From: Ruminiclostridium papyrosolvens DSM 2782
Lineage (GTDB): Bacteria > Bacillota > Clostridia > Acetivibrionales > DSM-1351
Reading direction: 5' to 3'
Length of the DNA: 64,000 nucleotides
NCBI RefSeq assembly: GCF_029318685.1
Contig: NZ_CP119677.1
Span: 2,471,001 to 2,535,000, forward strand
The notes below the pieces were generated by a model that was given only the letters and a program-made list of their open reading frames with translations, had not been told where the DNA came from and searched no databases. Positions 1 to 64,000 of this stretch are shown here, one piece after another. How positions within the stretch are numbered: position 1 is the first letter of the stretch; each line of letters starts with the position of its first letter. A program made the position numbers and the translations under genes.

Positions 1-564
1 ATTTCTTGCCATAGAAAAGTATGCTTTATCAATAAACTCATATTTACCTTCTCCATTACCCCAGTATTTGTATAAAACATCGAATAGCTCATCAGTGAAG
101 GAAAAATTAAAATGGATACCTGAAATCATTTGCATTTTTTTACCATAGCGGGTTGCAAGTCCATGTCGGTATATTTCCTTCTCTCTACCTTCGGGGGTGT
201 CATCAAATTTTGCGATTGGAATAATTTCTTCTGAAGGTAATCGTGGAGGCATACTTAATGGCCATAATAATTCATTTTTTAGTTCCTCATTAACTTTTAA
301 AGTTAAGATTTCCAGATACTTATAAACCTCCTCAACAGAAGAAAGAGGTGGTGTTACAAGTTCCAGCTGACTTTCTGAAAAATCAGTAGTAACCTCACTG
401 TTTTGAAGTTTATTTCCAAAGGCTACCGGGTGACTGGTTAACGCTAAATATCCGCTTTTAGTGACTCGCTGAGTTTCTCTTTCAATACCCCATTTACCTT
501 TTAGAAAAATACTGCTGTCTGTTTTCTTGATAATGTCCAATACCTTTTCAAACTTCCAATTCAT
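1..564 (-). CDS. gshA: Glutamate-cysteine ligase, N-terminal part (cut by window edge)
   Basis: ATP-dependent ligase joining glutamate and cysteine to gamma-glutamylcysteine, the first step of glutathione-type thiol synthesis; cytosolic. The frame is open for 188 codons from the ATG at 564 to base 1, so the C-terminus lies outside the window. Visible family motifs are GIERETQRV near residue 26, TDFSESQLELVTPP near 60, LWPLSMPP near 98, and YRHGLATRYGKKMQMISG followed by IHFNFS near 135-155. The start is preceded by GAGAGGG at good spacing. It lies 95 bp downstream of arsR, with an ArsR-like operator in the gap, so the thiol is probably made for arsenic detoxification. A longer bifunctional GshAB cannot be excluded because the 3' end is missing. 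Confidence 0.9.
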   Translation of the reverse strand, partial: MNWKFEKVLDIIKKTDSSIFLKGKWGIERETQRVTKSGYLALTSHPVAFGNKLQNSEVTTDFSESQLELVTPPLSSVEEVYKYLEILTLKVNEELKNELLWPLSMPPRLPSEEIIPIAKFDDTPEGREKEIYRHGLATRYGKKMQMISGIHFNFSFTDELFDVLYKYWGNGEGKYEFIDKAYFSMARN

Positions 565-603
565 AATACCCTCTCAATCTATAATCTATATTCTAATGTT
601 TCA

Positions 604-620
604 TAACTATCGAACAGTTA
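604..620. promoter_or_regulatory. Putative ArsR operator upstream of gshA
   Basis: The 17-bp imperfect palindrome TAACTATCGAACAGTTA has perfect 5-bp outer arms (TAACT/AGTTA). Its right part, ATCGAACAGTTA, recurs exactly at 981-992 just before arsR. Two copies before two genes of one arsenic operon argue for a regulator site; ArsR is the obvious ligand (inference). Confidence 0.5.
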
Positions 621-659
621 CATTAAAAATTTTTTCCCGCTTTAAATATCAGGAAAAAA

Positions 660-968
660 TTATTTTAAAAAGTTTTGTATTTCAAAAATTGCTTCCTTAT
701 TTATTTTACAAAGAAAGCTTTGACCTTTTCGTGTATAATTAATTAACCCTGCATTCTGCAACTCTTTAAAATGATGAGAAATAGTTGACCGGGACAAGTT
801 CATACAGCAACAGGCTTTTGTAAAACATTTTTCAATTCCGTCAGTACAGGTATATTCCCCATCCATACATTCGCCTTCTTCACACCACTCGTATAAGGCT
901 TTAAATAAGTTAAATCTTTGTTCACATGAAAGTGCTTTAAATATTTTTACCAAATCTAATGTTTTCAT
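660..968 (-). CDS. arsR: ArsR/SmtB-family repressor, cysteine-rich
   Basis: Metalloid-sensing winged-helix repressor, 102 aa, expected to release DNA when As(III) binds thiols. The recognition helix reads NLSRSTISHHFKELQNAGLI (residues about 57-76). The first helix has the family pattern KALSCEQRFNLFKAL. Unusually, eight cysteines lie between residues about 14 and 56: one in LSCEQ, four in the segment WCEEGECMDGEYTCTDGIEK-C, and a CCC triplet directly before the recognition helix. The classical ELCVCDL motif is absent, so the metal site is of a variant type. ATG at 968, 41 bp after acr3, with the repeated 12-mer operator 13 bp upstream of the start. Autoregulation is inferred. Confidence 0.88.
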   Translation of the reverse strand: MKTLDLVKIFKALSCEQRFNLFKALYEWCEEGECMDGEYTCTDGIEKCFTKACCCMNLSRSTISHHFKELQNAGLINYTRKGQSFLCKINKEAIFEIQNFLK

Positions 969-980
969 AGTTCTATGGTA

Positions 981-992
981 ATCGAACAGTTA
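981..992. promoter_or_regulatory. Second copy of the ars operator 12-mer, before arsR
   Basis: ATCGAACAGTTA is an exact repeat of the right part of the palindrome at 604-620. It sits in the 41-bp gap between acr3 and arsR. No comparable copy was seen directly upstream of acr3. Confidence 0.45.
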
Positions 993-1009
993 GTAATTGT
1001 CAATATTCT

Positions 1010-2047
1010 TTATTTCATAAAATATTTCTTTCTCCAGAATAAAGCCACATTAACCAATCCAATCATAACAGGCACTTCTACAAGAGGCCCTATAACAGCA
1101 GTAAATGCCTCTTTAGACTCAATTCCAAATACAGCAACAGCAACGGCTATAGCAAGTTCAAAGTTATTGCTTGCTGCAGTGAAGGCCAATGTTGTAGTTT
1201 TATTATAGTCAATTCCTGATTTATAGCTTATAAAGAAGGATGTTGAGAACATTATTATAAAGTAAATCAGCAATGGTAATGCTACTCTAACAACCTCTAA
1301 CGGCAGTTGGACAATATATTGTCCCTTATATGTGAACATTACAATTATTGTAAATAGTAACGCTATAAGAGCTAAAGGACTAATTTTAGGAACAAATTTT
1401 TTAATATACCATTCTGTACCCTTTATCGGCTCCAATATTAATCTGGTGAGCATCCCAAGGACAAATGGAATACCCAGATAAACAGCTACGGACAGTGCGA
1501 CTTCTCCCATTGAAATATGCACTTCATACCCTGTAAGTCCAAAAACAGGCGGTAACACTGTTACAAACAAATATGCAAATATTGAATAAAAAACTACTTG
1601 GAAAATAGAATTAAATGCAACTAAAGCTGCCGCATATTCGCTATCACCATCAGCAAGACTATTCCAGACAATAACCATTGCTATACATCTGGCAAGGCCA
1701 ATTAGAATTAATCCTGTCATTAAAGCAGAATCTGATTTCAAGAAAAGAATTGCAAGAACAAACATCAAAATAGGTCCTATTATCCAGTTCTGAACCAATG
1801 AAAGTATCAATACCTTTGGGTTTTTAAAAACCTTACCCAGTTCCTTGTAGTTTACCTTTGCCAATGGCGGATACATCATAACAATTAATCCAATTGCAAT
1901 TGGCAATGACGTTGTTCCAACTGACAGTTTTGATAATAAATTTGCTGCTCCGGGTACTGCCCACCCAAGTACTATACCGCATCCCATTGCAAGGAAAATC
2001 CATAGGGTTAAAAATTTATCCAGTATTGATAATTTTGAAGATTTCAA
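1010..2047 (-). CDS. acr3: Acr3-type arsenite efflux permease
   Basis: Integral membrane carrier exporting As(OH)3/arsenite, 345 aa, close to the usual family length, with about ten hydrophobic helices. The diagnostic segment [19 protein letters not shown] (around residue 118) holds the conserved membrane cysteine of Acr3. The tail motif [19 protein letters not shown] is also typical. First gene of a leftward set acr3-arsR-gshA. The run from a cytoplasmic thiol-forming enzyme to an exporter suggests that As(III) is buffered by gamma-Glu-Cys before expulsion (inference). Antimonite transport is possible in this family. Confidence 0.93.
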
Positions 2048-2114
2048 AAATTACTCCCCCTTAATTTATAATCTACAATATAAACTATTGCAAATATTAT
2101 TTCAAGATTAGCTA

Positions 2115-2160
2115 CAAAAAAACAACTATCCATATATTAATATATTCATGAATAGCTGTT
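2115..2160 (-). terminator. Intrinsic terminator after the SurA-like gene
   Basis: On the minus strand, AACAGCTAT pairs with ATAGTTGTT (one G:U) around an AT-rich loop, followed by a run of T. It lies just past the stop at 2169 and separates this gene from acr3. Confidence 0.75.
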
Positions 2161-2168
2161 ATTAATCC

Positions 2169-3020
2169 TTAATCCTTACTCCTGCATTCCTTTTCCTTAT
2201 CTTTATATATACTTAAATTATACTTTTTATAGGCCTTTTTATATTCATCAGCTGCTTTTGAGTATTCACCATTTTTATATAGTCTGTAAGCCTTCAAGGA
2301 AGGCTCCAAAATCTCAATTTTCGCCTTGCTTCTCAGTTTGTCTAACCAAGTGTTCAGTTTGTCTGAAACGGAAAATTCCCTTACAAGCATCATTTCCTTA
2401 TATTCGTCTTTTGGGTGGATTGATTTCGGCTTATCTTTGTACTGCTTGGTATATTCGGCGTATTTTGTGTTGAATTCGTTTTCGTCAAGACTTATACCAT
2501 ACTCTTTTGCAATCGCCGGAACACTCTTTAGCTTTAATATGTATAACTCAACATCTTTTTTGTATTCAGCTTCTGACTTGTAGTCAAGGCCCTGACTGAT
2601 GCTGGAGCCCTCGCCGCCTGCGCCTTCCAAGCTTGGCTTTACGTATTTATTGTAATAGTCATCTACTTCTTTTTGAGTCGCTTTGTAGCCAGAGTCGTTG
2701 TAGAAATAGTCATCTGCAAGTACTTTTTTGATTACTTCTTCTAGAATCAAATCATTAACATCTTCATCGGTTTTTTGCATTAGTGCTGAATTCCCTTTGT
2801 TTCTTTCAAAGAAAATATTTTTTTCATCAAGAAAAACGCTGGTTTCAACAATTTTACCGTTTATTTTCAGTGCTTGCTCTCCGAATACATATTTTGAAGC
2901 TTTATCGGTCTTCTTAGTCATGATGAACACTGTAGTTACAGTGGCGAGAACAAGCAATAAAATTAAGCTTATACAAATTATCCTATTTCGCTTTACAGAT
3001 AACTTACCTACACTTAGCAT
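2169..3020 (-). CDS. Membrane-anchored SurA N-domain-like protein (PrsA/SurA foldase relative)
   Basis: 283 aa. A basic N-terminus is followed by one hydrophobic segment (about residues 14-34, ISLILLLVLATVTTVFI), giving an extracytoplasmic protein held by an uncleaved anchor. The helical region from about 45 to 225 has the SurA_N pattern: LKINGKIVETSVF, then an acidic/lysine-rich helix, then VLADDYFYNDSGYKATQKEV and later VPAIAKEYGISLDENEF. No PpiC parvulin domain follows, so it is more likely a chaperone than an active prolyl isomerase. The last 50 residues (LYKNGEYSKAADEYKKAYKK) look like a single TPR-type helix pair. It stands alone between terminators. Substrate unknown. Confidence 0.6.
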   Translation of the reverse strand: MLSVGKLSVKRNRIICISLILLLVLATVTTVFIMTKKTDKASKYVFGEQALKINGKIVETSVFLDEKNIFFERNKGNSALMQKTDEDVNDLILEEVIKKVLADDYFYNDSGYKATQKEVDDYYNKYVKPSLEGAGGEGSSISQGLDYKSEAEYKKDVELYILKLKSVPAIAKEYGISLDENEFNTKYAEYTKQYKDKPKSIHPKDEYKEMMLVREFSVSDKLNTWLDKLRSKAKIEILEPSLKAYRLYKNGEYSKAADEYKKAYKKYNLSIYKDKEKECRSKD

Positions 3021-3090
3021 AGTATTTCATCTCCCTTTACACAAATATATAGTTAATATTACAATAAATAATAAAAATTTACAATATTAT

Positions 3091-3135
3091 AAAAAATTAA
3101 GCCAACCACCTAGTAAAGATGATTGGCTTAATTTT
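3091..3135 (-). terminator. Terminator of the transporter-dhaL operon
   Basis: Perfect 13-bp arms AAAATTAAGCCAA / TTGGCTTAATTTT around a 17-nt loop, followed on the minus strand by TTTTTT. It lies 25 bp past the dhaL stop. Confidence 0.8.
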
Positions 3136-3159
3136 AAGCATATTGTATATGAGGGAAAA

Positions 3160-3798
3160 TTACAATATTTCAATAATAGCATCTGCCATTGATTTTAGTA
3201 TAAGGTTGCATGAAGTTGCACCTGCATCAAGAACTCCTCTTGACCTTTCGCCAAGTCTTGCTGCTCTGCCTATCTTCGCCACCATATCCCGTGTTGATTC
3301 CTTACCCTTTTCAGCTTCTGTTTTCATGTCCTCCAGTGCAGCTTTAAAATCCTTTCCACCAGCCAAAGCTGCCTTGTACCCTTCAATTGCCGGAACCAGA
3401 GTATCCATAAGCGTTTTGTCCCCAACCTTTGCTTTATCAAAAGCCTGCATCCCTTTTAAAGCACCTTCCAAGGTTGCTCCAAAAGCCTCTTTGTCTATAT
3501 CTTCAACATCCTTGCAGGATTTCGCAAACTCCATAAAGAAGGTTCCGTAAAGAGGGCCCATAGAACCGCCGATTTCCAATATCAATGTTTTGCCCAACAC
3601 ATTAAACCCTTCTGATAAACTTACTTCTTTACCTCCAAGTTTATTCTTTGTCATGGTGAAGCCCTTGTTCATATTAACACCGTGGTCTCCGTCACCTATT
3701 AAGCCGTCAACTTCACTCAAGTAAGTCCAATTATCAATAATTGTATTTATGACATTATATACTACTGAAGATGCTCCTGAATTTTTAAAGCTGCTCAT
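3160..3798 (-). CDS. dhaL: Dihydroxyacetone kinase-type L subunit (nucleotide-binding)
   Basis: All-helical nucleotide-binding subunit that phosphorylates the ketose held by DhaK. The Mg-phosphate-binding aspartates appear as LIGDGDHGVNMNKGF (about residues 27-41). The phosphate/adenosine loop appears as LEIGGSMGPLYGTFF and the C-terminal LGERSRGVLDAGATS. The ATG at 3798 is chosen because GGAG lies 9 bp upstream; the upstream in-frame TTG at 3804 is too close to it. It is the last gene of the operon, 34 bp after dhaK. No DhaM phosphocarrier is seen in the window, so the phosphoryl donor (ATP or a remote PTS protein) is open. Neighbouring genes suggest erythrulose rather than dihydroxyacetone as substrate. 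Confidence 0.88.
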   Translation of the reverse strand: MSSFKNSGASSVVYNVINTIIDNWTYLSEVDGLIGDGDHGVNMNKGFTMTKNKLGGKEVSLSEGFNVLGKTLILEIGGSMGPLYGTFFMEFAKSCKDVEDIDKEAFGATLEGALKGMQAFDKAKVGDKTLMDTLVPAIEGYKAALAGGKDFKAALEDMKTEAEKGKESTRDMVAKIGRAARLGERSRGVLDAGATSCNLILKSMADAIIEIL

Positions 3799-3832
3799 AG
3801 TCAATTGCTCCTTTCAGATTTAATAATAGCTG

Positions 3833-4834
3833 CTATTTAAACTGCTTCATTCCAACTGTATCTACTTCTTCGTCTACCAGTTCCTTCAATTCTTCATCGA
3901 CTTTCATCAATGTAAGGGTAGCACCCATCATTTCAAGGGAAGTGAAGTAGTTGCCCACATAAGACCTGTATACCTTGATACCTTTTGCTGCAAGTATTTC
4001 TTCAACTTTGTTGTACAGTATATATAATTCCATTATAGGTGTTGCTCCCAGTCCTGAAACCAGAGCCACTACCTCATCCCCGTCAACAAAAGGATAATCC
4101 GGGAGAATAATATCAAGCATTTCCTGAGCCATTTCATCAGCTGTTTTAAGTGCTGAAACAGATATTCCGGGTTCTCCGTGATGTCCGATGCCAACCTCCA
4201 TTGTTCCCGGTTCAATCTTGAAGTTTGAATGTCCTACCGCAGGTATTGTGCATGAAGTAAGACCAATACCCACGCTTCTTGTATTATCTATGGCTTTTTG
4301 TGCAGCAGCTATTACTTCATCAAGGTTTCCTCCTTTAGCTGCTTTAGCTCCGCCAACCTTCCACATTAATATTTCGCCGGCTACACCACGTCTTTTTTCC
4401 TTTTCTTCTTTAGGTGCAGAAGCAACATCGTCATTGGCTACAACAGTTTTAACTGTTATACCTTCTTCTTCCGCAAAGGTTGTAGCCATTTTTACATTCA
4501 TATTGTCTCCGGCGTAGTTTCCATAGAGACATGCTACTCCATTTCCGGAATCTGCTTCTTTCATAGCATCCAGAAATGCTTTGGCTGTGGGCGATGCAAA
4601 AATCTCACCTACGGCAACGGCATCTACCATGTTTTTTCCGCAATAACCGATAAAAGCCGGTTTATGCCCTGAGCCTCCTCCGGTAACAACACCCACTTTA
4701 CCGGGTACAGGAGCATTTTTATATTTAATTGTTCTTGGATTGTCGGTTTTAACAACTATATCAGAATGAGTCTTTAGAAAACCTTCCAGCATATCTTCTA
4801 CACAATTGAATGGATCATTAATAATTCTTTGCAT
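3833..4834 (-). CDS. dhaK: Dihydroxyacetone kinase-type K subunit (ketose-binding)
   Basis: 333 aa, normal DhaK length. TGGGSGHKPAFIGYCG (residues 51-66) forms the substrate loop. His218/His219 in GIGHHGEPG matches the histidine that binds the substrate carbonyl covalently. Works with DhaL to phosphorylate a short ketose. Between an RpiB-type isomerase and DhaL, and cotranscribed with a polyol dehydrogenase, it is a good candidate for an erythrulose kinase (established for DhaK-family DerK/LerK enzymes; inferred here). ATG at 4834 with GAGGGGG 9 bp upstream. Confidence 0.9.
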   Translation of the reverse strand: MQRIINDPFNCVEDMLEGFLKTHSDIVVKTDNPRTIKYKNAPVPGKVGVVTGGGSGHKPAFIGYCGKNMVDAVAVGEIFASPTAKAFLDAMKEADSGNGVACLYGNYAGDNMNVKMATTFAEEEGITVKTVVANDDVASAPKEEKEKRRGVAGEILMWKVGGAKAAKGGNLDEVIAAAQKAIDNTRSVGIGLTSCTIPAVGHSNFKIEPGTMEVGIGHHGEPGISVSALKTADEMAQEMLDIILPDYPFVDGDEVVALVSGLGATPIMELYILYNKVEEILAAKGIKVYRSYVGNYFTSLEMMGATLTLMKVDEELKELVDEEVDTVGMKQFK

Positions 4835-4867
4835 ATTAAAATCCCCCTCTTTTCATTTAATATGAAT

Positions 4868-5326
4868 TTATCTGCAGCTTTTATAAAATTCATTTTCGTA
4901 TTCTGAAATTTTATTTACTTTTGCTTCTGAACCTCCACCGTCAAATTCACATCCCAACCATAAATTCACCAGTTGCTTTGCAAGCTCTATTCCGATTACT
5001 CGTGCACCGAGCGTCATTATCTGCGCATTATTGCTTCTTCTTGAACGCTCAGTTGAGAAGGAATCATGGCAGACGGCAGCTCTGATACCGGGAACTTTAT
5101 TGGCAGCAATGGCCATTCCTATACCCGTTCCGCAAATCAAAATTCCTCTTTCATGTTTTCCCTCAGCTATTGACTTTGCAACGGCAACGGCAATATCAGG
5201 GTATAGAACAGGGTCGGTACTATATACTCCAAAATCTTCAACCTCTAACCCTTTTTCTATTAAAAGCTTCTTTATTACTTCCTTAAATTGAAATCCTGCT
5301 TCATCACAGCCTATAGCAATTGACAT
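4868..5326 (-). CDS. rpiB: RpiB/LacAB-family sugar-phosphate isomerase
   Basis: Aldose-ketose isomerase, 152 aa. The catalytic cysteine motif is LICGTGIGMAIAANKVPGIR (about residue 65). The family tail SNNAQIMTLGARVIG follows. RpiB interconverts ribose 5-P and ribulose 5-P. Paralogues in tetritol pathways (DerI/EryI) convert D-erythrulose 4-P to D-erythrose 4-P, which fits the neighbouring DhaKL and SDR genes better (inference). The ATG at 5326 is chosen because AGAGGTG sits 6 bp upstream; the upstream GTG at 5335 lies inside that ribosome site. Confidence 0.88.
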   Translation of the reverse strand: MSIAIGCDEAGFQFKEVIKKLLIEKGLEVEDFGVYSTDPVLYPDIAVAVAKSIAEGKHERGILICGTGIGMAIAANKVPGIRAAVCHDSFSTERSRRSNNAQIMTLGARVIGIELAKQLVNLWLGCEFDGGGSEAKVNKISEYENEFYKSCR

Positions 5327-5362
5327 TTTAATCACCTCTATTTTTATTTGGTTAATAATTTT

Positions 5363-6130
5363 CTATTTTATAGTAAAGCCTCCATCAATAAGAAGGTTGT
5401 GTCCCGTAATCATACCTGCTGCACCACTACAGAGAAATGCTATTGTACCTGCAATTTCATCGGGTTCTGCAAAACGTTCTGATGGCATTTCTTTTTTAAA
5501 TGCATCTCCAACAGGGCCTTCCCATGCCTTTTTACCCAAGTCGGTAAGAACTACTGTAGGTGAAACTGCGTTTACCCTGATACCGTACTTGCCCCATTCA
5601 TATGCCATTACCTTTGTCATTGCAATAATTCCGCCCTTGCTGGCACAATATGCAACATGTTTGTCAAGTGCAATAACACCTGCCTGTGATGCCATATTAA
5701 CTATAGAGCCTTTTTTGCCTGCGTCAATCATATATTTACCAACCGCCTGAGCCATCTTGAAGGAGGCTGTCAGGTTTATGCTTATTGTCTTATCCCACAT
5801 ATTATCATTTAAATTTTCAGCACTATCCAATGCTACTATTCCTGCACAGTTTACAAGAATATCAACACATCCGAAGCTTTTTACTGCCGCATCAATAACA
5901 GATTGTCTATAATCCGCATTTGTTATATCACCGGAAACACCTATGCAATTTTCACCCAGTTCATGTGCTATTTTATCTGCTTCTGGATTGAGATCCGCTA
6001 AAACACAATTAACACCTTTTCCTGCAAAAAAGTGTGCAGTAGCCAGTCCTATTCCTGCTGCACCTCCTGTGATTATTGCTGTTTTGCCTTGCAACGAGAA
6101 ATTCAAATCTGCTCCGCAGTATTCCAACAT
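5363..6130 (-). CDS. Short-chain dehydrogenase/reductase, probable polyol dehydrogenase
   Basis: NAD(P)-dependent classical SDR, 255 aa. The cofactor loop is TGGAAGIG (residues about 20-27). NCAG is at about 95, the catalytic serine is in NMASQAG, and YCASKGG gives the Tyr-x3-Lys pair. A conserved C-terminal segment HNLLIDGGFTIK closes it. The start is put at ATG 6130 because GGAGGG lies 7 bp upstream; the upstream ATG at 6145 contains that ribosome site. Between the transporter and isomerase/kinase genes it probably oxidises the imported polyol to a ketose; D-threitol to D-erythrulose is the best-fitting guess. The substrate cannot be read from sequence alone. Confidence 0.85.
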   Translation of the reverse strand: MLEYCGADLNFSLQGKTAIITGGAAGIGLATAHFFAGKGVNCVLADLNPEADKIAHELGENCIGVSGDITNADYRQSVIDAAVKSFGCVDILVNCAGIVALDSAENLNDNMWDKTISINLTASFKMAQAVGKYMIDAGKKGSIVNMASQAGVIALDKHVAYCASKGGIIAMTKVMAYEWGKYGIRVNAVSPTVVLTDLGKKAWEGPVGDAFKKEMPSERFAEPDEIAGTIAFLCSGAAGMITGHNLLIDGGFTIK

Positions 6131-6180
6131 AATTAGACCCTCCATTTAGCTACATTTTATTTATCTTGTACATTTCTGAT

Positions 6181-6214
6181 TATAAGGAAAGGGAGCTTTA
6201 CTCCCCTCCTTATA
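6181..6214 (-). other. Intercistronic stem-loop between binding-protein and dehydrogenase genes
   Basis: TATAAGGA-AGGGAG and CTCCCCTCCTTATA pair around a short CTTTA loop with a small mismatch. There is no T-run after it on the minus strand, so it is more likely an mRNA-stabilising or attenuating hairpin behind the highly needed binding-protein cistron than a terminator. Confidence 0.5.
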
Positions 6215-6230
6215 ACTGGAATTATTTATA

Positions 6231-7226
6231 TTATTGTGCTCTTTGCTTGAATTCTGCTACATTGTTCTTTGTTACGGGTTCGAAATCAATCCAGTATTCT
6301 TTGTCAACATTTTCGCCTTTAGCTTTAGCAACAGCAATTTCCAAAGCCTTACTTCCCTGTCCTGCGCCATCTTGGAATATTGAAGCTATTAATGTACCTT
6401 TTTCTACTGCGTCCAAAGCATCTGTTATGCCGTCAACACCTATTGTCGGGATATCCAGTTTCTTAGCTTCAATAGCTTTTCTTGCTCCAAGTGCCATTTC
6501 ATCATTTTCAGCAACAACTGCATCTATCTTGTCAAAAGCCTGCAACCAGTTTTCCATAACTGTCATAGCTTCCGAACGTGACCAGTTAGCTGTCTTTTCT
6601 GCCAATACCTTGATGTCGGGATATTTCTTAAGTACATTTTGGATTCCCTCGCTGCGCTCCAACTGAGCTGATTGTCCGAGAGGACCATCAAGTATAACGA
6701 TATTGCCCTTACCACCCAGCTTATCGGCTACTGCCTGCATTTCCAATTCACCTGCATATACATCCTTTGAACCAACGTAGCTGGTGAGTTTTTCGCTGTC
6801 AACACGTGTGTTAACTCCGATTACAGGTATGTTTGCGGCTGCCGCCTTATCAACAGCTACCGCACAGGCCTTTGCATCCTGAGGATTAAGGATAATAGCA
6901 TTCACTCCGTCAGAAATCATTGTTTCAACCTGATTTATTTGTGTGTTTGGATCATAGTTACCATCATAAATTTTGAGCTCAACCCCTAATTCAGCGGCCT
7001 TCTTCTTTGCAGCATTTGAAAGGCGGACTGTGAATTCATTTTTCAGACTGTAAAGTGTCATTCCAACAACAAGTTTTTTGTCAGCCGGTTTGTTAGCTTG
7101 AGATGATGTGCTTGAAGACTTGGTTTCGTCCGATGAATTTTTACCAGTGTCAGAAGAACAAGCTGCGAAAGAGATTAGCATTATTACAGCTACTAGCATT
7201 GCCACGAGTCTTTTCATTGTTTTCAT
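6231..7226 (-). CDS. Sugar/polyol ABC transporter, substrate-binding lipoprotein (RbsB type)
   Basis: Extracellular receptor, 331 aa. Signal peptide with lipobox SFAAC (Cys about 23), then a Ser/Thr/Lys-rich linker to about 50, then a type I periplasmic-binding fold beginning LVVGMTLYSLKNEF. Family motifs include VNAIILNPQDAKACAVAVDK, IPVIGVNTRV and AVVAENDEMALGARKAIEA. PBP family 4 proteins of this kind bind pentoses, hexoses, tetritols or AI-2. The next genes point to a small polyol. AAGGAG is 8 bp before the ATG. Likely induced through YesM/YesN upstream. Confidence 0.9.
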   Translation of the reverse strand: MKTMKRLVAMLVAVIMLISFAACSSDTGKNSSDETKSSSTSSQANKPADKKLVVGMTLYSLKNEFTVRLSNAAKKKAAELGVELKIYDGNYDPNTQINQVETMISDGVNAIILNPQDAKACAVAVDKAAAANIPVIGVNTRVDSEKLTSYVGSKDVYAGELEMQAVADKLGGKGNIVILDGPLGQSAQLERSEGIQNVLKKYPDIKVLAEKTANWSRSEAMTVMENWLQAFDKIDAVVAENDEMALGARKAIEAKKLDIPTIGVDGITDALDAVEKGTLIASIFQDGAGQGSKALEIAVAKAKGENVDKEYWIDFEPVTKNNVAEFKQRAQ

Positions 7227-7282
7227 AACTATTTCTCCTTTAAATTTTAATTTAATAATAAACCGTTTTTTATAAACGGATA

Positions 7283-8245
7283 TTAATCATTAGAACTGTT
7301 CAGACTATCCATCATAACAGCGGCAATAATTATCAAACCTTTAATAATTAACTGCCAGTAGGAGGATACTGCCATCATATCCAAACCATTATTCAGAGCT
7401 GCTATTATAAGAACACCCACAAGAGTTCCCCACAATCTGCCCTTACCGCCTGCCAAACTGGTTCCTCCCATTACAACAGCTGCAATAGCATCAGTCTCAT
7501 AGTTTTGTCCTGCCATCGCCAAGCCGGAAGACACACGGGAGGTCAATACTACCCCTGCCAGTCCTGCCAAAACCCCTGCTATCATATATGCCGACCATTT
7601 TATCTTCTTGACGTTAATACCTGAAAGACGAGCTGCTTTGGCATTTCCGCCTACTCCAAAAATGTACCTTCCGTATTTAGCCTTGTATATAAGAATACTG
7701 CAAATAATAAATACTACTACAAGGATAATAACTGGGATTGGTATAATTCCAACATTACCGCCGCCAATTTTCAGAAACCCTTCACTTAATCCCGGTACCG
7801 GTTGTGCATTGCTGGCCAGATAAGTAATTCCTCTGGCGACACTTAACATACCCAACGTTGCCACAAATGCCGGAACTTTAAGCCAAGAGATTACTATTCC
7901 GTTCAAACTTCCAAGTATAAAACCTACGCCCAAGCCAACCAAAACTGCTACAAACCAAGGAATACTATGATTTTGAGCAACTAGTGCGGCAAATATTCCT
8001 GATGCGCCCAAAATTGAGCCAACAGAAAGATCAATTCCTCCGGTTAATACTACAAAGGTCATACCAAGGGCAAGTAACCCATTAATGGATGCCTGCCGTA
8101 ACAGGTTAAAAACGTTATTTACATCAAGGAATTTGGGTTTTAGTAAAGCAAAAATCAATATAACCAAAAACAGTCCAATCAATGTTGCAAACTTCTCTAA
8201 AAACTGACCTGCAGTCATTTTTCTGTAATTTTTTATATTCTCCAT
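7283..8245 (-). CDS. Sugar/polyol ABC transporter permease (RbsC type)
   Basis: 320-aa inner-membrane permease of the branched-chain/ribose family, with about eight to ten hydrophobic helices. Typical signatures are LLALGMTFVVLTGGIDLSVG near residue 60 and YGRYIFGVGGNAKAARLSGI near 190, the cytoplasmic loop that docks the ATPase. DAIAAVVMGGTSLAGGKGRL is near 250. It lies 16 bp from the ATPase gene and 56 bp before the binding protein, so the three form one transporter operon. Only one permease gene is present, which implies a homodimer. Confidence 0.92.
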   Translation of the reverse strand: MENIKNYRKMTAGQFLEKFATLIGLFLVILIFALLKPKFLDVNNVFNLLRQASINGLLALGMTFVVLTGGIDLSVGSILGASGIFAALVAQNHSIPWFVAVLVGLGVGFILGSLNGIVISWLKVPAFVATLGMLSVARGITYLASNAQPVPGLSEGFLKIGGGNVGIIPIPVIILVVVFIICSILIYKAKYGRYIFGVGGNAKAARLSGINVKKIKWSAYMIAGVLAGLAGVVLTSRVSSGLAMAGQNYETDAIAAVVMGGTSLAGGKGRLWGTLVGVLIIAALNNGLDMMAVSSYWQLIIKGLIIIAAVMMDSLNSSND

Positions 8246-8261
8246 TTTTCATACCCCACTA

Positions 8262-9746
8262 TCACATTTTAGATACAGCAAGTCTCATAATGTTTTCCTG
8301 TACAAAATCTTCCCTCGTAAGCTCTCCGCCTAATTTGCGATTGCTGAATACAACAATTCTGTCAGCCATTCCCATAACTTCAGGCATTTCAGAGGAAATC
8401 ATTATTATAGAATTTCCCTGTGCAACAAAGTCACACATAATCTTATAGATTTCAGATTTAGCACCTACATCAATACCTCGGGTAGGCTCGTCCAATATTA
8501 ACAGTTTAGGCTTTTTTATCAGCCACTTTGCAAGAACAACCTTTTGTTGGTTTCCTCCGGAAAGAGATGATACTAATTGCTCTTTACCTTGTGTCCTGAT
8601 ACGAAGGGAAGAAATCTGTTTGTTAATCACTTCCTCCTCGGCTTTCATGTCAATCAGATAATTCTTTTCAAAGTCCTTCATGGAAGCCAGTGTAATATTA
8701 GTTCCTACACTCATATACGGAACAAGTCCTTCGCCTTTTCTGTCTTCCGTAACAAATGCCAAGCCCTGCTTAATTGCTTCCACAGGCTCCTTGGGATTTA
8801 GCTTTTTCCCCTCAAAGATTATTTCACCTTCATCTGCAGGACTTAGACCGAAAAGTGCCTGCATTACTTCAGTACGCCCTGCCCCAACCAATCCTGCAAT
8901 ACCGAGAATTTCTCCTTTTCTGACATCAAAATTTATATCAGAAAATTTGTTTTTAAGTGTCAGATTACGTACTTCCAATACCTTCTCGCCTATGGGAACA
9001 TGCACCTTGGGATAAATGTCGCTAAGCTCTCTTCCAACCATGTTTTTTATGAGTATTTCATTGTTAATATCTTTAGCCTGCCAGGAATCCACATATCCAC
9101 CATCTCTAAGCACGGTAATTTCGTCAGAAATTCTGAAAACCTCGTCCATCTTATGAGAAATATATATGATTCCCTTTCCTTCTTTTCTAAGATTGTTTAT
9201 TATTATGAAAAGGTTATCCACTTCTTTATCAGTAATTGCCGAAGTAGGTTCGTCCATAATAATAATCTCTGCATTAAAGGAAATAGCCTTTGCTATCTCT
9301 ACAAGCTGCTGGTCAGCAACCTGCAAATTCTGAAGCTTTTCTTTTGGGCTTATATTGTTAATATGAAGCTTTTTTAATAATTCTTCTGTTTGCCTGTACA
9401 GTGTTCTATAATCAACAAGCCCGCCTTTTCCGGGTTCACGGCCAAAATATATATTTTCAGCTACTGTCATTCCCGGAATAGGAGACAATTCCTGATGAAT
9501 CATTGCCACTCCCAGATTTTGAGAATCTGTAGGGGAGTTAATTTCTACAATCTTACCATTGATACTGATGCTTCCTTTATCACTCTTTGTTACCCCGGCA
9601 AGGATTTTCATGAGTGTGGATTTTCCGGCTCCATTTTCACCCATAAGGGCATGAACTGAACCCTTTTCCAGTTTAAAATGTACATCATGCAATACATTTA
9701 CTCCCGTAAAACTTTTGCTGATATCTTTCATTTCAAGTAAGCTCAA
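8262..9746 (-). CDS. Sugar/polyol ABC transporter, double ATPase (RbsA type)
   Basis: 494 aa with two fused nucleotide-binding domains. Domain 1 has Walker A GENGAGKST (about 37-45) and Walker B EIIIMDEPT. Domain 2 has the degenerate P-loop GLVGAGRTEV usual in RbsA/MglA, signature LSGGNQQKVVLAKWL and Walker B LLILDEPTRGID. It powers uptake through the RbsC-type permease. It starts with TTG at 9746: AGAGGTG lies 6 bp upstream and no ATG is near. First gene of the transport-catabolic operon; a terminator separates it from yesN, so it has its own promoter. Confidence 0.92.
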   Translation of the reverse strand: MSLLEMKDISKSFTGVNVLHDVHFKLEKGSVHALMGENGAGKSTLMKILAGVTKSDKGSISINGKIVEINSPTDSQNLGVAMIHQELSPIPGMTVAENIYFGREPGKGGLVDYRTLYRQTEELLKKLHINNISPKEKLQNLQVADQQLVEIAKAISFNAEIIIMDEPTSAITDKEVDNLFIIINNLRKEGKGIIYISHKMDEVFRISDEITVLRDGGYVDSWQAKDINNEILIKNMVGRELSDIYPKVHVPIGEKVLEVRNLTLKNKFSDINFDVRKGEILGIAGLVGAGRTEVMQALFGLSPADEGEIIFEGKKLNPKEPVEAIKQGLAFVTEDRKGEGLVPYMSVGTNITLASMKDFEKNYLIDMKAEEEVINKQISSLRIRTQGKEQLVSSLSGGNQQKVVLAKWLIKKPKLLILDEPTRGIDVGAKSEIYKIMCDFVAQGNSIIMISSEMPEVMGMADRIVVFSNRKLGGELTREDFVQENIMRLAVSKM

Positions 9747-9749
9747 TAA

Positions 9750-9895
9750 TCACACCTCTTTTCCCATAACCTCTATGAAGTTACTCTTATATATTTTATG
9801 TCTCCCGCATTTCATGTTTTAATTATATAATTGAATTAACGCTCCAAAAGGTTTACTATTTTAATATTAAGTTTGATTTTTTATGATTTGAAAAG
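9750..9895 (-). promoter_or_regulatory. Promoter region of the polyol transport operon
   Basis: AT-rich gap between the yesN terminator and the ATPase gene. On the minus strand a TATAAT-like -10 (within AATTATATAATTAA) lies about 17 bp after a weak CTTTTG -35. A weak -35 fits activation by the AraC-type regulator encoded just upstream (inference). The operator itself was not identified. Confidence 0.4.
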
Positions 9896-9926
9896 AAAAA
9901 ATACATGAACCATCAAAATTCATGTA
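9896..9926 (-). terminator. Terminator of the yesMN operon
   Basis: TACATGAA / TTCATGTA arms (9902-9909, 9919-9926) around a 9-nt loop, followed on the minus strand by TTTTTTCTTTT. It lies 37 bp past the yesN stop. Confidence 0.7.
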
Positions 9927-9962
9927 CTACTAAATGTTTTTTTTATTTTCTTATACTTTCCT

Positions 9963-11543
9963 TTAACGTATAGAATTCTGCCTGTAGGTTACGGGGCTTA
10001 CACCGAAAGTATTCTTGAAGACCACCGAGAAATATTTTGGATTAATGTACCCGCAAAGGCTGCTCACCTCGCCGATAGGGATGCTTGTATCTGAAAGCAT
10101 CTGCTTTGCCATAGCCATACGTATACTTGTAATATATTCGTTAAAGCCCATTCCGGTACCCTTTTTAAACAGTGCACTCATGTATGCTGAAGTCCTATCA
10201 AATTTTTCCGCCACTATATTTAAATTGATATCACTGGCGGCATTTTCCCTGACATACTCTAATACATCCACTATAAGCTTTTTGTTAGGTACCTCAATAC
10301 CACCCTCATTAGCCGCCCGATGAACTTGGTTGAGATAGCTGTTTATCTCCTGCTTGAGCTGTAAGAAACTCCATAGTTCAAAAAACGGAAGAGGCTTTAC
10401 GATACTTTCCGTTCTTGTGCTGTTATACTTTAGAAGCTGACGGTCGATAGATTTAATAAGTTTTGTATAGCTTTGCTCAATAACTGACAGAGACTGTAAT
10501 GATGGAGGTAACATAATTAGTTTTTCAAAAGAATTAATTATTTCTGCGTTATTAATCTTTGCAAGATTATTGGTTAAATTACCCCAGTCACTCAGCTCAT
10601 GCCTGACCGTCATAGGTATTTCAGAAAACACCTGAACGTTGTTTCCGTTACGATACAATTTATATTTGGTTGCATCATTGGCAAAATTAAAGGTTTTGTT
10701 CAATAATATGGAGCCGTAGGCCACATCACCTATACCTGCAAATACATCTACGAGTAAATATTTCCGAATTAAGCTGCAAATTTTATTCAGTTCCTGCTTA
10801 GCGCAAAGGAGCATTGCGTCTCTTTTAAGGCCCTCAAATATGGAAACTATTCTACCTTGTTCATATTGAAAGGTAATAACAAAGTCCTCGCCCATTTCCT
10901 GAGTCAGAACTTCATCCGCTATATTTTTTATCGCAAAATCAATATAATCCTTGTTTTCATTATTCACTTGATATTGAATGGTGGCGCATAATAAGAGCTT
11001 TTCTTTAAAGCTGACACCCAAATCATAAAGCTCGGACAAATAACGCTTTGCTTCATCTCCATCGGCGGAATCCACTAAATTCTTAAGGAGCTTTTGTTTT
11101 ACGGTCTCAACAACCTTCTTGTTTTCACTTTCACGTACAAATTTTTCATCAATTCTCTGTTTCTCGTTGGCAAGGCTTTTTACATAACCTTCAACCATGG
11201 CTACCAGTTCCTGCTTTTTAATAGGCTTTAGTACATACTCTTTAACGCCCAGCTTAATAGCAGACTTTGCATATTCAAAATCTGCATATCCTGAAAGAAT
11301 AATAAAAGTTGGAGAATAGCCTGTTTCTTTGATGTTTTTAATCAAGCTAAGTCCGTCACAGAAGGGCATACGGATGTCAGTAATGACAAGCTGAGGTAAA
11401 TGCTCTTTACATAGTTTGAGTGCCTCTATACCATTTTCGGCCTCATAGCAGCAAATATCAATATGTGCCAGTTCTCTTTTGAGTATTACAATTATACCCT
11501 TACGTATAACATCCTCATCATCTGCCACCAATATTTTAAACAT
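9963..11543 (-). CDS. YesN-type response regulator, AraC family
   Basis: 526 aa. Receiver domain at residues 1-120 with the acidic pair in VADDEDV, phospho-acceptor Asp in LVITDIRMP and Lys in YVLKPIKK. A long middle region follows, then a C-terminal AraC double helix-turn-helix (about 425-526) containing NLNIVAEKFDRTSAYMSALF and GYINPKYFSVVFKNTFGVSP. The start is ATG 11543, after GGAGGGG at 6 bp; it overlaps the kinase stop by 8 bp, so translation is coupled. Presumed to activate the polyol transport operon directly downstream in response to YesM. Confidence 0.92.
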   Translation of the reverse strand: MFKILVADDEDVIRKGIIVILKRELAHIDICCYEAENGIEALKLCKEHLPQLVITDIRMPFCDGLSLIKNIKETGYSPTFIILSGYADFEYAKSAIKLGVKEYVLKPIKKQELVAMVEGYVKSLANEKQRIDEKFVRESENKKVVETVKQKLLKNLVDSADGDEAKRYLSELYDLGVSFKEKLLLCATIQYQVNNENKDYIDFAIKNIADEVLTQEMGEDFVITFQYEQGRIVSIFEGLKRDAMLLCAKQELNKICSLIRKYLLVDVFAGIGDVAYGSILLNKTFNFANDATKYKLYRNGNNVQVFSEIPMTVRHELSDWGNLTNNLAKINNAEIINSFEKLIMLPPSLQSLSVIEQSYTKLIKSIDRQLLKYNSTRTESIVKPLPFFELWSFLQLKQEINSYLNQVHRAANEGGIEVPNKKLIVDVLEYVRENAASDINLNIVAEKFDRTSAYMSALFKKGTGMGFNEYITSIRMAMAKQMLSDTSIPIGEVSSLCGYINPKYFSVVFKNTFGVSPVTYRQNSIR

Positions 11544-13377
11544 CTTCTTCCCCTCCGTTTTGAATTCCTGATTCAACAACAATGGTTAAAGTAATTTTTG
11601 TTCCGCCATTTTGTTCGCTCTCGATGTGCATTCCGCTTCCGGCAGGACAAATCATCCCCACACGCTGATTTACATTAATAATACCAATTGAGTTTTTTGA
11701 CTTAATTTTATTATAAATTGATTTGTTTTGTGCAATACAATCATTAATTTCTTCAAGACGTTCAATTCCCATTCCCTTGCCATTATCTTCAACAGATATA
11801 ATAAGCTTGTTTTCCTTCATAAAAACGTTAACATATATCTCCCATGGCGGAAGCAAATCCTTAAAGCCATGTATAAAGCAATTTTCAACCAGTGGCTGAA
11901 GTATCAGTTTGGGAATCATAATATTTCTTAAATGTTCGGGGCATTCCATTTGAAAGATTAGCCTTTTGTTAAATCGCATCCTCATAATCTCTATATACTG
12001 CTCGATATTATTGAGTTCTTCACTAATTTTTACTTTCGGGCTTTCCCAATGCAGGCTGTAACGCATTAAATCTCCCAGATTTGCCAGTTCGTTTGCCACT
12101 ACATAATACTCGTCTATTTCGCATTGCATTCTCATATTTTCAAGGGTATTATAGAGAAAATGAGGGTTTATCTGTGCTTGAAGGGCGTGTATTTCTGCTT
12201 CTCTTTGTGCTTTCTCTTTTTGAACCATTGAAACAAGCAGGCCCTGAAGTCTTTCTGCCATATGATTAAAGCTCTCTGATATTCTGGAAATTTCATTAAC
12301 CCCATCCACCTTTATACGCACATCAAAACGACCCGCTTCAATATGTGTAATCATTTTATCAATTTCTTTGAGCTTTCTGAAAAAGATTCTGGCTGCTACA
12401 TTGGTAAAAACTACTACAAACACAATACTGAGAATGGCAATCAAAACCAAAAGAGTATCTACTCCTGTAGTGGAAGCAAGAATTTTCTTCTTGTCCATAA
12501 CTGCAACTCTGGTCAAGCCCGTAGTATCATCCTTGTCATATGCAATAAGATAATCTGCGTCACCCACTGTAATATCCGATGTACCTGATTTTTTAGGGAA
12601 CTTTATTGCGTCAAATTCCTTCATGCTTTTATCATCCGAGGCAAAAACCAGTTTTTGGTTACGGTCAAAAATCAGATATTTCACTTCGGATGCCTGACTT
12701 AAAAGCTCGCTAGAATCAACAAGCTTGCTTATGGTCATATCTACTTCTATAAGGCCGATACACTTTTTTGTACGAATATCTGATATTTTTTGGTAAATAG
12801 GTAATACCAATTCTTCTTTATTTTCAAGCTCTTCATAATTAACAAGGTTTCCGAGAGTTCTGTCATATACACGTACGTTCCCGTATATATGTTCACTGTT
12901 GCTTTGCATAATTTCAGAATAATAATCGCGGTCAAATAGTCTGTCTATGTGATATGACCAATCAAAAAATTCGTCAATCTGTTTATTTGAAGAATATATA
13001 ACAAGTCTGTTGAATTGATTGGTATATACATAACGTATATTGAGAAGTTCATTTTGAACACTGTAAACATAATAGTTCTTTTCGTGTGTACTTAGATTAT
13101 TTTCAGGATTTAAATAATACTGGAATTCCTGACTGAAAACCAATTGATTAAGAGCACTGTTCATATTATTTATATTGGAGTTCATGTTGCTATCCAGCTT
13201 TTTTAAATTTTCTTGTACCTTTTTATTTGCTTCTTTCAAAAGATTATCTCTGACAATTTCAAAATATGATGCGGTTGTCACTATTGCAGGAATTATCATT
13301 ATTAGTGAGAAAACAATAGTAACCTGCCATACCAGACTAAGTCTTGTAAGCTTTTTAATCAGTGTTTTCATAATCAC
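11536..13377 (-). CDS. YesM-type sensor histidine kinase
   Basis: 613 aa membrane kinase. The first membrane helix is near residues 17-38, followed by a roughly 250-residue extracellular sensor (dCache-like). The second helix is near 295-320 (TLLVLIAILSIVFVVVFT), then HAMP. The His_kinase phosphorylation site is in QINPHFLYNTLENMRM. The C-terminal ATPase has the G1 box VEDNGKGMG and a G2-like SIGIINVNQRVGM. The start is given as GTG 13377 because AGGA lies 6 bp upstream; the ATG two codons later is an alternative. Partner of the overlapping AraC-type regulator. The likely signal is extracellular sugar or polyol, perhaps via the binding protein. Confidence 0.9.
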   Translation of the reverse strand: MIMKTLIKKLTRLSLVWQVTIVFSLIMIIPAIVTTASYFEIVRDNLLKEANKKVQENLKKLDSNMNSNINNMNSALNQLVFSQEFQYYLNPENNLSTHEKNYYVYSVQNELLNIRYVYTNQFNRLVIYSSNKQIDEFFDWSYHIDRLFDRDYYSEIMQSNSEHIYGNVRVYDRTLGNLVNYEELENKEELVLPIYQKISDIRTKKCIGLIEVDMTISKLVDSSELLSQASEVKYLIFDRNQKLVFASDDKSMKEFDAIKFPKKSGTSDITVGDADYLIAYDKDDTTGLTRVAVMDKKKILASTTGVDTLLVLIAILSIVFVVVFTNVAARIFFRKLKEIDKMITHIEAGRFDVRIKVDGVNEISRISESFNHMAERLQGLLVSMVQKEKAQREAEIHALQAQINPHFLYNTLENMRMQCEIDEYYVVANELANLGDLMRYSLHWESPKVKISEELNNIEQYIEIMRMRFNKRLIFQMECPEHLRNIMIPKLILQPLVENCFIHGFKDLLPPWEIYVNVFMKENKLIISVEDNGKGMGIERLEEINDCIAQNKSIYNKIKSKNSIGIINVNQRVGMICPAGSGMHIESEQNGGTKITLTIVVESGIQNGGEEDV

Positions 13378-13424
13378 ACATCGTCCTATCTTGGTTATTT
13401 GAAATGTAGTAGACTATATTTATG

Positions 13425-13453
13425 ATTTTATGTTAATTTTAAATTAAAAGCAA
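13425..13453 (-). promoter_or_regulatory. Sigma-A-like promoter for yesMN
   Basis: Minus strand TTGCTT (-35), 17-bp spacer, TAAAAT (-10), about 50 bp upstream of the kinase start. AT-rich surroundings make chance matches possible. Confidence 0.4.
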
Positions 13454-13483
13454 GTTATGTAAGCAATTAAAGGTTAAAACAGC

Positions 13484-14389
13484 CTAAATATCCTTGACTT
13501 TAGATTTCAAGCAAAATATTTCCTCCTGCATTTTATTAATTTTTCCAAGGTTCTCTATATTTTTTATCTGTAATTCATTATAGTCTGATTGAAGCTTAAT
13601 CAACTCTGCTTTTTTATTCAACTCTGCATCTAACTTTATTTTGGATTCAAACTCTTTCAATTCTTCTGTTCTCTTATTATTTAATTCATTTAAATCTTCA
13701 TGTAATTGAGTCACTTTTTTATTCAATAAATCATTTTCAAAGTCTTTATCTTTTAATATTTTGTTTAGCCTGTCAATTTCTTTTGATAATTTATCTGTTT
13801 CTGATTTAAGAACGTGGTTCTCGGTTTCGGTACTTCTCAAAACATTTATCTGCTCTAAGAGATCAAGATTTCGTTTATTTAATGAATTTATTTCATTTTT
13901 ACTAGCTGCATCCTTCTGCTGAAATTCTTCAATTGTACTCATCAACTTCTCTTTTTCTAAGGACAGTCCGTTATTAGCAAGCTCCAAAATGTTGTTCTTT
14001 TCTTGTAATACGGATAAATTATTCTTCAGTGTCTCAATTTCAACCTTCATGTTTTCGAATTTTTGCTCATAGAAACTTTTTATACTTCCGATAGTGTCCT
14101 GACTTTTTACCGTAATAGTAGTAAATACATTTAATATATCATTTAAGCTTGAGGATATGAGGTTAATCTCATTTGCAAAGTTTATATTCTCTTCTCTGTG
14201 TTTTTGAGTATCATTTTGAGCATAACTTGTAATCATATTCTCCAAAAGCTGCTTTTTTGTGAACCCTTTTTCTTTAATAAGGATATTAAATATTTCTTTA
14301 TATTGATTATCAACTCTTACACTTAGTGGATTATTGTTATTTATTATTAAATCATCAGAATTTTGCACCTTTTCATTATTTTCATTCAA
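13484..14389 (-). CDS. Ribbon-helix-helix-like protein with long coiled coil
   Basis: About 300 aa, not a family I recognise by name. Residues about 22-60 (PLSVRVDNQYKEIFNILIKE, then KGFTKKQLLENMITSYAQN) have the strand-helix-helix pattern of a ribbon-helix-helix DNA-binding domain. From about 70 to the end the protein is nearly pure heptad coiled coil rich in Glu, Lys, Leu and Asn. The build recalls KfrA-like or partition-associated proteins, which join a DNA-binding head to a coiled coil. A TTG start at 14389 is preferred because AAGGGTG lies 6 bp upstream; GTG 14398 is possible. Divergent from the recombinase gene across a palindrome-rich region that it may bind (inference). Confidence 0.6.
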   Translation of the reverse strand: MNENNEKVQNSDDLIINNNNPLSVRVDNQYKEIFNILIKEKGFTKKQLLENMITSYAQNDTQKHREENINFANEINLISSSLNDILNVFTTITVKSQDTIGSIKSFYEQKFENMKVEIETLKNNLSVLQEKNNILELANNGLSLEKEKLMSTIEEFQQKDAASKNEINSLNKRNLDLLEQINVLRSTETENHVLKSETDKLSKEIDRLNKILKDKDFENDLLNKKVTQLHEDLNELNNKRTEELKEFESKIKLDAELNKKAELIKLQSDYNELQIKNIENLGKINKMQEEIFCLKSKVKDI

Positions 14390-14428
14390 AATTATCACCC
14401 TTTTTTAATAAAAATTTATTTTAAGGTA

Positions 14429-14457
14429 ATTTTATATAATATTTTTCTCTGTGTCAA
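14429..14457 (-). promoter_or_regulatory. Strong sigma-A promoter of the coiled-coil gene
   Basis: Minus strand consensus TTGACA, 17-bp spacer, TAAAAT, 40 bp from the start. A GTTTACA half-palindrome (14474-14480) lies just upstream of the -35. Confidence 0.7.
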
Positions 14458-14473
14458 CAATATAACACTAAAC

Positions 14474-14635
14474 GTTTACATGAATTAACCAAACAAACTA
14501 CTGTAAACATATAAATGGTTGTATACATTTGTATACACATCTGAATGTTACACAATGTAGTTTTGTAACATTCGGAATGGCTTAAAATCAGGGCTTTGGG
14601 GCAATTAAAAAAATTAACACATATTGAATGTTACA
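14474..14635. repeat. Palindromic repeat cluster in the divergent control region
   Basis: This is part of the 344-bp gap between the two divergent genes. GTTTACA (14474-14480) is inverted as TGTAAAC (14502-14508). TGTATACA occurs twice near 14519-14538. GAATGTTACA (14543-14552) is inverted perfectly as TGTAACATTC (14564-14573) and occurs a third time at 14626-14635, overlapping the recombinase promoter. Such an arrangement suits operators for autoregulation or recombinase core/arm sites. Confidence 0.65.
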
Positions 14636-14652
14636 TATTGTTGGTTTATAAT
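14624..14652 (+). promoter_or_regulatory. Promoter of the minimal recombinase gene
   Basis: TTGAAT (-35), 17 bp, TATAAT (-10), 91 bp upstream of the ATG. The -35 overlaps the third GAATGTTACA repeat, so a protein bound there should block transcription. Confidence 0.6.
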
Positions 14653-14742
14653 ATGATTAGTAACCAAGTTGTTTTTGAGCAACTAAATTGGATTCTGTTT
14701 CCAAAATACGAAAAAACTTTGTGGTAGAAGATAAGGAGAAAA

Positions 14743-15348
14743 ATGAATACTGTTGAACCCATCAGAGAAATTAAAGTAATAAGAAATATACGTTCCATAC
14801 TAAAAAGTCAATCTGTCAGAAATGAACTTCTTTTTATTTTAGGCATAAATGTGGGCCTTAGAATAAGTGATATATTGAAACTAAAAATATCTGATATTCT
14901 GAAATCAAATAAAGCACCTAAAGATCATGTTGTAATTACCGAAAAGAAAACCGGTAAAACAAAGAAATTCTATTTAGGTGATATTGTGAAAAAAGTTATT
15001 GAATCATATATTAAAGAAAATCCTTCAGTTGATATGGACAGTTTTGTTTTTGTCAGCCGTAAGGGCAGCAACTCCCCCATTACACGGCAACAGGCCTATA
15101 GAATATTAAACGGTGCAGCTGAAGCATTAGGCCTGGTAGAAAGAGATGACTTAGGAATCATAGTTACAGGTGAAATTGGCACTCATACCCTTAGAAAAAC
15201 CTTTGGGTATCATGCTTTTCAAAATGGAACTTCCTTAGAACTGCTAATGGATATTTTCAATCATTCCTCGAAATCCCAAACCTTGAGATATATTGGGATT
15301 ACAGAGGAACAGAAAAAGGATGTTTATTTACAGTCCAATCTGGGATAA
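14743..15348 (+). CDS. Minimal tyrosine recombinase (catalytic domain only)
   Basis: 201 aa, lacking the N-terminal core-binding domain of ordinary integrases (300 aa or more). All catalytic residues are visible: Arg in GLRISDIL, Lys in TEKKTGKTKKF, His-x2-Arg in THTLRKTFGYH, His in FNHSSKSQTLRYIG and the Tyr nucleophile in RYIG. AAGGAG lies 6 bp before the ATG. It could act on DNA inversions, resolve dimers or be the mobility enzyme of a small element. No clear attachment-site duplication was seen around it. Partner of the divergent coiled-coil gene by position. Confidence 0.85.
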   Translation: MNTVEPIREIKVIRNIRSILKSQSVRNELLFILGINVGLRISDILKLKISDILKSNKAPKDHVVITEKKTGKTKKFYLGDIVKKVIESYIKENPSVDMDSFVFVSRKGSNSPITRQQAYRILNGAAEALGLVERDDLGIIVTGEIGTHTLRKTFGYHAFQNGTSLELLMDIFNHSSKSQTLRYIGITEEQKKDVYLQSNLG

Positions 15349-15353
15349 TTTAT

Positions 15354-15398
15354 AAAAAAACTGCCACAAAACAATTTTGAAATCGTTGTTTTGTGGCA
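15354..15398 (-). terminator. Terminator between recombinase and TerC gene
   Basis: Perfect 13-bp arms TGCCACAAAACAA / TTGTTTTGTGGCA. On the minus strand they are followed by seven T, ending the TerC transcript. It may also slow plus-strand transcription from the recombinase. Confidence 0.85.
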
Positions 15399-15405
15399 AG
15401 GAATT

Positions 15406-16245
15406 TTATACTTCTTTTATTTCTTTTTTTCTTCCGCTGAATAAAACTGATAATATAATACTTGACGCAAGTATAAAGAATATTATTCCCAATGAAAGTT
15501 CTATAGGAATTTTAATGTCAAACATAAGCACTGACAGCTTAACTCCCGTGAATACAAGAATCATCGCCACACCGTACTTAACATACTTGAATTTTTCATG
15601 GAGATTACCAAGTACAAAGTACATACTTCTAAGTCCCATTATGGCAAATATGTTTGAAGTGTAAACAATAAAAGGATCAGTAGTTACAGAAAAAATAGCA
15701 GGGATTGAGTCTACAGCGAATATAATATCCGTAAATTCTATTAAAATCAGAACAGCAAACAAAGGTGTAGCATACAAAATTTTGTTCTTTCTTACGAAAA
15801 ATTTATCCCCTTCCACCTTGTCAGTAACCGGAATGATTTTTCCAAGAACCTTTATAATCTTACTATCCTTTACCGAGTCATTTTCTTCATTCTTAAAAAT
15901 CATTCTTACGCCGCTGATAATTAGAATAGCTCCAAATACATAGAGAATCCAATGGAACATATTAACAATTGTAACTCCCAGTAAAACGAATATAAGCCTT
16001 AGTATCAGTGCTCCGATTATACCGTAGTTCAGTATTCTTCTTTGATATTCCTGCTTTATGCCAAAGCTGCTGAATACCATAATAAATAGAAAAAGATTAT
16101 CAATGCTTAAGCTTTTTTCTATTACAAAGCCACCCAGAAATTCCAATGCCGATTCCTTGCCCATAAATAAGTATATTCCGGCATTAAAGGCTAAAGCCAA
16201 CCCTATCCAGAACCCAACCCACTTTAGTGCTTTTTTTGTAGACAT
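15406..16245 (-). CDS. terC: TerC-family membrane protein, probable manganese exporter
   Basis: 279 aa, about eight hydrophobic helices. Family signatures are LGGFVIEKSLSIDNLFLF (near 38) and LIEFTDIIFAVDSIPAIFS (near 165), with the conserved acidic metal residues, then FAIMGLRSMYFVLG. TerC/Alx proteins export Mn2+ or help metallate secreted proteins. A yybP-ykoY riboswitch directly upstream supports the manganese role here. A tellurite function is not implied. Confidence 0.9.
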   Translation of the reverse strand: MSTKKALKWVGFWIGLALAFNAGIYLFMGKESALEFLGGFVIEKSLSIDNLFLFIMVFSSFGIKQEYQRRILNYGIIGALILRLIFVLLGVTIVNMFHWILYVFGAILIISGVRMIFKNEENDSVKDSKIIKVLGKIIPVTDKVEGDKFFVRKNKILYATPLFAVLILIEFTDIIFAVDSIPAIFSVTTDPFIVYTSNIFAIMGLRSMYFVLGNLHEKFKYVKYGVAMILVFTGVKLSVLMFDIKIPIELSLGIIFFILASSIILSVLFSGRKKEIKEV

Positions 16246-16275
16246 TTAATATCCTCCTGTTTTTTAAAATTTATA

Positions 16276-16405
16276 TAAAAAAAGACTTTTAACATAATCA
16301 GTTTCTGATTATGTTAAAAGTCTCGTTAACCGTATAGGAAACTAAGCCAGATGCGTTGCATCATGTATGTTGACTTAGTTATTTAATAACTACTCCCCTT
16401 TAACG
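16276..16405 (-). ncRNA. yybP-ykoY manganese riboswitch with terminator
   Basis: Read on the minus strand the leader shows the family hallmarks in order: AAAGGGGAGTAG (about 16401-16390), GTCAACATAC (16374-16365) and CGAGACTTTT just before the expression platform. The platform is a 17-bp perfect hairpin (arms 16284-16300 and 16306-16322) followed by seven T, a Rho-independent terminator. The CGAGACTTTT segment overlaps the terminator arm, so Mn2+ binding to the aptamer should favour read-through into terC. Known family behaviour; the fold was not computed. Confidence 0.88.
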
Positions 16406-16440
16406 GATTCATTATAATATACAAACCGTATATTCGTCTA

Positions 16441-16599
16441 TTAAGAGAATGTTAATTGTATGTTAATTAATTCTTTTTCCCTGATGAACTCAGCAATTTT
16501 TCTGGCAGCCAATGCGCCCTGACCAACTGCGGTAGCTATCTGCTTGAAGCCTCCTGCGCAGTCGCCTGCCGCAAATAGACTCAGAACATCATACATCAT
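16441..16599 (-). pseudogene. Remnant of a thioredoxin-reductase-like flavoprotein (internal deletion)
   Basis: A 52-codon frame starts 1 bp after the sulfite reductase stop, with GAGGGGG 9 bp upstream, so it is probably still translated. MMYDV resembles the first residues of FAD pyridine-nucleotide reductases (normally MYDV-IIIGGGPAG). It jumps at once to LFAAGDCAGGFKQIATAVGQ plus GALAARKIAEFI, the C-terminal FAD-binding end of the same family. All of the NAD(P) domain and redox-active cysteines are missing. It is best read as an in-frame internal deletion of a reductase that once ended this operon. Confidence 0.7.
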
Positions 16600-16600
16600 T

Positions 16601-17464
16601 TCATAAAACCCCCTCCAGCTCTTTTTCGAATAATTCCCAGCCAACCCGTTCTACTGTATATCTGAAACGCTCACCCTTTTTCCCGTGTTTTTCAAAAAAT
16701 CCAAGAGTAATATCTACAATTTCAAACAGCTTATCGTTTGTAAATACTATGGGGAAAAGCTGTTTTCCTATTGCTATTCTGTTTCCGAACAGACCACCGA
16801 AGTAAACAATAAGGCCGCTTATACCCTCCCATGCTCCTTTAGGACATACTTTTACACATCTTCCGCAATACTTACATGCAGAGGCAGCGTAGGAAAACTC
16901 TTTTGCGGTTTTATTTATAGTTATAGCTCCATGTCGGCAAGCATTCTCACACAGACCGCAATAGATGCAATTATCCTTATTCCAATTTGGTTTTACAGCT
17001 CCCTTGACCCCAAGATCATTTTCTTCAGCTTTAAGACAGTTATTACTGCAAGCCGTAATACCAAGCTTGAACTTATGAGGTAAATCCTTGCCGTAATACC
17101 TCTTTCCAAACTCATTTGCAAGGTCTGTGGAATCTATAAGTCCATTACGACATACGCCGTTTCCCTGACAGGCTGTAATGGTTCTCACTCTTGGCCCGCT
17201 GGCTGCAGGATACAGTTTTGCCTCAGCAAGCTCCTGCTTTACTGCTTCAATGTCTTCTAATTTAATAAACGGGATTTCAATACTTTGTCTGGAAGTCATA
17301 TGTATATAACCTTGTCCGTACTTACTTGCAATTTCATTTACTTTTTGCAGTTGTTCTGCCTGAATCCGTCCGCCCACAATACCCAATCTCATAGAAAAGT
17401 TATTTTTTTGAATCTGCTGAATGAAACCGCCTTTTTTTAGTTCATTGTAATCTACCTGTTCCAT
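16601..17464 (-). CDS. Siroheme sulfite reductase with ferredoxin domain
   Basis: 287 aa, the compact clostridial type rather than the 550-aa CysI. The siroheme/[4Fe-4S] ligands are in TACQGNGVCRNG (C-x5-C, near 98) and ITACSNNCLK (C-x3-C, near 138). Two more clusters are inserted: CIYCGLCENAC and CKYCGRCVKVC (about 167-210). Reduces sulfite to sulfide with six electrons, using reduced ferredoxin or a flavoprotein. Follows cysN by 21 bp at the end of the sulfate-assimilation operon, matching its role as last step. The flavoprotein that may have supplied electrons is deleted just downstream. Confidence 0.85.
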   Translation of the reverse strand: MEQVDYNELKKGGFIQQIQKNNFSMRLGIVGGRIQAEQLQKVNEIASKYGQGYIHMTSRQSIEIPFIKLEDIEAVKQELAEAKLYPAASGPRVRTITACQGNGVCRNGLIDSTDLANEFGKRYYGKDLPHKFKLGITACSNNCLKAEENDLGVKGAVKPNWNKDNCIYCGLCENACRHGAITINKTAKEFSYAASACKYCGRCVKVCPKGAWEGISGLIVYFGGLFGNRIAIGKQLFPIVFTNDKLFEIVDITLGFFEKHGKKGERFRYTVERVGWELFEKELEGVL

Positions 17465-17485
17465 ATCTTCTCAACTCCGCTATTA

Positions 17486-19243
17486 TTATAATTTTTTAAA
17501 TAAGCCAAATAGTGAATCAACAACCGCCCCGATATCTGAATACTTGATATTTTCATCAGGCACATAGCTGTCAAATGGTGATTCTCCTATATTAACAATT
17601 AATATTTCGTTATTTTCATTCAGTAACTTTAGCTTTTCTGCTTCATAATCATCCAAATTGAATACAGAGGTAATAAATATTTGTCCTGCATCGGTAAATA
17701 TTCTGCCAATTTCACCAAGCTTTGCTATCTGGCTGTCCCTGTCACCGGAAGCATCTTCAAGTCCTGCTATACCGAGATAATTGGTAACATAATTCGATTT
17801 GAACAATTTGTACTCAAGTTCTTTTCCGATTTGGTGTAAGGAATGTGAATATTCTTCATTACCGGAGGTTAATACAACGAACTTGGCTTTGTGCCGGTAA
17901 ATATCTTCTCTCAAATTTGAAGAAACCAGTCCCTGTTCCCAGTTGAATTCTCTTTCATTAATATGACTCCGGTGCGTTATACCGCTTTCGGAAGTACCCT
18001 CTTGAATAATTCCGCCGCCTGAAATCTCATAATTATCCACAATAACAAATCTACCAGTCATTTCCATTTGAGAAATAGGGTCAAAAGGAATAGGTTTGAC
18101 GGTTTCAAGTATGCACTCAGCAACATCGTGTCTTTCAACCTGTTCCTTGAAGGTATCTATATTCAGTTCTGCTGCATCAATTATATTCAAAATTTCCGCC
18201 AGCTTTACCGTAATCCTTAGAGTTCCTATTTTGAGTTTATAATTCTTATTTTTAATCAGCGGAAATTTGCCTACCCAAAAAATATTTACTCTGAAACGTG
18301 AGCTTAAAACAGGCTGAATTTCATCTGCCCTGACCATTAACTCTCCTGATTTTATGTATATCTGCGTTTTCAGTGTTACACCTATTGCCTGTCCGGCATC
18401 GGCTTTATCCGCCGGAGATACATTAAAGCCCTCAATACTGTTTACAATACTTTTTTTCTTTGAAGGCAGGAATAAAACCTCATCTCCAGCCTTTAATGTT
18501 CCGCTGAGAATAGTACCTGCAACAATTCTTCGATCATCATTTTCCTCAGTAAATTTGTAGATATCCTGTACGGGCATACGGAAGGGCAGTTGGCTATCTT
18601 CCTTTCTGTTGGCGAAGGAATCTAATTGCGTCAGTACTGTAGGCCCCTTATACCAAGGTGTAAATTCGGATTTCTCTGCAATGTTGTCTCCGTTAAATGC
18701 ACTTATGGGAATGAAGTTTATTGGTTTTATATTAATTTTGTTAAGGAATTCTGTAAACTCTTCGGTTATAGAATTAAAAACATCTCCATTAAAATCTACC
18801 AAATCCATTTTATTAACCAAAACCACAACCTGCTTAATACCAAGCATTGAAACAATGTGTCCGTGACGTTTTGAGTTCTCTTTGATTCCTTCATTGGCGT
18901 CTATTACCAGAAGTGCTGCTTCTGCTCTGGATGCACCTGTTACCATGTTTTTCAGGAATTCTATATGTCCCGGTGCATCTATAATAATGTAGTCTCTTTT
19001 ATTTGTTTTAAAAAAACATCTGGCAGTATCAATTGTGATTCCCTGTGCCTGTTCATCTTTTAGCGCATCTAAAAGAAATGCATATTCAAAGGGTCTGGAA
19101 TTCTTCCTGCAGTATTCTTTAACCAATTCCAGCTTACCTTCGGGAAGTGAACCTGTATCTGCCAGCAATCTGCCTATTACGGTACTCTTTCCATGGTCCA
19201 CGTGTCCTACAATAACTATGTTCATTTGCTCTTTGTTGTCCAT
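17486..19243 (-). CDS. cysN: Sulfate adenylyltransferase GTPase subunit with degenerate APS-kinase domain
   Basis: 585 aa. N-terminal EF-Tu-like GTPase: P-loop [21 protein letters not shown]. Domains 2/3 run to about 425. It couples GTP hydrolysis to APS formation by CysD. The last 150 residues align with CysC ([20 protein letters not shown] resembles the kinase mid-region; [12 protein letters not shown] is also kept). However, the kinase P-loop GLSGAGKST is replaced by [11 protein letters not shown], so it should not phosphorylate APS. ATG at 19243, one base after the cysD stop, with AGGGGAGG upstream. Loss of APS kinase agrees with the APS-type reductase next door. Confidence 0.9.
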
Positions 19244-19244
19244 A

Positions 19245-20126
19245 TTACATATAACCTCCCCTACGAAGTGTTTCAAGTCCGCCACCGTCATCTTTATCCT
19301 GTGCACGGCCGGATCTTTCTGCTATATTTGCAAATTTACCGCTTTTTAACTCTTGGATTATCTCGCTCACATTTTTCGCTGTAGATTCTACAGGAGATGT
19401 GCATGGGTAGCATCCAAGGGATCTATAACGTTTTCCGCTGCCCTGATCGAAATATAGCGATGTAATGGGAATATTCTCCCTTTCTATGTATTCCCAAATA
19501 TTCAGTTCCGTCCAATCCAATAGAGGATGTATTCTGATATGTGTTCCCGGAGCAAAATCCGTTTTAAACTGATTCCAGAATTCCGGCGGTTGATCTCCCA
19601 CATCCCAGTCGTTTTCCTTGTCTCTTGGTGAAAAATATCTTTCTTTTGAGCGGCTGCCTTCTTCGTCCGCCCTTACACCTACAATAACTCCTGTATATTG
19701 CTCTCTCTTTGAATCCAGAACATATTTGCCCTTGGCGTGGTCTAAAGAATATCTGTTCCATTCACCTGACAGTGTATTTTTTAATGCTTCTGATTTAAGC
19801 TGTTGGCAGCAGCTTATACGGTCTGCATTTCCGTCCGGAAAGGTTTTTTTCTGTGCCAGTGCTTCACTGTTTTCCCCATAAACCATGGTAAGTTTCCACT
19901 TTAACGCCAAATCGTCTCTGTATTTTATCATTTCAGGAATCTTATAATGTGTATCAATATGTACAAGGGGCATAGGTACATGTCCAAAAAATGCTTTTCT
20001 TGCCAGCCATAAAAGAACAGTACTATCCTTTCCTATAGACCAGAGCATACATATGTTTTTAAATTCTCTATATGCTTCTCTCAGTATGTAAACACTCTGT
20101 GCCTCCAATTTATCCAAGTGATTCAT
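19245..20126 (-). CDS. cysD: Sulfate adenylyltransferase subunit 2
   Basis: 293 aa, the usual CysD length. PP-loop [14 protein letters not shown] (about 33), [11 protein letters not shown] and the C-terminal [22 protein letters not shown] tail characteristic of CysD. Forms APS from sulfate and ATP with CysN. The ATG at 20126 follows GGAGG by 6 bp; the upstream TTG at 20132 is rejected. Gene 36 bp after cysH in the assimilation operon. Confidence 0.95.
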
Positions 20127-20162
20127 AACCAACCTCCATATAATGAATATTATTAAACTTCT

Positions 20163-20885
20163 CTAATGATTTGCAGAATGTGCTGTTCCCAAATGGAGAC
20201 CGCACTCTTTTTTATCAGGATCCTCCCACCACCATCTTCCGCTTCGTATATCTGCCCCGGGTTGTACGGCTCTGGTACAGGGCTGACATCCGATACTTCG
20301 GAATCCGTTCCGGTACAAATTACTGTAAGGAATGTTATGAGCTTTTATATATTCCCATACATCTTCTTCTGACCAAAATACTATTGGGTTAATTTTGTAA
20401 ATAGAATTGCCGTTATCCCACTCAAATATTTCCACGTCTTGTCTGGTAGGCGATTGTTCTCTTCTCAGACCACAAATCCATCCGTCCACAGTGCTGAGTA
20501 CTCTTTTAAGAGGTTTGACCTTTCTGATTTCACAGCATTTTTTTCTGGAATCCACACTTTCATAGAAAAAATTCGGGCCTAGCTTTGAAACAGCTTCTTC
20601 GATATCTTCCCTTTCAGGAGCATATACTTCGTAGGTAAATTTATAAGAGCGCATTGTTTCTTCCATCAGGTCATAGGTTTTTTGAAAATGTCTTCCCGTA
20701 TCAATGAAAAATATCCTCGCCTTGGGGTTAACATTTAAAATCATATGTGTAAGTACCTGATCCTCTATGGACATGCTGGAAGCCAGTGCTATATTGGAAG
20801 GCCCCATTGTTTCCAGAATATAACTGATAGCCTCTGCCCCATTCTTCTTTTCAGAGTTTAATGCTTTTAAATCTAGTTCTCTCAT
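20163..20885 (-). CDS. cysH: [4Fe-4S] adenylylsulfate (APS) reductase
   Basis: 240 aa, CysH family. The paired cysteine motifs RKKCCEIRK (about 137) and SIGCQPCT (about 223) are the four iron-sulfur ligands that mark APS-specific rather than PAPS-specific reductases. FIDTGRHFQKTYDL and GLRREQSPTR (substrate-binding arginines) are present. Reduces APS to sulfite with thioredoxin. The usual C-terminal thioredoxin-reactive cysteine is probably the one in KKECGLHLG. Consistent with the dead kinase domain in CysN. Confidence 0.93.
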   Translation of the reverse strand: MRELDLKALNSEKKNGAEAISYILETMGPSNIALASSMSIEDQVLTHMILNVNPKARIFFIDTGRHFQKTYDLMEETMRSYKFTYEVYAPEREDIEEAVSKLGPNFFYESVDSRKKCCEIRKVKPLKRVLSTVDGWICGLRREQSPTRQDVEIFEWDNGNSIYKINPIVFWSEEDVWEYIKAHNIPYSNLYRNGFRSIGCQPCTRAVQPGADIRSGRWWWEDPDKKECGLHLGTAHSANH

Positions 20886-20912
20886 TTTTACTTCTCCTTT
20901 TATGAATTATTA

Positions 20913-22109
20913 CTAAAGCTCATTACCCAAAAATTTTTCCAATACAAGGGCACTGGCCCCAATAGCAATGGCAATTTCATTAAATCGCCCTCCTCTGTTG
21001 AAAACAACCCTTCCGTCTTTTTGCAAGTGACTTTTTGTAAAAGCCATATCTGTGCATATATCATAAAAAAGCTGAGAATTTCTGATAAGAGGCCCGCTTA
21101 AAATTACAATACCGGGGTTCAGCAGCTTTATAAGATTGGCAAGGCCTTCTCCCATGTACTCCGCTGCATATGTTATAACATCTTGTGCCGGAGTCTTCAT
21201 CATTTCTGCAGCTTTACAGATTTCAACATAAGAAACTTCATTGGTTATGGCTCCGGGGTCAGATTTCTCATTTAGTTCTTTGAATCTTTCAACTATAGAA
21301 TAGATAGATGAATAAGTCTCAATACAGCCTTTGTTTCCGCAGGAGCATTTCATGCCATTAACATTCACAACCATATGTGCAAAGGCATCTTCTGCATCAT
21401 TAATATTTCTTACAAACCTTCCTGATGCAATAACACCCATACGTAACCCTATACCGCAATTAATATAAATTACATTTTTTATTTCTTTTGCAATTCCAAA
21501 TTTGGCTTCAGCAAGTACTGCCGCATTTGCCCCATTGTCTACTACAACCTGAACTCCGAGCCTTTTTTCAAATATTGATTTCAAGGGTATATTTTCCCAA
21601 CCGGGCGCTACAAAGTTTTCCGGATTTAGTACCATTCCTCTTTTTTTATCAATAGGACCTACTGTACCTATGCCAACACCTATAATAGTGCCGTTTTCTT
21701 CTTTCAGTTTATCTTTGACTTCCTTTATCCAGCTTAGTATTTTGCTAAGTACAATTTTGGGAGTTGATTTACTGTCCATATCAAATCTGTACTTTTTAAT
21801 AGGTTTCATTTTAAGGTTAGTTAAAACAATCTGAGTATACGTTCTGGAAATGTCTATTCCGACTATGTAGTAACCTAAAGGATTTACATCATATAAAATC
21901 GGTTTCCTGCCTCCAGTTGATTCTCCGGTTTCTGATTCCACCAGCAGTTCCATTTCCTCCAGAGGCTGCATCATTCGATTAAGGCTTGTGAGTTTTATGC
22001 CAGATAGTTCTGACAGAGTGCCTTTGGTTGATGCCCGGTTGTGTAGAATTAAACTGAATATCATTTTTGATTCCGGACTTAACCTGCTGAAAATATCATT
22101 ATCAATCAT
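20913..22109 (-). CDS. ROK-family protein with winged-helix N-terminus
   Basis: 398 aa from the ATG at 22109 (AGGA 9 bp upstream). Residues about 1-70 form a MarR-like winged helix (TLSELSGIKLTSLNRMMQPL). The rest is a ROK actin-like fold: GVGIGTVGPIDKKRG, VDNGANAAVLAE and the zinc motif CSCGNKGCIETY. This is the NagC/XylR repressor architecture. In the usual ATP site the sequence INCGIGLRMGV departs from the DGxGxGxG-like catalytic loop, so it is probably a regulator, not a kinase. A sugar-type regulator inside a sulfate operon, between cysA and cysH, is unusual. Its ligand is unknown. Confidence 0.8.
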   Translation of the reverse strand: MIDNDIFSRLSPESKMIFSLILHNRASTKGTLSELSGIKLTSLNRMMQPLEEMELLVESETGESTGGRKPILYDVNPLGYYIVGIDISRTYTQIVLTNLKMKPIKKYRFDMDSKSTPKIVLSKILSWIKEVKDKLKEENGTIIGVGIGTVGPIDKKRGMVLNPENFVAPGWENIPLKSIFEKRLGVQVVVDNGANAAVLAEAKFGIAKEIKNVIYINCGIGLRMGVIASGRFVRNINDAEDAFAHMVVNVNGMKCSCGNKGCIETYSSIYSIVERFKELNEKSDPGAITNEVSYVEICKAAEMMKTPAQDVITYAAEYMGEGLANLIKLLNPGIVILSGPLIRNSQLFYDICTDMAFTKSHLQKDGRVVFNRGGRFNEIAIAIGASALVLEKFLGNEL

Positions 22110-22159
22110 TAAATCACATCCTAACTTTTTCCCACTATAGGCAAAAGTATCCAAAACTT

Positions 22160-23233
22160 TTATATCATATAATCTTCAGGAATAAATACTTTAAAATCCT
22201 TTGGCTTGACAAATACAGTCTGTCTTTCCTTTAGTGCAAGTTTTTTATAAATATCTTTGCTGATTTCAGCTTCTATGTATTCTCCGCTATCAATTCTTTT
22301 CATTTCGAGGTTTACAATAGGCCCAACCGCTCTTATAAAAATAACCTCGGCTGCAACGAATTCATTTTCATATTGCTCCAGACTTATTTCGATATCGTGA
22401 GGGCGAATATAACTAATGATTTTCCTGTCAACGGCTTCCGAATGTTCAGGAGAATCCAGCTTCAGGCTCCCAAGCTCAATTATCCCGTTGTGCACCCTCC
22501 CGTGAAACAGGTTTACATTTCCCAGAAAGTTATAGACAAAGGGATTTGTCGGATTATCGTATACTTCTTCCGGCGTACCCATTTGTTCGATTTTTCCCTG
22601 ATTTAGAATTACAATCCTGTCAGCTACATCAAGGGCTTCCTCTTGGTCATGTGTAACAAATACACTGGTAATCGGATATTCATCATGAAGCTTCCTGAGC
22701 CATCTTCTAAGGTCTTTCCGCACCTTTGCATCCAACGCACCAAAAGGTTCATCCAGCAAAAGTACTCTAGGCTCAACAGCCAACGCTCTTGCAAGTGCTA
22801 TTCTTTGACGCTGTCCTCCCGATAGCTGACTGGGATAACGCTTTGCCAGTTCCTCCATTTTTACCAGTGACAATAGCTCATTAACCTTTTTTTCTATAAC
22901 CTCTTTTGAAGGCCTGAGTTTAGACGGTCTTACTTTAAGTCCGAAGGCTATATTCTCAAATACTGTCATATGTTTAAACAATGCATAGTGCTGAAAAACA
23001 AAGCCCACTTTCCTATCCTGTGTACTTTTTCCGGTATTATCTTCTCCATCAAACATAATACTGCCGCTGTCAGCTGTTTCAAGTCCGGCAATAATTCTGA
23101 GAAGCGTTGTTTTCCCTGAACCTGAAGGGCCAAGCAAAGCCACAAGCTCCCCGGTATTAATTTTGAGATTTATATCAGAAAGAGCTTTGAAGGATTCAAA
23201 TGTCTTTGAAATACTTGTTATTTCTATACTCAT
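22160..23233 (-). CDS. cysA: Sulfate/thiosulfate ABC transporter ATPase
   Basis: 357 aa. Walker [10 protein letters not shown] (about 35), signature [15 protein letters not shown], Walker [13 protein letters not shown] and switch histidine [12 protein letters not shown]. The C-terminal regulatory TOBE-like domain starts near 240 ([14 protein letters not shown]). Drives uptake through CysT/CysW. ATG 23233 is preferred over GTG 23242 because GGAG lies 8 bp before it. Confidence 0.93.
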
Positions 23234-23276
23234 ATTATTCACTCCGATTAATTGTAAATTTAGATTTGCAACTCTT

Positions 23277-24152
23277 TTATTTTTCCTGCTGTTTGATTTT
23301 CCAATCTGCGATATTTTTAATTACGAGATTAATGATTGCAATTACTGTCAAAAGTGAAGCTACTGCAAATGCAGCCGAAAACTTGTATTCATTGTACAGA
23401 ATCTCAACGTGAAGGGGGACGGTGTTTGTTAATCCTCTGATATGTCCTGACACCACAGATACTGCACCAAATTCTCCTGCTGCCCTTGCCGCCGTAAGCA
23501 TGATACCGTAGGTCAATGCCCACTTTACATTTGGAAGTGTAATAAGCGCAAAAGTTTTAAAGCCACTTGCTCCCAAGGTCAGGGCAGCTTCTTCTTCAGA
23601 GGTTCCCTGTGCTTCCATAAGAGGAATAAGTTCTCTGGCTACAAAAGGCAGAGTTACAAATAATGTAGCAAGAATTATCCCGGGAGGGGCAAAAATTATT
23701 TTGAGTCCAAATTTATTTAGAACGGGAGCCAGAATTCCATGACTTGTACTAAAAAGCAAAACAAAAATCAGGCCTGCCACCACCGGAGAAATCGCAAAAG
23801 GTAAATCTATAACTGTTATGAGAAGGTTTTTGCCCCTGAATCTGAACTTGGAAACAGCCCATGCTGCTACCAACCCAAACAAAGTATTTATTGGAACCAC
23901 TATAATAATTGTCAGTAATGTCAGTTTAATTGCTTCAAGTGCTACAGAATCAGTCACGGCTGCAATATAAACCTTGACTCCCTGCTGGAAGGCTTTTACA
24001 AATACCGATATAAGCGGAACAAAGAGCATTAGTATAAAGAAGAGTAAAGCCATTACAGTAAGTACTATTTTTACAGCACCGGAGGAATTCTTTGTAGTCC
24101 TTTTCTGATATGTATTGAGAGTCTTATTGTTCAAAGGTAAGCTTCCTGCCAT
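23277..24152 (-). CDS. cysW: Sulfate ABC transporter permease 2
   Basis: 291 aa, six predicted membrane helices. The EAA loop, ATPase contact, is [28 protein letters not shown] (shown in part here) near residue 190. [14 protein letters not shown] is the CysW/CysT hallmark. AAAGGAGG lies 6 bp before the ATG. Pairs with CysT as heterodimer. Confidence 0.93.
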
Positions 24153-24163
24153 TGTGTCCTCCT

Positions 24164-25021
24164 TTATTGAAGTATAAATTTATGTCTGTTGACTGCCCAC
24201 CACTGAAAGAGATTTATGGCTAACAGCATTACAAACGATATTATGAGCATAATTGCCGCAACGGCTGTCCCACCCGCATAATCATATTGTTCCAGCTTTG
24301 TCCTTATCAAAAGTGGTGTTATTTCTGTTCTCATAGGCATATTCCCTGATATGAATACTACTGAGCCATACTCTCCCAAGGCTCTTGCAAAGGATAGGGC
24401 AAAACCTGTAATGATAGAAGGAAAAAGTTCCGGAATAATTATTTTGCAAAAGGTTTGGAATCTGCTTGCTCCGAGACAGGCTGCCGCCTCCTCCACCTCT
24501 CTGTCTATACTTTGAAGAACCGGCTGAACGGTTCTGACTACAAAAGGAAAACTGATAAAAATCAATGCCACAGTTATTCCCAAAGGCGTATAAGATACTT
24601 TAATGCCTAATGGCTCCAGAAACCTTCCTATCCATCCATTTGGTGCATAAAGAGTTGTAAGTGATATACCGGCAACTGCTGTAGGCAATGCAAATGGCAG
24701 GTCAATCAACCCGTCTATAATCTTCTTGAAAGGAAAGGAATATCTCTGCAGAACCCATGCCAAAAGAAGTCCGAATACAGTATTTATTGCAGCTGCAAGT
24801 AATGAAGTCCCGAAAGATATTTTCAATGACGCCGTTACTCTGGTGCTTAATGCTATATCCAAAAAATTTTTAAGACCCAGACTTGAGCTTTTGATAAATA
24901 CCATTGATATTGGTATCAGAACCAAAAGAGTTATGTACAGAAGTGAAATTCCCATGGTAATTCCAAAGCCAGGTATAACACTTTGTTGTTTAATTTTTAA
25001 CGTCTTTATTGTCAGATTCAT
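24164..25021 (-). CDS. cysT: Sulfate ABC transporter permease 1
   Basis: 285 aa with six hydrophobic helices. FAVGI-type motif LPFALPTAVAGISLTTLY, EAA loop EVEEAAACLGASRFQTFCKI and the diagnostic ALGEYGSVVFISGNMP. GGAGGTG before the ATG. Between sbp (21 bp) and cysW (11 bp) in a tightly packed operon. Confidence 0.93.
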   Translation of the reverse strand: MNLTIKTLKIKQQSVIPGFGITMGISLLYITLLVLIPISMVFIKSSSLGLKNFLDIALSTRVTASLKISFGTSLLAAAINTVFGLLLAWVLQRYSFPFKKIIDGLIDLPFALPTAVAGISLTTLYAPNGWIGRFLEPLGIKVSYTPLGITVALIFISFPFVVRTVQPVLQSIDREVEEAAACLGASRFQTFCKIIIPELFPSIITGFALSFARALGEYGSVVFISGNMPMRTEITPLLIRTKLEQYDYAGGTAVAAIMLIISFVMLLAINLFQWWAVNRHKFILQ

Positions 25022-25042
25022 AATTTCACCTCCAGTTCTTAG

Positions 25043-26080
25043 TTATTTTTTTATGTATATTTGGTCAAATACTCCTCCATCGCTGAAATGTTCCTGCTGC
25101 GCTTTGCTCCAGCCTCCGAAAACTTCATCAATGGTAAAAAGATTGATTTTGGGGAATTGTGCCGCATATTTCTTTTCAATGTTCTGATTTCTTGGTCTGT
25201 AATAATTTTTTGCTGCTATCTCCTGACCCTCGTCACTGTAAAGATATTGAAGATATGCCTCGGCAACCTTTCTTGTACCTTTTTTATCAACAACAGAATC
25301 AACCACAGAAACCGGAGGTTCAGCTAATATGCTCATTGACGGTATAACAATCTCAAATTTATCCTTTCCAAGCTCATTTATGGAAAGAAAGGCTTCATTC
25401 TCCCATGCTATAAGGACGTCACCCAAACCACGTTCTACAAATGTTGTTGTTGCTCCTCTGGCTCCTGAGTCCAGAACAGGGACATTCTCATAAAGCTGTT
25501 GAACAAAATTTTTGGCTTTTTCACTGTCATTATTATTTTTTTTCAGAGCATAACCCCACGCTGCAAGATAGTTCCAGCGAGCACCGCCGGAGGTTTTGGG
25601 ATTTGGAGTTATTACCTGTATTCCCGGTTTAACAAGGTCATCCCAATCTTTTATATTCTTTGGATTGCCTTTTCTTACAAGAAATACTATGGTTGAGGTA
25701 TAAGGGGTTGAATTATCAGCTAAACGTTTTTGCCATTCCTTGTTAATCAACTCTTTATTTTTATTGATTGAATTGATATCGTACGCCAATGCCAATGTAA
25801 CTACATCCGCCTCATTTCCGTCTATTACGGTTCTTGTCTGGCTTCCTGAACCGCCATGTGACTGCTGGACGGTCACAGTTTGTCCTGTTTTTTCCTTCCA
25901 ATGTTTTACAAATGCTTCATTGTATTCCTGATAAAGCTCCCTTGTGGGGTCATATGAAACATTTAATAGGGTTATGGTACTGTTTTGTACATTTTTGGTA
26001 CTACCGCACCCCGTCAATGCTGAAATTAAAAGCAGTATGCACATAGTAATCACACTTAATCTATTAATTTTATTTTTCAA
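25043..26080 (-). CDS. sbp: Sulfate-binding lipoprotein
   Basis: 345 aa extracellular receptor. Signal peptide with lipobox ALTGC (Cys about 25). Mature part has [62 protein letters not shown] and [15 protein letters not shown], all typical of Sbp/CysP sulfate receptors that hold the anion by backbone NH groups. First gene of the ten-cistron sulfate operon. The roughly 290-bp leader upstream is AT-rich. I saw no S-box, T-box or clear -35/-10 pair in it. Confidence 0.93.
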
Positions 26081-26302
26081 TACAAATCACTCCTTCATTT
26101 AAATAATAGTTTACATATATACATAGTATGCATTCGCTTAAAAAATTATTTGATGGATTAGGCAAACCAGATAAGCTTAAAATGATTAAAATTATACCCA
26201 AGTAATCCAATATGTTTTATAAGTTATCCAAATGGTAACATGTGGTCAAAAGTATGTCAATTACTTTTTAACATTTTTTGTAATTTTATTTTTACCTATG
26301 GC

Positions 26303-26353
26303 AAAAAATAAACAGAGAACTCTTAAATGTAAAAATTTAAGCATTTCTCTGTT
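26303..26353 (-). terminator. Terminator of the CotH gene
   Basis: AACAGAGAA / TTCTCTGTT arms with an inner CTTAAAT/ATTTAAG extension, followed on the minus strand by TATTTTTT. 22 bp past the stop. Confidence 0.75.
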
Positions 26354-26374
26354 CAGCTCATTACCAATGGATAT

Positions 26375-28153
26375 TTACTTGCTTTTTCTCACAAAACTCA
26401 TATTATTTATGGTAACATCTGTACCGTTAAATGTATTTCCCCCAAGGCTTATTGTAAGAGCACAGTTGGAGTCTGCGGCAGGTGCTTTTATAACTGTCTC
26501 GTAATGTTGTGGCTCCTTTGTGGCTTTTAACTCACCTGAATAGTATGGAGTCCATGGTGAATAATTCTGCTGAATACATATTGGCATCTGACGGGGTTCA
26601 CTGCAACTGTAATCAAAAGAAAGTACGTATTCCGCACCTTTTTCCAGCATAAAGCCGGATGCAGCTATTTGAGTATTCCAGCTTTGGGCTCCTGCATTTT
26701 TAATTGAGACAGCCAGCCCTATGTCAGGTAGCATTTTATAGGTTAAATCTACATCCGATGTATTTGACAGAGCCAGAATTGGGCTTATCTCAAGTAAATT
26801 TGAGTTTGCGGTTAATTGCTTTCCCTTGTAGTTTACAAATATCCCATTTTTAAAATCCTTGCTGTTTATATATCCGGTCAACCATTTTATACGCTTGTTC
26901 AACCAACTGCTAAGATAGTTATAATGCATTTTGAAGGTTGTAAGCGCCGATATTTCGGCAGGCTCAATGTACACCTGTTTACCTAATACATCCCATTTTT
27001 CGAAGTTTCTGCAATAAGACTTGTAATTTGTTTGAGCTTCTTTTATAACCGATTTAGGCAAGGCATTAATTTGACCTTGCAGCTTATTCCAGCGTTTTTT
27101 TACTAAATCACGGAACCAGCTCTTTGAAAGTGCATGGCAGAACCATGGATTGGAATTTGCATTTACATTGAGGACGTTATATGGATTAAAGCCTGACCAT
27201 GCTTCAAACCCCATTACACAGTTTGCATTACCCATTGCCAAATCAAAATCCCACATTGGGCCAAAACAGAGCTTTCCTCCGGCGTCTTTGTAGACATAGA
27301 AGCTATCCCAGCCTGCATCAACATTATTTACAATTTCATTGCCTATATATATGTCCACTAAAGAATCAAGGTCTATGTATTTTCTCAAATCCTTTTCGTT
27401 GCCGCTTTTTAATGCATTGTAAGCCTTTTCAATGTACTTTGAAATGTAATTAATCTGTTGATTTTTTATTGATTGTGTTTTGGATAAATCACTTTTCACT
27501 TCGTAGGTGGCCGTATCAATGTCGAACTTATTATCTTCGGCGTATCTGCTCATTTCAACAAGATAACCGTTATTTTCAACTTTATCCGGTTCTTCAGAAA
27601 TTGCCACACGGTTCTTATTTATGTTAACATCTTCACATAACAGATATACACCTTGATATTTTTTATTTACATAAAGTTCTATAGAACGACAGTTGGGTGA
27701 ATATGAAATACCGTCCAGTACTTCAGCAAAATGATATACGGTAAGATTTCTTAAAAGAGACCCATCATAACAGTTTGAAATCAAACACCACGTCTTAGCT
27801 TTTCCATCACCTATATTCAGAAGATTTTGCTTCTCTTCAAATTTTATTTTGTAGCTCTTCTTTTCGGCATACATAGAACTGTTTCCACGCAGCTTTACTG
27901 ATGTAGCTATGTCAGACATTTCATATTTACCGTCACTATTAATCAGGCTTATTTTTGCATTAGTGTAAACCTCTTTAGAATCAATTTTACTATCTGAGTC
28001 AGTATTTATTGTAACAATTGGCATTTCATACTGTTTATATTCTGATGAGTCAGGTGTTTCAGCAGCAAAGGCCTTAGTACTGAACCCCACCAAATTTGTT
28101 GTAAGTAAAGAAAAAATCAGTATTCCCGCTATAGTTGACAATTTTTTTCTCAT
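26375..28153 (-). CDS. Secreted CotH-family kinase protein with C-terminal binding-like domain
   Basis: 592 aa with a Sec signal peptide (cleavage near AFAAE, residue 31). CotH kinase core: LRGNSSMYAEKKSYKIKF (about 89), ISNCYDGSLLRN, VYLLCEDVNINKNRVAIS and the catalytic-looking GPMWDFDLAMGN (about 300). The last 150 residues (from about 445) look like a beta-sandwich resembling CBM4/9-type modules (LEKGAEYVLSFDYSCSEP, then YETVIKAPAADSNCALTISLGG). CotH proteins phosphorylate proteins outside the membrane. Next to cellulosomal cellulases, a role in modifying secreted or cellulosome proteins is a guess. No dockerin is present. Confidence 0.8.
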   Translation of the reverse strand: MRKKLSTIAGILIFSLLTTNLVGFSTKAFAAETPDSSEYKQYEMPIVTINTDSDSKIDSKEVYTNAKISLINSDGKYEMSDIATSVKLRGNSSMYAEKKSYKIKFEEKQNLLNIGDGKAKTWCLISNCYDGSLLRNLTVYHFAEVLDGISYSPNCRSIELYVNKKYQGVYLLCEDVNINKNRVAISEEPDKVENNGYLVEMSRYAEDNKFDIDTATYEVKSDLSKTQSIKNQQINYISKYIEKAYNALKSGNEKDLRKYIDLDSLVDIYIGNEIVNNVDAGWDSFYVYKDAGGKLCFGPMWDFDLAMGNANCVMGFEAWSGFNPYNVLNVNANSNPWFCHALSKSWFRDLVKKRWNKLQGQINALPKSVIKEAQTNYKSYCRNFEKWDVLGKQVYIEPAEISALTTFKMHYNYLSSWLNKRIKWLTGYINSKDFKNGIFVNYKGKQLTANSNLLEISPILALSNTSDVDLTYKMLPDIGLAVSIKNAGAQSWNTQIAASGFMLEKGAEYVLSFDYSCSEPRQMPICIQQNYSPWTPYYSGELKATKEPQHYETVIKAPAADSNCALTISLGGNTFNGTDVTINNMSFVRKSK

Positions 28154-28205
28154 AATTATAACCTCCTATAATTTTAGGCCTAGTATTGATGTCAAACTGT
28201 TTAGT

Positions 28206-28246
28206 ATAAAAGACAAGGGCCAAAAATTAATTTTTCGGCCCTTGTC
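28206..28246 (-). terminator. Terminator of the first GH9 gene
   Basis: GACAAGGGCC / GGCCCTTGTC arms (28212-28221, 28237-28246) extended by A/T pairing, followed on the minus strand by TTTTATAC. Confidence 0.8.
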
Positions 28247-28287
28247 GTGTGCAACCAGGAAATCAATAAGGAGCTTTACTTAATTAA

Positions 28288-31176
28288 CTAAAATTCAGAT
28301 GCTGTTCCAAGGATATACTTTTTGAGTAATGCAAGGTCTATTGCATTAACTGAATCATCCTTATTTACATCTGCTCTGATTTTGCTCTCTGAATCCAATT
28401 GTAAAGAACCTAAGAGAAATTTTTTCAGTAATGCAAAGTCAATAGCATCTACAGTACCACTACCATCTACATCTCCGAGCTTGATATTAACAACCACAGG
28501 TTCAACTCCGTACTTGAGTTCACCCTTGATATAAGCAGTGATTTTTTCATTATCCCCATAAGCACTTTCCATTTTAGGATTACATGAATAATCATTTGTA
28601 TGGTCATAATCGGACGAGCCATCTATCCTAAAAGGTATATCTCCTGTGCTTGCGCCTGGTACAAGTTTGCCTGCAGCATCTTTAAATGAAATCTCACAAT
28701 ATGTATCGGCACCCCCCACAGCATTGTCTACTTTGTAGCAATTACCCGTTACATTTTCAGCACCGCAAGGTGCATATTCACATGCAAATGTATTCTGCTC
28801 ACTACCATCACATGTAAACCAATAGCGTAGCTTTATGTCTGATAAATTTACAGGAACAGTTCCATTATTTACTATATTAACTGTAGACCTTAATGTATTT
28901 GTTAGGTTGTGAGCTGCGCCATACTTATACTGAACCTTTATTGAAGGCGGTGTAGTATCTGGGTTATCATCAGGATTTGTTGGAGTAAGTTTTGGAGCTT
29001 CCTCCCCATATACTAGAACGCCATTCATGTATACGGGAACATTTTTAGTTAACACATAATCACTGGTAAGATTCTTTCTGCTCCAGTCATTAGTTGGGTT
29101 CCAATGTGTCATATAATTTGAATCCTGTTTTGCTGTTAACGTAAATGCCAACTCTCTATCCCCATATATTTCTCTGCCGCTCCAATCAAATTCATAATAA
29201 TAGGTTCCAGCATCATCCCACTTTATTGGACCTCTATAGGTAATAGGTTCCTGCTGCAGTGAAATCTGTTCATCATAAGCAATAGTCATTTCAACATCCT
29301 TTATGGACTGTCCGCATGCAAGCAGTTCACTAATATTAAAGAAATATCTTGCTTTCATACCTGTTTCATAATGTGGAGGCTGGCTTGACTCATTGTGTAA
29401 TTTAATAACTACCTGTGAGCTTTCCTTAATCTCTCTTTCTATACGTGCCTCGCAATAGTAATCGTCAGTCTTTGGTTCTTTTGGTGGAAAATTAGGTATT
29501 ACCTGCTGTCCCTCACCGTAGTATTTATATAATCCCGCACAAGCACCTACAAATGCAGCATTATAGTCAACAGCAACCTCATTGTAAACGAAATCAGTTG
29601 TTACATCCTGATGGTAATCCTCCTTATCAGGCCCGCCAACAAGAGCACCCCATATAATATGCCTGTGTTCTGGCGGGTCATTCATACTCAATGTTTTTGA
29701 TCCATGAGCCGCCCTGTGATGCGGATGTTTTGCAGAAGGCAAGCCATGTTCATAGCCGTACCCAACTATGTATGAGTACCCCATTGGATTTCTTCCCATA
29801 AGGTATTCCATCTGATTCTTTGCCCATGCTCCAAAATCTGTTCTATCAGGGTGGTGTTCCATATATACAAGTGCGCATAATTGAGCAGCCGTATTGTAAC
29901 GAGCTGATCCCCATCCATTTATCATCGTATATCCTGCAGGTGATGTTGAAGTATAGCCATTATCGTTGGCTTCCTTATGCTTCGCCATACCACCAGACAA
30001 ATACTCTGTATTCCAACGAGCAATGTAGTCATATAACTTATTGTCTGGGAATAAAGCATTCAGCTCTACGAACACTCCTCCCCATACTGCATCCCAACAA
30101 TGAGTCCATGTGTTGAACCACATATTTGTGTTAAAGGTATCTGGTATAATTTTTTTCATATATCCAGTATAATATTTACCGTCTTCTGATACTGACATAA
30201 TATCATTTATATAGTCCATATTACCAGTGCAAGTATATAACCATACTGCAGCCCAAGCCATTTCATCATCGTCATATGCTGATGTATAGTAACCATCACC
30301 ATTAGACATTCCTCTGTTTTCCTTTGCGAATTTATACATAGCCTTTGCAACAGTCAAACACTTTTTCGCATAATCAGGCTCGTCATCCTTAAAATTCAAA
30401 TAAGATGTGGCAAGTGCTGCAGCAGTACTACCACAAACATCACTACCAGGAGTTTCAGCAGTGGCAAAATCTGCTGGTCTTGGTATATTATCGGGATATA
30501 ATTCAGGTGGTCCCCAATAGGAGTGATCTAAATCCCCTTCACCAACCATGTAACAGAAAGCAATCAAATCTCCATTTTCATCCAGATAGGAGCAACGTAA
30601 AAAGGTATCAGTAAAGGTCTTTAAAATATCAATCATATGTTCTTCTTGCCCTGATTTCTTGAAGGCATCTCTAAATTCATAGAAACTCCATCCAAGAGTA
30701 CCTGCTGTATAGCTCTGAGGAAGTCCAAACCGTACATGGTCTCCAGCATCATGGAATCCACCATGTACATCTACTGTTCCATCCCCATCAGGGTCGAGTA
30801 TTTTTCTATACTTTTCTATGAATTCAGCGGAAAGAGAAGTGTTTTTAAGGGGAATATTGCAATCTCCCACATGGCAATCGCCTCTCCATTCAATTTTACC
30901 TCCTGAAACCCCTGGTCCGCATTTTTCTGCATCGTAGAAGTAAATTGATTTTTGCAATGCTTCAGCAAAATTAAAGTAGTTATAATCTTCCCATCCTTCT
31001 TTAGGAGTGAATTTTGATTCTGCTGTTGAAGTAGTACCTGAATTAGAATCAGTATTTTCCATTGCTAATGCATTACTCGATAATAGAAATTGTCCAGCAA
31101 TCATGCTAACACTCAAAAGCATTGCTGCAATACTTTTCCGATTTAAAACTTTTCTAGCCTTTATAAATCTGTTCAA
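28288..31176 (-). CDS. Cellulosomal GH9 cellulase, GH9-CBM3-CBM3-dockerin (A)
   Basis: 962 aa. Signal peptide to about 38, then GH9 catalytic module (about 58-585). It has the Asp pair in HDAGDHVRFGLPQS and the acid/base Glu in NEVAVDYNAAFVG; SPAGYTMINGWGSARYNTAA is also kept. Next comes a family 3c-like CBM (about 610-755, DDYYCEARIERE), then a second CBM3 (about 765-895, RSTVNIVNNGTVPVNLSDIK). A type I dockerin closes it with two calcium loops, DVDGSGTVDAIDFALLKK and DVNKDDSVNAIDLALLKK. Ala-Ile at the cohesin-contact pair is usual for C. cellulolyticum-type dockerins. Probably a processive endoglucanase. Own terminators on both sides. Confidence 0.95.
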   Translation of the reverse strand: MNRFIKARKVLNRKSIAAMLLSVSMIAGQFLLSSNALAMENTDSNSGTTSTAESKFTPKEGWEDYNYFNFAEALQKSIYFYDAEKCGPGVSGGKIEWRGDCHVGDCNIPLKNTSLSAEFIEKYRKILDPDGDGTVDVHGGFHDAGDHVRFGLPQSYTAGTLGWSFYEFRDAFKKSGQEEHMIDILKTFTDTFLRCSYLDENGDLIAFCYMVGEGDLDHSYWGPPELYPDNIPRPADFATAETPGSDVCGSTAAALATSYLNFKDDEPDYAKKCLTVAKAMYKFAKENRGMSNGDGYYTSAYDDDEMAWAAVWLYTCTGNMDYINDIMSVSEDGKYYTGYMKKIIPDTFNTNMWFNTWTHCWDAVWGGVFVELNALFPDNKLYDYIARWNTEYLSGGMAKHKEANDNGYTSTSPAGYTMINGWGSARYNTAAQLCALVYMEHHPDRTDFGAWAKNQMEYLMGRNPMGYSYIVGYGYEHGLPSAKHPHHRAAHGSKTLSMNDPPEHRHIIWGALVGGPDKEDYHQDVTTDFVYNEVAVDYNAAFVGACAGLYKYYGEGQQVIPNFPPKEPKTDDYYCEARIEREIKESSQVVIKLHNESSQPPHYETGMKARYFFNISELLACGQSIKDVEMTIAYDEQISLQQEPITYRGPIKWDDAGTYYYEFDWSGREIYGDRELAFTLTAKQDSNYMTHWNPTNDWSRKNLTSDYVLTKNVPVYMNGVLVYGEEAPKLTPTNPDDNPDTTPPSIKVQYKYGAAHNLTNTLRSTVNIVNNGTVPVNLSDIKLRYWFTCDGSEQNTFACEYAPCGAENVTGNCYKVDNAVGGADTYCEISFKDAAGKLVPGASTGDIPFRIDGSSDYDHTNDYSCNPKMESAYGDNEKITAYIKGELKYGVEPVVVNIKLGDVDGSGTVDAIDFALLKKFLLGSLQLDSESKIRADVNKDDSVNAIDLALLKKYILGTASEF

Positions 31177-31249
31177 GCTTAATACCTCCCTCTTGAGAAT
31201 TTATTATAAGAAAAATTAAAGATGTAAAATTTTTTCAGAAACATGATTT

Positions 31250-31308
31250 TACAAAAGACCGTACTCTCTAGTTTACATACATTCAATTTGAATAAGAGTA
31301 CGGTCTTT
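31250..31308 (-). terminator. Terminator of the second GH9 gene
   Basis: 14-bp perfect arms AAAGACCGTACTCT / AGAGTACGGTCTTT (31254-31267, 31295-31308). The downstream T tract on the minus strand is short (TTTTG). It separates the two cellulase genes. Confidence 0.7.
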
Positions 31309-31359
31309 ATAGATTATTTTAGATTCAAATAATTTTGAGTTATCACAGATGTTAGTCTT

Positions 31360-34212
31360 CTACGAGAATGAAGATATTGTTCCCAGAAGATACTTTTTGA
31401 GTAATGCAAGGTCAATTGAATTAACTTCATTATCTTTATTTACGTCCGCTCTGATTTTGCTCTCTGAGTCCAATTGCGTAGAACCAAGAATATGTTTTTT
31501 CATTAATGCAAAATCTATAGAATCTATAGTTCCACTGCCGTCTACATCTCCGAGCTTGATATTAACAACCACAGGTTCAACTCCGTACTTGAGTTCACCC
31601 TTTATGTAACCTGTCATTTTTGTATTATCGCCAAGTTCAGTCATTTTTGAATCATATGAATAGTCGTTTGTCTTGTCATAATCTGACGCGCCCTCTATTC
31701 TGAATGGTATAGCCCCGGTACTTCCTCCCGGTGAGAGCTTTCCGGCTGCACTTGTAAAACCGATTTCACAATAGGTGTCGGCACCCGGAACAGGACTGCT
31801 TATATTGGAGAAATTACCTGTGACATTGCCGCTTCCCAACGCTGCGTATTCACATGTAAAGGAGTTCTGCTGGTTCCCGTCATTTGTAAACCAATAACGA
31901 AGCTTTATATCAGACAGATTTATGGGAACTGTTCCGGTATTCTTTATATTGATTGAAGACCTTATGGTATTTTTCATCACATCTGCAGTACCGCACTTGT
32001 AGGAGACACTTATTGATGGCGGTGTATTATCGGGATCTTCAGGGTCGGTAGACGGATCAAGCTTTGGAGCTTCTTCTCCATATACCAGAGTCCCGTCCAA
32101 GTATACAGGTATATTCTTTGTTACTGCATACGTGGTTGTCAGGTTTTTCTTACTGTAGTCGTTTGAAGAATCCCAATGGGTCAGATAATTTGGATCCTGC
32201 TTTGCACGGAAAGATATTTGAAGTTCTCTGTCTCCATATATTTTACTTCCGCTCCAATCAAATTCATAATAGTATGTTCCTGCTTCATCCCATTTGAAAG
32301 GCCCTGTGAGCTTGATAGGATCCTGCTGCATGGAAATCTGCTCATCATACTCTATTGAAAATATTACATCGTCTATATCTTGTCCACTTTTTAACAATTC
32401 TTTAATGTTAAAGTAATATCTTGCCTTCATGCCTGTTTCGTAATGAGGTGGTTGACTGGATTCATTATGAATTTTTAAAACTACCTGTGTACTGTCAGTA
32501 GTTTCTCTTGCTACACGAGCTTCACAGTAGTAATCATCAGTTCTTGGTTCCTTTGGCGGGAAGTTGGCTATTGGTTTTTGTCCCTGTCCGTAGTATTTAT
32601 ACAATCCGGCTAAAGCGCCAACAAAAGCAGCATTATAGTCAACTGCAACTTCATTGTAAGCATACTCGGTAGTTGAATCTATATGATAATCACTTGAATC
32701 CGGCCCCCCTGACAAAGCGCCCCACAATATATGTCTGTGTTCCACAGGGTCATTCATACTGTTGGTTTTTGAGCCATGTGCTGCTCTGTGATGTGGATGA
32801 TGTGCAAAAGGAAGTCCCTGTTCATAGCCGTAGCCTACTATATATGAATATCCCATAGGATTTCTTCCCATAAGGTATTCCATCTCCTTCTTTGCCCATT
32901 CACCGAAATCAGTTCTTTCAGGATGATGCTTCATATAAACAAGAGCACATAACTGTGCAGCAGTATTGTAACGAGCAGAACCCCAGCCGTTTATCATGGT
33001 ATATCCGGCAGGTGATGTTTTATAATAGTTATGGTCATTTGGATCTTTATGCTTTGCATCACCGCCGGACAAATATTCTACGTTCCAGCTTGCAATAAAG
33101 TTGAATAATTCATTGTCGGGTAACAATTCATTGAGCTTTAAGAAGGTTCCTGCCCATACTGCATCCCAGCAATGAGTCCATGAATTATACCAGGTATTGG
33201 TATTATAGGTTTCAGGTATAATTCTCTTCATATACCCTGTATAGTTTCCCTTTTCATCAACTGAATCAATATCTTTTATGTAATCCATATTTCCTGTACA
33301 CTGATAAAGCCATACAGCAGCCCATGCCAGCTCGTCTTCATCATAATCAGAAGTATAGTAGCCATCACCAGCGGCCTTGCCTCTGTATTTTTTAGCAAAT
33401 TCATACATGGCTTTTGCAACCTTCAAGCACTTTTCTGCATATTCAGGCTCTGAATCTTTAAAGTTCAGATATGATGTACAAAGTGCTGCGGCAGTACTGG
33501 CACATACATCACTTCCCGGAGTTTCTGCAGTTGCAAAATCAGCAGGTCTGGTCTTCTGATACTCTTCGGGATAAAGTTCCGGCGGGCCCCAGTAACAGTG
33601 GTCAACGTCACCTTCTCCTACCATATAGCAAAATGCAATTAGATTTCCATCCTTATCAAGATAGGAACAGCGCAAGAAGGTATCGGTAAAGTATTTCAAA
33701 ATATCAATTATATGTTCTTCTTCGCCTATTGCCTTGTAGGAATCCCTGAATTCATAGAAGCCCCAGCCAAGGGTACCGGCGGTATAGCTCTGTGGAAGAC
33801 CGAAGCGGACATGGTCTCCTGCATCGTGGAAGCCTCCGTGTACATCTACTGTACCGTCTCCGTCAGGATCAATTAAACCTTTATACTTTTCTAAAAAAGC
33901 AGCGGACAGGTTAGTGTACTTCAAGGGTATCTTTGCATCTGCTTCATGGCATGAACCCCTCCATTCAAGCTTTCCTCCTTTGTCATAACCGGCTGCTTCG
34001 CCGCATTTCTCTGCATCGTAAAAATAAAGTGATTTCTGTAGTGCTTCTGCAAAGTTGAAATAGTTGTAGTTTTCCCAGCCCTCAGCCGGAGTAAACGTAG
34101 CTGGCGGAGCTTCCGCCGATACCGAAACTGCCGAAAAAATCTGTCCAGCTAAAAGCGCAATAGCCAGCAAGATCGACAGTCGCTTTTTCCTTCCTTTTGT
34201 AACTCTTGACAT
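31360..34212 (-). CDS. Cellulosomal GH9 cellulase, GH9-CBM3-CBM3-dockerin (B)
   Basis: 950 aa, tandem paralogue of the next leftward gene with the same module order. Signal peptide to about 34, GH9 about 40-580 with HDAGDHVRFGLPQS and NEVAVDYNAAFVG. CBM3c-like module, second CBM3 (SSINIKNTGTVPINLSDIK), dockerin at 885-950. The dockerin loops read DVDGSGTIDSIDFALMKK and DVNKDNEVNSIDLALLKK, with Ser-Ile where copy A has Ala-Ile. The catalytic parts differ at many positions, while 3' ends are almost identical in DNA. It has the upstream position of the pair, and the 190-bp leader to 34402 holds its promoter. Confidence 0.95.
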   Translation of the reverse strand: MSRVTKGRKKRLSILLAIALLAGQIFSAVSVSAEAPPATFTPAEGWENYNYFNFAEALQKSLYFYDAEKCGEAAGYDKGGKLEWRGSCHEADAKIPLKYTNLSAAFLEKYKGLIDPDGDGTVDVHGGFHDAGDHVRFGLPQSYTAGTLGWGFYEFRDSYKAIGEEEHIIDILKYFTDTFLRCSYLDKDGNLIAFCYMVGEGDVDHCYWGPPELYPEEYQKTRPADFATAETPGSDVCASTAAALCTSYLNFKDSEPEYAEKCLKVAKAMYEFAKKYRGKAAGDGYYTSDYDEDELAWAAVWLYQCTGNMDYIKDIDSVDEKGNYTGYMKRIIPETYNTNTWYNSWTHCWDAVWAGTFLKLNELLPDNELFNFIASWNVEYLSGGDAKHKDPNDHNYYKTSPAGYTMINGWGSARYNTAAQLCALVYMKHHPERTDFGEWAKKEMEYLMGRNPMGYSYIVGYGYEQGLPFAHHPHHRAAHGSKTNSMNDPVEHRHILWGALSGGPDSSDYHIDSTTEYAYNEVAVDYNAAFVGALAGLYKYYGQGQKPIANFPPKEPRTDDYYCEARVARETTDSTQVVLKIHNESSQPPHYETGMKARYYFNIKELLKSGQDIDDVIFSIEYDEQISMQQDPIKLTGPFKWDEAGTYYYEFDWSGSKIYGDRELQISFRAKQDPNYLTHWDSSNDYSKKNLTTTYAVTKNIPVYLDGTLVYGEEAPKLDPSTDPEDPDNTPPSISVSYKCGTADVMKNTIRSSINIKNTGTVPINLSDIKLRYWFTNDGNQQNSFTCEYAALGSGNVTGNFSNISSPVPGADTYCEIGFTSAAGKLSPGGSTGAIPFRIEGASDYDKTNDYSYDSKMTELGDNTKMTGYIKGELKYGVEPVVVNIKLGDVDGSGTIDSIDFALMKKHILGSTQLDSESKIRADVNKDNEVNSIDLALLKKYLLGTISSFS

Positions 34213-34402
34213 TTTTTAACTCCCCCTAAAAATTATTTTGATATGGATTAAATGTATCCAGAGCCCTTTATACCCTTAATATGGTAAAACGAGTCCTCTA
34301 CTACAATTATACCAAATTAATACATTATTAAAATAATTTTGCATAAGGTTGTACAAAAAAATGCAACAATTTTGTAAAAATTTTTATATAAATTGCTATA
34401 TA

Positions 34403-35350
34403 CTATATTTGGGATAACACTTCTGCCATTTTTACTTCAGATTCTAAAATAAATGAAAAGTTATTTGATAATCTATTAAGGATATCTTTATCCTGAGGAT
34501 TGTTCATATATCTCAAAACAAGTGCTTGATTAATTTTCCATTTATTACTTATATTTTTAAATTCTTTTGATATATTGAGTAACTCAGTATTATTATATCT
34601 CTCACCTAAATGCTCTAAAAATAAACTGAAAAGTGCTCGCCCACCGGATATTCTCAAAAGCCTCCATATTATATAAGACGCACGTGCTTCATGTCCATGA
34701 GCGGTTTTTATTTCTGCTTCTACATCAAAGTAATTATTAAAACTGTTTACAAATTTTGATAATGAGGAAAAAGTGTTATTTTTATTTGCTCGGCTTACTC
34801 CATTATGCAGAATTGCTCTCCAGTCAACATCAGTGTTTATATACTTATCTAAATTTATAGTTATGCAACCCTTACAACTTTCATAAAAGTCTTCAATTTT
34901 CATAATGGCCCCATTACATGGTGGCGCTGAATCAACACAAAACAGATTTCCTTTTTCATCCAAATCTACTATAGTACATGAATGATTTATATGTACTTTC
35001 TTGAACACATTAGTCCATACACAATTATACATATCTGTAAAAATAATTACGGGCATGCCTTTGGATGTTTCTTCTTTGATTAACTCATAAATTTCCTCTG
35101 TGGTAATTTCGTAGTGTCTGTTAATCTCCACATTGTAAAAATCAGCCAGACAGTCAAATATATTATTGAAGCCTTCTTCGATTCTTGGACCCAATGCTCC
35201 GGGAAAACTCGGATTTTCATCAGAGAACGTAAAACCCCAAATGTATGCAAACGCTAGTCTATACTCCAGTTTTTTTGATGCCATAAGTGAGATTATAGGA
35301 CTTGAAATACAATTAAGTTCACTGTTAAAAATCAGTGGTAAACTCCTCAT
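34403..35350 (-). CDS. BtrH-like cysteine acyltransferase/peptidase homologue
   Basis: 315 aa, cytosolic. Residues 1-150 match the BtrH_N (butirosin H N-terminal) fold, a C39-like papain relative. Candidate triad: Cys14 in LNCISSPIISLM, His in KVHINHSCTIVDLD (about 128) and Asp in LFCVDSAPP. The remainder is helical, as in the DUF4872 region. BtrH moves an acyl chain from an acyl carrier protein to an amine; relatives occur in NRPS, PKS and lanthipeptide loci. Good GGAGG before the ATG. It stands alone, 6 kb from the PKS cluster, so a link to that cluster is speculative. Confidence 0.65.
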   Translation of the reverse strand: MRSLPLIFNSELNCISSPIISLMASKKLEYRLAFAYIWGFTFSDENPSFPGALGPRIEEGFNNIFDCLADFYNVEINRHYEITTEEIYELIKEETSKGMPVIIFTDMYNCVWTNVFKKVHINHSCTIVDLDEKGNLFCVDSAPPCNGAIMKIEDFYESCKGCITINLDKYINTDVDWRAILHNGVSRANKNNTFSSLSKFVNSFNNYFDVEAEIKTAHGHEARASYIIWRLLRISGGRALFSLFLEHLGERYNNTELLNISKEFKNISNKWKINQALVLRYMNNPQDKDILNRLSNNFSFILESEVKMAEVLSQI

Positions 35351-35563
35351 GTTTACATCCTCCCTATAAATATAGTTTTCTTAACCTTAATTTCACAACA
35401 TACCATATATTACATAATTATACTTATATTATATCTTATCAGGCTGTAGTATAACAATATCTATCGTTAGCTTAATTAAATACATCAGAATTAACATAAT
35501 TGTAAAATATATTTGCTATAATGTTATTTGGATATTACCAATAAATTCTAAGGTGGTTTTGAC

Positions 35564-36397
35564 ATGATAACAACTAAAGTCATTATATTATTCATATCAG
35601 TATTGGCGGGTTTTCTGGGCTCGCTCCTTGGGCTTGGGGGTGGAATAATTATAACCCCCGCACTCACTCTTATGCTAGGCATTGATATTAAATATGCAAT
35701 CGGTGCAAGTATAATTTCGGTTATAGCTACTTCAAGCGGTTCTGCTATTGCATATCTTAAAGACAGAATAACTAATGTAAGAGTTGGAATGTTTCTTGAA
35801 ATTGCTACAACAACAGGAGCTCTTACAGGTGCTTTTTTAGCAGGTTTGTTCAGTACAAAATACCTGTATCTTATATTTGGCTTACTGCTTTTATACTCCG
35901 CTATCAGCATGTTTAATAAAAGAAAACAGGAACTTCCCAAAGATATTTCACCCTCACCGTTGGCTGAAAAATTGAAACTTAGTGGTGCCTATTATGACAA
36001 GGTACTCTCGGAAACGGTGGAGTACAATGTGACAGGAGTTTACGGTGGCTTTGGAATGATGTATGCAGCAGGAATTATTTCTGGACTTCTTGGTATAGGC
36101 AGCGGTATTTTCAAAGTAATGGCTATGGACTCTTTTATGAAACTGCCTATGAAGGTTTCAACGGCAACAAGTAATTTTATGATAGGTGTTACCGCTGCCG
36201 CCAGCGCAGGGATTTATCTTTCAAGAGGTAATATTAATCCCGGTATTGCCGCACCTGTAGCATTGGGTGTTCTCCTAGGTGCTTCTATAGGTACAAAAGT
36301 AATGCAAAGGTTAAAAAGTTCAACTCTGAGACTGGTATTTATTCCTGTTTTGCTTTATGTATCAATAGAAATGATAGTTAAAGGGGTGAAATTATGA
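35564..36397 (+). CDS. TauE/SafE (TSUP) family anion exporter
   Basis: 277 aa, about eight membrane helices. Two family repeats begin LAGFLGSLLGLGGGIIITPALTLM (in part) at about 12 and ISGLLGIGSGIFKVMAMDSF near 180. The family moves sulfite, sulfoacetate, sulfonates or other small organic anions. Overlaps the DUF1634 gene by 4 bp (ATGA). Sulfite export could relieve the assimilation pathway 9 kb to the left, but that is only an inference. Confidence 0.85.
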   Translation: MITTKVIILFISVLAGFLGSLLGLGGGIIITPALTLMLGIDIKYAIGASIISVIATSSGSAIAYLKDRITNVRVGMFLEIATTTGALTGAFLAGLFSTKYLYLIFGLLLLYSAISMFNKRKQELPKDISPSPLAEKLKLSGAYYDKVLSETVEYNVTGVYGGFGMMYAAGIISGLLGIGSGIFKVMAMDSFMKLPMKVSTATSNFMIGVTAAASAGIYLSRGNINPGIAAPVALGVLLGASIGTKVMQRLKSSTLRLVFIPVLLYVSIEMIVKGVKL

Positions 36398-36750
36398 AAT
36401 CAAAAATTGAAGGCACCGAGATATTTATAAGCAAAATTCTGAGAATTGGAGTAATTGTCAGTGCTTTAGTAATAGGCTTCGGGCTTATACTCCTTTTTGC
36501 AACGGGTAAGAGCGGTTATCCCGGAAGCTCCTTTCCAACGTCCCCGGTTGATATTTTCAGAGGCTTGGCGGTATTAAAACCTTATGCGGTGATTCTTACG
36601 GGATTGTTGATTTTAATAATTACTCCGGTTTTCAGAGTCGGTATATCCATTTTTACATTCCTGAAAGAAAAAGATTATACGTATGTAATTATAACAGCAA
36701 TAGTTTTTGTTATTTTGATTATTAGTTTTTTACTTGGAAAAGTTGAATAA
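36394..36750 (+). CDS. DUF1634 small membrane protein
   Basis: 118 aa with three hydrophobic helices (about 18-38, 63-83, 95-115). Short motif YPGSSFPTSPVDIFRGLAVL after the first helix is typical of DUF1634. Genes of this family are regularly coupled to TauE/SafE exporters, as here by a 4-bp overlap. Probably an accessory subunit. No biochemical function is known to me. Confidence 0.75.
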   Translation: MKSKIEGTEIFISKILRIGVIVSALVIGFGLILLFATGKSGYPGSSFPTSPVDIFRGLAVLKPYAVILTGLLILIITPVFRVGISIFTFLKEKDYTYVIITAIVFVILIISFLLGKVE

Positions 36751-36758
36751 ATTATACA

Positions 36759-36802
36759 AGCCTGTATCAAATTAATTCAGATTGATACAGGCTATTTTAT
36801 TT
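36759..36802. terminator. Convergent terminator between DUF1634 and NlpC genes
   Basis: Perfect 12-bp arms AGCCTGTATCAA / TTGATACAGGCT followed by ATTTTATTT on the plus strand. On the other strand the same hairpin serves the convergent gene. Confidence 0.8.
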
Positions 36803-37343
36803 ATTGGAGAATGACTCTTTTGGCACCTATATATAACCCTTTATACTGGGATAATTTTTGTATACGGACGGAACCTTTTGAAGAGGAGGCGTGGATGAAA
36901 GCATCACCGCCCAAATAAATACCTACGTGATCCACTGCTCCGGCTCTGTTTCTGGTTGAAGCATCAAAAAACAGTATATCACCTGCTTTTAATGCATTTT
37001 TAGGTACATTTTTACCGTTGGAGTACATGTTTTGCGCAGACCTGGCCAGTTTTACACCGAAATTTTTATAAACATACCCGATAAAACCTGAACAGTCAAA
37101 GCCTTGGGGATTTGTCCCACCATAAACATATTTTACTCCCACAAATTCCTTTGCATAATCAACAACCATTCTTACAATGTATCCGTCATAATCAATTGGG
37201 TCTAAAATCTGTGTATTTCTTATATCAATACTTTTTATTGCAGCCTCTGGCCGACTGTTTGATGCTATTACGTCAGTTGAAACAAAAAAGAGTAATACGC
37301 TCAACATACAGCCTGTCAGAAGCTTTGTATAGCTGCTTGACAT
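36801..37343 (-). CDS. Secreted NlpC/P60 cell-wall peptidase
   Basis: 180 aa. Hydrophobic signal segment at about 8-27. NlpC/P60 domain at 60-180 with catalytic Cys in PQGFDCSGFIGYVY, His in AVDHVGIYLG and third polar residue His in AFIHASS. Cleaves D-Glu-diaminopimelate type bonds in peptidoglycan stems. No SH3 or LysM anchoring module is present, so it is likely freely secreted or held by the uncleaved signal. Confidence 0.9.
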   Translation of the reverse strand: MSSSYTKLLTGCMLSVLLFFVSTDVIASNSRPEAAIKSIDIRNTQILDPIDYDGYIVRMVVDYAKEFVGVKYVYGGTNPQGFDCSGFIGYVYKNFGVKLARSAQNMYSNGKNVPKNALKAGDILFFDASTRNRAGAVDHVGIYLGGDAFIHASSSKGSVRIQKLSQYKGLYIGAKRVILQ

Positions 37344-37529
37344 TAAATCCTCCTTTTAGTGCTTTTCTAAATCACATTTTTTATAAATATAGTTTGGTAA
37401 TTCCAACACGAAGAATTTATGGAGTTTTAGCAAAAATTATTCAAAACATTTCTGGAATACTTTTCATGGATAACCTTGTAATGTAACTGCACATATTATT
37501 GAATAACACAAAATATAAGGAATGATGGA

Positions 37530-38483
37530 ATGTTTACAGATAAAAGATTGCTGAAAGCTTATAGAAACGCAAAGCTTCAACTGTTTGACAATAATTCCAA
37601 ATATATATTTTTCAGCGATTCCCATAGAGGAGACGACAGCATTTCCGATGAGTTTGCCAGAAATCAGAATATTTTCCGTCACGCATTGAATTATTATTTT
37701 GACAACGGATATGTATACGTTGAAGCTGGCGACGGGGATGAATTATGGGAATATACTAAGTTCAGACATATCAGATTAGCTCACAGTGACGTTTTTATAG
37801 TGCTTAAAAAATTCTTTGAAGACAATAGATTTATTATGCTTTATGGTAATCATAATATTTATCTAAAAAACAAGGACTTCGTCAGCAAGAATTTTTACAG
37901 CTATTACGACGATTACAGTCAGGACATTCATGATTTACTAAAGGGAATGACACCCATAGAAGCACTTGTTTTGAAAAATAAAGTCACGGGTCAGGAAATA
38001 CTTATTGTTCACGGACATCAGGGTGATTTAATGAATGATCAGCTCTGGTTTGTCTCTATGTTCCTTTTACGTTATTTCTGGCGTTATATACACGTTATAG
38101 GCTTTCACAGTCCCTCCAGCCCTGCCAGAAACCATTTTAAGAGACATAAGATTGAGAGAAACTATAAAAAGTGGATTCAAAAACATAAAATTATGCTTAT
38201 TTGCGGACACACTCACAGACAAAAATTCCCAAAGAGCAAAGAATTACCTTACTTTAATACCGGCTGCTGCATACATTCAAAAGGTATAACAGGTATAGAA
38301 ATTTTAGAAGGTAAAATATTAATGGTTGATTGGAGAGTCCGTGCAGACGAAAACGGTGTTCTGCAAATTGAAAGATATGTTATGCGAGGCCCTGTACCTA
38401 TTGACGAATTTGATATGAACAGCAATCACGACTATGAAGATTGTATGAATAAAGACCTCAAATATGACGAGGAAGATTGCTGA
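37530..38483 (+). CDS. Calcineurin-like metallophosphoesterase
   Basis: 317 aa, cytosolic. Metal-binding blocks in order: FSDSHRGDD (about 29), EAGDGDELWE (about 68), YGNHNIYL (about 105), IVHGHQGD (about 156) and CGHTHRQKFP (about 225). The set is that of the UDP-2,3-diacylglucosamine hydrolase / Ser-Thr phosphatase superfamily, but the substrate is not apparent in a Gram-positive. AAGGA lies 8 bp before the ATG. Divergent from the NlpC gene. Confidence 0.85.
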   Translation: MFTDKRLLKAYRNAKLQLFDNNSKYIFFSDSHRGDDSISDEFARNQNIFRHALNYYFDNGYVYVEAGDGDELWEYTKFRHIRLAHSDVFIVLKKFFEDNRFIMLYGNHNIYLKNKDFVSKNFYSYYDDYSQDIHDLLKGMTPIEALVLKNKVTGQEILIVHGHQGDLMNDQLWFVSMFLLRYFWRYIHVIGFHSPSSPARNHFKRHKIERNYKKWIQKHKIMLICGHTHRQKFPKSKELPYFNTGCCIHSKGITGIEILEGKILMVDWRVRADENGVLQIERYVMRGPVPIDEFDMNSNHDYEDCMNKDLKYDEEDC

Positions 38484-38567
38484 AAACCCCCTTCTTATGT
38501 GATATACTAATGGATATATGAATTATATGGTATCTGTATCTATTAATATTATATAGGGGTCTTACAT

Positions 38568-39557
38568 ATGAAAAATATTTATGATTTTGAAATGCCTGCA
38601 GTTTTAAGAGATTTCTTGAACTACATGCAAACTATAAAGGGTAAATCTATAAACACCATTCAGGTGTATTTTTATGATCTTCGGATATTCTTCCGTTTTC
38701 TGAAAATACATAGAAATATAGTTGATAAAAATCTCGAATTTGACACTATCGAAATCACAGATATTGATATACCTCTTTTAAAGACGGTTACACTCAGTGA
38801 TTTATATACATATATGTCCTTTGTCAGCAACAAAAGAGACAATACCTCTCATGCACGTGCAAGAAAGGTTGCCAGTCTCAAATCCTTTTTCAACTACCTT
38901 TCCACAAAGGCAAAGCTGCTGGACATTAATCCTACTATTGAATTGGAATCTCCAAAGATTTTGAAGAGACTCCCCAGATATCTCAATTTTGATGAGAGTA
39001 AAAAGCTCTTAACCTCTGTAACTGAAGCTAATCATGAATATTCAGTGAGAGACTACGCTATAATTACAATTTTTTTAAACTGCGGAATACGTCTTTCAGA
39101 ACTGGTTGGAATAAATCTTTATAATATCAAGGATAATACTCTGACGGTATTCGGAAAAGGTGGTAAAGAACGCAGTATACCTTTAAATAAAGCATGTCTT
39201 CAGGCTATTGAAGACTATATGAAGATACGTCCCGTAAACGGTCTCAAAGACAAAAGTGCTTTGTTTATAAGCAGGAGAAATCAGCGAATCAGCAAGGAAT
39301 CCGTACAAAAAATAGTAAAAAGATACATAAAAGAAGCCGGCCTTGATCCTCAGCGTTATTCTACTCACAAGCTTAGACATACTGCGGCAACCCTGATGTA
39401 CAAATACGGAAACGTTGATATCAGAGCCTTGCAAGAGATACTTGGCCACGAAAGTATTTCTACTACTGAAATATATACTCATTTGGACCAACAGCAGCTA
39501 AAAGAAGCTGTAAATAAGCATCCCCTTTCGGATTTTAGTGTGAACATAAAAATGTAG
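38568..39557 (+). CDS. XerC/XerD-like tyrosine recombinase
   Basis: 329 aa. N-terminal SAM-like core-binding domain (about 8-115, FLNYMQTIKGKSINTIQVYF). Catalytic domain with Arg in NCGIRLSELVGI, Lys in FGKGGKERSIPL, His-x2-Arg in THKLRHTAATLMY, His in LGHESISTTEIYTHL and its Tyr. This is the complete set. Could be a chromosomal dimer resolvase of XerS/XerH type or an integrase of a lost element. It borders the mobile-element debris to the right. No dif-like site was identified. Confidence 0.88.
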   Translation: MKNIYDFEMPAVLRDFLNYMQTIKGKSINTIQVYFYDLRIFFRFLKIHRNIVDKNLEFDTIEITDIDIPLLKTVTLSDLYTYMSFVSNKRDNTSHARARKVASLKSFFNYLSTKAKLLDINPTIELESPKILKRLPRYLNFDESKKLLTSVTEANHEYSVRDYAIITIFLNCGIRLSELVGINLYNIKDNTLTVFGKGGKERSIPLNKACLQAIEDYMKIRPVNGLKDKSALFISRRNQRISKESVQKIVKRYIKEAGLDPQRYSTHKLRHTAATLMYKYGNVDIRALQEILGHESISTTEIYTHLDQQQLKEAVNKHPLSDFSVNIKM

Positions 39558-39599
39558 AAAAAATTTTTAATAAAAAACCATAGATTTTTGAACTTTATT

Positions 39600-40754
39600 A
39601 GAATCCCTAACTTTCTTCGATTCTCTCATGTCTGCTAAGCAGCTCCATCCATTGAGAATGGTGGAACATAACCATTGGTTGAATGTGTCCTGTGACGGTT
39701 ATAGAACAGCTCTATATATTCAAAGACAGCTTTTTTTGCCTCATCGCGAGTATTAAAAGTATAATCATTAAGCCATTCCATTTTTAGTTTACCCCAGAAT
39801 GATTCCATTGGTGCATTGTCGTAACAGTTGCCTTTTCTACTCATACTGCAGATAAAGCCGTGCTTTTTAAGTAATTTCTGATACTCATTGCTAGCATATT
39901 GTACTCCTCGGTCTGAATGTACTATCAATCCTTCCTTTGCTCCGGTTCGTCCGATGTCTTGCTTGAGAGCAGATGATACAAGAACGGTTTTCCTACGGCT
40001 ATCCATGGCCCAGCCAACCAAGCCTCGACTGTATAGATCCATTACTCCTGCAAGGTATAGCCAACCCTCTCTTGTTGGTATGTATGTTATGTCAGATACC
40101 CATTTTTCATTGGGTTTATCTGCTTTGAAGTTTTGATTCAGTATGTTATCAGCAACTGGCAGATTATGCTAGAGTTGGTGGTCGCCTTGTATTTCTTTAT
40201 TACTTTTGACCGGATGCCATTTGATTTCATAATTCTGGCAACTCGGCCTCTGCTTGCTTTTTGTCAGCAGGCAGATTATTAGTAATTTGAGGCGCACCGT
40301 AGATTCTATGGCTTTTCTCATGAATGTCTTTGATTGTTTTGATCAGCTTACGATTGTTTACTCTCACCTCTGGATGCATAAGCATAATAGCCGCTTCATA
40401 ATACTTCTAAGGCCTTACACATCTTTGCAATCCGAAATACGAAGCGATGTCCAAAGATAAACTTGAACTTTACTATTTCTGATTTTTCGCAAAGTAGGCC
40501 GCGGCTTTTTTTAGTATTTCGTTTTCCTCTTTAAGATCGGCCAATTCACGGGAAAGTTTTCTGATTTCATCATATTCAGGTTTCAAGTAGCCACTGCCAG
40601 AAAAAGCATTGCTGCCATCCTTTTTGTAATATCTTACCCAGTCCTTGACTGTAGTATAATGAACATTAAGTTCCTCAGCCATTTTACTAACAGTTGTTTC
40701 ACTTGATAAAATCCGTAATACTGCTTGTTCCTTAAATGCTTTGTCAAATTTCCT
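39600..40754 (-). mobile_element. Decayed IS3-family insertion sequence
   Basis: Contains an OrfA-like helix-turn-helix/leucine-zipper part and a broken DDE transposase OrfB in the usual order. The right end is missing: the flavin-oxidase-like reading frame next to it runs straight into OrfA at about 40754 without an inverted repeat. The left end is an estimate, somewhere after the OrfB stop at 39635. Not mobile. Confidence 0.75.
39635..40472 (-). pseudogene. IS3-family transposase OrfB, frameshifted
   Basis: DDE integrase remnant. The intact part (from about 40140 leftward) reads KPNEKWVSDITYIPTREGWL (first Asp), then VHSDRGVQYASNEYQ (second Asp) and NCYDNAPMESFWGKLK (Glu), and ends HRTHSTNGYVPPFSM. 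At about 40168-40172 a missing base in the TTNS-K-HNLPVAD segment creates a TAG stop. Farther upstream to 40472 only scattered IS3-like words survive amid stops. A full OrfB would be about 280 aa. Transposition function is lost. Confidence 0.85.
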
Positions 40755-40817
40755 AGGAAAGTGCTTATCATAAAATTCTCTTTTATTTTTATATTCTTCA
40801 CTGCCATATTGAATCAT
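40473..40817 (-). pseudogene. Chimeric frame: flavin-oxidase-like segment fused to IS3 OrfA
   Basis: The 114-codon frame is usually read as an OrfA transposase. From residue 22 on it is one: RKFDKAFKEQAVLRIL, helix-turn-helix VSKMAEELNVHYTTVKDWVR, zipper DEIRKLSRELADLKEENEIL. Residues 1-21 (MIQYGSEEYKNKREFYDKHF-P) instead continue the pyridoxamine-phosphate-oxidase-like frame that is open upstream to about 41030. The ATG at 40817 is therefore internal to the interrupted host gene and the true OrfA start is lost. Confidence 0.7.
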
Positions 40818-41046
40818 TCTAACAAACCCATGAATTTGTAAAGTTCCAACACATATTGCAACATAAGGATTATTTTTAATGTTAATGCACTTTAACGTAT
40901 TGGAATAACTTCCAAAATAAAGATGTAGATTTTGATCATATGCAAAACAAACAGCTGAATTATCTGGAAATCGATTATTTGTTGTTGCTAAATATAGAAT
41001 TTTTTCTTCATAATATCCTAAGAATAGTATCTAAATCAAGTTTCAT
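40755..41046 (-). pseudogene. Pyridoxamine 5'-phosphate oxidase-like flavoprotein, truncated and frameshifted
   Basis: Begins at ATG 41046 after an excellent GGAGG (7 bp), MKLDLDTIL. A one-base shift at about 41018 moves the frame to YYEEKILYLATTNNRFPDNS. It goes on with AVCFAYDQNLHLYFGSYSNT and NNPYVAICVGTLQIHGFVRM, the split-barrel flavin-binding pattern of this family. It is cut at about residue 95 by the insertion sequence. A plausible promoter (41086-41114) remains. Non-functional host gene. Confidence 0.7.
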
Positions 41047-41085
41047 GTTATTACCTCCACCAAAAGAACTAAATTTTACTACTAT

Positions 41086-41114
41086 ACTATATTGATTTAA
41101 ATATTATATCGCAA
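41086..41114 (-). promoter_or_regulatory. Relic promoter of the flavin-oxidase-like gene
   Basis: Minus strand TTGCGA, 17-bp spacer, TATAGT, 39 bp before the start codon. Confidence 0.45.
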
Positions 41115-41154
41115 GCATCTATCATTTAGATACTATATTAAAAACAATACATTA

Positions 41155-41375
41155 GTAAAATTTAATCATATAATGAATAATATAGCGTCGTTCGTACTTC
41201 ATCATCCACTTGTGGTCTACATTATTGAAAACCCATATTCTTTCTCACTCCATCTACACCGGCAGCCTTGTTTGCTTCAAGTGCTTTGTCGCATTGTATC
41301 AGCATCTACTTCATTCAGCAAATGATACAGTGAGGTAAATACCTCTTTGGGTTTGTGTACAGCATGCCCGGCTCT
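41155..41375 (-). pseudogene. Fragment of group II intron reverse transcriptase
   Basis: Two out-of-frame pieces are recognisable on the minus strand. The first is VFTSLYHLLNE followed after a one-base shift by DKALEANKAAGVDGV, the N-terminal RT0/RT1 region of LtrA-type proteins. After an apparent deletion comes NVDHKWMMKYERRYIIHYMI, which resembles the later FDNVDHKWMMKFLEHRI-type block. Stops and shifts in every frame. The flanking 41376-41599 is more GC-rich than the region to its left and may be further intron debris. I could not identify intron domain V. Confidence 0.6.
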
Positions 41376-41599
41376 TTGAACCCGGGGAAGCAAAGCCGTG
41401 CTCGTCATTAACGCCCGGCTTTGTACTGCCTTTCTGGTAAGTGAGCCAGTCGGCCTTTCCCTGAATGTCAAGAGTGTTTTGAGCCGCTGATACAGATAAG
41501 CTGAGGATGTGATATCACACCACCGTCGGTAGTCTTCAAAGCAGAAAAACGTCTAAAACACTGTGGTCGTGGTAACACATATTTTGTATTATGAGGAAT

Positions 41600-41848
41600 T
41601 TAGACTGATTGTAATTTCTTGTAGAGCACATCCGCTAATTCTCCTATGTTGTTTGCTCCAAATAACTCCACACGAGGAATTTGTAGGGACAAAGACTCCA
41701 GTGTCATCGTTATAATCTCAGCCCGGTCCACAGAGTTTGCCCCTAGGTCCACCAATCGATCGCTGGGCTTAAATTCATAGCCTTCCAATTCTGGAATTAC
41801 CTCACAACTGTGGCATATGATAAGCTGAAAAATCTCTTCTTTTTTCAT
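41600..41848 (-). CDS. Stand-alone acyl carrier protein of the beta-branching cassette
   Basis: 82 aa, AcpK-like. Phosphopantetheine site Ser in DLGANSVDRAEIITM (about residue 39); the GANS-DRAEI wording is typical of donor ACPs of HMG-CoA synthase cassettes. Carries malonyl, which the adjacent KS-like enzyme decarboxylates to acetyl before HCS adds it to the growing chain. Last gene of the PKS operon, 163 bp after the KS gene. GGAG precedes its ATG. Confidence 0.88.
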   Translation of the reverse strand: MKKEEIFQLIICHSCEVIPELEGYEFKPSDRLVDLGANSVDRAEIITMTLESLSLQIPRVELFGANNIGELADVLYKKLQSV

Positions 41849-42011
41849 TTTGTTCTCCTTTACATATAGAGTTTATAGGCATTTGCGAATGCCCCAAACC
41901 CTCTGAATTTATTTTGTGGTCTGCAAGTCCGTGGACTTATACCAATCGCTTGTTACCTAAAAGATGATTTTTACTTTAATGGATTCAATAACGCCTCTCT
42001 CTTTTCTAGTA

Positions 42012-43247
42012 TTATACTCTTTTCAAACAAATTGAAGTGTTGATTCCACCAAACCCCATACTTAAGCTTAATGCATTTTCAATTGCGTGCAAAACTGATT
42101 GACCCTGTACCCAGTTGAACAAGGGGTGTATAGGTTCTTGCAGGTTTCTTGAAGGGTGAAGCCGTGTCTCTTTCATTTGTAAAAGAGTTGCAATGACTTC
42201 CACAGTCCCTGCCGCACTCAAACCATGGCCGGTAATCGACTTGGTCGCATTGATATAGGCGTGTGAGAGCGCGCAATCACGAATTGCCTTTAATTCTATC
42301 TCATCTCCAATCACCGACCCTGTCCCGTGGGGATTGATATAATCAATATCTTTAGCTGATAGTTGTGCATGTTCCAATGCTTTTTTAATTACCTGCACCT
42401 CTCCTTCATATGAAGGATTTGGATTCCGGTTTTTATCCATCCCCACGGCCCAGCCTGATATTTTTGCGTAGGGACTCACATGGCGCCTCATGGCAGAATC
42501 GGCTCGTTCTATCACAACCGCACCGCAAGACTCTCCGTAAATAAACCCGTCCCGATTCTTGTCAAAGGGACGGCAAGCATTTGCAGGTTCATTGGCATAT
42601 CGATCAGTCCCCATTGCTCCTAAAGCTCGCAGTGCCTGGCATTCCCAGTATGAGAGGTCCATTAGGGCTCCTAAAGCTATGCAGATATCAATCTGACCCG
42701 TCTGTAGCGCTTGAGCCGCCTGAATAATTGCCATTTGGCCACTGGCGGAAGCGCCTCCCACAGTATACGCGAATCCCTGAATTCCAAATTGCTCTGTACA
42801 GATACCGCATAAATCGGTATCCATAAAATATATTCCGTAGGCTGGCCGTATAAATTGAGTTCGTTCTGCATAAGTCTCATAAGTTTTGACTAATGTTCGC
42901 TGCTGAAGGTTGGAGCCGCCAATCACCAGCCCGATGCGACCAGGATCAATGTCATCCAGCTTCGCTTCTTCCCAAGCTTCATTGAGAGTATTCATGGCCA
43001 CCTGTCCGCAAAAAGATGCTGTACGTAATAATTGTTTTGAAAGACGGTCAGAAAAGACTAATGAAGGAATCTCTGCACCCAAAAATGAGGTTCCTTTCTG
43101 CCTGCCAGGACGCTGCATCACTCCAAAAGCATGCTGTCCTTGCATCAATGCCGAGACGAAGGCGGTTTTCCCTTGCCCAATGGCCGAAGTGATACCTATA
43201 CCCGTTATGAGCAGTTCCGGTTGATTGTAATTTCTCATAGAGCACAT
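42012..43247 (-). CDS. KS-like malonyl-ACP decarboxylase of the beta-branching cassette
   Basis: 411 aa from ATG 43247 (AAGGAG 7 bp upstream; the longer frame upstream lacks a ribosome site). FabF-like fold with DYINPHGTGSVIGDEIE and TKSITGHGLSAAG (both histidines kept). The nucleophile motif reads VGGASASGQMA, with Ser where condensing enzymes have Cys. The Cys-to-Ser change is the mark of PksF/CurC-type decarboxylases, which turn malonyl-ACP into acetyl-ACP and do not condense. Works with the small ACP, HCS, ECH1 and ECH2. Confidence 0.9.
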   Translation of the reverse strand: MCSMRNYNQPELLITGIGITSAIGQGKTAFVSALMQGQHAFGVMQRPGRQKGTSFLGAEIPSLVFSDRLSKQLLRTASFCGQVAMNTLNEAWEEAKLDDIDPGRIGLVIGGSNLQQRTLVKTYETYAERTQFIRPAYGIYFMDTDLCGICTEQFGIQGFAYTVGGASASGQMAIIQAAQALQTGQIDICIALGALMDLSYWECQALRALGAMGTDRYANEPANACRPFDKNRDGFIYGESCGAVVIERADSAMRRHVSPYAKISGWAVGMDKNRNPNPSYEGEVQVIKKALEHAQLSAKDIDYINPHGTGSVIGDEIELKAIRDCALSHAYINATKSITGHGLSAAGTVEVIATLLQMKETRLHPSRNLQEPIHPLFNWVQGQSVLHAIENALSLSMGFGGINTSICLKRV

Positions 43248-43269
43248 TCTCCTGCTCCTTTCTAATTTT

Positions 43270-46200
43270 TTATTTCCCTGAATATAATTTTTCGCACAAG
43301 TCAAGTATTACTCCAAGTGGTTTGGAATCCATCAAGAGCGTCATATGATTGGAAGAATCCACATCCATCATATGAAGATTAGGAAACTGCTGCTTCCATT
43401 CCTCCCAGTAATTAACATGATCCAGTGTGTAATCATCGTCTTCGATTGAATAGTAGGGTTCCAATTCTCCCAAAAGCAATCCACTCTTATTGCGAAAATA
43501 ATAACAAGTTACCGATTTGGAATCAGGTAATGCTAAAATGCGAAAACGACTCGCTTCGTAAGCATCTTGAATTTTTTTATTTTGCTGAACCTTATCATAT
43601 AACTGAGCTTCTGTATTGTCTAATCCACGTGACCTGGCAAGCATAATTACCTGCTTAAAAAACTCTTCATCATCTACATTTGGGTTTACTTCATCCTTAT
43701 GAATCAATACTTGGGCAATTTTTTCCGGTTCTTCTAAATTCGCAGAAACCAACGCTGTGTTAACTGCTTGTAAAATCATAGTTTTTTCACATAAATTTAT
43801 TTTTTTGAGTCCGGTACTATCTATTGAATCCAACATTACAATCGTATGGACCATTTGTCCCAGCTCTTGCAACTGACGCGTGACTTCATATGCCAAATTC
43901 CCACCTAAAGAATATCCACCTAAATCGTAAGGTCCCTCCGGTTGAACAGACTGGATAATATGAACATAGTAAGAGGCCATGGCCTGAATTCCATATAAAG
44001 GAGACCGGTTGGCAATCCCCCCTCGCGCTTGAATACCATAAAAAGGCCGTTGAATCTTGTGAGCAATTGTATGATATATTTCCACTCCGCCCAAGCCTCC
44101 ATGAAACCAAAATACGGCTCGTCCTTCAGTACTCTGATTGAGATGAATAAGCTCGGGAAATTGAGGCCAGGTGGCGGGAGCTGAATTCCTGGCTTGTTGT
44201 CCCGACGACATACGTTTGTCTAAATTCTGTGTCGGTAAGATATTTATAATATCTTGCGTTGTTTTACATTCCCGCAATTTTTCAAAAGTGATTGACGAAT
44301 CTACCTGAGATTTCAATTGTTGGAAAATTGACATGAAAACAATTGAATCAATACCATACTTATCCAATGATGCATTTGTGTTAAATTCGTTAACTGTCAA
44401 TCCCAGCAAACGGGTTATAATAACAATTACCCGGTCTGGCAGTGAGGCATGTAATTCGGCAGCGCTGGTGCTATTATACAATGACATATCAGATTCTATA
44501 TTCAATCCAGATTCCATCGAAGACTGAATCCAACAGCGCCGTTTCTCAAAAGGATAGGTTGGCAAGGGAATCTTGAGGACTTGTTGTCCCTCATAAAGTG
44601 ATTCCAGTGGAAAATAACCTCCCTGAGTCCAATAGAGGGCGATTTTCTCCAGGTCTTTTTCTTCCAACAGCTTTTGAACCAGTGTCTCCCCTAATTTACC
44701 GGAAAACAGGCCCCTAATTTTCGAGTTCTCTTCCATATCTCCTGTAAAAGTTGGTATGCAAGCTTCTTTCTCTTTGTCAAGATACCCCTTCATACCCTGG
44801 ATCAACTCTTCGCGGCTGCTGACTACCATTGCCAAACGGGACTCCATCGCTTCTCGCCCTGCCAAGAGCGTATAAGCAATATCCAATATAGAAATATCCT
44901 TTCGAAGTTCCAAAAAGTCAAGCATTTGTTGGATTACTGACACTAATTGATTTTGGTTTTTAGCAGAAAACACTACCATCTGGGGTAAGCTTGCAGAATA
45001 ATGGATATTATTCACCCCTTTTTGAGCAGGGATGTATTCTTCGATAATCAAATGTGCATTTGATCCTCCTGCCCCAAACGAACTAATAGCTGTGCGCAGA
45101 GGAAACTCACATTTTTCTCCATCAACCTCTACCACAGGCCGTTTCCATTCTTGAAGTTCTTGTTGCAAGTAAAAAGGGGTATTTTGAAAGCATATATTGG
45201 AATTCAGAGGTTCTGCTTTTATTGATGGAACCAGTTGTTTGTGTTGTAATTGTAAAATAACTTTAGTAAGCTGGGAGATTCCCGAAGCCGCTTCAGCATG
45301 CCCAATATTGGATTTTACTGACCCAATTGCACAAAACTGCCGATCACACGTGAATTTCTGAAAGGCTTTATTCAATGCTGCAATTTCAATTGGATCTCCC
45401 AAAGCAGATCCATTGGCGGCCGCTTCAACATAACTGATAGTCCGAGGGTCAATCCCGGATTTTATAAAATTGTTTTCGATTAACTGTGCTTGTGCATTAG
45501 GATTGGGTACATTGAATCCACTGGCGTGCCCCCCATGATTAGTTGCTGTCGATTTAATAACTGCAAGAATGGAATCCCCGTCATTGATTGCTTTAGTGAG
45601 TGGTTTTAATAAAACCGCACCAACACCTTCTGCAGGAAGAAATCCATCCCCGTCTCCAAAGCTTCTGCTGTTATAATGGGAACCAATCATTTGAGTCAGG
45701 CTTAGTCCCAGGTATTTTTTCGGATGGATTGAGAGATTTACCCCTCCTGCGATTGCCAGCTTACAATCTCCATTCGTCAAGCTTTCGCAAGCCATATGAA
45801 TTGCAATGGCAGAAGAAGAACAAGCAGTATCAATAGCTATACTGGGTCCCTGAAGATTAAAAAAGTAAGAAACTCGATTCGCAATAGTGCTATAGGAAGA
45901 TAAAGAAATGGCTGATTCTCTAATAATATCTGTTTTTAAAAAATGATATTGCTGATACATTGCGCCGACATAAACCCCAACGCTGGATTGATATTGGCGT
46001 TGCAAAGCTTCTCGTGTATATCCTGCATTTTCAAGCAAATTCCAAACAGTTTCCAAAAAGAGTCGATCCATAGGATCCATTATTTCTGCTTCCCGCGGTG
46101 AGATATTGAAGAACAGCGGATCAAAATTATCCACATCATCTAAAAAGCCTCCCCACCTGCAGTAAGTCTTTCCCGCTCTGCTCTTATCCTCATCGAAATA

Positions 46201-47589
46201 TAGGCTATGATCCCAGCGGTCTTCAGGAATTTCGGCAATACAATCCCTGCCCTCTTTTAGGGTGCTCCATAGCTCCTGGATGTTTCTTGCCCCAGGGTAA
46301 CGTCCAGAGAGACCGATTATAGCGATGTCCCGAGATTCTGTTCCCTTTTGTTTTAATAACAGGCTTTCTTCCGTATACACTGACTTGTTGTCTGTTTTTT
46401 TAACAGGTTCATAATGAGAACAGCCGCTTTCTTCGACCTTTGTTTTTATTGAATCGATTAACTCTCTTATATTATTGTTTTCAAACAATAATATGGGGCT
46501 TAAGGATAGGTTAAAAGAGTTTTCAATTTCTTTCACTATAGACAATAACTGAGATGATTCCAGACCGATTTCAAAGAAGTTTCTATTTATGTCAATCTGT
46601 GAAGCTGCCTGATTGATGTAGCTTGAAAAGATTTTTCGCAAAATGGCTTCCATATGCTTTGATGCTGTCTCAATTTGGTGTTGAGGAGATATTTCAGGTA
46701 AAACAGGATTTTCTTGAATATTGTACGAAACACTTTCCGTTTTGACTACCGGTTTGATTTGTTCTCTAAACCGTATCTTTTTTCCAGTTATCCCCTTTAA
46801 CTGTGCAACTTGTTTTCCGGCTGTGGTAAAAAATGATATATCCATTGTGCGAACATCGTTAACCTTATTAAGTGATTCTGATCTCACCACAGCATAGCAA
46901 CGGGTATCCAAAGGTTCTATGCAAGAGAACGATTCATAATATAACGGTATGTAAAGATCTTCATTATTCCCGGTATTGGTGTTGTTTTCAATGGCACCCG
47001 CTGCAATTGCAGCACCATCTATAAGAGCTGGATGGAAAAGGACTTTTTTACCTTTATCATGGCAAGCATCATCCACATTTACTTCAACCAAACAAATGGG
47101 GCCTGCCAGATAGACATTTCCTTTAGCCTTGATCATCCCCTGATGAACCAAGCCTAGTTTCCTCGCTTCTTCATACAAAACGTCTAAATTCAAACGTCGC
47201 CTGACTGCTTCTTTCATAGCTTCAATATCTATTTGTTCCTCAAAACATATTTTTTCTTCATAAAATTTAGCCGTGATATACAGCTTTTCCGGCAATGATT
47301 TACCATGACTATCTGTTTCCGTACCTTGTACGGTGATATTCCAATAATCAGATACCTTGTTAAACAAGATTTCAAGCCTTACCGGCCGGTCTTTTTCCAC
47401 AATCAATGGATTGTAAATAGTCAAATGCTTCAAACTATGCTTGTCATAATCCATTCCCAAGCCATCTTGTGCTAATTGATACAGCATATCAATATAGGCC
47501 AATCCCGGCAGTAAATTTTGTTCAAAAACCATATGGTTTTTGATTATCGGATGCTCTATGGTTAAAGTCAAGTTATACTTCTTTTTCAT
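43270..47589 (-). CDS. Trans-AT polyketide synthase P3: DH-ACP-KS0-ACP-TE
   Basis: 1439 aa, terminal synthase. Dehydratase at about 1-280 with catalytic His in NHMVFEQNLLPG (the usual Gly of HxxxGxxxxP is Glu) and Asp in FHPALIDGA. ACP about 310-385 (IGLESSQLLS). Ketosynthase about 422-850 with Cys in DTACSSSAIA, but VEAAANGSALGDPIE replaces VEAHGTGT, so the first catalytic His is Ala: a non-elongating KS0. ACP about 1030-1105 (YGIDSIVFMS). Thioesterase about 1150-1439 with GYSLGGNLAYE. No AT. Begins with DH because its module's KS sits on P2, whose stop it overlaps by 17 bp. Releases the finished chain as acid or lactone. Confidence 0.93.
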   Translation of the reverse strand: MKKKYNLTLTIEHPIIKNHMVFEQNLLPGLAYIDMLYQLAQDGLGMDYDKHSLKHLTIYNPLIVEKDRPVRLEILFNKVSDYWNITVQGTETDSHGKSLPEKLYITAKFYEEKICFEEQIDIEAMKEAVRRRLNLDVLYEEARKLGLVHQGMIKAKGNVYLAGPICLVEVNVDDACHDKGKKVLFHPALIDGAAIAAGAIENNTNTGNNEDLYIPLYYESFSCIEPLDTRCYAVVRSESLNKVNDVRTMDISFFTTAGKQVAQLKGITGKKIRFREQIKPVVKTESVSYNIQENPVLPEISPQHQIETASKHMEAILRKIFSSYINQAASQIDINRNFFEIGLESSQLLSIVKEIENSFNLSLSPILLFENNNIRELIDSIKTKVEESGCSHYEPVKKTDNKSVYTEESLLLKQKGTESRDIAIIGLSGRYPGARNIQELWSTLKEGRDCIAEIPEDRWDHSLYFDEDKSRAGKTYCRWGGFLDDVDNFDPLFFNISPREAEIMDPMDRLFLETVWNLLENAGYTREALQRQYQSSVGVYVGAMYQQYHFLKTDIIRESAISLSSYSTIANRVSYFFNLQGPSIAIDTACSSSAIAIHMACESLTNGDCKLAIAGGVNLSIHPKKYLGLSLTQMIGSHYNSRSFGDGDGFLPAEGVGAVLLKPLTKAINDGDSILAVIKSTATNHGGHASGFNVPNPNAQAQLIENNFIKSGIDPRTISYVEAAANGSALGDPIEIAALNKAFQKFTCDRQFCAIGSVKSNIGHAEAASGISQLTKVILQLQHKQLVPSIKAEPLNSNICFQNTPFYLQQELQEWKRPVVEVDGEKCEFPLRTAISSFGAGGSNAHLIIEEYIPAQKGVNNIHYSASLPQMVVFSAKNQNQLVSVIQQMLDFLELRKDISILDIAYTLLAGREAMESRLAMVVSSREELIQGMKGYLDKEKEACIPTFTGDMEENSKIRGLFSGKLGETLVQKLLEEKDLEKIALYWTQGGYFPLESLYEGQQVLKIPLPTYPFEKRRCWIQSSMESGLNIESDMSLYNSTSAAELHASLPDRVIVIITRLLGLTVNEFNTNASLDKYGIDSIVFMSIFQQLKSQVDSSITFEKLRECKTTQDIINILPTQNLDKRMSSGQQARNSAPATWPQFPELIHLNQSTEGRAVFWFHGGLGGVEIYHTIAHKIQRPFYGIQARGGIANRSPLYGIQAMASYYVHIIQSVQPEGPYDLGGYSLGGNLAYEVTRQLQELGQMVHTIVMLDSIDSTGLKKINLCEKTMILQAVNTALVSANLEEPEKIAQVLIHKDEVNPNVDDEEFFKQVIMLARSRGLDNTEAQLYDKVQQNKKIQDAYEASRFRILALPDSKSVTCYYFRNKSGLLLGELEPYYSIEDDDYTLDHVNYWEEWKQQFPNLHMMDVDSSNHMTLLMDSKPLGVILDLCEKLYSGK

Positions 47590-50500
47590 AATATTCCCCC
47601 CATATGTTTGTTATTGCCACACGGCTGTGCTTCGTGTTTTCCATATCAGAAGAAAGTTCAGGCAAAGATATGGGGAAGCGTTTTTTCACCATACCCGGGG
47701 CTTTCCTGGGGAAATATTTCTGCTGATAATTACCATCAGACACAAATTCTTCTAGAATAACATGGCAATTAGTACCTCCGTCCGGAAAAGAGTTCAGTGC
47801 AGCAATGCGTTTCTTCCCATAATCCACCGTCCAATCAATTGTTTTCCTGTTAAACTCAATACGCGATGAGGAAAAATCATAGCTGCTGAATGGGTCTAAA
47901 GTAGATAAAAATGGCGGAATCTTTTTATGATATACGCTTAACACGCAACGTATAAATCCTGCCATCCCGGCAGTCAATAGCAGATGTCCTATAATGGGTT
48001 TGACAGAGCCAATACCACATGGCTTTAATGCTTTATTTCCAAGGTTATACACATTACTCAGAGCTTTAATTTCAATGGAATCAACGATGGCAGAGCCACC
48101 CCCATTGACCTCGATATACCCTATATCCTCCAGTTGTTTTCCGCTTAATGTCAGTGCATCTCGCATCACTTGCTCCTGGGCATTAATATTGGGCGATCCG
48201 GGGCCAAGCGTTTGTCCGTCGTTATTCACTGCTATAGCCTTGATAATGCCATAGATATGGTTCCCGTCTTTGATGGCGTCGCACAGCCGCTTTATCATGA
48301 CAACCCCGGCTCCTTCCCCAAGCACTTCCCCGTTGGAACGTTTGTCAAAGATATGAAATTCGCCATTCCTGCTTAAAATATTACGAGCGGCAAAAAGGTC
48401 ATGAGCATAAGGATTGACCAGTAAGCTTACCGCACCAATCAACGCCATATCAATTCGCCTTTCCCGTAAGGAATCGCAGGCAAGCAGCATGCCGGTTATT
48501 CCGGACGAGCAGGCTGTATCCACTACCAAGCTTGGCCCTTTAAAATTAAAACATCTCGAAATATTTGCTGCCAAATAGTTTTGACCAATTCCCAGGACAG
48601 GGTTGGGAGCCCGTAAGATAGCATCTACATTAGTATTAGGCTGATAACGTCCCCCAATATAGACTCCCACCTTTTGTCCTGACAATTGTTTGTGTTCATA
48701 TCCGGCATCATAAATTGCATGCATACTTTCTTCCAAAATGATCCGTGCCTGTGGATCCATAATTGCCGCATCATTTTCATTAATATTAAAGAATTGAGGA
48801 TCAAACAGATCGATATTCTCTATCCATCCGCCATAATCCTGGCGATTATTTTTAGAGCTCCAGCGCTGTGGAGGTACAGGCTCAATCGCAGATACTCCTG
48901 TTGTCAACAACTCCCAGTATGCTTCTTTGGTAGGTGAGCCTGGCAATCGGCACGATATTCCAACTATAGCTATATCTTCTTCTGATTTTTTAGGCTCGCT
49001 TATCACTTTCGGCTGGTTTACAGAGATACGGAAATCCTCTTTAACGCACTTTTTTTCATGTCCAAGATTTTTTTGCAAGTCTTCTGCATGATTAGCCAAA
49101 AAATAATCCGTGAGCGCGGTTATGGTGCTATATTCCAGGATGAGTGAAGGATCTATTTTTTTACTGACCTTTTCTTGTAACAACTGTACAAGCTGAGCCA
49201 TAATAATGGATTCAACCCCATATTCATCAAACGGTTTCTCATCATTCAACTGATTAGCCGATAATTTTAATTCTGAACAAAAAACTTGTTTCAGCCACTG
49301 CATGGTACACGTTCGCAGGTCTGCCCGGGATTGCTGTGCCGGTGATGCCTCAGGCTTTTGTTCCGATGATCTCTGCAGCTCCAAGCCGTATTTTTGCATG
49401 CCCGGCATGATCTTCGTTTTAAGCAGGTGATCCGGCGTAAATTCACCTGGAACCACCATACAAGGAAGACTTACAATATGAGGCATCCTTTTAACCATAT
49501 CCAAAAGGGCCAATCCATCATTTATTTCAAGGGATGTAAGACCTGCCGCCTTATAAGCCGCCGTATGTACCCCTCCCGCTGCCATACCTGTTCCGCTCCA
49601 CGCCGGCCATTGAACGGACTTAAAATAATGCTTTTCTTCCCCCACTTGATTCATCGCAAAATAATCCATATAGGCATTGGCCATGGCATAATCACTTTGT
49701 CCGGTTGATAATGTCGGTACAATACTGGATATGGAGGAGAACAAAATAAAAAAGTCTAAAGGTTCTTCTTCAAGCGCTCTGTGAAGGATTACCAGTCCTT
49801 TCATCTTCGGTTCACAGACTGCCTCGAAATCTTTTATTGATTTTTTAAAGAAGGCCGGATTCCTGCTGGTTAATCCTGCACAGTGGAACACACCTGTGAT
49901 ATGGCCTAAATGTAGGTGAATATCTTGTACCATAGCCTTCATTCCATTTTCATCCGATAAGGGCGTTCTGTAATAGCGAATTCTTACTCCCCGGTTGATG
50001 AGAGATTGCATGCGTTTGAGTTTTTGTTCAATCTCAAGCTTTCCATTTCCATCCAGGATATTATTCCATTCAGAAGGTTCCGGCAAGGCTTCTCTTCCCA
50101 TGATTACAAGATTTTTAATCCCCTGGGAAACGACATGCTCCGCAATAGAAGCACCAATCCCGCGTGTTCCGCCTGTAATTAGAACAACATCATGTTCATC
50201 ATATTTTTCTGGAATACCAAGTTTATCCTGGATTACACTGTTCGTTTGTGAAATCGCCAAATAAGGTTCATATCTTTCATTTTTCCGATAACAGCATTCG
50301 GTTGGATTTACTTTATCCATATTCAAAAACTCTGTTTGGATTTGCTGTGTTAATATTATATGATTTTCAACCGAACAATCGCTGTCCATGGACATGGCCT
50401 GAATTTGTTTATACTCAGCACCTAACATTCGATACAAGCCTGCTGTACGAGCTCCCTGTATTGTTGCTGCAGCCAATTGAAAGGCATGCAATTTATACGT

Positions 50501-52915
50501 TGCTTGTAAAAGTCTATAGCCCTCATTTCTATCATACTCTATAAGCTTTTGCAGGAAAGTTATTTTCCCGGATTCTATCGTTGTTGACTGTTCATATGCA
50601 CTATCATGAGCTGTAATATCGATAACACCGAGTATTTTTCGACCTTTCAGCTTGTCTTTAAACTGTTCATAGAGTGATTCACCTGCCGAAGATGAATAAA
50701 AATCGGTCAATATTTCTTCGTCAGAACCGATTTCATCATGTATAACCTGTATAACCTGAAGCCCTTCCATATCTTCAAATAATGCAAAGGCAAGCTTCCT
50801 GGTTGCAGGTGTGCCTAAAACAGCTACTACACCTGATTGTATGGGAGCCTTGGTATCTATCGCTTTTGCATGCCATTCTTTTGTATGTATAACTATTTCT
50901 GTATTAAAAGGCCAACTATCTTCCGCTAAGATTGGACTCTTATTGCCACCTTCATATTTTATCTGGGGAATCCAATAACGCTCCCTGAAAAAGGGGTAAG
51001 CAGGCAGGCTGATTCGGTTGGGTTTGATCCCACTGTAGAGCTTGTTCCAATCAAAGGCTAAGCCTTTAACCCATAGCTCTGCTATTCTATAATATAATCT
51101 TTTTTGAATCAAAGTTTGGAACAAAACTTCGGCATCTTCATCAGTTTTAAAGGCAGCCACTCCATCTTTGCTTTTTTTTACCTGAGCAGTCAGTACTTCT
51201 GTTGTTGAATTGTTATTGATGAAATCCTTTAATGCTTTTAGCAAGGTCTCTCTTGAATCTGCCAGAAAAGCCAGTCGGTATTCCATTGCTTCGCGTCCCA
51301 CTTGCAACGTATAGGCCATATCCACAAGGTTGAGGTCTGCATGTGATTCAATATATTCTTTCATATTTTTTGCATGGAATCTTAACTGTTGCTCGCTTTT
51401 GGCAGATAAAGCAAACAGGATCGGGGTGTTTTCATTGACTGGAATCTGTGCTTTGGCTGTAGCAAGCTTGGGAATGTATTCTTCGATAACAATATGTGCA
51501 TTTGTCCCACTGAAACCAAAAGAACTCACACTGGCACGCCGAGGCATACCCTGGCTAACTTTCCAGGGCCGCAATTCGGTATTTATATAAAACGGAGACT
51601 CTTTAAAATTGAAATGTTCATTAGGATTTTGAAAATTTAATGTTGGCACAAGTTTTCCATACTTCATGCATAATAATACTTTTTGAACACTGGCAATACC
51701 TGACGCTGCCGATGTATGACCAATATTGCTTTTTACAGAGCCTATGCCACAGTATTCCTTATGAGTTGTTTTTTCCATAAAAACCGTTGATAACGCCTCT
51801 AATTCAATTGGGTCTCCCAGCTTTGTTCCAGTCCCGTGCATTTCTACATAGCTGATGCTTTCCGGATGTATTTTATTTTTATTGTATATCTCCCTTTCCA
51901 GTTCAGCCTGGCTATTTGCGCTAGGTGCAGTAATCCCGTTTGTCTTTCCATCTTGATTTATACCTGAACCGATGATAACGCCATATATAGGATCATTATC
52001 GGCTTCTGCATCTTTTAATCTCTTTAATACCAATGCTCCTGCGCCCTCTCCCGGAACAAAACCATTGGCATTCTGATCAAAAGTTTTGCATTGTCCGTCG
52101 GGTGACAACATCCCTGCCGCACACATACCGATATATGGCTCTTGTGTCAAGTATAAGGTTACACCTCCAACCAAGGCCATATCTATATCATGGCTTAATA
52201 AAGCCTGACATGCCAAATGTGTCGCTACCAATGATGAAGAACATGCTGTATCGATTGCAATCGCAGGTCCTTTTAGATTAAGAAAATAAGCTATACGGGC
52301 TGCTGCGATAGAATAGCTATTACCTGTTATATTATTTGTTGAAGCCTGGTTTTGCCACAACATTATGCCATACTCGGCGTTCATAATTCCCAGGTATACA
52401 CCACATTTTTTGCTGTTCAATAACTGACGGCTATAGCCTGCATCTTCAAATGCCTTATAGCCTTCCTCTAAAAAAATTCGGTGTTGGGGATCCATAACTT
52501 CTGCTTCTGTTGGGGAAATATTAAAAAACAACGGGTCAAAGCATTCTATATCCTCCAATAGCCCGATCCATTTGGAATATACTTTCCCTTTTTGAGACGG
52601 ACGCGGGTCGTAATATTTATTTACATCCCAACGAGATTTGGGAACTTCTTGAATTGAATTTTTTGCTTTGGCCAAATTAACCCAATACTGTTCCAAATTG
52701 CCCGCTGCAGGATATCTTCCAGACATCCCGATAATTGCAACAGCTTCCTTATTGTCAATAAAGCGCTTCTCTTCACCTATGGACGCTATTTCCTGATTTG
52801 ATTCTTCACTTAATGATTGTTCCGGCACTGTTTTTATTTTTCTTAGTTCTTTTTTTGCGTCTTCAGGACTTATTTCCTTTGCTTGCAGTGCAAGAAAAAA
52901 CTCTTCTAAATTCAT
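47573..52915 (-). CDS. Trans-AT polyketide synthase P2: KS-KR-ACP-KS0
   Basis: 1780 aa from ATG 52915 (GAGGAGG 5 bp upstream; the longer frame to 53005 is not supported). N-terminal helical docking segment (MNLEEFFLALQAKEISPEDA). KS about 58-480 with DTACSSSLVA and intact VEMHGTGTKLGDP. Post-KS linker LPAYPFFRERYW. KR about 880-1170 (TGGTRGIGAS; Tyr in SDYAMANAY). ACP about 1210-1285 (YGVESIIMAQ). Second KS about 1320-1740 with DTACSSGITG, but EVNGGGSAIVDSIE in place of EAHGTGT: His to Asn, a KS0. The protein ends there and the matching DH is on P3, giving a dehydrating bimodule split across two chains. Confidence 0.93.
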   Translation of the reverse strand: MNLEEFFLALQAKEISPEDAKKELRKIKTVPEQSLSEESNQEIASIGEEKRFIDNKEAVAIIGMSGRYPAAGNLEQYWVNLAKAKNSIQEVPKSRWDVNKYYDPRPSQKGKVYSKWIGLLEDIECFDPLFFNISPTEAEVMDPQHRIFLEEGYKAFEDAGYSRQLLNSKKCGVYLGIMNAEYGIMLWQNQASTNNITGNSYSIAAARIAYFLNLKGPAIAIDTACSSSLVATHLACQALLSHDIDMALVGGVTLYLTQEPYIGMCAAGMLSPDGQCKTFDQNANGFVPGEGAGALVLKRLKDAEADNDPIYGVIIGSGINQDGKTNGITAPSANSQAELEREIYNKNKIHPESISYVEMHGTGTKLGDPIELEALSTVFMEKTTHKEYCGIGSVKSNIGHTSAASGIASVQKVLLCMKYGKLVPTLNFQNPNEHFNFKESPFYINTELRPWKVSQGMPRRASVSSFGFSGTNAHIVIEEYIPKLATAKAQIPVNENTPILFALSAKSEQQLRFHAKNMKEYIESHADLNLVDMAYTLQVGREAMEYRLAFLADSRETLLKALKDFINNNSTTEVLTAQVKKSKDGVAAFKTDEDAEVLFQTLIQKRLYYRIAELWVKGLAFDWNKLYSGIKPNRISLPAYPFFRERYWIPQIKYEGGNKSPILAEDSWPFNTEIVIHTKEWHAKAIDTKAPIQSGVVAVLGTPATRKLAFALFEDMEGLQVIQVIHDEIGSDEEILTDFYSSSAGESLYEQFKDKLKGRKILGVIDITAHDSAYEQSTTIESGKITFLQKLIEYDRNEGYRLLQATYKLHAFQLAAATIQGARTAGLYRMLGAEYKQIQAMSMDSDCSVENHIILTQQIQTEFLNMDKVNPTECCYRKNERYEPYLAISQTNSVIQDKLGIPEKYDEHDVVLITGGTRGIGASIAEHVVSQGIKNLVIMGREALPEPSEWNNILDGNGKLEIEQKLKRMQSLINRGVRIRYYRTPLSDENGMKAMVQDIHLHLGHITGVFHCAGLTSRNPAFFKKSIKDFEAVCEPKMKGLVILHRALEEEPLDFFILFSSISSIVPTLSTGQSDYAMANAYMDYFAMNQVGEEKHYFKSVQWPAWSGTGMAAGGVHTAAYKAAGLTSLEINDGLALLDMVKRMPHIVSLPCMVVPGEFTPDHLLKTKIMPGMQKYGLELQRSSEQKPEASPAQQSRADLRTCTMQWLKQVFCSELKLSANQLNDEKPFDEYGVESIIMAQLVQLLQEKVSKKIDPSLILEYSTITALTDYFLANHAEDLQKNLGHEKKCVKEDFRISVNQPKVISEPKKSEEDIAIVGISCRLPGSPTKEAYWELLTTGVSAIEPVPPQRWSSKNNRQDYGGWIENIDLFDPQFFNINENDAAIMDPQARIILEESMHAIYDAGYEHKQLSGQKVGVYIGGRYQPNTNVDAILRAPNPVLGIGQNYLAANISRCFNFKGPSLVVDTACSSGITGMLLACDSLRERRIDMALIGAVSLLVNPYAHDLFAARNILSRNGEFHIFDKRSNGEVLGEGAGVVMIKRLCDAIKDGNHIYGIIKAIAVNNDGQTLGPGSPNINAQEQVMRDALTLSGKQLEDIGYIEVNGGGSAIVDSIEIKALSNVYNLGNKALKPCGIGSVKPIIGHLLLTAGMAGFIRCVLSVYHKKIPPFLSTLDPFSSYDFSSSRIEFNRKTIDWTVDYGKKRIAALNSFPDGGTNCHVILEEFVSDGNYQQKYFPRKAPGMVKKRFPISLPELSSDMENTKHSRVAITNIWGEYYEKEV

Positions 52916-52994
52916 TATGCCCTCCTCACAAACTTCCTTTGAGCTAATATACGCAACTTTCCCAGCCACTGTGGGCAAGTTGCGTAATATATTA

Positions 52995-53744
52995 TTACTT
53001 CCCAAATAATCTGTTAATCCGCTCCTTGACCTCTGCTTGATGAAATGTCATTTCATGCATTTTAACCTCCTGCTTTATAACATCAGGAAGCTGTTCCCGA
53101 ATAGGGGTTACCAAATGATTCTTTAATGTGATCAGCGAAATTCTAGGTTTTTCAGCTACTTGCCGAGCTAATTCAAGCGCATAAGCCATAACTTCTTGCC
53201 GGGGTAATACAGGAAATGGAATCCCACGTTTTTCAAGCTCCGCCCCGCGATAATTACCTGCATTTAACAACAGCTCCTCTGCCAAACTAAACCCCAATTT
53301 CTTGGATAAAATGTAGGTCGCGCCCATTCCAGGCGTAAATCCATATTTCATAAAGTTAGTGGTATATACATTTTCCCTGCCCAAAATCACAAAATCAGCA
53401 AACAGTCCCATAATGAATCCGCCCCCAATCCCATGTCCTTGCATCGCGGCAATCACTGGAATCTCACAGTCCAAGGCAAGACTGTAGACGTTTACATCAT
53501 CAAATTTCACCTTGCTGTTATGCATGGCTAATAATCCCTCCTTGGTCCCTCCAGAGGCAAAGTAGCTGTCATAACCTGTTAGGATAACCACCCTATAGCT
53601 TAAATTGGCTTTAATAGTCTCAAATGTTTTGATCAGGCCAAGAATTAATTCTTGCGAAAATGTATTCTTATGAACCCGGTCATGCATTGTCACTTGAACA
53701 ATGCCAGGTTCGACCTCACATAAATCCACCACAGATTGTATCAA
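52995..53744 (-). CDS. Enoyl-CoA hydratase-like ECH2 (decarboxylase) of the beta-branching cassette
   Basis: 249 aa, crotonase fold, PksI-like. Oxyanion-hole parts ILTGYDSYFASGG and AMQGHGIGGGFIMGLFADFV; active-site region MKYGFTPGMGATYILSKKLG. Decarboxylates the ACP-bound glutaconyl intermediate to leave the beta-methyl branch on the polyketide. Start is TTG 53744 (GGAG 9 bp upstream, no ATG available). Follows ECH1 by 25 bp. Confidence 0.87.
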   Translation of the reverse strand: MIQSVVDLCEVEPGIVQVTMHDRVHKNTFSQELILGLIKTFETIKANLSYRVVILTGYDSYFASGGTKEGLLAMHNSKVKFDDVNVYSLALDCEIPVIAAMQGHGIGGGFIMGLFADFVILGRENVYTTNFMKYGFTPGMGATYILSKKLGFSLAEELLLNAGNYRGAELEKRGIPFPVLPRQEVMAYALELARQVAEKPRISLITLKNHLVTPIREQLPDVIKQEVKMHEMTFHQAEVKERINRLFGK

Positions 53745-53769
53745 TGTATATCTCTCCTATCATAACTCA

Positions 53770-54534
53770 TTAATCCTCCCATGGAAATTCTCCCTTTTCT
53801 ACAAACCGAAAAATCCCCTCCAGGACGCAAGGGTCGGAAAAAAACTCTTGATTTGCAGCCACAGCTGGAGATTTGGATTGAATCAGTAAATCATTCAACC
53901 CATTCATATAGCGTTTGTATCGTAGAATAGCTGTTTTAGATAAACGTCTGAGGCATACCAAGTGTTTGCGAAGCAATGCCTCACTTTCAAAATCATAGGC
54001 ATCAACCAGACCCATTTCAAATGCCTGTTGAACTGATATCGGCCGAGTCATCAACGTCAAATAATTAGCTTTTTGAAATCCAATCCGCCGGATCAAAAAT
54101 GGCAAAACACAAGCTGGGAACAACCCGAATAATAGTTCAGATAAGCTGAGCTGTGCGGTCTGATCAGCAAGCACTATGTCGCTGGCTGCAACGAATCCTA
54201 AGCCTCCGGCATTAACCTTTCCTCTGAGATGAGAAATTGTTATGTAAGGTCCGGTTGCTAATTTCAACCACAGATCATATAAGGAGCCCGGGCTCTGTTC
54301 ACTTGGTTTTCCACTTGCTATCTGTGCATGTATTCCTTCAAAATCAACCCCAAAACAAAATACTTCGGGTAAGCCTTCCAATATCACCACAGTAATTGAT
54401 TCTTCGCATAATGCCAGAACCTGATGGCATTCCTCAATCAATATATCGTTGATCGTATTATTGGCTTTAGGACGATAAAATTGTAGGAAGCACATTCGAT
54501 CCTGAAACCGAACATTAATTGTTTTATAGCTCAT
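53770..54534 (-). CDS. Enoyl-CoA hydratase-like ECH1 (dehydratase) of the beta-branching cassette
   Basis: 254 aa, crotonase fold, PksH-like. VCFGVDFEGIHAQIASGK (after ILEGLPE) and LRGKVNAGGLGFVAASDIVL give the oxyanion hole; LSELLFGLFPACVLPFL is the PksH-type active-site wall. Dehydrates the HMG-ACP made by HCS to the methylglutaconyl form. ATG 54534 overlaps the HCS stop by one base (TAATG), so translation is coupled; the GTG at 54543 lies inside the ribosome site. Confidence 0.88.
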   Translation of the reverse strand: MSYKTINVRFQDRMCFLQFYRPKANNTINDILIEECHQVLALCEESITVVILEGLPEVFCFGVDFEGIHAQIASGKPSEQSPGSLYDLWLKLATGPYITISHLRGKVNAGGLGFVAASDIVLADQTAQLSLSELLFGLFPACVLPFLIRRIGFQKANYLTLMTRPISVQQAFEMGLVDAYDFESEALLRKHLVCLRRLSKTAILRYKRYMNGLNDLLIQSKSPAVAANQEFFSDPCVLEGIFRFVEKGEFPWED

Positions 54535-55787
54535 TATATCCACCTGTATTCACGATGAAATTCCCGGATTTCATCCAGTATTAATCTATTTTTTCCCTGG
54601 AGCGATGTTAGCACGCCTGGGTGTACATCCAGCTTGGCATTTCGGGTACCGAATTTCACCATGCCACTGCCCATTAATAAAGCATCATATTCATCCATAG
54701 ACAATTGATAGCGTTCATTCAACTGTGTACCAATCCCCCAACGGCGCTGGCGTTTCTGGCCTTCAGCCGTGACAATACCACTGTAAAACTCGGAGCAGCA
54801 GCCCGACCCATAAGAAAAACAACCTATTCGTTTTGAAGAATCAAATTGGCCATTATCTATAATACTTGCCATAGAGAGGAACACAGTACCTCCCATGATA
54901 TTTCCGACTCGTTGGCAGTAAATTATTCCCGGCATCACCCTTTGCTCAAAATCGGCCTCTATTTGAGCAGGCTTGGCTTGAGTCATTTTGCGCATCATGG
55001 TTCGATGCGCCCCTTTCACCATTCCCCCAAAAGGAGTATGAAAAGCAAGGTACTGGAATGTATCTTGATAATCTACATCCGCTATCCGCCTTTGATATTC
55101 CAGATACGCCTGCTCACAACAATCCAGATAGGACAATAAGGATAAATCTGCATTCCCAGCTTCGCTGTCAGGAACAGGCCGGCAAGTATCCATCACCTCA
55201 TAGCCATAATATCCGTTAGCCCCTACATCCACTTCAAATACATAAGGGGTTTCACTGACTATGATCGCAACAGCCCCCGCACCCCCACTCGGTTCAGCGA
55301 ATGACCAATCCGCAGTCACAGCATCCATTTCATCGACTGCCATAAAACGAGAAATATCACTTGCAATCACCAAGGCTTTAGCTCCGGGAGATGCTTGGGA
55401 TAAAATAAAATTAATTGCTGTCTGAAATCCGGCAGTTCCAGAATAACAAGCATTTTTGAGTTCAAACAACCGGCAATTTCGATTCAATCCTAAATAATGA
55501 TGGATATATGTACTTATGGACTTTCCAAAATCAATCCCGGATTCCGTACAGGTAACCAGCATTTCAATACGATCTTTCTCTGCTTCAGAGAGAGAGTCCA
55601 CCAGTGGTTTAGCCGCATTAACACCAAAAGTGACTGGGTCTTCACAAGGTAGTGCTACGGTCTTTTCTTTCATTAATAAATTTTCAAATCTTTTAGTATC
55701 CAATTGACGGTGATTGGCTAATTTAATCACATCCAGATACGCTGTTCCTCCAAAAACATTCATCGCTTCAATTCCAACTGAAATCAT
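54534..55787 (-). CDS. HMG-CoA synthase-like enzyme (HCS) of the beta-branching cassette
   Basis: 417 aa, PksG-like. Glu in LVTCTESGIDFGKS (about 83), nucleophile Cys in FELKNACYSGTAGFQ (about 115) and His in LAFHTPFGGMVKGAHR (about 250) form the HMG-synthase triad. Adds acetyl from the donor ACP to the beta-keto group of the chain on P1's twin ACPs, starting the beta-branch. Placement among PKS genes and the ECH pair rules out a mevalonate role. ATG at 55787 after GAGGGAAG, 20 bp past P1. Confidence 0.93.
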   Translation of the reverse strand: MISVGIEAMNVFGGTAYLDVIKLANHRQLDTKRFENLLMKEKTVALPCEDPVTFGVNAAKPLVDSLSEAEKDRIEMLVTCTESGIDFGKSISTYIHHYLGLNRNCRLFELKNACYSGTAGFQTAINFILSQASPGAKALVIASDISRFMAVDEMDAVTADWSFAEPSGGAGAVAIIVSETPYVFEVDVGANGYYGYEVMDTCRPVPDSEAGNADLSLLSYLDCCEQAYLEYQRRIADVDYQDTFQYLAFHTPFGGMVKGAHRTMMRKMTQAKPAQIEADFEQRVMPGIIYCQRVGNIMGGTVFLSMASIIDNGQFDSSKRIGCFSYGSGCCSEFYSGIVTAEGQKRQRRWGIGTQLNERYQLSMDEYDALLMGSGMVKFGTRNAKLDVHPGVLTSLQGKNRLILDEIREFHREYRWI

Positions 55788-55807
55788 ACTCTTCCCTCAC
55801 CTTTTTT

Positions 55808-58800
55808 TCATATCGTTTCTTCATCAGAAATATATTGATTAAATATTTTTAATGCATGCTTAGCATCTAAATTTCCTTGATATACCTGTTGCAGCAATTC
55901 ATCCAAAGAACATACTTTCCCCTGTTTATTGAATTCCTTTCCCATAAATACAGCAAACTCACTGATATTTGGGTAATCATAGATTTTGCTTACCGGAATT
56001 GATGTACCGTATTTATTGTTAATTGCATTAACCCATTCCACACCTATAATCGAATCAACACCCATGGAAGTAAAGTCTTTATCAACATCGATACCGCTTC
56101 TTTTCATATACAAGGCTTCCGCCAGGCTTGTTGCAAGCTCTTCTTGTAAAGATTCCGCTGAATTGGCTATTTGGTTATGCGTTACAGGCTTTAATTCATT
56201 CTTAATTGCTGGCCATTGCAGCACATCACATGACGCTGGGGAAGGATTTTTACTCAATTCCTTTTCCAGGAAACTGGCAAACTCACAAATATTCGGATAA
56301 TCATAGATTTTGGTTGCCGGAATTGAAGTACCGTATTTCTTGTTAATTACATTAATCCATTCCACACCTATAATCGAATCAACACCCATGGAAGTAAAGT
56401 CTTTATAAACATCGATATCGCTTCTTTTCATATATAAGGCTTCTGCCAGGCTTGTTGCCAGTTGTTCCTGCAATGCTTCCAGCGATATACCCGTTTGAAT
56501 ATGCATGGCAGCTTCTGGTTTATAGTTGACTTCCGGCTGCAATGTAAAAGTCCCTGTAGGGGATAATGCCACTGACCGTTTTATTTGATCTATCGGTTTA
56601 TATGATGGGAGCTCTTCTGAAATAGACCTCAATGATATCCCGGCGGGCTTGCCCGTTTTTGCAGGTTTGTTTGGAATAGCCTGCTTTATTACCGACACGG
56701 GCTTTAAAGAATTAGGGGAAGTTGATGATTGCAATCCTTCCTTGTAGTTTAGACCTTTCGTCTGGGCACCAACGATACCTTTATCCTCGCATATATCTGT
56801 CTCCCGTATCCAGTATCGCTCTTTTGCAAAAGGATAAGTCGGCAGGCTGATGCGCTTAATCCTTTTTCCGCCGAAAAGCCCGCTCCAATCAATCTCATAG
56901 CCTTGACAATAAAAATCTGCCAAGGCAAACAGCATTTCCTGATATTTGCTCCTGTCACACTGTAACGACTTGCTTTGTTTGAGCATATCCTGGGCATACT
57001 GTTGTACCACCTTTTGGCCTTTAAAATCCTGTGGGACTTTTCCCTTGAACAGGTTCGGCAGTCTTTCCCTGCTGCCTGCCTGTTTCCATACGTATATAGC
57101 ATCGTCGTGGTCCTGAATAACGATGGCACAGCGATGGTTGAAGTGCTGACGCCCCTCAAGCCCGGTGTAGCTTATCCTCAGCAGGTCCTGTCCCTTGTTT
57201 TGCAGTACTGTAATCATGTCCTGTATTTTTTCCTGCAGGGCATCCTCGGTCTTGGCCGAAAGGACAAGAAGATAGTACGGGGGCTGCTCCTGAAATGATC
57301 CGGTGTCTTTCCCGGAATAGCTCCTGACAACCATGTGGACGTTGGTGCCGCTCATTCCAAATGCGCTCACTGCACCAGTACGGACTTTGCCATCTCTCTT
57401 TGGCCAGGGTTTGGCAGCCTTGTTGACATAGAAGGGGCTTTCTTTCCAGTTGATATAGTCATTTTCCTGTTCGCAGTGTAAGCTGGCAGGAATCGTTTCA
57501 TGGCGTAATGCCTCCACCAGGCTGATTAGACTGAGCAGTCCGGATGCCGCAAAGGTATGTCCGAAATTGGTTTTCGTTGAGGTAAGTGCACAATAGCCTT
57601 GTTTGCTTGTATAGCCTTTAAAGGCATCATACAAGGCATTGATCTCAACAGGATCACCGAGCCTGGTCCCGGTACCATGGGTTACAATGTATTCTATTTC
57701 TTCCGGGTTCACTTTGAACTGATCGTAGACCGCCTTCAGAAGGCTGGTCTGGGCAACCCCGCTTGGAGCGGTGATTCCGTTAGTTCTGCCGTCATAATTG
57801 ACAGCGTTGCCCTGGATGACGGCATAGATCGGGTCTCCGTCTGCTTCAGCCCTGGATAACCGTTTGAGTACTACTGCAGCCACCGCTTCTCCAGGGACCA
57901 GGCCGTTGGCCCGCTTGTCAAACGCAAAGCACTTGCCGTCCGCAGACAGCATACCGGCCTGGCTCATCCCTATATACGCCTGTGGTGTGAGCATCAGATT
58001 GATGCCCGCGGCAATAGCGGTATCACACTCATGGCCGCGCAGGCTCAAGCAGGCTTGATGAGCAGCCACCAAACCGGATGAACAGGCGGTATCAATCGCC
58101 ATCACGGGGCCGCTGAGATTCAGGAAGTATGCCAGGCGGGCAGCCAGAATTGCGTTGTTGTTGGATGTTACACTGGCCTTTTCTTTGACAAGCAGCTGGT
58201 AGTCTCCCTGTTCAGCACCCACAAACATTCCGATCCTGTTTGTTTTAATCTGTTTGGCTCCGTATCCGGCATCCTCCAGTGCCTTCCAGGCTTCCTGCAG
58301 CAAAAGCCGCTGCCTTGGGTCCATGACTTGCGCCTCTCTCGGTGAGATTTCGAAAAACTGTGAGTCAAACTGATCCGGATTGGATATAAATCCTCCCCAC
58401 CTGGAATTGGTTTTGCCATTTTCCTGATGAGGGTCTCCATAATATTTTTGCCAGTCCCAGCGGCTTGCAGGTATTTCTGTAATACATTCCCTGCCGTCCT
58501 TCAGGTTGTTCCATAGTCCCTCGACTGTGTCGGCTCCTGGGAACCGTCCGCTCATCCCGATGACAGCGATGGACTCCGGAACACCTTGGGGGGTACTCCC
58601 TGTGGCAAACCTGAACCTTCCGGTTCTCTGCCGGGATGAAGCTGCTGCTTGCGGGGCTCGTTGCAGAACGTCCTGCGCAGCAGCAGCCTCCCGATAAAAA
58701 TCCTGGATAGCTTGTTGATGCTCTGTAAAAAAGTATTGTGTCAGTCTTTCAATGGTGGAATGTCCAAAAAACACGGCAGGGGTAATTTCAATTCCATAAT

Positions 58801-61800
58801 GACCGTTAAGCATGGTTGCAAACCGGGCCAGGCTGATGGAATCAAAGCCAAAATCCGCAAAGTTCTCCTCTTTGTCCAGTTTCTCCCGTGGGATTTTCAG
58901 TACATTCCCGGCAATCTCTTTCAAATCCCACTCCAAACACTGCTCAAGGCTTAGCCCCTTCATCTCGGTTCGTCTTCCCTTGCCTGAAGGCTTGTATATG
59001 TCAGGGGTCTGTGCTGGGGATTGGTTCCCGGCAAGCCCTAAAAAGCGGTACACCCGGCTGGGCTGTCCCGCCAGTACCAGATGCTGTATATCGTTCTGCG
59101 CCAGTAAGCGGTCGAACATGAAAATGCCCTCTTCGGTTTCCAAAAAACGTTGTCCGCTGGATTTGAGATACATTTCAGCATTATCGCCTTCTTTAGCTCC
59201 CATTCCGCCTTCCTTCCAGAGCGGCCAGTTAATGACAACCGTCTTGCCGGGCTGCTGATTATTACGATAATGCCCATAAGCCATCAGAAAACGGTTGCCA
59301 ACGGCATAGTCGCAGGAGCCGAAATCACCCAGTATTGCTGCACTTGAAGAGAAATAACAGATAAAATCAAGGGGTTCCCGGCAAAGTAGCTCATCGAGTA
59401 CGAGCGTTCCCTTGATCTTGGGTCCCAGCACCTCTTCAAAGCTTGAAATGTCCTTGTCCAGGATGCTTCCTCCCCCTGCAAGCCCTGCCGCATGCACGAC
59501 TCCCCGTATCTCCCCGAAGCGTTCCTTCGCCTGACTCAAGCCTTCCTTCATGCGGGCCTGGTCACAAACGTCCGCCTGCAGGTACAATACCTGGCCGCCT
59601 AAGTCCTCCAGTATTTTTATCTTCATTTGTTTTTCTTCATCCATGGGGGACCGACCGGTCAGTATGAAATTTGCGTGCTGCGTTTTTGCCAGATGTCCTG
59701 CAAGCTGGAGTCCCAACCCGCCGCAGCCGCCTGTAATGAGGTAGGTTCCTCCAGGCTTCAGCAGGCTGTTTCCCGGCTGCATTTTTGTTGGACGTATCCG
59801 GCAAATATACCGCTTGCCCTCCTGGTACAGGATACTTGAGTTTTTTGGGGTCGGCATCTCTCTCCAGAGCTTCTGCAGCCAGTCCTTTATATCCGGTTCC
59901 CGGTTTTCTTCGCTCTCCTGCATGATTGCCGCAATTCGGGTATCTGGCATAACAAGCCCCAGGGAGCGCTCAAAGCCAATCCACGATTCAAGGTGACACC
60001 GTTCCAGCATGTCCTCATATTGAGCAGCCAGAAGGATGTGGCTGGGTTTTAGTTTTGAGAAGGAAATTCCCTGCAGGATATGTACGATACAGGAATAATC
60101 CCTTATATGTTTTTTGTCCTCCAAAGGCCATAGATAGAGGACGGCATCTATATTTCCATAATCCTCACGTATGCTCTTGAAGGCATCCTTATAGGTGTCC
60201 GGGTCTTTGGGTGATATGTGGTAGGCCTGTTCGGATTGTTTGCGGTAGCTGGTGCTTTGGGAGATGAAAATCACCCTGGTCTGCCCGTCAAGAGCCTGCA
60301 CTGCTTCAATTGCCGCTTGCTGCTTTTTAGAATCCGAAAGAAAACAGACCATGGCTTTAATCCTGGCTGAAGAATTGTCCGGCAATACCTGCTCCTGCCA
60401 TGTTTCTTCAAAGGTCATCAGTTCAAAGGCTTCCTGTGCTTCCTGAACCGGGTTGCTTTTTGATGCTGCATGATCCAGCTTCCGGCCGGTAAGTGTTGAA
60501 GCGGACCTCTTTTTAAAGAGGTGGGAAGTATTTTTATGCACGGCTGGAGTGCTCTCAATGTCAGGCATCCAGTAACGTTCCCGGGCAAAGGGATATGTGG
60601 GCAGGCTGATACGGCAGGGTTTGGTCTCTCCATAGAGTTTGTTCCAGTCAAATATCAAGCCTTTGACCCAGAGATCTACAAGTTTTACATGCTTCCCTTT
60701 AACGACCCAGGCCTCAATAGCTTTTTGCATATCCTCATCCGCTGTAAAAACAGCCAGGGTCTCCCTGTTGTGCTTGACCTGCCCGCGATACAAATCAGGA
60801 ATGTCATCCTGACCTTCCAGAAAGCTCTTTAATTTCTCCTCAAGTTCTTTGATACTGCCTGCAATCACAGCCAGACGCTCTTCCATACCTTCGCGTCCCA
60901 CCTGCAGCGTGTAGGCAATATCAGCCAGATCATTGTCGGAGAACCCCTGTACCTGAATTGCATTAAGGAGTCGCTCCACCTGCTCGTGAAGACGGTCTGC
61001 GTTTCTGGCGGACAGCACGACAATAGCCGGATTCCCGCGTGCAACCTGTATTTGAGGTCTTTTTAGTTTTGGAATGTATTCTTCAATCACCGCGTGGGCG
61101 TTTGATCCTCCGGCACCAAAGGCGGAGATGCCGGCAATTCTGGGGTATTCACTGGTTTCTCCATCAATCTTGATCTGTGGTCTCTTCCATTCCGCAAGCT
61201 CCTGCTGGACAATAAATGGAGTACCGGCAAAATCAATGTTGGGATTCAATTCACTGGAATGCAGGCTGGGAGCGATCTTCTGGTGTTTCATTTGCAGCAG
61301 GATTTTAGCTATCCCTGCAATTCCGGCTGCTGCTTCCAGATGGCCTATATTGGCTTTTACGGAGCCTATGGCGCAGAAGCCTGTATCCTGGGTATCCTTC
61401 CGGTATGCTCGGGTAAGCCCTGAAATTTCAATTGGGTCTCCAAGTTCTGTCCCGGTACCATGAGCCTCAATGTAGCTGATTGTTCTGGCATCCACCCCTG
61501 CTTTCTCGAGTGCTGTACGAATAAGCTCTCCCTGAGCGGTTGGATTGGGAACCGTGTATCCATTGGTCTTGCCACCGTGGTTAATACTGGTCCCCCGTAT
61601 GATGGCATAAATGTGATCCTCATCTGCCACCGCCTGAGACAAGCGTTTTAACAAAACACATCCTACCCCTTCGCCTGGTACAAACCCGTTGCCCCCCCTT
61701 CCAAAGCTCTTGCACTTTCCGTCTGCAGACAGCATATTCTGCGCACAAAGTCCGATATAGCTTGCAGGATGAAGATATAGATTTACCCCGCCTGCAATAG

Positions 61801-64000
61801 CCATTTCACATTCTCCATTATGGATATGCTCACAGGCTTCATGGATTGCGACCAATGAGGAGGAACACATCGTATCAATGGGCATACTGGGACCTTGCAG
61901 GTTTAGCAGGTAGGAAACCCTATTGGCCACCGAGCTGAAGGAAGTGTAGGGAAAAATGTTTTCACCCTGCTTCCATAAATCAGGGCCATATAAATCAAAT
62001 CCTGTTCTGGTGATTCCTGCAAAGACACCGATCCTCTGATTATACTTCGTTGCAAGCTGCTCCTTGGTGTATCCCGCATCCTCAAGCACTCCCCAGCATG
62101 ACTCAATAAACAATCGTTCCTGCGGGTCCATATTGATCGCTTCGCGGGGCGAGATATTGAAGAAAAGTGGGTCAAAGTCTGCAAATCCCTCTATAAAACC
62201 TCCCCATTTGCTGTAACTTTTACCTTGAGGTATAGCTCCTTTGGAATTCGGATAATAGAATCCCTCCAGCGGCCAACGCTCTTCAGGTATTTCAGTGATA
62301 CAGTCTTTGCCCGATTCTAAATTTCTCCAATACTCTTGTATATTTTTTGCCTGTGGATAACGCCCACTAAGGCCTATGATGGCAATGGGTTCCATGACTC
62401 TATTGGCTGGAGCCATAACAGTAAAACTGCGTTCCTGTTTTTTTTCTGCTTTGAATGAAGCTAGTTTACGAAATACACCTTTGACAGGTAGCGTTGTTGA
62501 GGATACTTCAGGAATTAGCTGCACCTCATCTTCGATCCCTGTCCACCGCATACATTTTTGGGGGTAATCTGTCACCAAATATTCTACCAGAGCTCCCATG
62601 GTCTGGTATTCATAGAATAAGGTTTTTGACAATCCTCCAAAAATATCTGCAAGCTTATAATTGAGTTGGGTAATCACAATTGAATCAATTCCGTAATTTT
62701 CCATGGACTCGTCGGGGTCTATCTTGGCAACACTCAGCTTGATGACTTCTCCGAATAGAGCTTTGAATTGGTGCAGAGTTTTTTCGCGCAGCAGACCCGG
62801 ATCTATTTGATGAATTTTATTGGTTGTTTCAAAAGCTTCCTGCTCGAATCGTTTTACAAACACATTCTTATATTCTGCAATCAGGTATTCTGCAAGACTG
62901 TGGATAGTCCGTTGTTCAAAAAGTACAGCGGGGGTAAGTTCAAGGCTATATTTCCTGTTAATTTCATGGGCCAGCTCCGCCAGCTTGACATTGTCGAACC
63001 CATACTCGCTCAGCTCGGCATCCGCATCAATATCCTGAACCTTGACCTTGAGCAATATGGAAACGGTCAGCTCAACGTCAGACTGCAGCTTAATGAGCAA
63101 GCTGCCTGTATTGATTTCTGTGGTAGAATCAGATCCAGCAGGAGTTTTTTGAGGTCGTGCAGCAGCAGGAACCGCAATCAGCAGCTTCTGCTTCATTTGT
63201 GCTGCATTGCCTTCCATCACTGCCATCTGAACCTGTCCCGAGCCAATGCCCCGGTACAGGGCACGGATGCCGCTCCCTGTCTCCATGGCGACCATGCCCA
63301 TGCTTTGCCTCATCATCCTCTTTGTCTCTTCATCGACGCGCATCCCGCCCTCTTTCCATAACGGCCAGTTTAGCGACAATGTACGACCGCAGCGTTGCTC
63401 CGAAACCTTCAATTCATTCCGGTAGCCGGCATACGCATCCATGAAGGCATTGGCTGCCGCGTAGTCGGCCTGACCAGCGTTGCCTATGACTCCGGCTAAC
63501 GAAGAAAAGAGGATGAAGAAGTCGAGGCTCTGGTCTTTGCTTGCCTCATCCAGGTTCACCGCTCCCAAAACCTTGGGGGCCAGAACCGACATGAGCTCCT
63601 CTTTGGTTTTCTTTATGATGAAATTGTCCTTGATCACTCCGGCGGCATGAATGATGCCGTTGAGGCTGCCGAATTCATTTCTGATGCTTTGGATCAGGTC
63701 GGTAACAGCCTGTCTGTCGCTCACATCGACTTGCCTGTATGCGATGCGGGCACCCAGAGCCTCCAGTTCTTCAAGCCTGGCCTGCCTGTCTTCGCCCAGC
63801 GGAGTGCGACCGGCAAGGATTAGAGCAACACCCTTGGCTTTCTTGGCAATCTCTTTAGCAAATATGAGTCCCAGTCCACCGGCTCCTCCCGTAATCAAAT
63901 AGACTCCCCCGGCTTTCCATGGAACGGTCTCTTCTTCCTCTGAAGCTTCAACTTCATTCCACCCGGCAACCAGACGTTTACCGGACTGATACCGGATTTG
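55808..64000 (-). CDS. Trans-AT polyketide synthase P1 (5' end outside window): KR-ACP*-ACP / KS-KR-ACP / KS-ACP-ACP
   Basis: About 2730 visible residues, open through the right edge. In order: KR (TGGAGGLG; Tyr in ADYAAANAF). ACP with YGFDNVKLAE, lacking the phosphopantetheine Ser (Asn, codon at 62990-62992). Active ACP (YGIDSIVITQ). KS with DTMCSSS and EAHGTGTELGDP. KR (TGGCGGLG; CDYAVGNRF). ACP (FGFDSISLA). KS with DTACSSGLVA and THGTGTRLGDP. A long Pro/Ser/Lys linker, then twin ACPs with MGVDSIIGVEW, whose Trp marks beta-branching ACPs. C-terminal helical docking tail (SLDELLQQVYQGNLDAKHAL). No AT. KR1 has the Asp (VIKDN) of B-type reductases; KR2 lacks it. Confidence 0.95.
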   Translation of the reverse strand, partial: QIRYQSGKRLVAGWNEVEASEEEETVPWKAGGVYLITGGAGGLGLIFAKEIAKKAKGVALILAGRTPLGEDRQARLEELEALGARIAYRQVDVSDRQAVTDLIQSIRNEFGSLNGIIHAAGVIKDNFIIKKTKEELMSVLAPKVLGAVNLDEASKDQSLDFFILFSSLAGVIGNAGQADYAAANAFMDAYAGYRNELKVSEQRCGRTLSLNWPLWKEGGMRVDEETKRMMRQSMGMVAMETGSGIRALYRGIGSGQVQMAVMEGNAAQMKQKLLIAVPAAARPQKTPAGSDSTTEINTGSLLIKLQSDVELTVSILLKVKVQDIDADAELSEYGFDNVKLAELAHEINRKYSLELTPAVLFEQRTIHSLAEYLIAEYKNVFVKRFEQEAFETTNKIHQIDPGLLREKTLHQFKALFGEVIKLSVAKIDPDESMENYGIDSIVITQLNYKLADIFGGLSKTLFYEYQTMGALVEYLVTDYPQKCMRWTGIEDEVQLIPEVSSTTLPVKGVFRKLASFKAEKKQERSFTVMAPANRVMEPIAIIGLSGRYPQAKNIQEYWRNLESGKDCITEIPEERWPLEGFYYPNSKGAIPQGKSYSKWGGFIEGFADFDPLFFNISPREAINMDPQERLFIESCWGVLEDAGYTKEQLATKYNQRIGVFAGITRTGFDLYGPDLWKQGENIFPYTSFSSVANRVSYLLNLQGPSMPIDTMCSSSLVAIHEACEHIHNGECEMAIAGGVNLYLHPASYIGLCAQNMLSADGKCKSFGRGGNGFVPGEGVGCVLLKRLSQAVADEDHIYAIIRGTSINHGGKTNGYTVPNPTAQGELIRTALEKAGVDARTISYIEAHGTGTELGDPIEISGLTRAYRKDTQDTGFCAIGSVKANIGHLEAAAGIAGIAKILLQMKHQKIAPSLHSSELNPNIDFAGTPFIVQQELAEWKRPQIKIDGETSEYPRIAGISAFGAGGSNAHAVIEEYIPKLKRPQIQVARGNPAIVVLSARNADRLHEQVERLLNAIQVQGFSDNDLADIAYTLQVGREGMEERLAVIAGSIKELEEKLKSFLEGQDDIPDLYRGQVKHNRETLAVFTADEDMQKAIEAWVVKGKHVKLVDLWVKGLIFDWNKLYGETKPCRISLPTYPFARERYWMPDIESTPAVHKNTSHLFKKRSASTLTGRKLDHAASKSNPVQEAQEAFELMTFEETWQEQVLPDNSSARIKAMVCFLSDSKKQQAAIEAVQALDGQTRVIFISQSTSYRKQSEQAYHISPKDPDTYKDAFKSIREDYGNIDAVLYLWPLEDKKHIRDYSCIVHILQGISFSKLKPSHILLAAQYEDMLERCHLESWIGFERSLGLVMPDTRIAAIMQESEENREPDIKDWLQKLWREMPTPKNSSILYQEGKRYICRIRPTKMQPGNSLLKPGGTYLITGGCGGLGLQLAGHLAKTQHANFILTGRSPMDEEKQMKIKILEDLGGQVLYLQADVCDQARMKEGLSQAKERFGEIRGVVHAAGLAGGGSILDKDISSFEEVLGPKIKGTLVLDELLCREPLDFICYFSSSAAILGDFGSCDYAVGNRFLMAYGHYRNNQQPGKTVVINWPLWKEGGMGAKEGDNAEMYLKSSGQRFLETEEGIFMFDRLLAQNDIQHLVLAGQPSRVYRFLGLAGNQSPAQTPDIYKPSGKGRRTEMKGLSLEQCLEWDLKEIAGNVLKIPREKLDKEENFADFGFDSISLARFATMLNGHYGIEITPAVFFGHSTIERLTQYFFTEHQQAIQDFYREAAAAQDVLQRAPQAAASSRQRTGRFRFATGSTPQGVPESIAVIGMSGRFPGADTVEGLWNNLKDGRECITEIPASRWDWQKYYGDPHQENGKTNSRWGGFISNPDQFDSQFFEISPREAQVMDPRQRLLLQEAWKALEDAGYGAKQIKTNRIGMFVGAEQGDYQLLVKEKASVTSNNNAILAARLAYFLNLSGPVMAIDTACSSGLVAAHQACLSLRGHECDTAIAAGINLMLTPQAYIGMSQAGMLSADGKCFAFDKRANGLVPGEAVAAVVLKRLSRAEADGDPIYAVIQGNAVNYDGRTNGITAPSGVAQTSLLKAVYDQFKVNPEEIEYIVTHGTGTRLGDPVEINALYDAFKGYTSKQGYCALTSTKTNFGHTFAASGLLSLISLVEALRHETIPASLHCEQENDYINWKESPFYVNKAAKPWPKRDGKVRTGAVSAFGMSGTNVHMVVRSYSGKDTGSFQEQPPYYLLVLSAKTEDALQEKIQDMITVLQNKGQDLLRISYTGLEGRQHFNHRCAIVIQDHDDAIYVWKQAGSRERLPNLFKGKVPQDFKGQKVVQQYAQDMLKQSKSLQCDRSKYQEMLFALADFYCQGYEIDWSGLFGGKRIKRISLPTYPFAKERYWIRETDICEDKGIVGAQTKGLNYKEGLQSSTSPNSLKPVSVIKQAIPNKPAKTGKPAGISLRSISEELPSYKPIDQIKRSVALSPTGTFTLQPEVNYKPEAAMHIQTGISLEALQEQLATSLAEALYMKRSDIDVYKDFTSMGVDSIIGVEWINVINKKYGTSIPATKIYDYPNICEFASFLEKELSKNPSPASCDVLQWPAIKNELKPVTHNQIANSAESLQEELATSLAEALYMKRSGIDVDKDFTSMGVDSIIGVEWVNAINNKYGTSIPVSKIYDYPNISEFAVFMGKEFNKQGKVCSLDELLQQVYQGNLDAKHALKIFNQYISDEETI
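55930..56490 (-). repeat. Tandem duplicated ACP-coding repeat, period 324 bp
   Basis: The two C-terminal ACP domains of P1 are near-identical in protein (ALYMKRS-IDV-KDFTSMGVD shared) and DNA. For example the words from CACCTATAATCG onward start at 56041 and again at 56365. Differences are scattered single bases and a divergent linker. A recent in-frame duplication. Confidence 0.9.

Follow-up and report, generated by a model that had tools for sequence, protein, structure and literature searches.

A 16-module trans-AT polyketide synthase cluster of Ruminiclostridium papyrosolvens DSM 2782 with a complete beta-branching cassette and a probable ester-masked malonyl start

Introduction

The question raised by this locus is to which assembly line the polyketide synthase (PKS) genes at the end of the window (the whole stretch of 64,000 nucleotides that was analyzed) belong, how that line starts and ends, and what it would make. 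Polyketides from strict anaerobes became known after 2012, and they are still few. The abstract of PMC3250452 (2012) states that none were then known, and in the available text of that work the PKS genes of the species are described as nine separate clusters, those tested by RT-qPCR being silent or basal. The locus is interpreted here, with a probability of about 0.8, as a complete trans-AT line with a methyl-ester-masked malonyl start, a beta-branch at module 13, release by TE and unmasking by an esterase. Newly described are the joined module order, the loss of the first catalytic His from three KSs, the clade of the first KS and a recent internal duplication.

Results

Extent and organization of the cluster

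Reading beyond the window into the genome, a trans-AT PKS cluster of ~76 kb was delimited on the minus strand (about G000:C1:2512600-2588442), of which the window carries the terminal 22 kb. The domain map comprised 16 genes and 16 KS modules, with 17 ketoacyl-synthase matches in the whole cluster, the weakest of which (E 8.4e-33) is still far from what chance would give. The extension that a previous sequence-only reading of the window had recommended yielded the rest of the 16-module line, together with one trans AT-ER protein, a BioC/Art28-like O-methyltransferase (MT) and a putative alpha/beta esterase. Among 15 genome-wide matches to PF00698 (AT), a single one fell in the cluster (G000:C1:2586331-2587173), in a separate protein outside the window, and the modules are therefore devoid of AT, as that reading had claimed; an embedded AT was rejected. 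The AT-ER protein (758 aa) scored 362 bits for FabD (cut-off 261) and 702 bits for PfaD (cut-off 449), and its AT would charge the ACPs with malonyl units.

The seven PKS genes (1439-5503 aa) are uninterrupted from start to stop. The arrangement on one strand with overlaps, also proposed earlier, held for the strand and in part for the overlaps: four of the seven gene junctions in the window overlap (10-35 bases, the 35-base value depending on an uncertain TTG start), while three are gapped (20-163 bases). GH9, CBM3 and dockerin domains at window positions 29002-34212 agree with the cellulolytic background that had been noted. Transposase remnants were observed on the left flank of the cluster.

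Beta-branching cassette and late modules

The features of the window are as follows (window coordinates).

41600..41848, minus: donor ACP of the beta-branching cassette, 82 aa (PF00550; NCBIfam NF005502 above cut-off)
42012..43304, minus: stand-alone decarboxylating KS, active-site Cys to Ser (GGASASG where TACSSS is expected, both His present), 430 aa if counted from an uncertain start codon (above the cut-off of NCBIfam NF005490, polyketide beta-ketoacyl:ACP synthase)
43270..47589, minus: PKS7, 1439 aa, DH-ACP (module 15) and KS-ACP-TE (module 16) (domain map)
43285..44142, minus: TE domain, GYSLG motif (PF00975, E 6.4e-29)
45214..46332, minus: KS of module 16, predicted not to elongate, with AANGS where HGTGT is expected and hence no first catalytic His (active-site residues)
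45807..45971, minus: RT-qPCR amplicon of CpapE KS2, C. papyrosolvens DSM 2782 (primers of PMC3250452)
46771..47589, minus: DH of module 15, HxxxG to HxxxE, Asp retained (active-site residues)
47573..53005, minus: PKS6, 1810 aa, KS-KR-ACP (module 14) and KS (module 15) (domain map)
47900..48979, minus: KS of module 15, first catalytic His to Asn, predicted non-elongating, in a dehydrating bimodule with module 14 (residues and KS clade)
49595..50191, minus: KR of module 14 (PF08659, E 7.1e-38)
51632..52747, minus: KS of module 14, clustering with KSs downstream of beta-branching modules (KS clades)
52995..53744, minus: ECH2, cassette decarboxylase, 249 aa (PksI, 4q1k, E 3e-115)
53770..54543, minus: ECH1, cassette dehydratase, 257 aa (PksH, 3hp0, E 1.4e-109)
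54534..55787, minus: HCS, HMG-ACP synthase, 417 aa (PksG, 4yxq, E 2.6e-218; CurD, 5kp5, E 6.3e-198)
55808..64000, minus: PKS5, 3222 aa, DH-KR-ACP-ACP (rest of module 11), KS-KR-ACP (module 12) and KS-ACP-ACP (module 13); its start lies 1476 bases past the window end, at window coordinate 65476 (domain map)
55946..56464, minus: tandem acceptor ACPs of module 13, GxDSx5W in both (motif according to the available text of PMC11425284)
56796..61102, minus: 4.3-kb repeat block, from behind KS of module 12 to behind KS of module 13 (97.8% identity to the modules 6-7 block)
57473..58576, minus: KS of module 13, the beta-branch module (98.4% identity to KS of module 7)
59213..59749, minus: KR of module 12 (domain map)
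61256..62392, minus: KS of module 12 (92.9% identity to KS of module 11)

The trans-AT PKS with a full beta-branching cassette was thus borne out, each named part lying where it had been placed, on the minus strand: donor ACP, Cys-to-Ser KS, HCS, ECH1 and ECH2, together with tandem GxDSx5W acceptor ACPs. The acceptor motif was present in both ACPs of module 13, a module without KR, and in no other module. The closest solved structures of HCS, ECH1 and ECH2 were PksG, PksH and PksI of B. subtilis, and from this homology we infer the cassette reaction in this line: HCS, with the donor ACP and the decarboxylating KS, would add an acetate-derived carbon at the beta-keto group carried by the tandem ACPs, followed by dehydration by ECH1 and decarboxylation by ECH2.

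The order previously predicted for the visible part (ketoreduction, ketoreduction, beta-branch, dehydration and TE) was nearly right, yet it missed the KR of module 14, located after the beta-branch, and the non-elongating appearance of the last two KSs. Because their first catalytic His is lost, the KSs of modules 15 and 16 should not elongate. Three other lines likewise have an M15-like KS with KR-ACP before it and DH-ACP behind it. Modules 14-15 would form a double bond via the non-elongating KS, and module 16 would hand the chain onward to the TE, for release by hydrolysis or ring closure.

Proposed masked-malonate start and the first KS

In aurantinin biosynthesis, malonyl-ACP is methyl-esterified ahead of extension and unmasked last, according to the available text of PMC8302727. 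The starter logic of the present line (Art28-like MT plus putative esterase), encoded outside the window and not foreseen from it, is its unusual part and resembles that of aurantinin. The MT gene, at G000:C1:2583214-2584056, lies beside a PKS with an N-terminal ACP (PKS1 residues 15-79). Its product shared 61-76% identity with homologues from ten loci, including one of a Brevibacillus formosus and one of Thermoactinomyces daqus H-18; Art28 homologues of both species proved active (PMC8302727, available text). The same text reports that Clp905 of C. papyrosolvens DSM 2782 made malonyl-ACP methyl ester in vitro; the MT, the one match in this genome, is probably Clp905. Against the BioC model it scored 44 bits, where the cut-off is 185, though Art28 itself is described as only 19% identical to a BioC (PMC8302727). 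The putative esterase, whose gene adjoins that of the MT, is an alpha/beta hydrolase with a GHSMG motif, scoring 24.8 bits on the BioH model (cut-off 207) and showing no close relative among solved structures. In 8 of 12 other lines the esterase gene adjoins the MT gene; Thermoactinomyces has it at another place in its line, and the covered parts of L039, L040 and G435 did not show it.

In the tree of 97 KSs, first KSs formed a clade with 100/100 support. With a quick method applied to 150 KSs (three rows repeating control KSs having been dropped), the clade held all 17 tested first KSs of Art28-type lines, from ten lineages, and 0/133 other KSs; L040 (Gracilibacillus) shows no KS and falls outside this test. 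A His directly before the conserved Lys was present in 9/9 first KSs versus 0/133 other KSs, these fingerprint residues having been chosen by a column scan of the compared KSs themselves, and seven near-identical Brevibacillus/same-order rows having been omitted from the residue table, with the lineage counted once. The available text of the literature searched describes no KS clade tied to a malonyl methyl ester starter.

In the proposed start, the Art28-like MT would methylate the malonyl group carried by the first ACP to give malonyl-ACP methyl ester, KS1 would accept this masked starter (as its phylogeny suggests, the clade having been found so far only at the first position), and the esterase would finally unmask the far carboxyl. 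Common ancestry of the start of these lines, and not the substrate, may be what the clade records. We lean, by a modest margin of confidence, towards the first KS being a dedicated gatekeeper for ester-masked malonate, one clade in ten lineages marked by the His before Lys, with the anaerobe making a new carboxyl-ended, beta-branched polyene of ~34 carbons; since the clade carries this marker, the KS alone would then reveal carboxyl-capped polyketide lines.

KS phylogeny and internal duplication

As in trans-AT lines, the KS phylogeny tracks the upstream module, as judged from the sequences, although not every member of clades M4 and M11/M12 conforms. Counting the line's own KSs, members were downstream of a KR module in 9/9 cases for the M7/9/13 clade (one also with DH), of an MT module in 7/7 for M8, of DH-KR in 6/7 for M4, and of a module with a GxDSx5W ACP in 4/4 for M14. 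The KS of module 12 clustered with KSs mostly behind MT modules, yet module 11 has no MT. In these trees, pieces below score or length limits were dropped uncounted, and 38 of 39 control KSs of this genome were retained. The modules 6-7 block (G000:C1:2555286-2559592) and the 4.3-kb repeat block of the window are a recent internal duplication, a fresh case of assembly-line growth; such module repeats may have caused the draft-genome break at this locus.

Discussion

Predicted product and alternative interpretations

Three of the 16 KSs are without the first catalytic His, and therefore 13 extensions are predicted, in which the KSs with a full Cys-His-His set would elongate the starter. The predicted chain would have a backbone of 29 carbons (3 + 13 x 2) that carries five methyl-type branches, with alpha-methyl groups from modules 1, 7, 9 and 10, double bonds from modules 1-3, 7, 10 and 11, hydroxyls remaining from modules 6, 8 and 12, and a ketone from module 9; the module 4-5 step is uncertain. 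Co-linearity breaks at modules 4-5 because module 4 has a DH without KR and the DH motif of module 5 is altered. In addition, the KR of module 7 has Gly where the catalytic Ser is expected, and ACP 11a has Asn in place of Ser.

These irregular sites could suggest a decaying, non-functional mosaic, as could the 4.3-kb repeat, the transposase remnants and the silent or basal state of the tested PKS genes in culture (PMC3250452, available text). We consider decay unlikely: the seven PKS genes are fully open, ACP 11a is backed by the intact neighbouring ACP 11b, and the M15-type KS recurs in the same position in three other lines. Editing stand-alone hydrolases are common in trans-AT clusters and the MT belongs to a broad superfamily, which would be compatible with an ordinary acetate start from decarboxylated malonate, the MT being a tailoring O-methyltransferase and the hydrolase an editing thioesterase. 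Such a start also seems improbable, given the closeness of the MT to the Art28 homologues of T. daqus H-18 and B. formosus, the activity of Clp905 on malonyl-ACP (PMC8302727), the absence of a GNAT family from the Pfam matches of PKS1, and the grouping of the first KS with the first KSs of tested Art28-type lines.

The similar starter pair, the cassette and several MT modules might point to an aurantinin-like tetracyclic antibiotic, an outcome that we regard as very improbable. According to the available text of PMC11425284, aurantinin requires a protein with an ECHQ-TE didomain, encoded directly behind the cassette in each of the 23 known cases, whereas here PKS6 comes after ECH2 and the TE is fused to PKS7. 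The art cluster has a second AT, Art2, and two neighbouring beta-branches on Art11 (PMC8302727), compared with one AT and an acceptor motif in module 13 only in the present cluster. The lack of an ECHQ-TE didomain and the presence of just one beta-branch module led us to reject an aurantinin-type product.

Under the masked-malonate interpretation, a single line of 16 modules, defined at both ends, points to a concrete structure that can be sought, and the first-KS clade provides a sequence handle for polyketides begun from a masked carboxyl. In aurantinin, antibacterial activity arises from freeing the masked carboxyl (PMC8302727, available text).

Comparison with known and related systems

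PksG, PksH and PksI, the relatives of the cassette enzymes, belong to the bacillaene pathway, whose assembly line combines PKS and NRPS and begins from a different starter. Parts of the present cluster were already in print, which had not been anticipated: the RT-qPCR primer pairs for CpapE and CpapG (PMC3250452) both map inside it, at window 45807-45971 and G000:C1:2537108-2537300, respectively. These matches identify the organism as Clostridium (Ruminiclostridium) papyrosolvens and show that CpapE and CpapG are parts of one cluster, although given as separate clusters in the available text of that work. CpapE is listed there with 4 KS, the number also found in window genes 42012-53005, and the terms 'branch', 'HMG' and 'HCS' are absent from its main text as available. 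No product of this cluster was named in the available text of the literature searched.

Among related lines, that of Desulfocucumis palustris (L032, L057-L060) is of Art28 type and shares identities of 76% (MT), 84% (KS M4), 78% (KS M15) and 61% (PKS2); its contigs are broken, and HCS was not found in the stretches examined. The line of a member of the same genus (G005, C2:325661-376055) has AT-ER, esterase, MT and loading ACPs in common, with HCS 75% and KS1 79% identical, and differs in module order and in an ER-like domain behind the beta-branch ACPs. Compared by eye, the same full module order was absent from the lines of Dictyobacter, Marininema, B. fortis, G005, Thermoactinomyces and Desulfocucumis (the last on broken contigs), so that the module string remained unmatched in the six related lines laid out; the sequence-only reading had been unable to match it to a known product. 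Module 1 is KS-MT-ACP in Desulfocucumis, B. fortis, Dictyobacter, Marininema and Thermoactinomyces, which speaks against the proposed scheme.

The aurantinin (art) cluster of Bacillus subtilis fmb60 was compared from the available text of PMC8302727 and PMC11425284. Both systems have a trans-AT PKS, an O-methyltransferase for a probable malonyl-ACP substrate (Art28 in art, where this activity is established), an N-terminal loading ACP and a cassette with GxDSx5W ACPs; art has the esterase Art9, and this line has the alpha/beta hydrolase beside the MT. The present line differs from art in lacking the ECHQ-TE didomain, in having a single AT and a single beta-branch module, and in its module order, and whereas KS1 of aurantinin is thought to be non-elongating (PMC8302727), here KS1 is intact and followed by DH-KR-MT.

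Extent and gene content of the cluster

The modular synthase proteins and the complete beta-branching cassette that the sequence-only reading had recognized were present at window positions 41600-64000 on the minus strand. The genome (G000) is a single contig of 5,027,861 bases, in which the window occupies G000:C1:2471001-2535000, and reading to the right of the window, as had been proposed, showed that the cluster runs to about window coordinate 117442 (G000:C1:2588442). The loading ACP (M0, at the start of PKS1) and the AT (in an AT-ER protein) were both recovered there; the earlier observation is confirmed, and the rest of the line is readable from the genome. The cluster comprises 16 genes, all on the minus strand.

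Genes of the cluster, from the 5' end (coordinates in G000:C1)
1: 2587732-2588442, minus, metallo-beta-lactamase-fold protein
2: 2584903-2587179, minus, AT-ER
3: 2584043-2584837, minus, alpha/beta hydrolase (putative esterase)
4: 2583214-2584056, minus, methyltransferase
5: 2578529-2583190, minus, PKS1
6: 2562287-2578480, minus, PKS2
7: 2552996-2562283, minus, PKS3
8: 2536473-2552984, minus, PKS4
9: 2526808-2536476, minus, PKS5
10-16: ending at 2512600, minus, in order HCS, ECH1, ECH2, PKS6, PKS7, Cys-to-Ser KS, donor ACP

Module architecture and predicted product

Sixteen module KSs and the decarboxylating KS accounted for 17 KS matches, along with 10 KR, 9 DH, 4 MT and, besides the donor ACP, 20 ACP domains. 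Module 8 also carried a DH scrap covering 24 of 290 profile positions.

Module map (// marks a protein boundary)
M0: ACP
M1: KS-DH-KR // MT-ACP
M2: KS-DH-KR-ACP-ACP
M3: KS-DH-KR-ACP
M4: KS-DH-ACP
M5: KS // DH-ACP
M6: KS-KR-ACP
M7: KS-DH-KR // MT-ACP
M8: KS-KR-ACP
M9: KS-MT-ACP
M10: KS-DH-KR-MT-ACP
M11: KS // DH-KR-ACP-ACP
M12: KS-KR-ACP
M13: KS-ACP-ACP
M14: KS-KR-ACP
M15: KS // DH-ACP
M16: KS-ACP-TE

Active-site residues were judged by eye on an alignment. The first catalytic His was replaced in the KSs of M5 (Ala), M15 (Asn) and M16 (Ala), the same kind of change on which, in PMC8302727, the last KS of aurantinin was called non-elongating. The stand-alone KS carried Ser in place of Cys. The HxxxGxxxxP motif was not kept in the DHs of M5 and M15, and the KR of M7 had Gly where the catalytic Ser is expected. 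The Asp at the "LDD" position was absent from the KRs of M6, M8, M12 and M14 and present in the other six. In the first ACP of M11 (M11a) the attachment Ser was changed to Asn, its neighbour M11b being intact. Both M13 ACPs (M13a and M13b) contained GxDSx5W, described as the acceptor motif in PMC11425284.

A three-carbon starter and 13 extensions would add up to 29 backbone carbons, bearing four predicted branches from methionine and one from acetate. The chain start would be a methyl ester first and a free acid later. Modules 1-3 would yield a conjugated triene, unless the trans ER acts, while modules 4-5 lie outside the prediction; release by the TE may produce an acid or a ring.

Beta-branching cassette

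The gene for PKS5, whose last domains are the tandem acceptor ACPs, is immediately followed by those for HCS, ECH1 and ECH2. For these three, the closest solved proteins were PksG (E 2.6e-218, with CurD at 6.3e-198), PksH (E 1.4e-109) and PksI (E 3e-115), respectively, and four NCBIfam models (ECH1, ECH2, decarboxylating KS and donor ACP) passed above their cut-offs. Among 11 genomes of the genus, two had such an HCS at E 1e-20, namely the genome under study and G005, the latter with two. On the 880-kb second contig of G005, a distance of about 190 kb separates two beta-branching trans-AT lines that differ from each other (C2:325661-376055 and C2:510538-555501); one of them has an Art28-type start.

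Probable starter methyltransferase and the first-KS clade

As described in PMC8302727, malonyl-ACP on the N-terminal ACP of the aurantinin synthase is methylated by Art28, the methyl group is taken off last by the esterase Art9, and five Art28 homologues, including Clp905 of C. papyrosolvens DSM 2782, perform the same reaction in vitro. In our cluster the methyltransferase is encoded between the putative esterase and PKS1, a protein with an ACP at its N-terminus. This methyltransferase was the sole match in the genome at E 1e-35, and likewise at 1e-60, so that it is probably Clp905. Such methyltransferases were rare: at E 1e-35 the only one of 398 genomes in the phylum sample to contain one was G000, compared with 3 of 58 in its order (G000 among them) and 7 of 39 in that of Brevibacillus fortis (B. 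fortis included). Scanning of genome contigs gave 10 loci from 103 candidate stretches, 61-76% identical to the cluster methyltransferase (Desulfocucumis, three Brevibacillus, Dictyobacter, Thermoactinomyces, Paenibacillus, an Aminicenantes MAG, Gracilibacillus and Marininema). A similar esterase adjoined the methyltransferase in 8 of 12 other lines (Desulfocucumis, three Brevibacillus, Dictyobacter, Paenibacillus, Marininema and G005) and lay elsewhere in the line, away from it, in Thermoactinomyces; none was found in the fetched parts of contig stretches L039 and L040 and of genome G435.

A maximum-likelihood analysis of 97 KSs placed the first KSs after the loading ACP of the eight Art28-type lines in that tree in a single clade, which held no other KS (bootstrap 100, SH-aLRT 100). 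The second tree (150 rows, quick method, no bootstrap) added G435, the Aminicenantes MAG (a partial KS), seven rows of Brevibacillus or its order and, as controls, 38 of the 39 KSs from other PKS regions of G000. All 17 first KSs again grouped together (SH-aLRT 100), with 0 of 133 other KSs inside; these 17 rows represent ten lineages, eight being from Brevibacillus or its order and two of those identical. The Thermoactinomyces first KS was taken from a PKS beginning with an ACP, 24 kb away from the methyltransferase gene. Counting one row per lineage, a His before the conserved Lys of GSxKxxxGH was present in 9 of 9 first KSs (one row being too short) vs. 0 of 133 others, and an Arg 48 residues before the active Cys in 10 of 10 vs. 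11 of 133, both marks having been picked by column scanning of the same KSs in which they are counted. That Lys presumably sits in the KS active site. The same clade would result if the start of the line were inherited by common descent with no substrate selection.

In G435, within the same order, the stretch L074 (C84:50225-70000) holds an Art28-type line whose first module has tandem ACPs and in which beta-branching genes immediately precede that for the methyltransferase; because of these two features, its first extension may be beta-branched.

Other KS clades and module order

Judged from sequence, the other KS positions agree with the module map, with M12 counting against it. With the KSs of the G000 line itself included, a KR module lay upstream in 9 of 9 members of the M7/M9/M13 clade (one with a DH too), an MT module in 7 of 7 of the M8 clade, DH-KR in 6 of 7 of the M4 clade, a module with at least one GxDSx5W ACP in 4 of 4 of the M14 clade, and KR-ACP in 4 of 4 of the M15 clade. 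The M12 KS grouped with that of M11 (92.9% identical) in a clade mostly downstream of MT modules, yet module 11 has no MT.

Six related lines were mapped with the same profiles (Dictyobacter, Marininema, B. fortis, G005_a, Thermoactinomyces and, on broken contigs, Desulfocucumis), and the G000 module order was found in none of these six. Four lines (Dictyobacter L046, Marininema L051, and L062 and L066 of G005) showed an AT-ER-profile match directly behind the beta-branch ACPs, probably a PfaD-like ER domain; in one clade, 4 of 5 KSs were downstream of such a stretch.

Genomic surroundings

The G+C content of the cluster was 44.9% vs. 36-37% in its flanks. Its longest internal repeat (4308 bases, 97.8% identical) joins modules 6-7 and 12-13 (window 56796-61102 and G000:C1:2555286-2559592), and further repeats between module pairs were 1.8-2.6 kb long and 93-96% identical. 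On the left, beside the 3' end, window 38568-40817 contains a tyrosine integrase and two transposase remnants (rve core, HTH_Tnp_1). These features would fit a cluster that was taken up from outside and then recently underwent duplication or gene conversion within itself.

To the right lies an operon-like group (G000:C1:2590317-2596551; L013:10317-16551) encoding a VTT-domain protein, a 322-aa protein with no Pfam match, an MBOAT acyltransferase, a 76-aa ACP, an ornithine/DAP-type PLP decarboxylase and an AMP-binding ligase, which we take to resemble a dlt operon supplemented by a decarboxylase. Elsewhere in the genome, where 60 of 61 ketoacyl-synthase rows were at E 1e-17 or better, further large PKS regions occur at 3.95-4.00 and 4.54-4.63 Mb; in the second of these, AT matches fall within long PKS reading frames.

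Comparison with known systems

This type of system is already known, and parts of the cluster are published. PMC3250452 (2012, on clostridial PKS genes) lists the primers used for RT-qPCR on C. papyrosolvens DSM 2782; of these, the forward primers E2, G1 and B1 had exact matches in G000 and in none of 10 other genomes of the genus. G000 is therefore C. (Ruminiclostridium) papyrosolvens, either DSM 2782 itself or a strain very near to it. The E2 pair (CpapE) bounds 165 bases at window 45807-45971 and the G1 pair (CpapG) 193 bases at G000:C1:2537108-2537300, the G1 forward primer having a second site within the cluster. Since both primer sites fall inside it, CpapE and CpapG are parts of one cluster; the four KSs listed there for CpapE equal the number in window 42012-53005. 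The PKS genes tested in that study are reported to have been silent or to have shown basal expression only.

No product of this cluster was named in the portions of the literature searched, nor was a clade like that of the first KSs met in it, the transATor clade list lying outside that comparison. What is new here is the joined line, the order of its modules and the clade of first KSs. The block KR-ACP-KS // DH-ACP is common to the G000 line, Desulfocucumis, B. fortis and G005, and the N-terminal ACP and Art28 of aurantinin have their likeness in the N-terminal ACP of PKS1 and the methyltransferase of the present cluster, where the alpha/beta hydrolase is a candidate counterpart of Art9.
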